Below, one piece after another: positions 1-38,257 of a stretch of 38,257 nt of DNA (its first letter is position 1; every line of letters begins with the position of its first letter). This DNA is from a virus, in the IMG/VR virus record IMGVR_UViG_3300035136_000034, positions 1 to 38,257 of that record; one strand, written 5' to 3'. Both the position numbers and the translations under genes were made by a program. The notes under the pieces are model-generated. The model was not told the origin of the DNA, searched no databases, and saw nothing but the letters and a program-made list of their open reading frames with translations.

Positions 1-2052
1 CCAGGTCAAGCAGCGATCTGGAAAAGCTATGATAGAAGAGTAGCTATGACAGAAGAGGAATCAGATGTATATGCTACTATGACAGGATTAGATCCTTGGG
101 AACCAGGAAGTAAACCACCACATAATATGTTACTGGCATTGTCTAGGGGTGCCGGCAAGACAATGTTGTTGAGTGCCATTGCTATTTATGAGATTTTGAC
201 CAATGAATATGAGGCAATGATAGGAGAGTCAGTAGTTGTTACGGTAATTTGTCCACGTGTAAAACAGGCTAAAAAAATTATTAAGTATGCACAAGGATTA
301 TGTGAATCATCTGATTTGGTTAAGCATTCTCTAGATTCTGTTATTGATGATGCGATAAGATTCTATGGTGGAAGAAATATAATCGTTAGTGCTGCTGACC
401 AAGAAGGTACTGCGGCCAGGAGTGATACGACTCTTGTATTATTGATGGATGAGGAAGCATTTTTGTCGCCAAACGAAGATAAGCAGATTTATGAATCGGC
501 TTCTGGGTCTGGTCGAGGGGTTAAAACATTTCGAAGCATTCTATCATCATCGGTTAATGGAGAAGGAAATCATTTCCATCAGCTTTTCTCGAAATACCAT
601 GGAGAAAGAAATAAACTATGGGAAATATACTTCGGTCCAGCCGATGTCGTTTATTCGGATGTTTTGAGTGATCCAGATGCTGAAACGAAAAGTGTTGAAA
701 GCCCAGATGAATATAGGAGAGAATATTTTTGTGATTTTTCTGCCGGTAGTGTTAGAGAGAAATTTTTCAACAAGGAGGATGTAAAATCATGCATAATGAA
801 TGGAATAACGAGTATCGATAAAATAAATCATTCTACTCAATATATAGCTGCTACAGACCCATCAGGAGGTGTAGAGGATGCTTTTACATTGACGATCTGT
901 GAAAGATTGGATGATGGAGTGGTAAGGCAATGTTTAGCTAGAGCATGGGACCCGTCAGAAGAAGGATTCACATTGAATGATACAATTGATGAAATAGCAT
1001 CATTAGTAGCACCTTATTCTATATCGACTATATATGGTGATATTTTTGGGGGGCAGTTTGTTTCCGAGGCTTTTGCAGCAGTAGGATTAGATTATCAAGT
1101 GAGAGGTTTCAATAATGTAAATAAATTGCAACGTGCTTCTTGTTTGAGGCATCTTTTTCATGACAAGAAAATTATGATACTTGATGATGATAAACAATAT
1201 AGAGAAATAAAGGAGTACGAAAGCAAGAGATTGCCATCAGGAGTCATAAGTGTGAATCACCCGGATAAAGGATCGGATGATATGCTTGATGCTTTGGCGC
1301 TTTCCACATGGGAACTCGTTGGTCATGACATAAAGCTTCATCCTCCAGAACAGCTACAGGTATATAATGATAAGAATCATTATAAAATGTATACTAATAA
1401 TAAATATCCAAATATATATGGTAAAGGACCTGTTTTAAGTTATGGAGAAATTGTAGCTGGAGGAGAAGGACCAAAGTGGATAATAGATAATTGGCATAAG
1501 AATTGGCGTACAGCGTTATTATCGGTTGGCGAATTATCCCATACAGCAGGGATAGGACCGTTTCCATTGGTAAATCATATAGGCGAAAAAATAGTGCTTG
1601 AACATGCATGGATGAGATGGATTTTAGCAGAGTGGTGCAAAGATAATATAGATATCATTTTTAAAAATGATATAAAATTCTCTGATATACAAGCATGGCC
1701 AGAAATATTAAGACAGATAAAGAAACAAGGTATAAGAAATGTGGTTACATATGAATCATGTGGTGGTAGGAATTTAAAGTCAAGTGATATACCAGATGAC
1801 TGGCAAACATGTATCGTAATTAGTGATAGTGAAGCAATAGGAATGTCTGAGCAATCAGCAACTCCACCATGGACGAAGCCAATGAGTGAATGGGGTCTTG
1901 ATGGAATCATAAAAGAGATAGGTGGATGGTCAGATAGACCATGGTCACGCGCTGTCAGAGATGTATTCGCTGATGGAATAAGAATCAAAATGGGTGGAAA
2001 TCCAAAGCGACACAATGATTTCACTGGGGTAAATTTTGAGAGACATTGGTAA
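1..2052 (+). CDS. terL: Terminase large subunit, 3' part (gene continues from 38008 across the circle)
   Basis: This is the DNA-packaging motor ATPase and headful or site-cutting nuclease. The frame is open from base 1 and joins the start at 38008, giving about 724 aa. The ATPase shows a Walker A motif SRGAGKT (about residues 89-95 of the joined protein) and a Walker B-like LVLLMDEE (about 185-192). The RNase H-like nuclease shows ATDPSGG, a second acidic strand IYGDIFGG, and GSDDMLDAL, the usual three acidic sites. About 230 residues follow the nuclease (from roughly nt 1320), which is more than most large terminases carry, and I do not recognise them. The ATG at 46 is not the real start, because the frame upstream is open and clearly homologous in style. 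A palindrome copy follows the stop. Confidence 0.93.
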   Translation, partial: PGQAAIWKSYDRRVAMTEEESDVYATMTGLDPWEPGSKPPHNMLLALSRGAGKTMLLSAIAIYEILTNEYEAMIGESVVVTVICPRVKQAKKIIKYAQGLCESSDLVKHSLDSVIDDAIRFYGGRNIIVSAADQEGTAARSDTTLVLLMDEEAFLSPNEDKQIYESASGSGRGVKTFRSILSSSVNGEGNHFHQLFSKYHGERNKLWEIYFGPADVVYSDVLSDPDAETKSVESPDEYRREYFCDFSAGSVREKFFNKEDVKSCIMNGITSIDKINHSTQYIAATDPSGGVEDAFTLTICERLDDGVVRQCLARAWDPSEEGFTLNDTIDEIASLVAPYSISTIYGDIFGGQFVSEAFAAVGLDYQVRGFNNVNKLQRASCLRHLFHDKKIMILDDDKQYREIKEYESKRLPSGVISVNHPDKGSDDMLDALALSTWELVGHDIKLHPPEQLQVYNDKNHYKMYTNNKYPNIYGKGPVLSYGEIVAGGEGPKWIIDNWHKNWRTALLSVGELSHTAGIGPFPLVNHIGEKIVLEHAWMRWILAEWCKDNIDIIFKNDIKFSDIQAWPEILRQIKKQGIRNVVTYESCGGRNLKSSDIPDDWQTCIVISDSEAIGMSEQSATPPWTKPMSEWGLDGIIKEIGGWSDRPWSRAVRDVFADGIRIKMGGNPKRHNDFTGVNFERHW

Positions 2053-2063
2053 TCGTTTGACAA

Positions 2064-2083
2064 TTGCGAACTCGAGTTCGCAA
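2064..2083. repeat. Palindrome copy 1 (CGAACTCGAGTTCG family)
   Basis: This is a perfect 20-bp palindrome, TTGCGAACTCGAGTTCGCAA, starting 12 bp after the terminase stop. A TTGACA hexamer (2057-2062) lies immediately upstream, but no convincing -10 box sits at the right distance. As RNA it would form an 8-bp stem with a UCGA loop. Confidence 0.9.
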
Positions 2084-2097
2084 AAATAATCTATTCG

Positions 2098-2122
2098 ACC
2101 AGAGACCGTTTTGGTCTCTGGT
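2098..2122 (+). terminator. Hairpin after terminase, possible terminator
   Basis: Arms ACCAGAGACC and GGTCTCTGGT form a perfect 10-bp stem around GTTTT. The first long T run is about 25 bp further on, so intrinsic termination is uncertain; it may be an mRNA 3'-end structure. Confidence 0.5.
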
Positions 2123-2204
2123 GACGCAAGTTCCTTGTTTGATATATCTTTTTTTAAGAAAAAACACATAAAATCAAAAAAATATTCTATTGTGTCAAAA
2201 ATAG

Positions 2205-2233
2205 TTGACAGATAGCATATATAAAAGTACCAT
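2205..2233 (+). promoter_or_regulatory. Possible sigma70-type promoter before the portal operon
   Basis: TTGACA at 2205-2210 is followed after 17 bp by TACCAT (2228-2233), a 4/6 match to the -10 consensus. The start would fall just before the hairpin at 2244, so the transcript would meet a terminator at once; this could be an attenuated promoter. Confidence 0.4.
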
Positions 2234-2243
2234 TTGGGATAGG

Positions 2244-2275
2244 GACTAGTGTATCAACTGGTCTTTTTTGTTTTT
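2244..2275 (+). terminator. Intrinsic terminator or attenuator
   Basis: GACTAGT and ACTGGTC pair over 7 bp (one G-U), directly followed by TTTTTT and then more T. It lies between the possible promoter at 2205 and the first small gene of the head operon, so it could either end upstream transcription or attenuate the operon. Confidence 0.65.
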
Positions 2276-2291
2276 AGCATGGAAGATGAAA

Positions 2292-2516
2292 ATGGAAGAA
2301 ATATCTCAAGGTGTTTCTGAGCTGGATGGTTATCGACAAAATCCACACATTGTAGTCCAGACTGGTGATGAAGAAGCAAAGAAAGTACATGTTATTCCAC
2401 TGTCTTTTATTCAAGATGTCATATCAGGAGATAGGCAATGGAGTGACATGGAAGATGGTGATGCAATTCTGAGAAGGATTCTTACTGAATGGATAGATAG
2501 GATGCCTAGAGGATGA
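2292..2516 (+). CDS. Small hypothetical protein, 74 aa
   Basis: I do not recognise this acidic protein (starts MEEISQGVSE). The open frame extends upstream to a TTG at 2268 that lies inside the terminator T run. I chose the ATG at 2292 because GGAAG (2281-2285) sits 6 bases before it; ATG 2286 is a close alternative. It opens the head operon between terminase and portal and overlaps the next gene by 4 bases (ATGA), which suggests translational coupling. Lacking motifs, no function is assigned. Confidence 0.6.
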   Translation: MEEISQGVSELDGYRQNPHIVVQTGDEEAKKVHVIPLSFIQDVISGDRQWSDMEDGDAILRRILTEWIDRMPRG

Positions 2517-2731
2517 CAAAAGAAGAGATTATCTATGCTATAGAGAATCGTATTCGTGTGAGGGGGAATATAGCTGGCGTACTGGTATCTGGATGCATAA
2601 AAGAAATTGGATATTTGCAAATAAAAGCTGGTCCTGGATATATACAGAGAGCAGTTGCCACTATAGTTAATGACGATAATTTAGAAGTATATTGTCATAT
2701 CAAAGATATCGAAAAGGTTAATTTTGTCTAA
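2513..2731 (+). CDS. Small hypothetical protein, 72 aa
   Basis: This is an unrecognised 72-aa protein beginning MTKEEIIYAI, with alternating hydrophobic and charged residues consistent with a compact alpha/beta fold. The start overlaps the upstream stop (ATGA), with AGAGG just before it. Its 3' end overlaps the portal start by 8 bases. The tight overlaps on both sides argue that it is a real member of the head operon. Confidence 0.6.
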   Translation: MTKEEIIYAIENRIRVRGNIAGVLVSGCIKEIGYLQIKAGPGYIQRAVATIVNDDNLEVYCHIKDIEKVNFV

Positions 2732-4337
2732 TATTCTGCGCTGGTTACTCGGCAAAACTGGACAAGAGACATGGATTGAGCCAGATAGTTATGTAGCAGA
2801 TAAAATAACTGGATATTTTGGCCGTACTACAGATAGAGACCAAATTCGTGATGCTATCATACAGAGATATGGTACTGGGTTTAGAATCGATAAGGATGCG
2901 ACTAGTGGCATTACTATAAAATCATATGAACGGTCCGGATTCCGCGAACGAATGATGGCTAACCAGATCGAGATCGTGTCACTTGGACTAGGTCATAAAA
3001 TTGTTAATGCATTATCTAATTTATTCTCGGAGACTACACAGAATTTTTCGTATGTATCTAAATTAAATTCAATTGATATATCAAAAATAGTTGAATATCT
3101 GGATAAAATGAGAAATGGAGAGCAATATTTAGCTGGTTTAACTTCTGCTGATATAATGAGTATACAATGTGCAAGTTCTACGATTTTTACAGAATTCATT
3201 GATGGTCGTCTTAGATATAGGGTGCTTGATCCAGGAAAAATAAGGATGATGTACCATGAAAGTATAGAGGTAGATGGAAGGATTCAGCCGACTGATTACA
3301 GAAGAATAGATGATGCATCTAAAATAATTATTAAGACTGGTACCATATCAGATGGAATAACAGATAGATATGTGGGTATAGTAGGAAGATGTGACCAATA
3401 TCCTATTGGTAGATACGTCGCTTATACTGGAGATGCTGATAGTAGAGATTTGCCAGCTGTAGGGTCTGGAAGTGCTATGGATTGGAGGATTGATGGTGAA
3501 ATAGCTAATCCATTAACATATTACGGTTTGATGAATCCTGATTTAGAAGTTCCTGAGTATCCTATATCTATAATATATGGTGGGAATGCAGGTAATATTG
3601 GTGATGATGATATTCTGCCTTTATCCGATTCGTTGATGCGAGATAGCTTAGAATGTGACATTGCTGCGTCACAAATAAGGGGAGCGGCGGCAAAACATTC
3701 AGAAGGCACACGTGTTCTTACTAAATCTAAAAATGGTAGCAGTCAATTAATACCTAGGTCATTACACGGTAATGTAATTTTAGAGGATGGACAAAAACTT
3801 GAAGATTTGAAAAATGATATTGCGTCTGTGCAAATAGCGTGGGAAACGCTTAGGTCTCAAATGGTATCTATTGCATCATCATATATGGTGCCTGATTATC
3901 TCATTTCTTCAGAAGACCATACTGTTGAGGCATCATCTGGTGTGGCTTTGAAAGTAAGAACAAAGCCACTGCTTAAATTGCGTGAGAATAGGGTGCGGCA
4001 AAATAAACCTTCTATATATAGGTTATTCGAAATAGAAAAGGCATTGATTTCTATTTTTGCTGATGTTGATAATGATCAAATTATAGAAGTCCTAAAAACA
4101 TGTGAGCAAAAATGGGATGCTGGAGAGATGATAGCTCCTGAAAATGTTGTTGAAAAAACTAATGTTTTAAAAACGCTATATGAGATTGGAGTTTATGATC
4201 CTATAGAAACAATTCGTATTCAATATGGACTAGGGTCAGAAGCTGAAGCCATTGATATGTACAATAAATTGAAAAAAAGAAGTCAATTATATCCTTCATT
4301 ATTAGATACAAACAATGTAGATATAGTCGATGATTAA
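2724..4337 (+). CDS. Portal protein
   Basis: The 537-aa protein, placed between terminase and scaffold/capsid genes, has the size, position and composition of a tailed-phage portal: the dodecameric ring at one head vertex through which DNA is pumped and to which the neck binds. The start is TTG at 2724 (MSNILRWLLGK), with AAAGG about 8 bases upstream; no ATG fits better. The middle is rich in short beta strands and the C-terminal third is helical and charged (KKRSQLYPSLL), as in other portals. The identification rests mainly on gene order and size, since portals are poorly conserved in sequence. Confidence 0.8.
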   Translation: MSNILRWLLGKTGQETWIEPDSYVADKITGYFGRTTDRDQIRDAIIQRYGTGFRIDKDATSGITIKSYERSGFRERMMANQIEIVSLGLGHKIVNALSNLFSETTQNFSYVSKLNSIDISKIVEYLDKMRNGEQYLAGLTSADIMSIQCASSTIFTEFIDGRLRYRVLDPGKIRMMYHESIEVDGRIQPTDYRRIDDASKIIIKTGTISDGITDRYVGIVGRCDQYPIGRYVAYTGDADSRDLPAVGSGSAMDWRIDGEIANPLTYYGLMNPDLEVPEYPISIIYGGNAGNIGDDDILPLSDSLMRDSLECDIAASQIRGAAAKHSEGTRVLTKSKNGSSQLIPRSLHGNVILEDGQKLEDLKNDIASVQIAWETLRSQMVSIASSYMVPDYLISSEDHTVEASSGVALKVRTKPLLKLRENRVRQNKPSIYRLFEIEKALISIFADVDNDQIIEVLKTCEQKWDAGEMIAPENVVEKTNVLKTLYEIGVYDPIETIRIQYGLGSEAEAIDMYNKLKKRSQLYPSLLDTNNVDIVDD

Positions 4338-4476
4338 AAAAGAAGGAAATAGATGGGTACTATACACATCGGATGGAAAGCACAAATTAGGTGGTCCATA
4401 TAAGACAAGGAAAGAAGCGTTAGATAGAGAAAAACAAGTTCAGTATTTCAAGTATAAAAATAAGAAAAAATCTTAG
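4330..4476 (+). CDS. 48-aa basic phage protein
   Basis: This short gene overlaps the portal stop by 8 bases and encodes a basic protein (MIKKEGNRWVLYTSDGKHK..., ending in KNKKKS). Its pattern, a VLYTSDG beta hairpin, LGGPYKTRKEAL and then REKQVQYFK, resembles a very common small protein found beside phage terminase and capsid genes; I recall the pattern but no established function. The stop is immediately followed by palindrome copy 2. The high Lys content fits nucleic acid or procapsid contact, but that is a guess. Confidence 0.7.
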   Translation: MIKKEGNRWVLYTSDGKHKLGGPYKTRKEALDREKQVQYFKYKNKKKS

Positions 4477-4500
4477 TTGCGAACTCGAGTTCGTAACTAA
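4473..4500. repeat. Palindrome copy 2, extended stem
   Basis: The 14-bp core (4480-4493) is extended by TTAGTT on the left and AACTAA on the right. In RNA this gives a 12-bp stem with a single G-U pair and a UCGA loop. The left arm overlaps the stop codon of the 48-aa gene. Confidence 0.88.
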
Positions 4501-4563
4501 TAGATATATAGATACATCATTTTAAGCATGCTGGTACGTCCAGAATAAAACGTGGAGGCTAAA

Positions 4564-5190
4564 ATGTCAGGTAACGAGCAGGGCACACAAGGTGCCGAAG
4601 ATACTGGTGCAAAAGGCATAGTGATTCCAAACGTTGAGGAATCAGACAAAGAGAAGTCCATCAATAGTAAGGCTAAAGAATTGCCATGGGTAATAGATCT
4701 CCAGAAGAAATCAGCGGCCTATGACAAACTCGTTGCTAAACAAGCGGAGAACAAGCAGCGAGTAGAACAGGAACAGCTTGAGGCAGCTGGTAACTATGAA
4801 GCATCACTAGAGATGGAGAGAAGTAAATATAAAGAGCTTGAGACAAAGTATCAAAAGGAGATCAAAGAATTATCACTAAAAGCGGAGATGATAGGTGCTG
4901 GTCTTGTTGATTCTAGAGCAATAAAGCTTTTTATCGATGATTTTAACCCGGATGAGGAAAGTGTAGGGGATTTTGTGGCCAAGATTAAGGCTGACAATAA
5001 AAATTCTTTATATTTTTCTGCACCAAAGAAATCGCCATTGGAAACTCCTGTGCCTGGTGGTGGCGGAAAAGGTCAGAATTATGACCCGACATGGATTGAT
5101 TCTGATGACCCAAAGAAGAGGGAAGTTGCTCTTCAGCATAATAGGAAAAAGGCATTCGAGGATCTGAGAGCGAAAGGAATTTTGCCATAA
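4564..5190 (+). CDS. Capsid scaffold protein
   Basis: This 208-aa, highly charged protein lies directly before the major capsid gene and has the look of an internal scaffold. It has a low-complexity polar N-terminus, a central helical coiled coil (about residues 45-120, rich in Glu/Lys/Gln) and a Gly-rich hinge (PVPGGGG) before a basic C-terminal tail ending RKKAFEDLRAKGILP, the kind of tail scaffolds use to bind capsid protein. The frame is open from GTG 4552, but GGAGG at 4554-4558 places the true start at ATG 4564. Confidence 0.78.
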   Translation: MSGNEQGTQGAEDTGAKGIVIPNVEESDKEKSINSKAKELPWVIDLQKKSAAYDKLVAKQAENKQRVEQEQLEAAGNYEASLEMERSKYKELETKYQKEIKELSLKAEMIGAGLVDSRAIKLFIDDFNPDEESVGDFVAKIKADNKNSLYFSAPKKSPLETPVPGGGGKGQNYDPTWIDSDDPKKREVALQHNRKKAFEDLRAKGILP

Positions 5191-5203
5191 AGGATTTTAA
5201 GAA

Positions 5204-6112
5204 ATGTATGAGTTTGATTCATTAATCAATAACGTCGTCGAGAAGAAGATCGAAGTCGTTACAGTTGCTAAGCCATATGAAGATTTGAAGAAAATTTTCA
5301 ATTATGAGCAAATGAATGATGGTGGAAGTGCCGTAAGGCTTAACATCGAAGCATCCCATACGAGCGCTGCTCGGAATTTTACTCGGTCTGATGTGGATCC
5401 TACAGGTGGCTCTGAGACATATGTTGAAGCGCGTTGGGACAACGTATACACAGAAGTCCCGATGGAAATCAGCAGGATCGATATCAATGAGGCTGTTGGT
5501 CGTGGAGAATTTATGGTCGAGAGTCTGTTTACTAAAGCTTACAAAGTAGCTCTGGTAGATTTGAATAACAAGATTTTCGACAATATTTATGCTCGTATAA
5601 GAGCTGATCTATTGAATTCAGGAACCTATAGTGATGCTGCATTGGTGCGTGCTTCATATCCTGCGGCATTGACCGTGCATAATGATATCACTGCAACACC
5701 ATTGACCTATGGTTTAGTCAGGAGTTGTCGCAGCAATACTGTGAATGGAAAAGAAGTTGGGGACATTGCGTCTAACTATGTATGGATGATTGAGCAGACT
5801 GCGTGGGATACGCTTGAACCACAGTTACAACTGTTGAACACATGGATTGCATCTCCAGGGGATGCAATGTCACCAGGTGGATATGCACCTGTTGGTTCTA
5901 TTAGTGGAGTTCCGACATATACGCCCAATGGAATGACAGATGGAGATACATTCTTCTTACGACGAGAAGACATACATATGAGAGAGAATATGGCTAGGAT
6001 TACAGAAGAGGTTCAATCTGGTAGATTCACACGAAAATGGATCATCAGGATTGGTCTAACACCGTGGGTGGAGAACTGTAGGCTTCATGGAATGATGACA
6101 AATAAGACTTAA
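5204..6112 (+). CDS. Major capsid protein
   Basis: The 302-aa protein follows the scaffold by 13 bases and has the size and composition of an HK97-fold major capsid protein: a long helical N-terminal arm (MYEFDSLINNVVEKK), a mixed middle, and a beta-rich C-terminal part (TRKWIIRIGLTPWVENCR). Its codons look more GC-balanced than those of the fibre genes, as is common for highly expressed virion genes, though this is by eye only. No protease gene is visible, so processing, if any, is unclear. Called from position and size together with the scaffold. Confidence 0.82.
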   Translation: MYEFDSLINNVVEKKIEVVTVAKPYEDLKKIFNYEQMNDGGSAVRLNIEASHTSAARNFTRSDVDPTGGSETYVEARWDNVYTEVPMEISRIDINEAVGRGEFMVESLFTKAYKVALVDLNNKIFDNIYARIRADLLNSGTYSDAALVRASYPAALTVHNDITATPLTYGLVRSCRSNTVNGKEVGDIASNYVWMIEQTAWDTLEPQLQLLNTWIASPGDAMSPGGYAPVGSISGVPTYTPNGMTDGDTFFLRREDIHMRENMARITEEVQSGRFTRKWIIRIGLTPWVENCRLHGMMTNKT

Positions 6113-6171
6113 TATAGGTTTTATTGTTAGAAGATAAAAATAAATAAAAATATATAAAAGGAGATGATGAT

Positions 6172-6531
6172 ATGGCGACTGAATTAGCATTGTCTAGCGG
6201 TCAATTGGGCGTACGTGCAACACCTGGATATGCAATGGAGGCATTGTTTACTCTTACGCCAGGCACTACAGCTACTGCCGGAGAAGCAATTACTGCATTG
6301 CTTACTCCATATTTTTCAACGGTTGATGCAATAGAGGTATGTGGAGCTACGGCAAACGAATTGTATGTAACAAATACAGTGATGCCGTTTTTTGAGTTTG
6401 TTCCTGGCGGAGCTTTAGCGTCAAATGCTGTTACATTATTCTGGCTAACTTTTGCTGGTGCAATTGATAATGGTACAAATTTGTCTACCCTTGGTACATT
6501 ACAGATAAAAGTTGCTGGTAAGGCTGCATAG
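6172..6531 (+). CDS. Probable capsid decoration or head protein, 119 aa
   Basis: A strong AAGGAG site lies before ATG 6172. The protein (MATELALSSGQLGVRATPGY...) is small, rich in Ala, Thr and Gly, nearly uncharged, and predicted beta-rich. Such a protein immediately after the major capsid gene is often a decoration or head-stabilising protein, but I see no diagnostic motif. The strong ribosome site suggests abundant synthesis. A palindrome copy follows its stop by 1 base. Confidence 0.6.
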   Translation: MATELALSSGQLGVRATPGYAMEALFTLTPGTTATAGEAITALLTPYFSTVDAIEVCGATANELYVTNTVMPFFEFVPGGALASNAVTLFWLTFAGAIDNGTNLSTLGTLQIKVAGKAA

Positions 6532-6532
6532 G

Positions 6533-6548
6533 ACGAACTCGAGTTCGT
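6533..6548. repeat. Palindrome copy 3
   Basis: ACGAACTCGAGTTCGT, a perfect 16-bp palindrome, begins one base after the stop of the 119-aa gene. Here the outer pair is A-T instead of G-C, so the symmetry is kept while the base changes. Confidence 0.9.
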
Positions 6549-6575
6549 TTTAATAGTTTCCTTTCTTCCTTGCGA

Positions 6576-6608
6576 AACTGGGCTTTTTTGTCATTTTTAA
6601 GCCCAGTT
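6576..6608 (+). terminator. Hairpin with T-rich loop, possible terminator
   Basis: AACTGGGCTT pairs with AAGCCCAGTT over 10 bp around a 13-base T-rich loop. No T run follows the 3' arm, so it may be an RNA stability element or a weak terminator that lowers expression of genes after the decoration protein. Confidence 0.45.
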
Positions 6609-6685
6609 GTCATGGTGTGGCGGTCATGACCTGATGAGCAGCCGGAATACCAAGTACCATCGAGCAGATGCAAAGGAGGCATAAG

Positions 6686-7348
6686 ATGGATAGTAGAATA
6701 GATTTTGCAACGATAGCTAATGAAAAAGATCTAGATCGCAGAATGCAGATTATTCATGATCAATTGGACAAATTTGATGATGATGATCCTCCTGATATTG
6801 GGTCTTTCTATGTAGAGAGAGAAGATAGAGAAGGAATAGGCTTATTTTTCATCGCCCTTGGAAGCCCGGAATATGCACATTTTCGGTGGAGAATACAAGT
6901 ACTACGTGATGAATGGGGTAAGGAGAAGAAGCCTGGTGAATATGTGGAAAGATCAATACCGGTTAATAGAAAAACTATCGATGGCAAACTTATATCAGCA
7001 AAAGTAATGAGTAATGCCAAAAGGAATGGTTCTTTTTCTCAGAAATATGAGCGGATTCGAAAATATAAGATCGATGAAAAAGGATGCATTACTAATGTGC
7101 CATATGATGATGCTGCATATTTTATTTATAATTGGGGTTTTAATCGGAAGACTGGTTTTGCAATAACGGATAAACACGAATATTCACGTGAACCAGTTGA
7201 CGTGAAAGATCATACTAAAGGATTTAAAAAACATATTCATTATTGGCGATATTCTCCAGTGTCAAAATTGGATTATGAAAATATGCCTGTTATTAGTTCC
7301 GAAAACTCTGTTGGAAAGTTACGATTAAAGGATATAAAGGATAAGTAA
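6686..7348 (+). CDS. Hypothetical head-region protein, 220 aa
   Basis: The frame is open from 6668, but AAAGGAGG (6672-6679) sits 6 bases before ATG 6686, which is taken as the start (MDSRIDFATIANEKDL). The protein is hydrophilic, with an acidic patch FDDDDPPDIGSFY and many aromatic residues towards the end. I see no enzyme motif. It overlaps the next gene by one base (TAATG). Its place after the capsid genes suggests a virion or assembly role; function unknown. Confidence 0.65.
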   Translation: MDSRIDFATIANEKDLDRRMQIIHDQLDKFDDDDPPDIGSFYVEREDREGIGLFFIALGSPEYAHFRWRIQVLRDEWGKEKKPGEYVERSIPVNRKTIDGKLISAKVMSNAKRNGSFSQKYERIRKYKIDEKGCITNVPYDDAAYFIYNWGFNRKTGFAITDKHEYSREPVDVKDHTKGFKKHIHYWRYSPVSKLDYENMPVISSENSVGKLRLKDIKDK

Positions 7349-7671
7349 TGCATAGATTATCACAAAAACAAGCAGCAACAACAAGTGCAGTTGCTTGGAC
7401 TATCTATATAGATGATATTTTCGATGTCCCGAGAATAGATATTGCTTTCGGCGCCACGACTACTAGCGCGGGTAATGTTACTGTCACTAAGGATAGTGTA
7501 GAAGGTGCTGCATATGATTGCGTGATTTCTACTACTGATGCTCAAGCAAAGGACCAAGTAGTTATTACGGGTTTAACTGGATTTGTGAAAGGAGATAAAC
7601 TTCTGATTGAATATGCAAATCCAGATAGTGTATCTGTTACAGCTACTGCGACGTTAGAAATACCAAATTAG
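7348..7671 (+). CDS. Hypothetical beta-rich head-region protein, 107 aa
   Basis: Coupled to the previous gene by a TAATG overlap. The sequence alternates Thr/Val/Ala (AGNVTVTKDSVEGAAYDCVI, then VTATATLEIPN), the pattern of a small beta-sandwich as seen in decoration and fibre-base proteins. No specific family is recognised. Confidence 0.6.
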   Translation: MHRLSQKQAATTSAVAWTIYIDDIFDVPRIDIAFGATTTSAGNVTVTKDSVEGAAYDCVISTTDAQAKDQVVITGLTGFVKGDKLLIEYANPDSVSVTATATLEIPN

Positions 7672-7694
7672 AAATATAATTAGAGGTATATATA

Positions 7695-8123
7695 ATGGCG
7701 ACATTAAATCCTGTAGTATTTTATTGTTTTTCTGCTGATTTGGCTCATGGAGTTCATAATTTCAGTAGTGATACATTGAAACTGGCATTGACAAATTCAG
7801 CTCCTACTCAAGCTACTGATGATGAGTTTTCTGATATTTCAGAGATTTCGGCAGGAGATGGTTATACAGCTGATGGTGAGACTATTACTGTTTCATCTTC
7901 GAGCCAAACGGCTGGTGTATATAGTCTGGTTACTCTAGGAACAGTAGAGTGGGAGTCAACAGGAACAATAGGGCCATTTCGATACATTCCATTATACAAT
8001 GATGATGCAACAAATGATGAATTAATATCATATTATGATATTGGAAGTAATGTAACACTTTACAATGGTGATAGATATACTCTTGATACTGCCATCACAT
8101 TAATAACCTACAATTTTTCATAA
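7695..8123 (+). CDS. Phage structural protein of the common DLAHGVHN type, 142 aa
   Basis: The pattern DLAHGVHNFSSDTLKLALTN, then EISAGDGYT, a Ser-rich strand, GPFRYIPLYNDDATND and a closing Thr-rich strand matches a small beta-structured protein that I recall from many phage head-to-fibre gene clusters; those are normally left without a function. It probably forms a capsid or fibre accessory subunit. It leads the appendage gene block, and its stop is 3 bases before the next start. Confidence 0.65.
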   Translation: MATLNPVVFYCFSADLAHGVHNFSSDTLKLALTNSAPTQATDDEFSDISEISAGDGYTADGETITVSSSSQTAGVYSLVTLGTVEWESTGTIGPFRYIPLYNDDATNDELISYYDIGSNVTLYNGDRYTLDTAITLITYNFS

Positions 8124-8126
8124 AAA

Positions 8127-10325
8127 ATGAGTGATTTTCTTTTTGGGTCGACAGAAGTTAAGAGTGGTAATGGGTCCGCTTCTTGGCTATATACGAGCAA
8201 ATTTGTCTGCGGTAAAAATGGAGATGCAACAGAAATACAGATATATTCTGATTCAAGTGGAGAAGCAAAAGTAGCGTTATATACCGACAATGCTGGTAGT
8301 CCTGATACATTAATTGTCAAAAATGATAGTGGAACTGCTGTTACGGGGGGTCAGTGGAATGCAATTTCAATTAGTAGCACTACGGTAACTGCCGGAACTA
8401 CCTATTGGATTGCTGCTATGGGCAATGCATCAGGTGTCGTTACGAATAAGTCAGGAGTTGCAACATCAAAATATGATTTTCCTTATACCTATGGTACTTT
8501 TACATTTCCAAGTACTTTTCCGAGTACAAGTGATATAGGTGTAGAATTTTTATTTGCTGCATATGGAATAGATAAAACACCAAAACCTGATTTTCTTTTA
8601 GGGTCTACTGAGAATCCTGTTTCGAATAATTCTTTTAATACATTATATTCTACTAGGTTCACTTGTGACTTAAATTGTGTCGCTACTGAGGTAAGGGTAT
8701 GGACAGCGGAAAGTGTTAACAGTGAGGTTAAGGTAGCTATCTACGATGATGATGGTGGAGTTCCTGATGAGTTATTATCAAGTAATGATAGTGGAACTGC
8801 TGTATCTGGTGGAGCAAGTGGACAATGGAATGTAATATCGATACCGGATGTTGTATTGAAATCTGGTGTAAATTATTGGATTGCGGTAATAGGTCTTACT
8901 GTTGGTTCTACGATGAAATCAGCAGATATAGGATCATCATCTAGATATACGTCTGGATATACATATTCTACGTTTACATTTCCTAGTACATATCCAGCTA
9001 GTGACAGTGATGGTGTAGAGCATCTTTTTAATGCTTTTGGCAAGCAGAGCGTATTTGGGTCTGCTCAAATAACTCCATCAGGAACATATGGGTCTAATAC
9101 GATATACGCTACAAAATTCACAGCTGATCGTGATGGTTATATCTTAGATGTAGGTGTGTATGGGGTGAATAATACTGATGTTAAGGTAGCTATATATGCT
9201 GATTTTGATGAAGAACCAGACACAAAAATGGGTGATAATAGTAATGGAACTGCTATTGTTGGCAATAATGCATGGAATAATATTGCTCTTTCATCTCCAA
9301 TTTATGTATCAGAAGGAACAGACTATTGGCTTGCAATTGTTGATGAAAATGGAGGATGCGGATTAAAATATGTAAGTCCAGTAGATTCAGTATATGCATC
9401 GACAGGTGGAACATATGCTGATTTTTCTTTTCCATCATCATTCCCATCTCCTACCAGTTGGGATCAGCAATGTATGATGGTAGCATATGGATATATTACT
9501 TATTCTGACACTTTAGGTACTATATCTGGGTCTGGTACCATTGGAAATATAGATGCTTTATTTACATATGGTGATAAATTAGGAACTATTTCTGGGTCTG
9601 GAACCATAGGCTCGTTGCGTGAAGCAGAAAATTATAAAGATGATTTAGGTACTATATCTGGGTCTGGAGTTTTTGGAAACATAGATGGTGTATTCACTGA
9701 TTTTGTTAGGCCATTAAATCCTAGAGCTAGAACACATTATGCAGAAATTATATATGGATGTATATTTGCAGATAATTTTTCAAGCAGATCTTTGATAGAT
9801 AAAAATAACGGTGCAATTTTGAATGGAGATGATTTAGATTTTAATTCAAAAAATGGATTAATATCTGGTGGAATAGGAAAGATATCATATTCTGCTATTT
9901 CTATTGTTTCAAATTCTATCGTTATGTCATTCAAAATAACATCTGGAGGAATATTAATCGCAAGTGCTGATTTGACGGAAGGTGTTCCATCTGATGGTTG
10001 GTGTATTTGGGTTGATGGTGATGGTGTACATGCGAATAATAGCGATGGTGCTATAATAGCTACAGAATGTTTTATTGCTGGTGATTTTTTAGATAATGAA
10101 TATCATGTTGTTACATATATTATAGATTTAGATAATAATATTCATATATTATATGTTGACAATGAAAGTGATGAACAATCAACTTTAATATCAGATCCAA
10201 TAGCAGCAAGTGCTTCTATATTTGTTGCTGGTTTTTCATCGAATAACATTGTTGGAAATATAAGTGGATTAAGAATTTACAATAAAATACTTACCGAGAG
10301 TGACCACAATGCCTACGCTTCTTGA
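8127..10325 (+). CDS. Modular appendage protein with three beta-sandwich repeats and a LamG-like domain
   Basis: The 732-aa protein has three consecutive modules of about 150 aa (residues 1-150, 152-305, 306-455). Each runs from an FGST-like start through a strand such as EVKVAIYDDDGG and NYWIAVIG to a final FPSTYP and Phe/Ala-Tyr-Gly. They resemble jelly-roll carbohydrate-binding modules. Next come three 22-residue repeats built on LGTISGSGTIG, then a C-terminal LamG/concanavalin-like sandwich (about 530-732) ending RIYNKILTESDHNAYA. There is no clear ribosome site, but the start is 3 bases after the previous stop. It is probably a surface adhesin; the location in the head cluster suggests capsid attachment. 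Confidence 0.7.
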   Translation: MSDFLFGSTEVKSGNGSASWLYTSKFVCGKNGDATEIQIYSDSSGEAKVALYTDNAGSPDTLIVKNDSGTAVTGGQWNAISISSTTVTAGTTYWIAAMGNASGVVTNKSGVATSKYDFPYTYGTFTFPSTFPSTSDIGVEFLFAAYGIDKTPKPDFLLGSTENPVSNNSFNTLYSTRFTCDLNCVATEVRVWTAESVNSEVKVAIYDDDGGVPDELLSSNDSGTAVSGGASGQWNVISIPDVVLKSGVNYWIAVIGLTVGSTMKSADIGSSSRYTSGYTYSTFTFPSTYPASDSDGVEHLFNAFGKQSVFGSAQITPSGTYGSNTIYATKFTADRDGYILDVGVYGVNNTDVKVAIYADFDEEPDTKMGDNSNGTAIVGNNAWNNIALSSPIYVSEGTDYWLAIVDENGGCGLKYVSPVDSVYASTGGTYADFSFPSSFPSPTSWDQQCMMVAYGYITYSDTLGTISGSGTIGNIDALFTYGDKLGTISGSGTIGSLREAENYKDDLGTISGSGVFGNIDGVFTDFVRPLNPRARTHYAEIIYGCIFADNFSSRSLIDKNNGAILNGDDLDFNSKNGLISGGIGKISYSAISIVSNSIVMSFKITSGGILIASADLTEGVPSDGWCIWVDGDGVHANNSDGAIIATECFIAGDFLDNEYHVVTYIIDLDNNIHILYVDNESDEQSTLISDPIAASASIFVAGFSSNNIVGNISGLRIYNKILTESDHNAYAS
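9513..9710 (+). repeat. Three 66-bp tandem repeats inside the appendage gene
   Basis: Copies start at 9513, 9579 and 9645, each 66 bp (22 codons), with a conserved core coding LGTISGSG(T/V). The copies differ at synonymous positions and diverge in the linker half. They probably form a flexible or beta-solenoid neck between the N-terminal modules and the LamG-like domain. Confidence 0.85.
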
Positions 10326-11874
10326 TTTTGTAAAATTTATTAATAGGGCATATGTTACATATGGATGTGATTCTTTTGGTAACGATACAGTTGGAAATTT
10401 AATTTGGGAAAATTTAAATAGCGATAAAGATATAATAAAAGGTGATGGAGTAACTGTTAATACATTTCCTACATTTGTATCTAATTCTGATCATAATGTT
10501 GAATACTATGAATTTGATGGTTCAAACAATTACGTATCGAATTGGCCAGATATGCCAGCGAATTATACAGTTGTTGCAGCTTTATCAATCTCATATCCTG
10601 ACGGAAAACCATCTATATTTTCATGTAATGATGATGCGCTCGAAATAGCATTGACAACACCTGGAGCAATTTCTGGCAATATACATAGTATTTTGATTTT
10701 CGATTGGGTTTTAAGTCCATTAGAGTTGGTATGGTGTGAGCAATGGCAATTAAGGAGATTATGGCGCGATACTTTTGTAGACCCGTTTACGGCACGGTTG
10801 ATTCGCGGTGGAGACTGTGAGCTATGTTTTTATCATGAGGAAGAAGCAGATGCTTTTGATGATTATTCACTGAACAATATAAGTAGTACTGCTTATTCTA
10901 TAGATTGGAATTCTGGATTAACTTTTCCTGATTCTGATTCTGCATTAGTTATGGATTCAGATAGTAATCTAAATCTTGATGAATTAACTATTTTTATTGA
11001 ATCACCTAATTTTGATTTAGAGCCATCATCTATTGGCGATACAATTTTAGAAAATGGAACAAATTATACACTTTCCATAAAAGATGATACTACACAATTA
11101 TTCCTAGGTCTGGAGTATGCATCGGGTGAAGATGTTCCATATAATAATATTCATTATTTGAGTAATTTTATAGCTTTACATAGTGGTATATTAAAGTTAA
11201 TCGGTATATATTGTAATTATGTAGGAAATATTAAATTAAATCTGTATGAAATAGTTGGTGGTGTTCCGACTAATTTAATATGGGCCGATGATGTAGGTAT
11301 ATCTTGTTCTGTTGGAATGAATTATATCAATGTCACAAGCGAAGATATCAGATTAGAAGAAGGGAAAATATATGCATTGGGAGCTATTACTGATTCCGCA
11401 CTAGGAACTATCACAACCACCAATGTAACCAGCAATGATAGACATTATAGGACTGGTCTGAACTATGCGACATTTACAGCACCAGATCCAATAACTGGAT
11501 ATGTTTCCCAAACTATTGCCAAAATATATAATTATAATGCATATGGGTATCTTGATACACAAATGTGTGAGATTACAATAAATGGGTCATCTTTTTCTTT
11601 TCCAGCGATTGGTTACAGGACACTAGCAATATCATGTAAAAATGGAGAAAAGCCATTATTTTATTTGAATGGTAGATTCGCTGGACAAGGAGATAGTATT
11701 GCTACGGTATCATCTGCTGGTGCGGGACAATTAACCATTGGAAATAATACGGCAAGAAATAATCCTTTTAGTTCTATATTGAAAAAATTATCAATATATT
11801 CAACTAGTTTGAGTGATGCAGAAATAAGAGCAGCTCATATAATGGCATTAGCTGATAGGCCATTTACCGTGTGA
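10309..11874 (+). CDS. LamG-like appendage protein with an inserted jelly-roll module
   Basis: The frame is open from GTG 10300, but ATG 10309 (MPTLLDFVKF) is preferred; 521 aa. It overlaps the previous gene. An N-terminal part (to about residue 150) resembles a degenerate LamG sandwich (EYYEFDGSNNYVSNWP). A second LamG begins near DDYSLNNISSTAYSIDW but is interrupted at about nt 11110-11540 by a module like those of the previous protein (GNIKLNLYEIVGGVP, then GKIYALGAI). It resumes with CEITINGSSFSFPAIGYR and ends in a typical SIYSTSLSDAEIRAAH. Probably a partner adhesin of the preceding protein. Confidence 0.68.
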   Translation: MPTLLDFVKFINRAYVTYGCDSFGNDTVGNLIWENLNSDKDIIKGDGVTVNTFPTFVSNSDHNVEYYEFDGSNNYVSNWPDMPANYTVVAALSISYPDGKPSIFSCNDDALEIALTTPGAISGNIHSILIFDWVLSPLELVWCEQWQLRRLWRDTFVDPFTARLIRGGDCELCFYHEEEADAFDDYSLNNISSTAYSIDWNSGLTFPDSDSALVMDSDSNLNLDELTIFIESPNFDLEPSSIGDTILENGTNYTLSIKDDTTQLFLGLEYASGEDVPYNNIHYLSNFIALHSGILKLIGIYCNYVGNIKLNLYEIVGGVPTNLIWADDVGISCSVGMNYINVTSEDIRLEEGKIYALGAITDSALGTITTTNVTSNDRHYRTGLNYATFTAPDPITGYVSQTIAKIYNYNAYGYLDTQMCEITINGSSFSFPAIGYRTLAISCKNGEKPLFYLNGRFAGQGDSIATVSSAGAGQLTIGNNTARNNPFSSILKKLSIYSTSLSDAEIRAAHIMALADRPFTV

Positions 11875-12827
11875 ATAGCTTAATAACGAGGGGATTAACA
11901 TCTGGATTAATAACAAGAGGATTAGGTTCTGAGATGAAGACATATACAAATGATACTACAAAAATAGTCATTAATTATCCTAGGTCTTGGGTTCCTGAAT
12001 CTCTTACTGATCTTAAATTGCAGATTGATGATGTTAATGGAAATGAATCTGGAGAGCCTTTGATGTCTGCAACATCGGCATCGATATATACTGAGACAAC
12101 AGTCAAATATGCTGTATATAGATATGATTTCAATATTACACTAGCTGATGGTTCAGAAAATCTAAGCATTGGTGATATGGTAAGAATAAAAGGTGTTTTG
12201 GGTTACGAAGACCACACAGTAAAAGGTTATGATGCTGTAAATAATATAGTTACTTTTGAGGAGCATTTAGATAGGGATTTCGAAGTTGGTGCCACAGTAA
12301 ATAGATTGAGTGCTATTTCTACTGTTGATTTTTCTGATACAGATAAGTATCCACCTGGGATACAGATAGTTCTAACATGGATTCCTACTGGAACAGGAGC
12401 TAGCTTCAGTGATTTGGCCGAGATTGAAGCTGATGACCAAATAGATTTGGCATCATTTATAGTGGATTTAAAAGCTGTATATCCTAGAGCATATGATGCG
12501 TTGACTAAACCATCTGACAGGATAGATACAGTTATTCGCATTGCACAAGACCATATGAGGCTATCTCTAGCTTCGCGTGGATTAGATATAGCACGTGTCA
12601 AGGACCAACGACTTCTTACTTCTCCGCTAGTAGACCTCGTTGCGTATCTATGGGCTCGTGGTGGTGATGTCGCATCAGCAGATGAGAGAGATACAATTGG
12701 AAAAGCATACTCCGCTAGTCTTTCTGAGCTGTGCTCTCTTCCTTTGTGGGTGGACAATGATGGAGATGGTATTAGGCAGGATACAGAAATTCAGGACTAT
12801 CCTGTCTATTTCGAAAGAGCATGGTAG
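11871..12827 (+). CDS. Probable head completion/connector protein, 318 aa
   Basis: Starts with GTG in a 4-base overlap with the previous stop. The first residues repeat LITRGL twice, a short motif I recall in small proteins next to phage fibre genes, so the N-terminus may be a fused small protein. The middle is beta-rich. The C-terminal 120 residues are helical (DLKAVYPRAYDALTKPSDRI, LTSPLVDLVAYLWARGG), as in head-tail connectors, and end with a DNDGDGIRQDTE loop that looks like a calcium-binding Asp loop. Position before the neck genes supports a connector role; the family is not certain. Confidence 0.55.
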   Translation: MNSLITRGLTSGLITRGLGSEMKTYTNDTTKIVINYPRSWVPESLTDLKLQIDDVNGNESGEPLMSATSASIYTETTVKYAVYRYDFNITLADGSENLSIGDMVRIKGVLGYEDHTVKGYDAVNNIVTFEEHLDRDFEVGATVNRLSAISTVDFSDTDKYPPGIQIVLTWIPTGTGASFSDLAEIEADDQIDLASFIVDLKAVYPRAYDALTKPSDRIDTVIRIAQDHMRLSLASRGLDIARVKDQRLLTSPLVDLVAYLWARGGDVASADERDTIGKAYSASLSELCSLPLWVDNDGDGIRQDTEIQDYPVYFERAW

Positions 12828-12858
12828 TAATGAGGTATAAGATTGAGAGGTATAGATA

Positions 12859-13185
12859 ATGATAATTGAGACCCTTGGAACTCTTTTAATTTCGTGGAGA
12901 GATGAAAGAGGAGATAAAAAGGTTGTTAAACTGCGACCAGGCAAACATAATTACAACTTGGATCTCGGTATTCCCATTGTAGCAGAGCAGCTAAGAATAT
13001 ACCGAAAGCACAAAGTGATACGATTTGACGAATTGCTTCCAAGTGATATGCCTATCCTAAAAAAGATTCCTGACGGTGAAAATAAATCAAAGGAATTAAC
13101 AAAGAAGGTGATATTAAAACCATCTCCCGTTAAAGTAAGGAATAAAAGTGATAAGAGCACTAATGATGTTGGAGCAACGTCTTAG
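12859..13185 (+). CDS. Hypothetical neck-region protein, 108 aa
   Basis: The start ATG 12859 follows GAGAGG. It is a basic protein with a beta-rich first half (IIETLGTLLISWRDERG) and a disordered Lys/Ser-rich tail (KSKELTKKVILKPSPVKV). The gene overlaps the next one by up to 38 bases. It may take part in head-tail joining because of its place; no domain is recognised. Confidence 0.6.
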   Translation: MIIETLGTLLISWRDERGDKKVVKLRPGKHNYNLDLGIPIVAEQLRIYRKHKVIRFDELLPSDMPILKKIPDGENKSKELTKKVILKPSPVKVRNKSDKSTNDVGATS

Positions 13186-13510
13186 GAATCTCTCTAAATC
13201 TCGTATAGTTGTCAAATGTCCTGGAAATTATCCTACTAAGGCTAGAACTCCTATAGCAGATGTATGTCGATATCAGAATGATGGTACCGATAGAGTTACG
13301 GCGTCGAAATTCATCGAGCGGGCATCTGAGGTGAATGCAGCATGGAATGATGAATTGAATGATGCAGTCTTTCACTTTATTAGTGGTGGTGGAGATACTG
13401 TTTTGAAAGATGTTGCTCAAAAAATAGCGAAAGATATTTCAATCGTATGTGATCGTATAGACACAGGACGATTGAAACGGTCATTTGTCGGGCAAGTATT
13501 GAGCAGATAA
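13148..13510 (+). CDS. Minor head-tail joining protein, HK97 gp10/virion morphogenesis type
   Basis: The C-terminal DTGRLKRSFVGQV is the signature seen in HK97 gp10-like and Mu gpG-like proteins that help join head and tail. The upstream segment KARTPIADVCRYQNDGTDRV, with a helix ERASEVNAAWNDEL, also fits. The start is GTG 13148, or ATG 13163 if the shorter 115-aa form is used; neither has a strong ribosome site, and the gene overlaps its neighbour. Confidence 0.62.
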   Translation: MIRALMMLEQRLRNLSKSRIVVKCPGNYPTKARTPIADVCRYQNDGTDRVTASKFIERASEVNAAWNDELNDAVFHFISGGGDTVLKDVAQKIAKDISIVCDRIDTGRLKRSFVGQVLSR

Positions 13511-13526
13511 AAAAGAGATTAGGATA

Positions 13527-14054
13527 ATGGCATTAGAAGGTATAAGAAAATGGCTAGTCGCTTGTGGGGCGACATTTGGCTGCACTGAAGTACATCCGTA
13601 TAGATGGCCAGATGCAGATACTCGACCTGAAGTTCCATACATGACATACAGAGTCATGAGATTGCTTTCTGACGGTGTTGCGATGAATGGCGGTAAAACA
13701 TCAGGTGTTCCTGGTGAAGAGCCACACACTGTATTGTCAGACTCCATGGAGGGATTTAAGGCTAATGTCAGAGTAGAATTATACAACTCTGAAGATGGTA
13801 TGGGATGGCTTGCAAAATGTGGTGTTGCAGCAGGAAAAGAACAAGCCATCAAAAACATCTTCTACAAATCGAATATAGGATTTTTGAAGATTCTGGATAT
13901 TGTTGACGAAACAACATGGGATGATGAAAGGATAAATTACAAGCAGGTTATGACCATACAGCTAAGAACAGTTATTGTTCATGAACATAAGAATTACAAT
14001 GCGCTGATTGATTCTGTGAATATAGATGATGCTATTGCCACGGATATTGATTAG
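13527..14054 (+). CDS. Phage neck/tail terminator protein
   Basis: The 175-aa protein (MALEGIRKWLVACGATFGCT) has the PEVPYMTYRVM segment and a later strand FKANVRVELYNSEDG, as in the phage neck terminator (gp12-like) family, which caps the tail tube and joins it to the head. It ends 33 bases before the sheath gene, with palindrome copy 4 in the gap. Position just before sheath and tube supports the call. Confidence 0.65.
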   Translation: MALEGIRKWLVACGATFGCTEVHPYRWPDADTRPEVPYMTYRVMRLLSDGVAMNGGKTSGVPGEEPHTVLSDSMEGFKANVRVELYNSEDGMGWLAKCGVAAGKEQAIKNIFYKSNIGFLKILDIVDETTWDDERINYKQVMTIQLRTVIVHEHKNYNALIDSVNIDDAIATDID

Positions 14055-14058
14055 TTTT

Positions 14059-14074
14059 GCGAACTCGAGTTCGC
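14059..14074. repeat. Palindrome copy 4
   Basis: GCGAACTCGAGTTCGC lies between the neck gene stop and the sheath start. The right flank CAGAAGGA leads directly into the sheath ribosome site; the same right flank CAGAAG or CAGGAG recurs at copies 6 and 9. Confidence 0.92.
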
Positions 14075-14087
14075 AGAAGGATAAGAG

Positions 14088-15497
14088 ATGAAATTATCAG
14101 AAAAGGTTAATGTTAGTTTCGCCTTAACTGCTGTTCCTCCTGCAAGTGCTGGATTTTCAGTACCGTTGCTGATTGGCGCTTTCCCTGAAGTACCGATTGA
14201 TAGGAGATACAGAATTGTAAGTAAAAGCGATTATGCAACTATTATGGATACTACTACAGAAGCTCAAAATTGGTGTAGTTTCCTGTGGGGACAAAATTAT
14301 AACGTAGCTCAAGCATATATGGGTAGATGGGTTAATGCTGACTCTAATCCTTATTTTGCTTGCGTTTCTCCAGCTACATTTGATGCATCATGGGCAAGTG
14401 GAACACCCATTACTAATGGGTCACTTGACATCAAAAAGGGTGTCACTACTAGTAATGTGACAGCAATTGACCTTACTGGGGACACATCATGGACAGATGT
14501 ATGTGCCTCAATTGAGGCTGGTACAGGTTTTCCGGCTGATGTAACTGTTTCTGTTGATGTATTGGGCAGAATTATCTTTACCAATACAACGGGTGTTGGT
14601 TCGGCTCAAGATGATATTAGTGTGTTGAGTTCTGGTACTGGTACAGATTTGACTACTTCTACGTATCTGAACATTGATAGTGGAATTTCTGTTTCCGGAA
14701 TGGATGCTGAAGATCCAGATGCTGCTTTAGCAGCTATACTTGAGAAGACTAATGTGCCTTATGAAATCCACGAGATTGGGGCATCTGCTAGTCAGCAAGT
14801 TGCTTTGGGTATTGCTTGTGCCGTTTACAAAAAATTGCTGATGCTTAATTTGCGTTTGCCGGCTGTAAAAGATAGTGCCTCAACCACTGACGCAGCCTAC
14901 CTACTTGATGCGGCGAATAATAGTTATGCATATGGGATATATACAGAACATGCCGCTCAATACCCTACTGCTGCCGTCAATGGAGAGATCCTTCCGAGAC
15001 CGGAAGGATCTGCAGCTATGGCTAATAACGCATTGCAACTGGTTTATGAATCAGGATTGAGTGGTGGCAGTCCAATCGCATTGACACCTGGAGAGAGAAC
15101 AGCTCTGAATGACAAAAACTGTGATTACCTTGTTGCCCCTGTCAGTCCTGTTCATTGTGAAAGAGGTCTAACTTTTGCCGGTATAGAGGTAAAGCATCGT
15201 GTAGGGTATAATTGGGCTGAAGTGAGAAGCGCTGAAGAGATATATGCATATCTATTGGCCAATGAAGTTACATATAATGACGTTGATATACAGGCGATCT
15301 GTGGAATTCTGTACCATTATATTGACATATTGGTTAAGCGCAAATGTGTTGCATCGTATGAAATAAATGTTCCTAGTGCTGCTGATATTTCTCTCATTGT
15401 TCAGGCGACACATACATTGAGTCTATTGGAGATTGCATCTGCAATTTCAGCATATGCGGTAAATGATGTTGTGATGACTGCAACAGCTACTGCATAA
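14088..15497 (+). CDS. Tail sheath protein (DUF3383 type)
   Basis: The 469-aa protein matches the DUF3383 sheath pattern: N-terminal VNVSFALTAVPPASAGFSVP, then YRIVSKSDYATIMDTTTEAQ, a variable beta domain with AIDLTGDTSWTDVCASIEAG, and a helical C-terminal domain (TYNDVDIQAICGILYHYIDI). Sheath subunits surround the tube and contract on infection, so this gene establishes a myovirus tail. An AAGGA site lies before ATG 14088. The coding sequence contains an 11-bp inverted repeat at 14986-15011. Confidence 0.88.
   Translation: MKLSEKVNVSFALTAVPPASAGFSVPLLIGAFPEVPIDRRYRIVSKSDYATIMDTTTEAQNWCSFLWGQNYNVAQAYMGRWVNADSNPYFACVSPATFDASWASGTPITNGSLDIKKGVTTSNVTAIDLTGDTSWTDVCASIEAGTGFPADVTVSVDVLGRIIFTNTTGVGSAQDDISVLSSGTGTDLTTSTYLNIDSGISVSGMDAEDPDAALAAILEKTNVPYEIHEIGASASQQVALGIACAVYKKLLMLNLRLPAVKDSASTTDAAYLLDAANNSYAYGIYTEHAAQYPTAAVNGEILPRPEGSAAMANNALQLVYESGLSGGSPIALTPGERTALNDKNCDYLVAPVSPVHCERGLTFAGIEVKHRVGYNWAEVRSAEEIYAYLLANEVTYNDVDIQAICGILYHYIDILVKRKCVASYEINVPSAADISLIVQATHTLSLLEIASAISAYAVNDVVMTATATA
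14986..15011 (+). repeat. Inverted repeat inside the sheath gene
   Basis: AGATCCTTCCG and CGGAAGGATCT form a perfect 11-bp stem around AGAC. It encodes EILPRPEGS, so it may simply be chance, or it may be an mRNA structure affecting sheath expression. Confidence 0.75.
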
Positions 15498-15512
15498 GAA
15501 AGGAGATAAATC

Positions 15513-15965
15513 ATGTACAATGAAACTCCGTCAAGTTATGAACCTAATGATATGGGTGGGGCAACATTTACCATCCTATCAGATGACCGTGACCCATTGG
15601 TCGTGGATGGGCTGAATCGTGTTACTGCTGCTTTCACTGATGATGATTTTACTCTGACTCGTGCTAGCAGTGGAATGACTGCAATAAATAGGATTAGATC
15701 TTCAAACGGAACAGTTGAAATTGAGGTTCTGGATTCATCTGAAAGCATGGATATTCTAAGTGCAATGGCTAGCGATAAGAAACCACTTAGTTTCACTTTC
15801 ACAGATCCAATTACTCCCAAATTGAATTGCTCTAGTTCGTATTGTTTTGTGACGAAGCATCCTGATATTGTAAGGCAGGATGAAACACAGATGTCTGTAT
15901 TTTCATTTTTGTGTCCAGTTTTGGACGCAAAGACGGGTGGATTTACAGTAAAAATTGTGTCGTAA
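15513..15965 (+). CDS. Tail tube protein (DUF3277-like)
   Basis: A 150-aa protein following the sheath by 15 bases with an AAAGGAG site. The pattern GGATFTILSDDRDPLVVDGL, LTRASSGMTAINRIRSSNGT and VEIEVLDSSESMDIL resembles the tube proteins that usually follow DUF3383 sheaths. It would polymerise as hexameric rings inside the sheath. The order sheath then tube is typical for myoviruses. Confidence 0.82.
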   Translation: MYNETPSSYEPNDMGGATFTILSDDRDPLVVDGLNRVTAAFTDDDFTLTRASSGMTAINRIRSSNGTVEIEVLDSSESMDILSAMASDKKPLSFTFTDPITPKLNCSSSYCFVTKHPDIVRQDETQMSVFSFLCPVLDAKTGGFTVKIVS

Positions 15966-15982
15966 TAATAAAAGGTAAATAG

Positions 15983-16474
15983 ATGTCTAATCCAGTAAGG
16001 GTAGCGGCGGAGATTCTTGGATTATATCCTCAGACAGAAGATATAGATCAAGTACCATATTATTTCAGCAATACTATTGTACTTTTTGGATCTCCGTTGA
16101 CGCCCATTACTGGATTAGATTCTGTTAGATGCAGACCTCTAAATCCAAAGGCTTTTTTCTATCCATCTATAGGTGGTGGTGGAGCTTTTGCATCAAATAA
16201 TAATACTAGTGGCGAAATTGAATTACAATTTTTGCAAGGTGCTTTTTCTATAGCACACATAGAATTATTTGATGCAACAGGGATTGCAATGCCACTAATA
16301 ATCACTGATATATCTAGTGGTGGAACTGGAATGGTTATAGGTACTGCATGTAGGGTAGTAGATATAGGGGAATGGGAGAGAGGAGAAGAAGCACCAATAG
16401 TTATTGTACGATTGATAGCAGATAGGACGATAATAAAACATGGTCTTAGGGTACCAAAGATTCATAAATATTAA
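15983..16474 (+). CDS. Hypothetical tail protein, 163 aa
   Basis: This protein lies between tube and chaperone genes and begins MSNPVRVAAEILGLYPQ. It has a Gly-rich loop (SIGGGGAFASNNNTSGEIEL) and an overall beta pattern that could be a second tube-like or tail-completion fold. I do not recognise a family. AAAAGG precedes the ATG. Palindrome copy 5 begins immediately after its stop. Confidence 0.6.
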   Translation: MSNPVRVAAEILGLYPQTEDIDQVPYYFSNTIVLFGSPLTPITGLDSVRCRPLNPKAFFYPSIGGGGAFASNNNTSGEIELQFLQGAFSIAHIELFDATGIAMPLIITDISSGGTGMVIGTACRVVDIGEWERGEEAPIVIVRLIADRTIIKHGLRVPKIHKY

Positions 16475-16488
16475 CGAACTCGAGTTCG
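16475..16488. repeat. Palindrome copy 5
   Basis: CGAACTCGAGTTCG begins at the base after the upstream stop codon and ends 13 bases before the chaperone start. The outer flanks are A and C, so symmetry stops at the 14-bp core here. Confidence 0.92.
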
Positions 16489-16501
16489 CAAGGACAAGGA
16501 A

Positions 16502-17014
16502 ATGGAAGATAAAAAGACAATAAGGCATGGTGATCATGTCTATGAGATCCAGATTCTGAATACCAGAAATGGTATGGCATTGATGCATGAATATGTCAGG
16601 TTGCTAGGTGCTTATTCGGACCAGATATTCAGTGTTGTGGGTAATGTAATGAATGATATCGATGATAAGAAAATCAAATCCATGGATTCTAATGATTTAT
16701 GGAATTATTTCATCGATAAATTTTCTCAGGGTGATGATTCAATTATTAATATTATAAGGTTGCTTTCTGAAGTAGTTACCGTACCAAGATTATTTGAGCT
16801 ATGTGCTATGTTATTTGACGGCGCTACAATAGATGGAGAGAAATGCGATAAAGAAGGATTATGTTCCTTATTCAGAAAAAAGATTCACGAGGCATATGTA
16901 GCAATAGCATGGGCCATAGTAGCAAACTATGGTGATTACTTCCCTTTTTTGAGCACGGGGGAAGATACAACGGAAAGCCCCTCACACTCCAGCGACGAAC
17001 AAAAGACGGAATAA
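16502..17014 (+). CDS. Tail assembly chaperone, zero-frame product
   Basis: The 170-aa helical protein (MEDKKTIRHGDHVYEIQILN) sits just before the tape measure gene, where tailed phages encode the chaperone that coats the tape measure during tail assembly. A second, overlapping frame continues past its stop, and the overlap contains CCCTTTT and TTTTTTG slippery sequences (16942-16951). The product probably exists in a short form and a frameshifted long form, as in lambda gpG/gpGT and P2 gpE/E'. Confidence 0.75.
   Translation: MEDKKTIRHGDHVYEIQILNTRNGMALMHEYVRLLGAYSDQIFSVVGNVMNDIDDKKIKSMDSNDLWNYFIDKFSQGDDSIINIIRLLSEVVTVPRLFELCAMLFDGATIDGEKCDKEGLCSLFRKKIHEAYVAIAWAIVANYGDYFPFLSTGEDTTESPSHSSDEQKTE
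16945..16951 (+). promoter_or_regulatory. Probable -1 ribosomal frameshift site
   Basis: TTTTTTG is aligned as T TTT TTG in the zero frame, a classic X XXY YYZ heptamer; CCCTTTT at 16942-16948 is a second, overlapping candidate. The -1 frame is open from 16936 to the stop at 17277, so slippage fuses 150 codons to about 108 more, giving about 258 aa. A weak downstream stem (GGGG at 16957-16960 with CCCC at 16978-16981) could stimulate it. Confidence 0.7.
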
Positions 17015-17277
17015 TATTTCCAAAGCATATGGCATTGGATATTGTAGACTCTGAAATATTCGATGTCGCACATTTTTGGCATGTCAATCCATTAGATGTA
17101 GAAGAATGGCCAATAACAAAGTTTTCTCGGGTGCAAGAATTTGTTTTTTGGAGGAGAGAGATTGAGAGACAGCAATATTCTTCAATTGATGTGGATAATA
17201 AGTCAACCGGAAGAATAAGTGATAGTAAGCGTGCTAGTCTTGAGCAATACGAAAGTAAGGCTTCAGGTAAAAAATAA
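16951..17277 (+). CDS. Tail assembly chaperone, frameshift extension
   Basis: This frame lacks a well-placed ribosome site at its first ATG (17029) and is open upstream to 16936, inside the preceding gene in the -1 phase. It is best read as the C-terminal extension of a frameshifted chaperone, with sequence such as DVAHFWHVNPLDVEEWPITK. In other phages the equivalent extension binds the tape measure or tube. It ends with TAATG, coupling to the tape measure. If no frameshift occurs, an 82-aa protein from 17029 is the alternative. Confidence 0.7.
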   Translation, partial: EHGGRYNGKPLTLQRRTKDGIIFPKHMALDIVDSEIFDVAHFWHVNPLDVEEWPITKFSRVQEFVFWRREIERQQYSSIDVDNKSTGRISDSKRASLEQYESKASGKK

Positions 17278-20264
17278 TGGCTGATAACGATATAATCTAT
17301 AGTACTGTTTTTGATATTGAAAAAGCATTACAGAACATAGAGAAACTAAAGAATTCTCTAGATGATGTAGAGGAGAGAAGTAGAAATCTCTTCAAAAAAG
17401 CTACACCTGGTGTTGTATCTGCATTAAAAAAGACTACGACTGAAGCCTTGAAGCTTAGAGCCGCTTTTGAGAAGACTTATAAAACCCAAGAAAAAGCTCA
17501 GAGTAAAGCAAAGCGAGCTACCATCGAGGAGAAGGCTGCACGTGACAAACTGACGGCCGCTATGAAGGGATACAGTAAAGCCGTCAAGGAAGGAGATATG
17601 GCTACCAGAAAGGCAGCCAAGGAATCTGAGAGGGCGTCAAAGGCTGCTCAGAGAGATATGGATAGGCTCAATAAAAAGACTATTCAAGCCAGGAAATCTC
17701 TCAAAAGGATGTTTTTGTCGATAGGTAAAGGGTCTCAGAGTAGTTTTGGCCAATTAATCAGATATGCAACATTGGGTTCTATCGCTATTATGGGTGTGTA
17801 TAAAGCGATCAGAAAAGTCGGTGAAGCCAAAGATGATTATCTAAGATTTGACGAATTAATCACTACAGCACTTACTTTTGCCAAACCTGGCGAGCAAAGA
17901 TATAGATATGGAGGAGAAGGGGCTAAGGAATTTCGGAAATCTATAAGAGAAGCAGCTAATGAAGTGAAAACATCTGCTGGTGCTATGGCTGATTCCGCTC
18001 TGTTCTGGGTGAAGGCAGGGCAAAAGAATCTAAATTCCGTAAAAGAGCTGTCGAAAGTTGGTGTTCTATTTTCTAGAGCAAATAGGGATGCTGCTAACAA
18101 TATCTTAGATTTCGCCAGAGGTAACGACATTCTAAGCGACATGGTAACTATGTTTCGCAAGGATATGTCGACACCGCTAAAGGCAATGGAGTCAGCAACA
18201 AAACTTGGCGAACAATTAACTGCTGCTGCAAATTCGTCAAATATTGTGGTGGAACAACTCTTTGATTATTCGAAAAAAGTTGGCGCTTTATTTAAGGCTG
18301 GTGAAGTTAGAGATGAAGAAATTCTAGCAATTGCTGCATCACTTGCAAGTGCAGGTTTGAAGGAAGAATCAGGAGTACATGTAAGAAGGATTCTGACCCA
18401 ACTTGCTATGCCAAAGATTCAGAAGTTATTACGATCTTACGGCGTAGAGACAACTGTAGGTGGCGATTTACGATCATTTGCTGATATTTTTGGTGAGTTG
18501 CAAAATGTACTCATTAGACAAGCGCCAATGGAACGCATGGCGTTTTTAAAGGAGGTGTTCGGTCAAAGAGCTATATCTACAGCTGCTGCACTTGCTGGTC
18601 TTAATGTAGGAGGGGCAAAAGCAAAGGGTGAGACGTCTATAGCTGCTATTGTGAAGCAAATCCAGGATAGCAGCGGGATAATGAGCAGAAACCAAGAAGA
18701 GCAATTACAGACTCTATCTGGAAGAATAGGAGCATTGACAGATAGGATCACCAATGCACTCGGAGAGATGTTTGAGAAATCAGGTGTACTTGGTGATGTT
18801 TTAAGCGGATTAGAAAAGAGTCTGCCAGATATTCTTACGTGGATTAAAGAATTCGGAATAACATTAAGAGATACCATTATTCCAGGGTTAAAAATGACAT
18901 GGCGAAATATCAAAGAGATGTTGGCCCCTGCGATGTCAATTTTGTCTGGATTATTCAAAAGTAATCATGTTGGTGCCGAAAGATTAGCTGACATATTGAC
19001 CAAATTGGTAAAGATTTGGCTTTCTTGGAAGGTTGCAATCTTAGCCATCAAAGGATTACGAATAATTGATTGGTTTGTCCAATTGGTTGTTCAGGCAAGA
19101 GCAGCTAGTTTAGCTATAGGTACTATGGCGACAACTACAAGTACTGCTACAACGGCTAGTATATCTACAATTCAGAGATTACCAGGTGCTTTTACGGCAG
19201 TTGGTGTTCTTATTGCATCTGCAATTGCAAGTTGGGGATTGTATGACCTTATAACTGGAGATGTAAGAAGAGCAGTAAGGGATATAGAAGGGTCTAAAAA
19301 GAAATATGGTGAGACTTATGCAGGATTAAAACCTGGTGATGAAAGTACTGATACTTTGCGTAATATGTTGGAAAAAGAGAAAAAAGCAAGGTTATCAACT
19401 ACAGGAGATGTTATATCACCAATGTCTCCTATGGCTAGGATGTGGGAACCTGCAAGTGTTGGACAGAAGGAAATGTCTGATGAAGAAAAAAGAATAAATC
19501 GTATAAAAGAGACAATAGCAGCACAGGAATATGAAAAATATGCAGGTAAACCAATAGATTCAAAGCTATATAGACCAACTGGAAGTGTCGGTGGTGCAAC
19601 ATATGCTACACAATATAGTTATGGTTCTGATGTATTATTAGATGTTTTTAAGAATCAAGAAAAAACATTAAAAGAAAATATTAAAAATCAGCAAAAAGAA
19701 ATGCGTGAATTGGCCAGGGAACAATATGTTTCTGGTGAAAAAGCAGATAAAAATAGAGAATCTTTAGAAAAATTAAGCAAAAGTCTTGATGAAAATAAAA
19801 GTGAACTAGAAAAGACACGTAAAAAAATATCTGAATTAACTAATGTTAACGAAGAAATAGTAGATACTGCTAAAAAACCACCAAAATTGCCAAAACTATC
19901 AAGTATAGGTGGAGGCAAAGGAAAAAGAAAAAGAGATAGTGAACTAAATCCATTTATTGCTCCTTTGTTTTCTGGAACTGAAACATCTGGAAGAAGAATC
20001 TTTACCTATGGAATGATGAGGGGTGCTTCAGAGTATTTACAGCGAAGTTCTGCCGCAAGAGAATCGTTAAAGAGGGGGATATCTAGACGTTCTGGCGGTG
20101 CAAATGTATATTTCGGAGATACATCAATATCCATTAATGCTCCTGCTGGAACAGACCCAGAAGCTCTAGCTGTCGTGTTTCGAAAAGAAATGAGAAAACA
20201 TGTGGCTGAACAACAACGAGATACACGTAGAGCCATAGAAAATATAATCCCTGGAGAGATGTGA
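17277..20264 (+). CDS. Tail tape measure protein
   Basis: The 995-aa protein sets tail length. It has an N-terminal coiled coil (to about residue 150), a hydrophobic stretch (TLGSIAIMGVYKAI), and a TP901-type core at about 180-480 (KVGVLFSRANRDAANNILDF, SLASAGLKEESGVHVRRILT, EVFGQRAISTAAALAG). Two hydrophobic segments lie near 580-670, a second coiled coil near 780-860, and a basic C-terminus follows. By the usual 0.15 nm per residue the tail would be about 150 nm. No peptidoglycan hydrolase domain was noticed. It starts within TAATG of the chaperone stop. Confidence 0.92.
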   Translation: MADNDIIYSTVFDIEKALQNIEKLKNSLDDVEERSRNLFKKATPGVVSALKKTTTEALKLRAAFEKTYKTQEKAQSKAKRATIEEKAARDKLTAAMKGYSKAVKEGDMATRKAAKESERASKAAQRDMDRLNKKTIQARKSLKRMFLSIGKGSQSSFGQLIRYATLGSIAIMGVYKAIRKVGEAKDDYLRFDELITTALTFAKPGEQRYRYGGEGAKEFRKSIREAANEVKTSAGAMADSALFWVKAGQKNLNSVKELSKVGVLFSRANRDAANNILDFARGNDILSDMVTMFRKDMSTPLKAMESATKLGEQLTAAANSSNIVVEQLFDYSKKVGALFKAGEVRDEEILAIAASLASAGLKEESGVHVRRILTQLAMPKIQKLLRSYGVETTVGGDLRSFADIFGELQNVLIRQAPMERMAFLKEVFGQRAISTAAALAGLNVGGAKAKGETSIAAIVKQIQDSSGIMSRNQEEQLQTLSGRIGALTDRITNALGEMFEKSGVLGDVLSGLEKSLPDILTWIKEFGITLRDTIIPGLKMTWRNIKEMLAPAMSILSGLFKSNHVGAERLADILTKLVKIWLSWKVAILAIKGLRIIDWFVQLVVQARAASLAIGTMATTTSTATTASISTIQRLPGAFTAVGVLIASAIASWGLYDLITGDVRRAVRDIEGSKKKYGETYAGLKPGDESTDTLRNMLEKEKKARLSTTGDVISPMSPMARMWEPASVGQKEMSDEEKRINRIKETIAAQEYEKYAGKPIDSKLYRPTGSVGGATYATQYSYGSDVLLDVFKNQEKTLKENIKNQQKEMRELAREQYVSGEKADKNRESLEKLSKSLDENKSELEKTRKKISELTNVNEEIVDTAKKPPKLPKLSSIGGGKGKRKRDSELNPFIAPLFSGTETSGRRIFTYGMMRGASEYLQRSSAARESLKRGISRRSGGANVYFGDTSISINAPAGTDPEALAVVFRKEMRKHVAEQQRDTRRAIENIIPGEM

Positions 20265-20806
20265 TGGGTATACCTACTAATATTGCTGACTTTGTTGCTG
20301 AAATAAAAGATGGAACATTAGGCGAACAGAAAATAATGATAGGTGATGTAATTGTTGATGCTCTGACTAGCATTAACGTGATGGATAGGAAAGAAGTCAC
20401 GAGACGTCCTGTTCAGTCTGGATTTTCTGTTGATATTGGTGTCGTAGATGTTCCTATAGAGATAGATTTGAATATAGTGTTGACAAACCCTAGTTATTCT
20501 CCTGAGTCATTCATTACTGCTGGTGTTACAGGTGAGTTCAGTCAATTAACAGAAACATATCATGATAAAGTTGATAGATTATATGAAATTATGAATACGA
20601 AAGAAATAATAGACCTAATAACTCACGAGAAGGGTTATTTTTCTTTCGTAATTTCTGAGATAAATAGGAATCAAAATGCAGAGGAATTAGCTAATTGTTG
20701 GATCGGAAATGTTCATCTTATGTCATTTAGTAATTATGAAAATGATTCAGCTGTAGATATAGAAAATGCAAAAACAGCTGCGAAAGAATATGTGGGTAGC
20801 ATGTAA
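20264..20806 (+). CDS. Dit-like/baseplate protein following tape measure
   Basis: GGAGAG (20253-20258) favours ATG 20264 over the in-frame GTG at 20261; 180 aa. The segment MDRKEVTRRPVQSGFSVDIG followed by VVDVPIEIDLNIVLTN resembles the N-terminal beta domain of Dit-like proteins in small myoviruses, which join the tube to the baseplate hub. The position right after the tape measure agrees. Confidence 0.68.
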   Translation: MGIPTNIADFVAEIKDGTLGEQKIMIGDVIVDALTSINVMDRKEVTRRPVQSGFSVDIGVVDVPIEIDLNIVLTNPSYSPESFITAGVTGEFSQLTETYHDKVDRLYEIMNTKEIIDLITHEKGYFSFVISEINRNQNAEELANCWIGNVHLMSFSNYENDSAVDIENAKTAAKEYVGSM

Positions 20807-21141
20807 TGGCATCTGAATATACAGTATTTCGGCATAGAAAAAAGAAGCCATATTATGAGGGTGAAAAAGTCTTAGAAGGACGAAAATTCAAGGTTCAGAT
20901 TTCATGGAATAGTAGTAGACAAGTATGGTATATGGATTTGAGTCTTATTATTAATCCTGAGGAATTCACTATAAATGGTAAAGCATTGCTAATGGGGAAG
21001 GAATTATTAGAGCCGTATGGCTATAAACATATTTTACCTGGTGAATTATGGGTAGTAGATGTTGGCGGAATAGGTACAGATCCAACATATGAAGGCTTTG
21101 GAGATCTTTGGGAGTTAAGATATTATCCCAATGGTAGATAA
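20806..21141 (+). CDS. Baseplate plug-like protein, 111 aa
   Basis: It overlaps the previous stop by one base. The pattern GRKFKVQISWNSSRQVWYMD, then INGKALLMGKELLEPYGY and a closing LWELRYYPN resembles the roughly 100-aa cyanophage Pam3 gp18-type plug proteins, which close the tube at the baseplate. The assignment is from memory of the pattern, strengthened by the gene order Dit, plug, hub, spike. Confidence 0.6.
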   Translation: MASEYTVFRHRKKKPYYEGEKVLEGRKFKVQISWNSSRQVWYMDLSLIINPEEFTINGKALLMGKELLEPYGYKHILPGELWVVDVGGIGTDPTYEGFGDLWELRYYPNGR

Positions 21142-21144
21142 ACA

Positions 21145-22134
21145 ATGGCTTATGTAATTAATCCTAATATTCGTATTAGAGTGGAAGATTTATTTGGAGA
21201 AGTCTGGGATTCTGATAAAGAAGATGTTAGATTAGAAATTGATATTGACCTAGAAAAAGATATAAGCCTCGAACCAAATCAATCGAATATCAATATTTAT
21301 AATTTAAATGAAAGTATAGTTAGTTTTTTGAGTTCCGGAACATTTCCTACTATAGAGATTTTTTATAATATTTATGGTAATATTGATTTTATTAGGTGTT
21401 TTTTGGGCAATATAGAAGAAGCTGTATATACAGAGGAACATCCTGGATGTAGATTAAATTTAATTTGTGAAAGTCAAAGGACACAATCTACCGGGAAATA
21501 TATTGATAAAACATATCCTGCTGGTACTGCAATTTCATTAATCATAGATGATTTAATTGATGAAATAGGATTACCTGTTGAAAAAAGTAAAATACCTGAT
21601 TTGAGTACGATTAGATCCTTAACTTTATCTGGTCCAGCATTATTGGTTTTACAAAATATTTTAAAACAGAAAAATTTAAATCTTTTTTGCTATGTCACTG
21701 ATGGGGTATTATATATTTCATCAATTTATGAGCCACCATCACCTACTATAATTTTAATTACAAAAAATATTTTAGTTAGTAAGCCAATCATATCAACCAG
21801 AAGAGATGTTACTAGTCTATGGTTTTCGAATGCTACAGAATCAGCGGCAAATGAAGCAGCAAAAGCATTTGATCCAAATCCAGATAAGGCAAAAAAAAAT
21901 GCAAAAGTTGGGGAGTTAGATAAAGACCATAGAATAGTGACAGTAGATATGGTTAGGTCTGATATTCCTTTTATTCAAGTAGAGATACTTGGTTTGCCAA
22001 ATTTACAACCAGATTCTATTATCCAAATAGAAGGAGAAAATGCTCTGTATAGGACAAAAACTGTTGGCCATCATGGGAATAACAAAGATGGCGTAATAAC
22101 ATCTATACGTGCAGATTTATATCAAGGTATATAA
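21145..22134 (+). CDS. Baseplate hub protein (gp27-like)
   Basis: This 329-aa, strongly AT-rich gene encodes a protein with NIRIRVEDLFGEVWDSD, SNINIYNLNESIVSFL and a later TYPAGTAISLIIDDLIDEIG, the profile of tail hub proteins of the gp27/gpD group that form a trimer under the tube and hold the spike. The gene for the spike follows with a 1-base overlap. No catalytic motif is seen. Confidence 0.7.
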   Translation: MAYVINPNIRIRVEDLFGEVWDSDKEDVRLEIDIDLEKDISLEPNQSNINIYNLNESIVSFLSSGTFPTIEIFYNIYGNIDFIRCFLGNIEEAVYTEEHPGCRLNLICESQRTQSTGKYIDKTYPAGTAISLIIDDLIDEIGLPVEKSKIPDLSTIRSLTLSGPALLVLQNILKQKNLNLFCYVTDGVLYISSIYEPPSPTIILITKNILVSKPIISTRRDVTSLWFSNATESAANEAAKAFDPNPDKAKKNAKVGELDKDHRIVTVDMVRSDIPFIQVEILGLPNLQPDSIIQIEGENALYRTKTVGHHGNNKDGVITSIRADLYQGI

Positions 22135-22943
22135 TGTTTCAAGCGACCAATTTTGTTCAGATTGCAAAAAAGTGTATCGATGCAGAGAGATATGGGATGA
22201 GAACTCATATGATTGCTCAAGTCATCGAATATGAGACTGATAGGAATGTTGTATCTCTAAAGCCAGTTACTATGGTAATGAGAACAGCAGATCCAGAGAT
22301 AGACTGGTCAGAAATACCAGTCATAAACGAGGTTCCTGTATTACAGACTGGTTCCGGAAAACTGTGGCTAACTGTTGCACCACAAGTAGATACTTATGGA
22401 TTATGTCATATATCAGATAGGATAATTGATGACTGGTTGACTACAGGTGGCATTGTGCAGCCATCAGATCTTAGAACTCATCATATTTCTGATGCTATTT
22501 TTGATCCTTCATTAGTCTTTTTCGAAATTGATGGCGATAATGGAAAATTCAAGGAACCGATAAAGACAGATCGTATATCGATGAGAACGAGAACAGGTAT
22601 CACAGAAGTATCAGTATTAGATGATGAAAGCATTATAATCAAAAATGAGCATGCAACAATAACTATAGATTCTAGTGATGGTACAATAGAGGCAAAAATA
22701 GATAGTGGTGCATCATTAAAGATACAAAATAGTGATTCAGATACAGAAATGACAGTAGGAGATGGAACTGTAAGCGTAGCTATTGCAGAAGCTTTACAGG
22801 AATACATTAATAATACGGTAAAAGTTTGGTTAGATACACATACTCATCCTACAGGTGTTGGCCCTTCTGGTCCACCACCAACGCCTATCACAGGATATGA
22901 TACGGCAATAACCAGCTCAAAGGTAAAGATACCTGATAATTAG
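22134..22943 (+). CDS. Baseplate spike protein (Gp138-N/gp45-like)
   Basis: The 269-aa protein has an OB-type N-terminal part (THMIAQVIEYETDRNVVSLK, VNEVPVLQ-like segment, CHISDRIIDDWLTTGG), as in Gp138-like and Mu gp45-like spikes. A repetitive beta-helix-like middle follows (HATITIDSSDGTIEAKIDSG), then a C-terminal WLDTHTHPTGVGPSGPP, the His/Pro-rich end seen near the tip of such spikes. It punctures the outer membrane on contraction. Palindrome copy 6 follows the stop by three bases. Confidence 0.8.
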   Translation: MFQATNFVQIAKKCIDAERYGMRTHMIAQVIEYETDRNVVSLKPVTMVMRTADPEIDWSEIPVINEVPVLQTGSGKLWLTVAPQVDTYGLCHISDRIIDDWLTTGGIVQPSDLRTHHISDAIFDPSLVFFEIDGDNGKFKEPIKTDRISMRTRTGITEVSVLDDESIIIKNEHATITIDSSDGTIEAKIDSGASLKIQNSDSDTEMTVGDGTVSVAIAEALQEYINNTVKVWLDTHTHPTGVGPSGPPPTPITGYDTAITSSKVKIPDN

Positions 22944-22946
22944 GAA

Positions 22947-22960
22947 CGAACTCGAGTTCG
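22947..22960. repeat. Palindrome copy 6
   Basis: CGAACTCGAGTTCG lies between spike stop and next start, followed by CAGAAGAAATG, so the right flank leads directly into the start codon of the next gene. Confidence 0.92.
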
Positions 22961-22968
22961 CAGAAGAA

Positions 22969-23463
22969 ATGACACTATCATCAGCAATAATGGCTTCAGA
23001 ATTGAATTCAAATCTAGCGATTGTAGATAATGAAGCTGAAGCGATATCAAATCTCAGTGCTGCTTTTGAAGGATATCTATACAATGCAAGTGTCTTAGGG
23101 ATAACAGCGACAGTAGGGTCTCTCTCAGGGGCCATAGCAGCCATGCAGGGCGCTATGACTGGTTTATCGACTGCCGGCTCTACGGCGATACAGGCTGGTC
23201 TTACGGCCGCTTGGGGGGTGATTGCTTCAGCGGCCTCGACTATATGGGCTACGATTCCACCACCGACTGGTGCAACTCCACCACCATCTCTTGGGACGAT
23301 AGCAGCTACTCTAGAGAGTGTTTTTACCTCAAATACGGCTGGAGGATTAAATCAGTCTGATTCATGTCAGGCAATAGCTGCTGTTCTGCATCCATTGATG
23401 CTAGGTGGTATATGTATATTGCCTCCTGCACCTACTGGACCTGGACCACAACCGATTTTGTGA
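22969..23463 (+). CDS. Hypothetical virion protein, 164 aa
   Basis: An Ala/Ser/Gly-rich, mostly helical protein with hydrophobic stretches (GITATVGSLSGAIAAMQGAM) and a Pro-rich tail (PPAPTGPGPQPIL). Genes of this type often lie between spike and gp25-like wedge in small myoviruses, but I recall no defined function. The only upstream ribosome-like sequence is AGAAG from the palindrome flank; ATG 22990 is an alternative start. Confidence 0.6.
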   Translation: MTLSSAIMASELNSNLAIVDNEAEAISNLSAAFEGYLYNASVLGITATVGSLSGAIAAMQGAMTGLSTAGSTAIQAGLTAAWGVIASAASTIWATIPPPTGATPPPSLGTIAATLESVFTSNTAGGLNQSDSCQAIAAVLHPLMLGGICILPPAPTGPGPQPIL

Positions 23464-23469
23464 GGAAAA

Positions 23470-23862
23470 ATGGCACAATTAATACATTTATCAAAAAATG
23501 AATCAGGTGATTGGGATATGGTTCTAAACAATGGTGAATTCGAGATGTGTGAGGATGGGGAAGCCGCTGCTGTTCACTGTGTAGAGAGGATATTGCTTGA
23601 CAGAGTAGAAACTGTTGGAAATCCATTAGTCAATACAGTTAAAAATCCAAATATTGGTACTCAATGGTATGGGATAATTTTTCAAAATGACAAGCCTCAA
23701 ATTGTCAAAGAGTTTGAGTTGCGAAGAGTTATTTTGGGTACACCTGGAATTGAGGCCATCACAAAGTGGTCATGGATAGAGAAGAATAGGATATTGTATT
23801 TGGACATTAGGATGCAAACTGCATGGGGTGAAATGACTATGCAAGAGGAAATACCGCTATGA
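23470..23862 (+). CDS. Baseplate wedge protein, gp25/W-like
   Basis: A 130-aa protein located between spike and J-like genes, the normal place for T4 gp25/P2 W homologues. Sequence such as AVHCVERILLDRVETVGNPL (the conserved region after the short N-terminal beta hairpin) and a C-terminal RILYLDIRMQTAWGEM fit that family. GAGGA lies before the ATG. It overlaps the J-like gene by 4 bases (ATGA). Confidence 0.72.
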   Translation: MAQLIHLSKNESGDWDMVLNNGEFEMCEDGEAAAVHCVERILLDRVETVGNPLVNTVKNPNIGTQWYGIIFQNDKPQIVKEFELRRVILGTPGIEAITKWSWIEKNRILYLDIRMQTAWGEMTMQEEIPL

Positions 23863-24989
23863 GTACATATGATGCCGATGGTCTAACCATGGACCGGTAT
23901 GATGATATATTATCTGCTATGATTGTACTGGCTGAATATTGGAAAGGTGAGAGTTTGTCAACAGATGAACAAACTCTTATGGGCCATTTATTGAGGCAGG
24001 TTGCATATCAGGCAGATAATGTTAATGAGAAAATACAATCATTATATAGCAATATGTCTGTATCTGATAATATTGGTAATGGTTTAGACAATATTCTTGA
24101 ATTAATTGGTTTATTTAGACAATCTGCTGTTAAAAGTACTGCTACAGTTACGTGTGTTGCATCAAAAGCTTGTACTATACCTGCTGGGTCATTAGTGAAA
24201 ACATCAGCAAATGTTTATTTTTTAACCGATGATGAGTTAATTTTTGCAGGGTCTGGGTCTGATAATGTAGGTGTAACATGTACTGAATTTGGTCCGATAA
24301 GTGGAGAAGCTGGGGAAATAAATACAATTGTTAATTCTGTGAATGGTTGGTCATCAGTTAATAATTCAACTGCTATTATACCAGGTAGAAATAGAGAGAC
24401 TGATACGGATCTGAAAATCCGTCATACAACTGCTGTTGCAACGTCTGGAGAGAGAGATGCAGCAAGTATAGCTGAAGCTGTAGGTGATGTTACAGGAGTT
24501 TCGGCTGTGAAAGTCCTGGAGGATACTGCTTCACCGACTCCTGTTTATGTGTATGTGATAGGTGGAGCTGATGCTGATATAGCAAAAGCAATTGATGACC
24601 AACTAACTGTCGGAATTGGAACAGGAGGTACAACAGCAGTCGATGTATATAATGATACATTGAGAGAGGTAAAAACGATTAGATTTTCTAGGGCAACAGA
24701 TGTTGATATATATATAGATATGGTGTTGAGTATAAATGAAAGTCTATTTCCGGCTGATGGTGATTTGCAAATAAAAGAAGCATTATCTGGTATATTTAAT
24801 GGAAATAGTATTGGTGTAGATGTTATTTATAACAAACTTTTTCAGCCGATATATACTGTTCCAGGTGTAATAGTTAGTCAACTATTTATAGGTACATCTC
24901 CGTCACCTTCTGGTACGTCGGATATAACGATAGGAAATGCATGGAGAGCAGTTTTAGATACAGCAAATATAGGTATTTCACATGTCTAA
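23859..24989 (+). CDS. Baseplate J-like wedge protein
   Basis: The 376-aa protein carries the J-like pattern: a helical N-terminus, a beta domain (KACTIPAGSLVKTSANVYFL), GPISGEAGEINTIVNSVNGW, then the diagnostic RETDTDLKIRHTTAVATSGE, DAASIAEAVGDVTGVSAVKV, and a C-terminal VPGVIVSQLFIG. J-like proteins form the wedge ring that triggers sheath contraction. Coupled on both sides by overlaps. Confidence 0.88.
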   Translation: MSTYDADGLTMDRYDDILSAMIVLAEYWKGESLSTDEQTLMGHLLRQVAYQADNVNEKIQSLYSNMSVSDNIGNGLDNILELIGLFRQSAVKSTATVTCVASKACTIPAGSLVKTSANVYFLTDDELIFAGSGSDNVGVTCTEFGPISGEAGEINTIVNSVNGWSSVNNSTAIIPGRNRETDTDLKIRHTTAVATSGERDAASIAEAVGDVTGVSAVKVLEDTASPTPVYVYVIGGADADIAKAIDDQLTVGIGTGGTTAVDVYNDTLREVKTIRFSRATDVDIYIDMVLSINESLFPADGDLQIKEALSGIFNGNSIGVDVIYNKLFQPIYTVPGVIVSQLFIGTSPSPSGTSDITIGNAWRAVLDTANIGISHV

Positions 24990-25611
24990 TGTTTATCAAG
25001 AAATATTTGACAAACTTTTTGCTAAATACAAAAACTCACCAAATATTTTAGGTACTTTTGAGATATTATCTAGTCCATTACAGGATTCAAATGATGCTAT
25101 CGATTGGATATTGAATAATCTTAGTATCGATGAAGCTGAAGGTGAATTATTAGATTTTATTGGAGGATGGATAGGTGTTGTAAGATCGCCAGCACAAGAA
25201 GAGGATATATTTTGGTTGTGTCGAGATGAAGAAGTTGCTGATGATATTGATAATCATCATGGTTTGTCAACAGATGCTATGACAGAAGGTGGATATTTGA
25301 CAGGCGATGATGGTTGTTTATCGAAAGCTGAGCCAGGCACTTATGTATCGGATGAAATATTTCGTCAATACATAAAAGCAAAAGCATCTACATTCAGAAA
25401 AACTGCAACAAGAGAGGTAATGTTTAATTACATTTTGCAGTTCTTTATCAGATCTAAACTGATAGAATCTAATAGAAGTGTCACAATTGAACCATCTAGT
25501 TATGACGATATGAATTACTTTTTGCGGAATTATATAACAGAAAAAGGATTCCGACCTGCGGGGATAGAAATAGCAATAGAGCCACAAGAGAATCCAGATT
25601 CAGAGGTATGA
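24982..25611 (+). CDS. Baseplate protein, DUF2612-like (gpI position)
   Basis: The 209-aa protein overlaps the J-like gene by 8 bases. An N-terminal helix pair (ILGTFEILSSPLQDSNDAID), ELLDFIGGWIGVVRSPAQEE and FRQYIKAKASTFRKTATREV, with a helical C-terminus, match the DUF2612 group found directly after J-like wedges, where it links the baseplate to tail fibres like P2 gpI. Confidence 0.75.
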   Translation: MSNVYQEIFDKLFAKYKNSPNILGTFEILSSPLQDSNDAIDWILNNLSIDEAEGELLDFIGGWIGVVRSPAQEEDIFWLCRDEEVADDIDNHHGLSTDAMTEGGYLTGDDGCLSKAEPGTYVSDEIFRQYIKAKASTFRKTATREVMFNYILQFFIRSKLIESNRSVTIEPSSYDDMNYFLRNYITEKGFRPAGIEIAIEPQENPDSEV

Positions 25612-25612
25612 T

Positions 25613-26989
25613 ATGGGTATTAATAAGATTGATCCACTAGGCGAAACGGGCGGAAAAGATACTGATACAGTATTGAGCACATGGGTAGATAATGGGTGGG
25701 TTGACGAACGTGTTAGATACAAAGCTTTAAATAAAGTTTTCAACCGTTCTGATAATAAAATAAATGAAATTATAGAGCGTGGGCCAGGATGTAGTTTGTC
25801 AAATGATCCATATTCTATTGGAGTATTTAGTCCTGATATATCTACTTTTGCACCATATGATGCTGCTAATATCATAGACCCAACTGCGTCAGCAGGTGGA
25901 ACAAATACAGATCTTGTTTATACTGTTATACATAGCAAGCGAGTAATATTGACGGTAAAGAATGCAACTAGATTAACAATCTATGATATCGATGAGATGG
26001 ATTTCCTTGAGGATATTGAAGCAACAACACTTGGTTTAAGCGTAGGCTCTATAATATCTGCATGTGGAGATGGACAATATGTATATGTATTATATGCTGT
26101 TAGTGGAACTCCTGACCAATATTGGGTGAAGGGGTATGACCCAGATAATTCATGGGCAGAAATATGGTCTAGTGGGACTCAGTTAGAGACATATGAACAA
26201 AGTTTTTCTGGTCACCAAGCAAAGATTCGTGTGGCTAATGCTGATAAATTATTCGTGACATGTCCATGGATAGAGATTGATAGTGGAACAGACGCAGCAG
26301 TTACTATCCTAGATAAAGGAGATGGAAGTATAGATGGGTTTGGTGCAGGAGATGTGAATTCATCTACCACAGGTCATGTTCATAGGGCTTGCTCTAACGG
26401 AACATACATTTTCATGCTTATTTTTGAGGGTTCCAATTATGTGATTTCATCTATGAGTATATCATCTCCTGGTGCAACTGGATGTGGATGGAAATGGCTT
26501 CCAAGTCAGTATGCATCTTGGAGCACAGTTAGTGATGTAGGATGTTGTGGAAATACGATAATCGTAACCCATACGAGCGGTAATCTTTATACAAGATTAA
26601 CAACCGGTTATGGAATCACGTCATATTTCCTGCCTGGTGATGCGGATAAAGCTGAATCACTTGGGCGTATTTGTTGTGATGGATTGAATTTCTGGGCGAT
26701 TGGAACCAGGGAAAATCTCGGCGGAACATCTGATGTGTTGATGTTATATCGACTTGACGGTGCACATATAGGTGGATATTGGGATAATGCATCATGGACT
26801 GCAGAATCATACACAGATGGTGAGAATTATGTAACGCCGTATAAGGTAGATGATTTCAATCGAACATCTCATAGTTTCGAACAGACATTTGTCGCATCAG
26901 ATGGAGATAGTATTTGGAGCAATATATATTATGGTGTGAGTGGTGAGGATACCAAAATTGCTAGACTCAGGAGGTCATTGTTAAGATGA
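25613..26989 (+). CDS. Probable tail fibre/receptor-binding protein, 458 aa
   Basis: It follows the DUF2612-like gene by one base, with GAGG before the ATG. The N-terminal segment (about 1-80) is polar and may attach to the baseplate. The rest shows repeated blocks such as ISACGDGQYVYVLYAVSG, ACSNGTYIFMLIFEGS and RICCDGLNFWAIGTREN, spaced like blades of a beta-propeller. This looks like a compact receptor-binding protein; no enzymatic motif was seen. Cysteines in several blades are unusual for a fibre. Confidence 0.6.
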   Translation: MGINKIDPLGETGGKDTDTVLSTWVDNGWVDERVRYKALNKVFNRSDNKINEIIERGPGCSLSNDPYSIGVFSPDISTFAPYDAANIIDPTASAGGTNTDLVYTVIHSKRVILTVKNATRLTIYDIDEMDFLEDIEATTLGLSVGSIISACGDGQYVYVLYAVSGTPDQYWVKGYDPDNSWAEIWSSGTQLETYEQSFSGHQAKIRVANADKLFVTCPWIEIDSGTDAAVTILDKGDGSIDGFGAGDVNSSTTGHVHRACSNGTYIFMLIFEGSNYVISSMSISSPGATGCGWKWLPSQYASWSTVSDVGCCGNTIIVTHTSGNLYTRLTTGYGITSYFLPGDADKAESLGRICCDGLNFWAIGTRENLGGTSDVLMLYRLDGAHIGGYWDNASWTAESYTDGENYVTPYKVDDFNRTSHSFEQTFVASDGDSIWSNIYYGVSGEDTKIARLRRSLLR

Positions 26990-27258
26990 AAGAATCAGAG
27001 TTTTGTATTCAGCATAATATGTTATTCCAGAAAATAGACGATCTTCTCGAAAGTATCAATCGCACAAGAGAAATATGCGCCAAGATAGAATCTAGGATGG
27101 ATTCCTTCGTGGATAGGCGTGAATTGAATGTAGAAATAGAGAAATTACATGTAGAGATAGAGAAGAAGGTTGCCAAGAATAAAGTTTCTACATGGATAAT
27201 ATCTAGCATTCTCGTCACTATTGGTGGTGCCATAGCTTATTTGCTTCAGCATATTTGA
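26986..27258 (+). CDS. Holin-like/XhlA-like membrane protein, 90 aa
   Basis: A polar coiled coil (about residues 8-62) is followed by one hydrophobic helix (STWIISSILVTIGGAIAYLL) and a short tail. This matches the XhlA/small-holin layout, so it probably acts at the inner membrane in lysis. It overlaps the fibre stop by 4 bases and is the last gene of the tail operon; no endolysin gene follows. A spanin-like or tail-anchored role cannot be excluded. Confidence 0.6.
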   Translation: MKESEFCIQHNMLFQKIDDLLESINRTREICAKIESRMDSFVDRRELNVEIEKLHVEIEKKVAKNKVSTWIISSILVTIGGAIAYLLQHI

Positions 27259-27521
27259 TACATAGTTCCGTAATGTCCTTAAATGATTTAAGTTCTTTTA
27301 CCAAACACATGGTTCGTGTTTAGTTCTATAAACTCCTTTTAAAATCAACACATGTTTACGAGAATCGATTCTGACGGCCATTGGCGCTATAGTCGATGAA
27401 TAGGACGTCCAGAAAGGGAAGGCAATAGAGGGGCTTCTGGGGCTTTCATATTTTCCACAGTGCGACATCGCCGTTGACAACGGCGATGATTACATGTGAT
27501 ATATGTGTTGCATATTGGACC
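27259..27521. other. Non-coding segment with hairpins after the tail operon
   Basis: No convincing gene. It contains a tag related to two later elements (AATGATTTAAG at 27282-27292) followed by a hairpin AAACAC/GTGTTT, and a 10-bp hairpin CATCGCCGTT-GAC-AACGGCGATG (27466-27488). GTGTTGCATATTGGAC (27505-27520) recurs inverted at 28782-28797 with one mismatch. TTGACAACGGCGA (27474-27486) recurs at 28813-28825. Confidence 0.6.
27466..27488 (+). repeat. 10-bp hairpin with GAC loop
   Basis: Perfect arms CATCGCCGTT (27466-27475) and AACGGCGATG (27479-27488). Part of its sequence is the 13-bp repeat shared with 28813. Confidence 0.8.
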
Positions 27522-27547
27522 AACTACGAATTCCGTAGTTGCTTTTT
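27521..27547 (+). terminator. Intrinsic terminator after the tail/lysis operon
   Basis: CAACTACG and CGTAGTTG pair over 8 bp around AATTC, followed by CTTTTT. It is the first strong terminator after the long late operon, though it lies about 260 bp beyond the last gene. Confidence 0.7.
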
Positions 27548-27558
27548 AAAGTTTTCTC

Positions 27559-27806
27559 AATGATTTCAACATTGTCCTCATCGCCGCCGATGATGGTAAA
27601 TATGGCTAACGAACTCGAGTTCGTTATTTTAGCCAATGATTTCAGTTGCGAGGCTGTCGAGCGCGCTACCAAAAAGCTTAATGATTTCAGCATTGAGGCC
27701 GTCTAGCGCGATGTAAAAACATCAATGATTTCAACGTTGAGGCCGTCGAGCGTATCGTGAAAAACTAAATGATTTCAACGTACGCGCCGTTCAGTCGCGT
27801 ACGTTG
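27559..27806 (+). repeat. Tagged hairpin array (AATGATTTCAA family), five units
   Basis: Conserved 11-base tags AATGATTTCA(A/G) start at 27559, 27635, 27680, 27724 and 27768. The last four are 44-45 bp apart. Each tag is followed by about 8 variable bases, a conserved core near CCGTCGAG, and a 3' arm that largely complements the variable bases. Unit five makes a perfect 11-bp stem (CAACGTACGCG/CGCGTACGTTG). The first interval is 76 bp because palindrome copy 7 lies in it. An AT-rich stretch of about 100 bp follows, so an origin or partition-type site is possible; structured RNA is an alternative. Confidence 0.75.
27607..27626. repeat. Palindrome copy 7
   Basis: TAACGAACTCGAGTTCGTTA is a perfect 20-bp palindrome, with flanks GGC and TTTTAGCC that extend the inverted repeat imperfectly. 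It lies inside the tagged hairpin array, away from any gene start. Confidence 0.92.
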
Positions 27807-27998
27807 ATGGTTGTCTTATTTATTATTGACAAACTACTCTAATCTATCAAAAAAACTGAACGATTGCTTTTCTATAGATAATAAAATACAATATAGTTGT
27901 TATGTAACCAAGACGCGGACTTGGTTGCTATTGGCTGAATGAGAATGTCTCAAAAAGGTTGACAGTATTCCGCTTTTTTTTTCGCAAGGAGGAATAGT
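27807..27998 (+). promoter_or_regulatory. AT-rich leader with possible promoter for the winged-helix gene
   Basis: A possible promoter has TTGCTT (27864-27869), 17 bp, TACAAT (27887-27892). The leader then contains hairpins AACCAAG/CTTGGTT (27906-27926) and TGAGA-ATG-TCTCA (27938-27950). TTGACA at 27826 and 27959 lack good -10 partners. The run of T before AAGGAGG is unusual. Confidence 0.4.
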
Positions 27999-28424
27999 TT
28001 GTCAACTTTAAACAGAATCAGAAGAGATATCCTGGTCGTACTATGGTCGTCACATCCTCGAGGTATGAAGATCGGCAAAATAGCTTCACATCTAGGAATA
28101 GATGTGAACAATATAAGGAGAATCATCTACAGGATGAGAGATGATGTAGACCCATTCATATTCGAAGCAAATAGATGGTATTATTTGACGATAGATGGGT
28201 TAGATGTACTGCATATACGAAGCAATAGGTATGGTACCACAGCTGAGAAATGGGTGAGCCTAGTGAGACAGGGGATGGACAGCCAAGGCCATGAGACAGC
28301 CGTACAGAGAGCGAAGACACCTAGCTGCGATGAGGTAATAGAGCCCAATATCCCACCTATCGAGGAGTGGATCGACATGAAGAGGGAAGTAGAGAGATGG
28401 GGGGGCGAAACACCACCCCATTGA
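27999..28424 (+). CDS. Winged-helix DNA-binding protein, 141 aa
   Basis: The start is TTG 27999, set by AAGGAGG at 27986-27992. Residues 1-75 form a winged-helix pattern: ILVVLWSSHPRGMKIGKIAS, then a recognition-helix-like DVNNIRRIIYRMRDD and a wing RWYYLTIDGLDVLH. The remaining 65 residues are polar. It is not a recognisable CI-type repressor, but its place beside the repeat array makes it the best candidate for a regulator or a protein that binds the local repeats. The stop lies in a 7-bp hairpin CCCCATT/AATGGGG (28416-28433). Confidence 0.7.
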   Translation: MSTLNRIRRDILVVLWSSHPRGMKIGKIASHLGIDVNNIRRIIYRMRDDVDPFIFEANRWYYLTIDGLDVLHIRSNRYGTTAEKWVSLVRQGMDSQGHETAVQRAKTPSCDEVIEPNIPPIEEWIDMKREVERWGGETPPH

Positions 28425-28478
28425 ATAATGGGGATATCGAGTAACACTCGTTACCCTCTAAATATATAATGATTTCAA
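28416..28478 (+). repeat. Hairpins and tag after the winged-helix gene
   Basis: CCCCATT-GAAT-AATGGGG (28416-28433) overlaps the stop codon. A second imperfect stem, GAGTAAC with GTTAC and CTC, follows at 28440-28459. Then comes a 22-base sequence (28457-28478) ending in the AATGATTTCAA tag, found identically at 28892-28913. Confidence 0.7.
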
Positions 28479-28502
28479 TGTCGCGACCGTATGTCGCGAC
28501 AT
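28468..28502 (+). repeat. AATGATTTCAA tag plus perfect hairpin
   Basis: The tag (28468-28478) is followed by ATGTCGCGAC-CGTAT-GTCGCGACAT, a perfect 10-bp stem. TATAAT at 28465-28470 overlaps the tag. This is a dispersed member of the family at 27559. Confidence 0.8.
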
Positions 28503-28508
28503 AATATG

Positions 28509-28536
28509 TTGACAAACCATTTTGAGGTATTAAAAT
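28509..28536 (+). promoter_or_regulatory. Sigma70-type promoter for the 53-aa gene
   Basis: TTGACA (28509-28514), 16 bp, TAAAAT (28531-28536). This is the best promoter match in the window and lies 45 bases before the start codon of the next gene. Confidence 0.65.
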
Positions 28537-28580
28537 CAGTACAGATGCTCAACAAGATGTTGAGCGAAAGGAGAATAAAG

Positions 28581-28742
28581 ATGTTGATAGGATATGAGGC
28601 AATCGAAGCAAAAAAGAACAATGATAGCGTAGTCCTCAACAAGCATGCAGACCCCATAGAAGACGCGCGTTATGACATCTCAGTAGCAGATGCTGAGGAA
28701 ATCGCCAGCGAAGACCCCAGTCTCATCTACGTTGCTGAGTAA
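28581..28742 (+). CDS. Small acidic protein, 53 aa
   Basis: The frame extends upstream to 28491, but that ATG lies inside a hairpin and upstream of the promoter; AAAGGAG at 28567-28573 sets ATG 28581 (MLIGYEAIEAKKNND). The protein is acidic, especially in its second half (ISVADAEEIASEDPSLIYVA). Small acidic early phage proteins are often inhibitors or DNA mimics, but nothing specific identifies a role here. Confidence 0.55.
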   Translation: MLIGYEAIEAKKNNDSVVLNKHADPIEDARYDISVADAEEIASEDPSLIYVAE

Positions 28743-28864
28743 CCGACCAACACCTGCTTAGCAGTAAGAAATCCAAACCAAGTCCAATATGCCACACTTG
28801 TTATTAGAGCCCTTGACAACGGCGACAGATCCATCATTTGCATAAGTATGATATGTGGCATGTT

Positions 28865-28947
28865 GATGTTAGTGAGAAATTCTCACTAACATCTAAATAT
28901 ATAATGATTTCAAGAAGTTACTAGGTGATAACCCCCCTGGGGGGTTA
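28865..28947 (+). repeat. Hairpin, tag, GC-rich hairpin cluster
   Basis: GATGTTAGTGAGAA and TTCTCACTAACATC (28865-28893) form a 14-bp inverted repeat with one central base. The AATGATTTCAA tag lies at 28903-28913, and TAACCCCCC-T-GGGGGGTTA at 28929-28947. The last could act as a terminator, but no T run follows. Confidence 0.75.
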
Positions 28948-28964
28948 ATAATTCTTAAAACATC

Positions 28965-28999
28965 AATGATTTCAATGTTGTCCCCGTCGAGGCCGACAT
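28965..28999 (+). repeat. AATGATTTCAA tag with CCCCGTCGAGG loop
   Basis: The tag at 28965-28975 is followed by ATGTTG ... CGACAT (28975-28980 with 28994-28999, one G-U). The loop side contains CCGTCGAG, the conserved core of the main array. Confidence 0.72.
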
Positions 29000-29078
29000 A
29001 GAAGTAGGTACTTCTGGTTTTCACGAGACGTTACTAATTTAGTTTGTCAACATAATTACGCTGGCAATGAAAAACATA

Positions 29079-29107
29079 TTGACCACGTGATGTGTATGTA
29101 GTAGATT
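29079..29107 (+). promoter_or_regulatory. Promoter for the replication gene
   Basis: TTGACC (29079-29084), 17 bp, TAGATT (29102-29107). The predicted start near 29114 gives a leader of about 120 bases before the gene at 29237. Confidence 0.5.
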
Positions 29108-29113
29108 AAAGGC

Positions 29114-29231
29114 ACTTGTCGGGCCTCCAACAGCCCGACAAGTAAAAAAAACAAACTATGGAGTAAAAAGAGAATATCATCTACTATTTATTTTTGCAAT
29201 TCTTTTTTTACTCCTCATGACTTTTGAGGAG
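29114..29231 (+). promoter_or_regulatory. Structured leader with ribosome-site-hiding hairpin
   Basis: Three stems are visible. ACTTGTCGGGC/GCCCGACAAGT (29114-29143) has 11 bp. GGAGTAAAAAGAGAA (29160-29174) pairs with TTCTTTTTTTACTCC (29200-29214), 14 of 15 positions. CTCCTCA (29211-29217) pairs with TGAGGAG (29225-29231), which contains the ribosome site of the next gene. The last two share bases 29211-29214, so they exclude each other: the upstream stem frees the ribosome site and the downstream stem hides it. No known riboswitch class is recognised. Confidence 0.6.
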
Positions 29232-29236
29232 AAATC

Positions 29237-30451
29237 ATGCAAAATCTGGCGAGTAACAGTCAAAAAAAATTAAATGCATGGGACATACAGAGGATGGTCC
29301 TCAGATGTTCTAAAGACCGATTATCGTGTACTGATAGAATGGTGCTGATAGCATTGCTTGATCACTATCCAACCATGCGTCCAAGTGTGAGACGTATCGC
29401 CGCACTATCAGGATTGGCCGAAAGAACTGTAAGAGAAGCAATAGGACGATTAAAAAAGAAAGAAGTTCTCTCAGTCGAGACTATATTTCTACAGCCAAAT
29501 ATATATCATATAAATGTAGATTTTTTCTCTCATTTAACTATAGTACCACCTGCACCCCCTGCAGGAGATGCACCCCCCCCCCTGCAGGAGATGCACCCCC
29601 CCCCTGCAGGAGATGCATCTAAAGGGAACAATATAAGAAGAGAAGAAGAAGAAAAGAATATAGGGGATTCGCAATCGAATACCACTTCATCTCGAGATCA
29701 AGAAGAAGAAGATCCGGATCGAAGCACGAAGAAAGGGAATCCACAAATAAAGACATTCTCTGCAGCAAATAGGGAAGGGAAAAAAGAACGAGAGCAGACA
29801 GATCTTGAGAGGATGGTGATAGAGACAGAGGAAAAAGAATTTGCCGATTTAAAAAAGAGTCTCGAGAGAGAAGAGAAGAAGGAAAAAGCAAGGAGGAGAG
29901 AGATAGTAGGAGATGAAAATAATTATGACGAAATGAAAGAAAAGGCAATCGCTTTTGGTGATGCCTTTTTTGAGAGTTATCCGAAATCTGACGGTGAGAT
30001 TGGAGCTCGAGATCTAATAGAGCAGATGTGGAGAAATGGAAAAATCAACAAGGATAATTGGGAATCAATTCTCGATGCGGTCGAGAATCAGAAATATGGT
30101 GGTATTTTAGCAAAATTTGATCGATTTGTTCCGTTGGCCAAAAATTGGCTCCGTGATGGTAGGTGGCTCGATAAAAAGCCAGCGAGAAAATCAAAAAAGT
30201 CTAAGAAGAAAAAACATATGGTAGGTGAATATGATCCAGAATCCGCAAATGATGGGCCAGGATTTGGTTGGGTAGATTATGATCCTGACGATAAACCGAT
30301 AAAAAAGCACATGGTAGGAGAATATAATGCAGAGCGTGCGAATAAACGTCCAAGAGTTGGTTGGGATTGGCCGGATGAGCAAAAAAAGAAGAAGCATATG
30401 GTAGGTGAGTACAATGCAGAGCTTGATGGCTCGACAAAGATTGGTTGGTAA
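29237..30451 (+). CDS. Replication initiator-like protein (lambda O-like layout), 404 aa
   Basis: Residues 1-95 hold a winged helix (RLSCTDRMVLIALLDHYP, SVRRIAALSGLAERTVREAI, GRLKKKEVLSVE). A Pro-rich linker follows that overlaps three GC-rich DNA repeats, then a long charged helical region (about 135-235), a compact helical segment (EKAIAFGDAFFESYPKSDGE to VPLAKNWLRDGRWLDKK), and three C-terminal repeats of KKHMVGEY. The layout, DNA-binding N-terminus, origin-like repeats in the gene, and a C-terminal partner-binding part, resembles phage O-type initiators that load host helicase. No helicase or polymerase gene is in the genome, so host enzymes would be used. Confidence 0.68.
   Translation: MQNLASNSQKKLNAWDIQRMVLRCSKDRLSCTDRMVLIALLDHYPTMRPSVRRIAALSGLAERTVREAIGRLKKKEVLSVETIFLQPNIYHINVDFFSHLTIVPPAPPAGDAPPPLQEMHPPPAGDASKGNNIRREEEEKNIGDSQSNTTSSRDQEEEDPDRSTKKGNPQIKTFSAANREGKKEREQTDLERMVIETEEKEFADLKKSLEREEKKEKARRREIVGDENNYDEMKEKAIAFGDAFFESYPKSDGEIGARDLIEQMWRNGKINKDNWESILDAVENQKYGGILAKFDRFVPLAKNWLRDGRWLDKKPARKSKKSKKKKHMVGEYDPESANDGPGFGWVDYDPDDKPIKKHMVGEYNAERANKRPRVGWDWPDEQKKKKHMVGEYNAELDGSTKIGW
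29555..29617 (+). repeat. Three candidate origin iterons inside the initiator-like gene
   Basis: CCCCCTGCAGGAGATGCA occurs exactly at 29555-29572, 29578-29595 and 29600-29617, spaced 23 and 22 bp, about two helical turns. Each contains the palindrome CCTGCAGG. Copy two is in a different reading frame from copies one and three (PAGDA versus LQEMH), so conservation is at DNA level. C runs of 10 and 9 join them. A purine-rich, AT-rich stretch follows. Confidence 0.72.
30182..30448 (+). repeat. Three C-terminal protein repeats (KKHMVGEY...GW)
   Basis: KKHMVGEY followed by acidic/polar residues and a closing GW occurs three times (codon starts near 30206, 30305 and 30389). The copies differ at synonymous sites, pointing to selection on the peptide. 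These could be short docking motifs for a partner such as a helicase. Confidence 0.8.
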
Positions 30452-30453
30452 AA

Positions 30454-30467
30454 CGAACTCGAGTTCG
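30454..30467. repeat. Palindrome copy 8
   Basis: CGAACTCGAGTTCG begins two bases after the initiator-like stop codon; the right flank is CAGAAAAT. A promoter follows 24 bp downstream. Confidence 0.92.
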
Positions 30468-30490
30468 CAGAAAATATATTATTTTAATGC

Positions 30491-30518
30491 TTGACACGGC
30501 GCCTCATGGTGATAGTAT
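30491..30518 (+). promoter_or_regulatory. Early promoter A with duplicated leader
   Basis: TTGACA (30491-30496), 16 bp containing GGCGCC, TAGTAT (30513-30518). The following bases to about 30560 are nearly repeated at the promoter at 31641. CATGGTG occurs twice, at 30505-30511 and 30532-30538, 27 bp apart, and may be an operator half-site pair. Confidence 0.6.
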
Positions 30519-30561
30519 AGACACAGATTGCCATGGTGGCCATCTGAAGAAAGGAAAGGAA

Positions 30562-30984
30562 ATGACAATGAAAAAAATGATGGAAATGGAAACGGAAGTA
30601 ACAGGAATGACATGTGTACAAATGATGGATTACCTAAATGATACAGCTATGGATGTAAATGGATATACGATACATTTACATCCAAAACTGGCGGAGCAAA
30701 ATTTAAAACTCGATTTATCGATCGAAATCGATAGAAAAAAAGGAGACATGATACCTGCCAATGTAACCATTGATAGGATATTTTCTCGATCTATATCTGG
30801 TTTTATTCCTCCTGGATCTACGATTATAGGAGACATCATCACGCCACAAGATGAAAGTGGTGTGCTATTAAAATTAAGAGGGAATATCATAATGTATACA
30901 ACAGGATATGGAGGGCCATACGGCTGTATACGTGCCCTTCCACCAAAAATAACAACAAAAATTGAAGAAAGGATAGGAAAATGA
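30562..30984 (+). CDS. Hypothetical early protein, 140 aa
   Basis: The frame is open from 30445, but this region holds a palindrome and promoter; AAGGAAAGGA directly before ATG 30562 fixes the start (MTMKKMMEME). ATG 30568 and 30577 are alternatives. The N-terminus is Met-rich; the rest is beta-rich with VTGMTCVQMMDYLNDTAM and a hydrophobic Ile/Gly core. No family is recognised. It overlaps the next gene by 4 bases (ATGA). Confidence 0.6.
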   Translation: MTMKKMMEMETEVTGMTCVQMMDYLNDTAMDVNGYTIHLHPKLAEQNLKLDLSIEIDRKKGDMIPANVTIDRIFSRSISGFIPPGSTIIGDIITPQDESGVLLKLRGNIIMYTTGYGGPYGCIRALPPKITTKIEERIGK

Positions 30985-31559
30985 CAAAGAAAATTACAAA
31001 AGAAATGACTCAGCAAGAAATTAATGATTTTGTGTCAGAGTTTCTAAATGATATAGAAAGATACACAAATCTATACACGGATGATATTTTTCTTGCCGAT
31101 AATCTACCAGAAGATGGAATTAGGCAATTGGTAATGGAGGATCTAGAAGAAGCTATTGTCACATCAGAACGTGCTAAAGATAAGATCATAGATATGGTTG
31201 ATGAAAATATTTTTACCATACTAATCAGGTATATTGTGGCAAATGTTAAGCATCAGCTAAAATACCGTTCAATTCCGGATGATTGTAGATTTCATATTTA
31301 TAAGAATAGTGCAGATGATACTGTTAAAAATGCATATAAAAATGCACATGTCGGCTGGCTAAAATATGCATTAGACAATAATATACCGTTGAAATATGAC
31401 GAAGATGGTAAAATTGATATTTCTAAGATGAGACCGAGAGGAAATTGGCGGAAAGCTATTTCAGCAAATCCTCAGAATGACCCTGATCAATACGCTTTAG
31501 TAGATAGAGACAGTTTTTCTCTATCAGAAGCTGCATCTTCTTTAGTTATTCATCAATAA
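30981..31559 (+). CDS. Hypothetical early protein, 192 aa
   Basis: A largely helical, acidic protein (MTKKITKEMTQQEINDFVSE) translationally coupled to the previous gene. The middle has ENIFTILIRYIVANVKHQLK, and the C-terminus is mixed, with DPDQYALVDRDSFSLSEAAS. I see no nuclease, ligase or DNA-binding signature. A strong terminator follows 19 bases after its stop, so it ends the early operon from the promoter at 30491. Confidence 0.62.
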   Translation: MTKKITKEMTQQEINDFVSEFLNDIERYTNLYTDDIFLADNLPEDGIRQLVMEDLEEAIVTSERAKDKIIDMVDENIFTILIRYIVANVKHQLKYRSIPDDCRFHIYKNSADDTVKNAYKNAHVGWLKYALDNNIPLKYDEDGKIDISKMRPRGNWRKAISANPQNDPDQYALVDRDSFSLSEAASSLVIHQ

Positions 31560-31578
31560 GATTCGGTGAGGTTCGGTG

Positions 31579-31609
31579 GGTTAACCCCCCATGGGGGTTA
31601 ACCTTTTTT
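31579..31609 (+). terminator. Strong intrinsic terminator
   Basis: GGTTAACCCCC and GGGGGTTAACC form a perfect 11-bp stem around CAT, directly followed by TTTTTT. It ends the operon containing the 140- and 192-aa genes. Confidence 0.88.
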
Positions 31610-31640
31610 CAAAAAAAACAAAAAACATATGGTTTGCACG

Positions 31641-31668
31641 TTGACATGGCGCCTCATGGTGTTAATAT
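31641..31668 (+). promoter_or_regulatory. Early promoter B, copy of promoter A
   Basis: TTGACA (31641-31646), 16 bp with GGCGCC, TAATAT (31663-31668). About 60 bp, including the spacer and the CATGGTG repeat, resemble promoter A, so both are probably bound by the same regulator. Confidence 0.65.
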
Positions 31669-31709
31669 AGACATAGATGGTCATGGTGACAATCGGAAAG
31701 GACAATGAA

Positions 31710-31991
31710 ATGGCATATGATGAGACAGTTGAAGCGGTCAAGATGCTATCCGCTGTGACGGCACTAGACCGTCCTATTACAGGCTTGCGTATCAAGAGGC
31801 TAGCAGAAGTGCTATGTTCTCTGACAGAGGAAGAGAAGGCCCGTCTGCGCCTTGAGACGTGTTGGCAGGGGGGGAACTCATCGACTAGATTCGGGATTTC
31901 GAAGTGTCGTGTAGGTAGATGTAGGAAGTTGGGTGTAGGAAGAAATACTAGTGATAATAAGGAGTTACAAATTTGGGCAGTATGGTCATGA
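31710..31991 (+). CDS. Hypothetical early protein, 93 aa
   Basis: GGAAAGGA (31695-31702) sets ATG 31710 (MAYDETVEAVKMLSAVTALD). The first 50 residues are helical (ITGLRIKRLAEVLCSLTEEE); the tail is basic and Cys-containing after a run of seven G (31867-31873), where an indel could alter the reading frame. No family is recognised. Confidence 0.5.
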   Translation: MAYDETVEAVKMLSAVTALDRPITGLRIKRLAEVLCSLTEEEKARLRLETCWQGGNSSTRFGISKCRVGRCRKLGVGRNTSDNKELQIWAVWS

Positions 31992-32159
31992 AAGAAAGGA
32001 TTCCCCTCAAGGTGCCGATATGAGGGGAATGGAAGGAAAAAACGAAAGAAAACAACAGAAGTAATCTATATATTGGCACGATATATAAATAAAGTCAATC
32101 GTAAAATGAGACAATTATGTCTCACAAAAAATGCTGAATAGCAGAAAGATGAGAAAAAG
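31992..32159 (+). other. Intergenic segment with two hairpins
   Basis: ATTCCCCTCA/TGAGGGGAAT (32000-32030) forms a perfect 10-bp stem with an 11-base loop, without a T run. TGAGACA-ATTA-TGTCTCA (32107-32124) is a 7-bp stem 35 bases before the next gene. Confidence 0.65.
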
Positions 32160-32546
32160 ATGCAACAGATGAATATTAGGTTTGCAACGACAATGATGGT
32201 TGAGATCGGCGGCGAGACGAAAAACATCGAGGTGATATCAGAAGGAGGATTAATTTGGATTTCCATTAATAAGATCAAGAAGATATTTAACGATATCGAT
32301 ATTCCTTTTGATCCTACCAATCTTGATCTCCTCATGCCGATGAAGAAGCGAATTGTCAGGATGGTCATGATGGACGGAGATCTAGATTTTCAGATCGACA
32401 GCGAATCTATGATCAGATGGATCGAAAAGATCAATGAGAAGAAGGAGGAAGAGAAGAAAGAGAAGGAGGAGAAGGAAGAGGAGAAGAAGGGGGAAGAAAA
32501 TAGTTCGTCAACAATAGAATGGGAGGGGGAAGAAACGACCGAATAG
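32160..32546 (+). CDS. Hypothetical protein with charged C-terminal helix, 128 aa
   Basis: The first 95 residues look globular (MQQMNIRFATTMMVEIGGET to RMVMMDGDLDFQIDSESMIR), followed by an extremely Glu/Lys-rich tail that is probably a single long helix or disordered. No family is recognised. It lies 16 bases before the antirepressor-like gene, so the two may be co-transcribed. Confidence 0.58.
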   Translation: MQQMNIRFATTMMVEIGGETKNIEVISEGGLIWISINKIKKIFNDIDIPFDPTNLDLLMPMKKRIVRMVMMDGDLDFQIDSESMIRWIEKINEKKEEEKKEKEEKEEEKKGEENSSSTIEWEGEETTE

Positions 32547-32562
32547 GTCATAGAGGTAACAC

Positions 32563-33507
32563 ATGGGCAGCGAGATTATACTTTTTGATTTTGAGAATTG
32601 TGAGATTCGAACTCAACTTGGTGACAACGGTGAAGCATTGTTTTGTGCTAGTGATGTGGCTTCAGTGCTTGGGTATGCCAACACACGTGATGCTATATCT
32701 GTGCACTGCAAGGGTGTCGTGAAACGCGACACCCTTACAAGTGGTGGAAAACAAACGATTAATTTCATCCGTGAACCAGATTTGTTTAGGCTGATGTCTC
32801 ATTCGAAAATGCCTGAAGCTCAGAAATTTGAGGCATGGATATATGAGACAGTTCTTCCAAGTATCAATAAGACAGGTGCATATATCGACAAAAAATCACC
32901 TGATATGATTATTGCTGAGAAAAAACTCAAGATCGCAGAAATGAAAGAGAGACGTCTTGCTGCCAAGGAAGAAAGACAACGGCGAAAAGATGAATTTGCA
33001 GAAGAATGCAAAAGGAGGATATGGAAAAAAGACGACGAAAAAATAGCAGATAAAGACATAGCAAAAAAAGCTGAAAGACTAAGGATTGCCGCCAATGATG
33101 CAAGGAAGATTGGCAGGGAAGATTTAGTTCGTCAACTAATTGTAAAGAGAGCATCTGTCATGTCAGGGATTGATTTTGAAAATACAAAAGAAAATATCCC
33201 TGTCATGTCAGATTGTTCCATATATGGGACATCATTCGAGAATAAACGATATTACACACATGAAATAGCCGCAGATGCAGAGATGCATGTGAATACTGTG
33301 GCAAAAGTGGCTAGAGATCTAGGTCTACGTGATAGTGAGCACTGTTTCTCGTCTGTAATCATGGACCATGATGAGACAGAGCGACCTACTGTGGTGTACG
33401 ATGATTACGCAAGAAGACTTATTCTCGATGAAATTAGAATGATAAAGGAGGAAAAAAAGTTAAAAGAAAACAAGCAGTTGAAGCTAATCAAAACAAAAAA
33501 TGACTAA
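32563..33507 (+). CDS. BRO-N domain antirepressor-like protein
   Basis: The N-terminal 110 residues are a BRO-N domain: LGDNGEALFCASDVASVLGY, then a KGVVKRDTLTSGGKQTINFI segment and LMSHSKMPEAQKFEAWIYET. A long charged helix follows (about 125-205), then a C-terminal helix-turn-helix-like part (YYTHEIAADAEMHVNTVAKV). Phage BRO/antirepressor proteins release lysogenic repression or regulate early genes, so this supports a temperate or chronically maintained lifestyle, although no integrase is present. Its first part holds a 10-bp inverted repeat at 32710-32736. Confidence 0.82.
   Translation: MGSEIILFDFENCEIRTQLGDNGEALFCASDVASVLGYANTRDAISVHCKGVVKRDTLTSGGKQTINFIREPDLFRLMSHSKMPEAQKFEAWIYETVLPSINKTGAYIDKKSPDMIIAEKKLKIAEMKERRLAAKEERQRRKDEFAEECKRRIWKKDDEKIADKDIAKKAERLRIAANDARKIGREDLVRQLIVKRASVMSGIDFENTKENIPVMSDCSIYGTSFENKRYYTHEIAADAEMHVNTVAKVARDLGLRDSEHCFSSVIMDHDETERPTVVYDDYARRLILDEIRMIKEEKKLKENKQLKLIKTKND
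32710..32736 (+). repeat. Inverted repeat within the BRO-N coding region
   Basis: AAGGGTGTCG and CGACACCCTT form a perfect 10-bp stem around TGAAACG, inside the coding sequence for GVVKRDTL. It could affect translation or be an autoregulatory operator. Confidence 0.7.
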
Positions 33508-33988
33508 AAGGAAGAAAGGAAATGGAAAAATGCTAATTGAAGATTACAATCAAGCTGATATAATTCTGGGGCCTAAAACATCAATGGAGATTGGTCTTGC
33601 GTCGTATCTAAAGACTGTAGGATTCGGCAGAGCGATGCAATTGATTCAAATCAAATGGGGACTTTACAACGAATCTGGAAAGGATTTGTTCTGCAAGCCA
33701 GGAAGTGAATTCGTTATCGGACCATGTAAAGCCGAAGTGGTGGCATGTGGATGTGATGACCCGGTTGACTGTGAGTGGTGTGCTGGTACTGGGTGGCTTA
33801 CAAAACGAGTCAAGGTCGAAAAAGATGGCAGTACAGCAGAAAAGACAAATAGATTGCTCCATGAAAATAAGCAAAAAATAAGGGAGATGAAGAAAAGAAT
33901 ACAAATAGAGGACCGTACTGCCGATGAAAAATTGCTTGAGATTTTGAAAAAACCAAAGAAGTCCAGAAATGATACAGATAAAAAATAA
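33500..33988 (+). CDS. Zinc-motif protein, 162 aa
   Basis: The centre holds VACGCDDPVDCEWCAGTGW, with four cysteines spaced like one half of a DnaJ zinc domain (CxxCxGxG-like). The N-terminus is helical (TSMEIGLASYLKTVGFGRAM) and the C-terminal third is a charged helix. It overlaps the antirepressor stop by 8 bases. Probably a small zinc-binding protein that contacts nucleic acid or protein; function unknown. Confidence 0.62.
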   Translation: MTKRKKGNGKMLIEDYNQADIILGPKTSMEIGLASYLKTVGFGRAMQLIQIKWGLYNESGKDLFCKPGSEFVIGPCKAEVVACGCDDPVDCEWCAGTGWLTKRVKVEKDGSTAEKTNRLLHENKQKIREMKKRIQIEDRTADEKLLEILKKPKKSRNDTDKK

Positions 33989-34316
33989 TATCGAAGAAAT
34001 GATAAGATTAGTCCATGAGATGATGATTCATAATCATACTATCACGGATGATTGTGAAGAGATAGGGAAGATGATAAGGAAGATGATAGAAAAAATGGCG
34101 AACTCGAGTTCGCAGGAGGAATGCATGAGGAAGAATATGGAGAAGAAAACACAGAAAAGACATATGTGTCCTAATTGCGACGGGTCAGGATTGGATATAC
34201 TGTGTAATGTCTGTTCAGTGTGTAGAGGGGAAGGTACACTATCTTCAGATGAGTTGACGGCATATGAACATGTTTCTTTTGCAGAGATTGATGACAAAGA
34301 AGAAACTAATTGGTAA
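33969..34316 (+). CDS. Two-CxxCxGxG zinc protein, 115 aa (or 63 aa from 34125)
   Basis: The part CPNCDGSGLDILCNVCSVCRGEG holds two DnaJ-type CxxC motifs, so it probably binds zinc. Two starts compete. The long form begins at 33969, overlapping the previous gene, and reads through palindrome copy 9. The short form begins at 34125, preceded by AGGAGG (34114-34119), in the same palindrome-then-ribosome-site arrangement seen at other genes. I favour the short form or both, by internal initiation. Function unknown. Confidence 0.6.
   Translation: MIQIKNNIEEMIRLVHEMMIHNHTITDDCEEIGKMIRKMIEKMANSSSQEECMRKNMEKKTQKRHMCPNCDGSGLDILCNVCSVCRGEGTLSSDELTAYEHVSFAEIDDKEETNW
34098..34113. repeat. Palindrome copy 9
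   Basis: GCGAACTCGAGTTCGC followed by AGGAGG, directly before ATG 34125. This is the only copy that an open frame runs through (coding ANSSSQ). Confidence 0.92.
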
Positions 34317-34340
34317 AAAGAAAGGAACAAGGAAGAAAAA

Positions 34341-36290
34341 ATGAAAGATAAATCATTGATTTTATTGGTAATTGTGATACTATATAGTATGTTTTCATGT
34401 TCAACCAATAATGGTGTTAAGGATGAAGATACTAATGTCGATATAACTATTGATACTGATTCTTCACCATTAGACACAGACACCGATACCGACACTGACA
34501 CCGATACCGATACCGACACTGATACCGATACCGATACTGATACCGATACCGATACAGACACAGACACAGACAGTGACAGTGACATTGATACGGATATAGA
34601 TTCAGCATCTGATACAGAGGATGTAACAGATATTGGAACGGATACATTGGGATTTGGTGACACTGAGACTGTATCATCAAATACCGATACCGACACCGAC
34701 ACTGATACGGATACCGACACCGATACGGACACAGACACGGACACAGACACGGATACAGACACGGATACAGACACGGATACCGATTCAGACAGTGATATGG
34801 ACACAGATAGTGATACCGATACAAATTATACATGTGAAAATGAATGTTTGAGTAGTTGCTCTTCATTAGGTGGAATTCCTGTTATCGGAACATGTTTAGA
34901 TGGGCTTATATGTTGCAATATGAATGTATATTTTGATGCAAGTACAGACACAGACACAGATACGGACACCGATACTGATACGGACACCGATATGGACACT
35001 GATACGGACACGGATACTGATACCGATACGGATACAGACACCGATACGGATACAGACACCGATACAGATACGGATACAGCATCTGATATAGAAGTGGATG
35101 CTGGTGATGGTGGAGAAATAGATACAGATACGGAAACAGAGATAGATACGGAAACAGAGATAGAAACAGATACAGAGATAGAACAATGTAAAGGATTGCC
35201 AGATTTCACACCATGTGAAGTAGTGACAAATCCAGATAGGGAATATGATATCTGTATCGATGGGGAATGTGTATCACCTGGATGTGGTGACTGGAGTTGT
35301 AATCCATCTGGACCACATTTTAAATTAGCTGACACAAATCAGCGTAATTGTTATGAATTTTGGACATCAAACGATATGGAATGTCCATTTTATGGAGATG
35401 ATTTATATGGTCAAGATGCCCAGTATGGTTGGGATACAATCCATGATGCAAGTGAGAGATTTTCGCATGACCGATATAATACGGTGGTGAGGGACAATGT
35501 AACTGGTCTAGAGTGGCAGGGGTGTATCGCCGGAAGATACGGTGAGGAATGCGAGATGGGTGAGCCAATAGCGATGAGTTGGAGGGGTGCTATTGCCTAT
35601 TGTGAGACGCTAACTATGGCTGGAGCGTGGGATTGGCACCTTCCAGACGAGTGGGAGATTGAGTCTATATTTAATAAGGATGAGTATATCTTTTCTATAA
35701 ATGATGATGATTTTAAAAATGCAATTGTAAATAATTTATGGACAATATCTACAGCTCTAGAAATTGACGATGCAAAAGTATTTTCCGCTAGAAGGGGTAC
35801 TATTTTTGCTCTCGATAAGGATACAGGAGAAGAAGTTTTTGTAAGATGTGTCAGAGATAGAGATGTCATCGATATGCCAGAGAAAAGGTTCAGTCATGAT
35901 GATGATTCTATGTATCCTGTAGTTAAAGACCATGTAACAGGGTTAATGTGGATGGACTGTGTTGCTGGTAATTACGGCGGGTATTGCCAGTTAGGTGATG
36001 ATGATACGATGAACTGGAAGGATGCTCTTGCCTACTGTGAGTCTTCTGAGTGGATAGGGTATAACGACTGGAGATTGCCGAATATTAATGAGTTAAGGTC
36101 TTTAGTATCTGGAACACATCAGGATATATTCGAGATACATGTAGATGAAAAATTCTGGAGCTCTACGACAAGGATACATCCGAACGATAAATATAATCAT
36201 GCATGGATAGTGGATTATTCGCTCGGACAACTGACATACTGGAATAAGGACTACAATTTACATGTGCGATGTGTTAGAGATTTTGAATAA
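34341..36290 (+). CDS. Asp-Thr-repeat lipoprotein with two DUF1566-type domains, 649 aa
   Basis: The N-terminus is a lipoprotein signal (SLILLVIVILYSMFSC, Cys about 20). Three long Asp-Thr repeat tracts follow (about nt 34473-34590, 34681-34825, 34943-35085), with a Cys-rich motif between the second and third (CENECLSSCSS, then CLDGLICC). Next comes a Cys-rich region (PCEVVTNPDREYDICIDGEC) and two DUF1566-like modules (GLEWQGCIAGRYGEECEMGE; GLMWMDCVAGNYGGYCQLGD), each with a WRLP or WHLP-type core and ending CVRD. It would be anchored to a host membrane by lipid and project through a flexible linker. AAGGAAG precedes the ATG. It looks host-derived; it may be a conversion or exclusion factor. 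Confidence 0.8.
   Translation: MKDKSLILLVIVILYSMFSCSTNNGVKDEDTNVDITIDTDSSPLDTDTDTDTDTDTDTDTDTDTDTDTDTDTDTDTDSDSDIDTDIDSASDTEDVTDIGTDTLGFGDTETVSSNTDTDTDTDTDTDTDTDTDTDTDTDTDTDTDTDTDSDSDMDTDSDTDTNYTCENECLSSCSSLGGIPVIGTCLDGLICCNMNVYFDASTDTDTDTDTDTDTDTDMDTDTDTDTDTDTDTDTDTDTDTDTDTDTASDIEVDAGDGGEIDTDTETEIDTETEIETDTEIEQCKGLPDFTPCEVVTNPDREYDICIDGECVSPGCGDWSCNPSGPHFKLADTNQRNCYEFWTSNDMECPFYGDDLYGQDAQYGWDTIHDASERFSHDRYNTVVRDNVTGLEWQGCIAGRYGEECEMGEPIAMSWRGAIAYCETLTMAGAWDWHLPDEWEIESIFNKDEYIFSINDDDFKNAIVNNLWTISTALEIDDAKVFSARRGTIFALDKDTGEEVFVRCVRDRDVIDMPEKRFSHDDDSMYPVVKDHVTGLMWMDCVAGNYGGYCQLGDDDTMNWKDALAYCESSEWIGYNDWRLPNINELRSLVSGTHQDIFEIHVDEKFWSSTTRIHPNDKYNHAWIVDYSLGQLTYWNKDYNLHVRCVRDFE
34473..35085 (+). 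repeat. Asp-Thr codon repeat tracts
   Basis: Alternating GAY and ACN codons form three tracts with many synonymous differences, so the peptide rather than one DNA unit is preserved. On the opposite strand the same sequence gives Ser-Val or Arg-Tyr repeats, which are artefacts. Confidence 0.85.
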
Positions 36291-36483
36291 ATATACACTT
36301 TTTATCACCTGTTTTTTCCATATCCCGAGGTTTCCATAAAACATAGAATATTTATTCATTTAATTGTGAATATTTATTCAAAACGAGGCAAGGAGATGAA
36401 GTAACAATTTAAGGAACTTATAAAGGTAAGTCTCTATGGGGGACTTACCTATGCATCTAATTTAGAGAGAAAGGAAGAATCGA
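36291..36483. other. Intergenic segment with repeats and hairpin
   Basis: GAATATTTATTCA occurs twice (36346-36358 and 36368-36380), 22 bp apart, each an imperfect dyad; this could be an operator pair. ATTTAAGGAACTTAT (36407-36421) is followed by GGTAAGTC/GACTTACC (36425-36449), a hairpin. The tag recurs at 37305. Confidence 0.65.
36407..36449 (+). repeat. ATTTAAGGAACTTAT tag with hairpin, copy 1
   Basis: The tag is followed within 4 bases by an 8-bp stem GGTAAGTC/GACTTACC. The second copy at 37305 has the same tag but a different stem. Confidence 0.72.
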
Positions 36484-36849
36484 ATGTTTAATGAAGTGAC
36501 AAAAATGTTCAAGAATGTGGAGGAAGAAATGAAGAAGAAACAAACAATAAGGAAGCATGCAGTGAGAAGAGATAGGCATAGCTTGGAAACAGGTAACGAT
36601 GTTTTTCTTAAAATAGATAAAGAATTAGTAAGGATGAATATCTATCACAAGTATAGTGATATTATTGTTCTGAGTGGTGATTTCGTGCTGATAGCAGAAG
36701 AAGGACAGGAGAACAGGGTACAGATAAGAGGGAAGATAATAGAGACAGGAGATGAAGTAGATGTAAATGAATATAAGATGAAGATGATATATGCCAATAA
36801 GACAGAATTGATATTGGAGATTCTTCCTAATCCACTTCCACTTCCATAG
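36484..36849 (+). CDS. Hypothetical protein, 121 aa
   Basis: The N-terminal 35 residues are basic and helical (MFNEVTKMFKNVEEEMKKKQ); the remainder is beta-rich (DIIVLSGDFVLIAEEG, VQIRGKIIETGDEVDV). AAAGGAAG lies before the ATG. No family is recognised. It is the only gene between the lipoprotein and the terminases and may be early or morphogenetic. Confidence 0.55.
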   Translation: MFNEVTKMFKNVEEEMKKKQTIRKHAVRRDRHSLETGNDVFLKIDKELVRMNIYHKYSDIIVLSGDFVLIAEEGQENRVQIRGKIIETGDEVDVNEYKMKMIYANKTELILEILPNPLPLP

Positions 36850-36885
36850 CTTGCATGAATAGTAAATAACCATCCTGCAAATGAA

Positions 36886-37220
36886 TCTAGGTTTAGCATG
36901 AATTGCTCGCGTCGCTGTGTTTGACCCTGTGAGGTGTTAATCACCCTGCAGGTTGCCCAAGGATGATCCTTCTGGACCAGTTGCGGACTTAATGTCCGTA
37001 ACTGCCCAAGGATGATCTTTCCTTGGGACGGAGTCGATGTGGAGCATGAATTGCTCCCTGATTTTACCGTCTTCTGCAACCGCCTTTATCACACAGGCAG
37101 TTGACCAGGGCGCCCTCTCTGGATCTCGTAGGTGCATTATACACCCACATGCCAAGGCTGATCTTTCCTTGTAACAGAGTCGAGGTGGAGCATGAAAGCT
37201 TCCTGATTTCTGCCAGCTGC
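36886..37220. repeat. Three diverged modules around GGAGCATGAATTGCTC
   Basis: Modules begin near 36886, 37030 and 37174. Each carries a segment like GAGTCGATGTGGAGCATGAA, spacer, a hairpin with TTAAT, ATTATA or ATAAT at the loop, and (between modules) TGCCCAAGGATGATC. CCCAAGGA and TCCTTGGG (37005-37027) form a perfect 8-bp stem. Stem sequences vary between modules. Confidence 0.65.
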
Positions 37221-37225
37221 ATCAC

Positions 37226-37283
37226 GTATAGACATAATGTCTATACACGCCCAATGATGGCACGGTGTCCGTGCCATCATTGG
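37226..37283 (+). terminator. Two strong hairpins
   Basis: GTATAGACAT-A-ATGTCTATAC (37226-37246), then CCAATGATGGCACGG-TGT-CCGTGCCATCATTGG (37251-37283), a perfect 15-bp stem. Neither has a T run, so they may be packaging, RNA-end or DNA-cruciform signals rather than terminators. Confidence 0.45.
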
Positions 37284-37304
37284 TAAACTCCTTAAATTAT
37301 TTAC

Positions 37305-37344
37305 ATTTAAGGAACTTATGAAAGTAAACCCGTCATACGGGTTT
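37305..37344 (+). repeat. ATTTAAGGAACTTAT tag with hairpin, copy 2
   Basis: The tag is preceded by a complementary CCTTAAAT (37290-37297) and followed by AAACCCG-TCATA-CGGGTTT. Compared with copy 1 the tag is kept, while the hairpin sequence is different. Confidence 0.72.
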
Positions 37345-37526
37345 AGTCGTGTAGTTAATTTGACGTTACTTTTCAAGCAGACGGAAGTTGAAAATAAAGA
37401 CCTATTGTAGAATGAAGAATAAAAATGTAAGATAGTATTGAGATATAATAATGATAGAATTAAAAAATGGTAATAAATATATCAAATAAGGCATAAAACA
37501 ATAGAGATAGTAAAGGGATAGTAAAA

Positions 37527-38006
37527 ATGAGAGGCGTTCCTAATAAGAAGACTAAAAAAGAAGAGATTGTAGAGAATGTATTTGGTAAAAATCGCCCAGA
37601 CGGAAGACTGAAAGGCAGTACGATGATTGAGGATTTAGTTAATAAACATCCTCAATTGATGATGACTATATTGAGGCGATTAGAAGCAAAACTAGGCGAA
37701 ATGTTAACAGATGAGAATGATGATTTATCGGAAGATGATTTGTTGCTGTTGCAGATTGAAACTGAGACATTAGCGATGAGAGCTTTAATGGGTAAAGAGA
37801 TTTCTAATGCTCAGTCATTGGTTGATGAAAATGGTAAAACTGTATCATCTATTAGTTCGTTCAATCAAATGACAAGGATAATCCTGCAGATACTTGGCCT
37901 AAGACATAGAAAGAAAGTTTCTGAAGATGATAAGAATGAACCTATGATAAATGTTAGGGATTTGTGGAAATCTACGTTGGGACCAATGACTAAGGAAAAT
38001 GAATAA
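37527..38006 (+). CDS. terS: Probable terminase small subunit, 159 aa
   Basis: The gene ends one base before the large-subunit start. The protein has a basic N-terminus (MRGVPNKKTKKEEIVENVFG), a central helical pair (MIEDLVNKHPQLMMTILRRL, LLLLQIETETLAMRALMG) suited to oligomerisation, and a polar C-terminus that could contact the large subunit. Small terminases recognise the packaging site. No sequence signature is strong; the call rests on gene order, size and helical pattern. AGGGA precedes the ATG by 9 bases. Confidence 0.68.
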   Translation: MRGVPNKKTKKEEIVENVFGKNRPDGRLKGSTMIEDLVNKHPQLMMTILRRLEAKLGEMLTDENDDLSEDDLLLLQIETETLAMRALMGKEISNAQSLVDENGKTVSSISSFNQMTRIILQILGLRHRKKVSEDDKNEPMINVRDLWKSTLGPMTKENE

Positions 38007-38007
38007 A

Positions 38008-38257
38008 ATGGCTCGTAATAGCAGTAGAAAATTTGAAAGCTGTGCATTAGCTCCAAGGATTCCATTTTGGGATTTCGCTAAAAATGTTTTGGGATTTGAA
38101 TCAGGAAAACACAAGGTAAAGAAATTCTCACCAGGTCAAGCAGCGATCTGGAAAAGCTATGATAGAAGAGTAGCTATGACAGAAGAGGAATCAGATGTAT
38201 ATGCTACTATGACAGGATTAGATCCTTGGGAACCAGGAAGTAAACCACCACATAATA
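38008..38257 (+). CDS. terL: Terminase large subunit, 5' part (continues at base 1)
   Basis: ATG 38008 starts MARNSSRKFESCALAPRIPF, 41 codons before base 38130; reading continues in frame at base 1. Bases 38131-38257 duplicate 1-127, so the last 127 bases here are counted twice. The first 56 residues precede the ATG at 46 that a linear reading would suggest. Confidence 0.9.
   Translation, partial: MARNSSRKFESCALAPRIPFWDFAKNVLGFESGKHKVKKFSPGQAAIWKSYDRRVAMTEEESDVYATMTGLDPWEPGSKPPHN
38131..38257. repeat. 127-bp terminal direct repeat equal to bases 1-127
   Basis: The two ends are identical over 127 bases and lie in one continuous reading frame. This is expected when a circular molecule, or one with permuted ends, is assembled with a 127-base overlap. 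It is not evidence of a biological terminal repeat. Confidence 0.95.

Follow-up and report, generated by a model that had tools for sequence, protein, structure and literature searches.

A 14-letter palindrome, CGAACTCGAGTTCG, occurs in nine exact copies in the viral sequence analysed here (the window, the whole stretch of 38,257 bases), mostly at gene boundaries, and the same word recurs in a second phage lineage whose virion genes are unrelated. We propose that these copies are dispersed operators for a dimeric regulator, similar to stoperators or to the SPbeta repeats, and that the protein reading them comes most likely from the host or from a co-resident element. Judged from sequence comparison, we give this reading a probability of about 0.5.

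An exact 127-base terminal repeat marks the window, an IMG/VR virus record, as a complete phage genome of ~38.13 kb on the circular map. Its long genes lie nearly all on the + strand, and the phage is of the contractile-tail type (Table 1). A syntenic relative of 45 kb, G017 (IMGVR_UViG_3300037126_000044), shows 20–53% protein identity across the head-to-tail genes, and a second, more distant virion relative, L185, shows 36% in one baseplate protein. An INPHARED megablast with window bases 1-25000 gave no match, and the INPHARED matches to window material were remote ones only. Genome contigs were searched for the host with TerL and with the Lcl_C lipoprotein domain, and no relative came up.

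Table 1. Palindrome copies and selected genes of the window.
Feature	Position	Strand	Context
Copy 1	2067-2080		14 nt past TerL stop, ahead of gene 2268
Copy 2	4480-4493		3 nt past small ORF 4330-4476, ahead of gene 4552
Copy 3	6534-6547		2 nt past stop 6531
Copy 4	14060-14073		5 nt past stop 14054, before ribosome site of tail-sheath gene 14088
Copy 5	16475-16488		0 nt past (directly adjoins) stop 16474, ahead of gene 16502
Copy 6	22947-22960		3 nt past stop 22943, ahead of gene 22969
Copy 7	27610-27623		within non-coding tract 27259-27998
Copy 8	30454-30467		2 nt past replication-gene stop 30451; upstream of promoter-like 30491-30518
Copy 9	34099-34112		inside ORF 33969-34316, or in leader if start is ATG 34125
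Large terminase (TerL)	46-2052		window
Tail sheath gene	14088-15497		window
Tape measure	17277-20264		window
Baseplate wedge	23859-24989		window
Small protein, weak winged-helix/HTH hints	27999-28424	+	window
O-like replication protein	29237-30451		window
Bro-N / antirepressor-family gene	32563-33507	+	window
Lipoprotein-like gene, Lcl_C repeats	34341-36290		window

We found all nine copies where the preliminary description had placed them. Its further claims about their setting also held: eight of the nine lie wholly outside genes, versus 8.5% of 14-mer positions (P = 2.3e-8), most start 0–14 nt past a stop codon (for copy 2 the distance was measured from a small ORF), and the outer flanking pair is purine/pyrimidine in all nine. 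The same purine/pyrimidine rule holds for all copies in the other lineage. The ORF called over copy 8 (30445-30984) probably begins later, near ATG 30563, which would make copy 8 intergenic. The alternative start past copy 9 is preceded by AGGAGG at 34114-34119. Allowing up to three mismatches added a single weak match in the window, at 32608 (0.45 expected). ACTCGAGT, AACTCGAGTT and GAACTCGAGTTC were each found 9 times, so the window holds no partial copies; the inner 8-, 10- and 12-mers of the palindrome never occur there outside the 14-mer copies, and no other 14-bp palindrome is present more than once. A chance origin was rejected on the copy number, which is far above expectation, and a restriction-site reading was rejected too. 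Directly after copy 3 lies an intergenic Type II hammerhead ribozyme (Rfam RF02276, E 7e-8; 6570-6647, +); G017 also has a hammerhead ribozyme (L142 17445-17507), there not adjoining a palindrome.

We scanned 2.9 million IMG/VR viral contigs for exact matches to RCGAACTCGAGTTCGY and obtained 67 stretches in total. Well-separated repeats of the palindrome occurred only in the window and in one other lineage, with 5 copies in G001, 6 in G002, 6 in G003, 5 in G004, 3 in G005, and 5 plus three one-base variants in G018; G019, G020, L154, L156, L168 and L170 also carry at least two copies. These contigs are pieces of a larger, tRNA-rich phage, G003 overlapping both G001 and G002. Because a single metagenome yielded G001, G002 and G018, which may belong to one genome, we count two lineages and not three. 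Gene calls for the larger phage were mechanical and family-library scans covered part of its proteins; no virion-gene similarity to the window was found. The larger phage encodes a tmRNA (L130 5156-5503, L138 11309-11660; tag VRHNDSQVWAEAA in L130) and ~20 tRNAs.

The palindrome was not found in G017 or L185. G017 has a short gap only, with no palindrome, at the place of copy 4, and no comparable repeated palindrome of any kind. Absent from these virion relatives and present in an unrelated lineage, the word does not track virion genes. The remaining single-copy contigs are mostly GC-rich genomes with the word inside genes, and they look like the background that chance predicts; a scan for the T variant gave a similar background of singles, with more than one copy only in G018. 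A pair in the GC-rich contig L097 was taken as chance, both copies sitting in repeats within a gene (2009-2047, small-gene repeats coding GGTNSSS/GGRTRV), and a copy in L051 was set aside because it belongs to a longer inverted repeat with a T run behind it. A literature search on the 14-mer returned matches from unrelated fields, with titles bearing no phage link.

Several other repeats and shared units were observed in the window. The long non-coding tract at 27260-29240 holds about nine copies of AATGATTTCA(A), then variants of TTGAGGCCGTCGAGCG; these may be what is left of a repeated peptide NDF..EAVER. A unit at 28508-28728, made of a promoter-like TTGACA-16-TAAAAT, a leader and a small gene, is also found in G002 (two places), in G018 and partly in G017. 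The C-terminal part of the replication protein (30193-30453) consists of three repeats of KKHMVGEYNAE...GW, common at the DNA level to a G018 gene end that is without the palindrome. The lipoprotein-like gene has long Asp-Thr repeats and two Lcl_C domains, within the phage. Non-coding DNA at 36850-37350 contains repeated hairpins and gene fragments: a stretch of 45 bases matches the G018 antirepressor gene exactly, and another of 100 bases has 86% identity to G017.

Two sublineages of the larger phage, with ~75% DNA identity, were compared. Of the sites that can be compared, 7 of 7 have kept their orthologous position and an unaltered 12-base core, whereas the aligned surroundings are only ~60–70% identical. 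Two of the seven are inside conserved genes and keep every site codon, 6 in one gene and 5 in the other, whereas only 57% and 54% of the other conserved-residue codons in those genes are unchanged (P 0.034 and 0.047, joint ~0.0016, in a test of modest power). These comparative data indicate that the palindrome is under selection, and the larger-phage relatives, holding the word at the same gene boundaries, support the shared function first proposed for it.

An alignment of 31 distinct non-coding copies over 174 positions left only 16 informative positions, which form the dyad RYGAACTCGAGTTCRY; the conserved unit is exactly this 16-mer. Its central TCGA is invariant in 31/31, no other signal is present within 80 bp, and the flanks have no polarity. 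Positional alignment and promoter and terminator scans gave no promoter, terminator or start-codon signal at a fixed distance from the sites, and in an intrinsic terminator test no copy scored on the gene strand and two scored on the opposite strand only. The one-base end variants (a T at the left end or an A at the right) are equally frequent in both orientations relative to genes, which fits reading as DNA and not as RNA. The preliminary description had also offered an RNA hairpin as an option; as an intercistronic element, the hairpin CGAAC-UCGA-GUUCG would serve processing, stability or protein binding. Sites do sit in tight gaps ahead of ribosome sites, and a short hairpin is predicted for several of them. 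However, A-C outer pairs, impossible in RNA, and G-T outer pairs occur about equally often, inner variants are C-A as often as U-G, the stem has no G-U wobble, and three of the nine copies (5, 6 and 8) fold at only -4.4 kcal/mol. We consider an RNA function very improbable; the comparative data indicate a symmetric site, with dyad symmetry, that is read as DNA.

The window and the larger phage have short DNA tracts in common at 80–100% identity, which suggests that both phages meet in one host. Conceivably, the words could guide recombination between co-infecting phages as boundaries of the modules that these exchange, since both phages, which have exchanged DNA tracts, carry them at gene borders. 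Yet no shared palindromes stand at the ends of the exchanged tracts, G018 has gene ends that are homologous to the one before copy 8 but lack the palindrome, and exact dyad symmetry together with conservation inside genes requires a reader. Of the readings weighed here, we rate this one lowest, slightly below an RNA function.

Copies are always single, at least 2.05 kb apart and spaced about every 2–9 kb, and the comparative data indicate that they are distributed genome-wide. The minimum gap gave P 0.009 against random gene boundaries in the window (2054 bp), P 0.03 in G001-G003-G002 (2113 bp) and P 0.004 in G018 (3174 bp), the test being modest in power in each case. Operators are normally clustered at promoters, and a cooperative cluster at one promoter would not show this even, lone spacing.

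We asked how the sites compare with host LexA boxes. GAAC-N4-GTTC is the LexA motif of Firmicutes and Actinobacteria (PMC3323433), and LexA is named as a candidate because the half-sites and spacing of the palindrome match it: every copy has this geometry, as first described, and agrees with CGAAC-N4-GTTCG at every defined position. The sites might then be SOS boxes of the Gram-positive type at which LexA, by promoter repression or as a roadblock, silences both phages until DNA damage. Phage GIL01 takes host LexA as its repressor (PMC4551915), and a host-encoded LexA could explain one word in two unrelated phages. Against this stand the TCGA centre, fixed in all 31 distinct copies, the lone sites every few kb through late genes, and the lack of any positional promoter signal within 80 bp of the 31 copies, where a LexA box would be expected to associate with promoters. 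LexA regulons have variable centres, the B. subtilis box has an RNRY centre, and we know of no case in which LexA has lone sites every few kb over late genes. The invariant centre, the lone sites and the missing promoter link count against the ordinary SOS form, and LexA in any form appears unlikely to us on these patterns.

Maintenance or chromosome organisation (partition, nucleoid occlusion or DNA bridging) by a ParB/Noc/KorB-type reader of host or phage is the next rival after LexA. It would account for lone, evenly spaced palindromes with a strict 16-bp dyad and no promoter link, their place at gene boundaries merely avoiding gene damage. The larger phage contains two perfect bacterial parS words, TGTTTCACGTGAAACA, at G002 5994-6009 and 32987-33002, which makes partition less far-fetched (G002 is IMGVR_UViG_3300034989_000065; its second parS word is also in G003 and G004), and KorB, a ParB-type clamp, acts as a long-range silencer on a plasmid (PMC11790492). 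However, the palindrome differs from TGTTTCACGTGAAACA and does not count as a variant of parS, which itself does not occur in the window even when 2 mismatches are allowed. Among the proteins scanned none was recognised as ParB/Noc, and an organising site would not need to sit so exactly at gene ends. An organising role thus seems to us more doubtful still than LexA.

Dispersed operators are the explanation that we prefer. A strict, unoriented dyad points to a dimeric DNA-binding protein: a sequence-specific dimer would bind RYGAACTCGAGTTCRY as a symmetric operator, present singly at gene boundaries over the whole genome. Lone sites at gene ends through early and late genes suggest segment-wise control of transcription (PMC6550527), in which the bound protein would shut off or meter transcription one segment at a time, by a block of elongation or of a nearby start, as at stoperators. 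Because the same word is present in two virion-unrelated lineages and missing in the virion relatives of the window, the reader most likely lies outside the phage, supplied by a common host or a co-resident element.

Several points count against dispersed operators: comparison yielded no protein plausible as a regulator common to both lineages, the sites are lone, unlike the usual promoter clusters, and no integrase turned up among the window proteins scanned, which leaves silencing as a prophage conjectural. No phage-encoded repressor gene was recognised. The small protein at 27999, proposed earlier as a winged-helix binder, gained no support, with Pfam matches below cut-off and no clear homologue in the other lineage; its AlphaFold model (pLDDT 38) was useless and was set aside. 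Antirepressor-family proteins occur in both lineages, as Bro-N in the window and as P22_AR_N/Bro-N in G018; a palindrome precedes the G018 gene, and the Bro-N gene of the window is a possible modulator of the system.

We suggest tentatively, as a possibility less likely than not, that both phages, although unrelated, answer to one regulator that neither encodes, through an operator word identical in the two and placed in single, evenly spread copies at gene boundaries. Such cross-phage, genome-wide silencing could be the work of host LexA as a roadblock or of a new dedicated regulator. To our knowledge, only a few phages use dispersed repressor sites that halt transcription between genes, and each of them has a repressor of its own; the same strict palindrome, evenly spaced in two virion-unrelated lineages, differs from those cases. 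If one outside regulator reads the word, phages that are unrelated have arrived by convergence at a single control code spanning their genomes. With the 16-mer one could fish out the binding protein and, by pattern search, the host.

How does the palindrome compare with known systems? KorB of plasmid RK2, a ParB-type clamp, is loaded onto DNA at palindromic operators and from there silences distant promoters (PMC11790492), but its operators have another sequence, and no KorB/ParB gene was recognised among the window proteins scanned. GIL01 resembles the present case in geometry, its host repressor LexA using GAAC-N4-GTTC boxes (PMC4551915); these boxes lie only in promoter P1, whereas the palindromes lie alone across whole genomes with a fixed centre. 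T1-like phages (T1, Stevie, TLS) have many mainly intergenic 22-bp repeats that were likened to stoperators (PMC4319613; PMC11447400) but are asymmetric, oriented and of another sequence. The SPbeta repeated element (SPBRE), bound by MrpR (YopR), is likewise a recurrent intergenic element within a phage and was predicted from sequence long before its repressor came to light (PMC10516654). It is a 15-bp motif of different sequence in the promoter regions of one prophage, whereas the palindrome has no promoter signature and occurs in two lineages. MrpR is a repressor with a tyrosine-recombinase fold, and no protein of this kind was noticed in the window. Cluster A mycobacteriophages (L5, Bxb1) carry 20–30 short repressor sites genome-wide, mostly off promoters, at which the phage repressor stops elongation (PMC6550527; PMC9283540). 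These stoperators are asymmetric, oriented with transcription and variable between phages that each have their own repressor, whereas the palindrome is a perfect unoriented dyad, identical in two unrelated phages. The likeness to stoperators noted in the preliminary description therefore does not extend to asymmetry or orientation, and a halt of transcription at the palindromes would be by analogy; in their many short copies, dispersed and mostly at gene boundaries, stoperators are the best fit.
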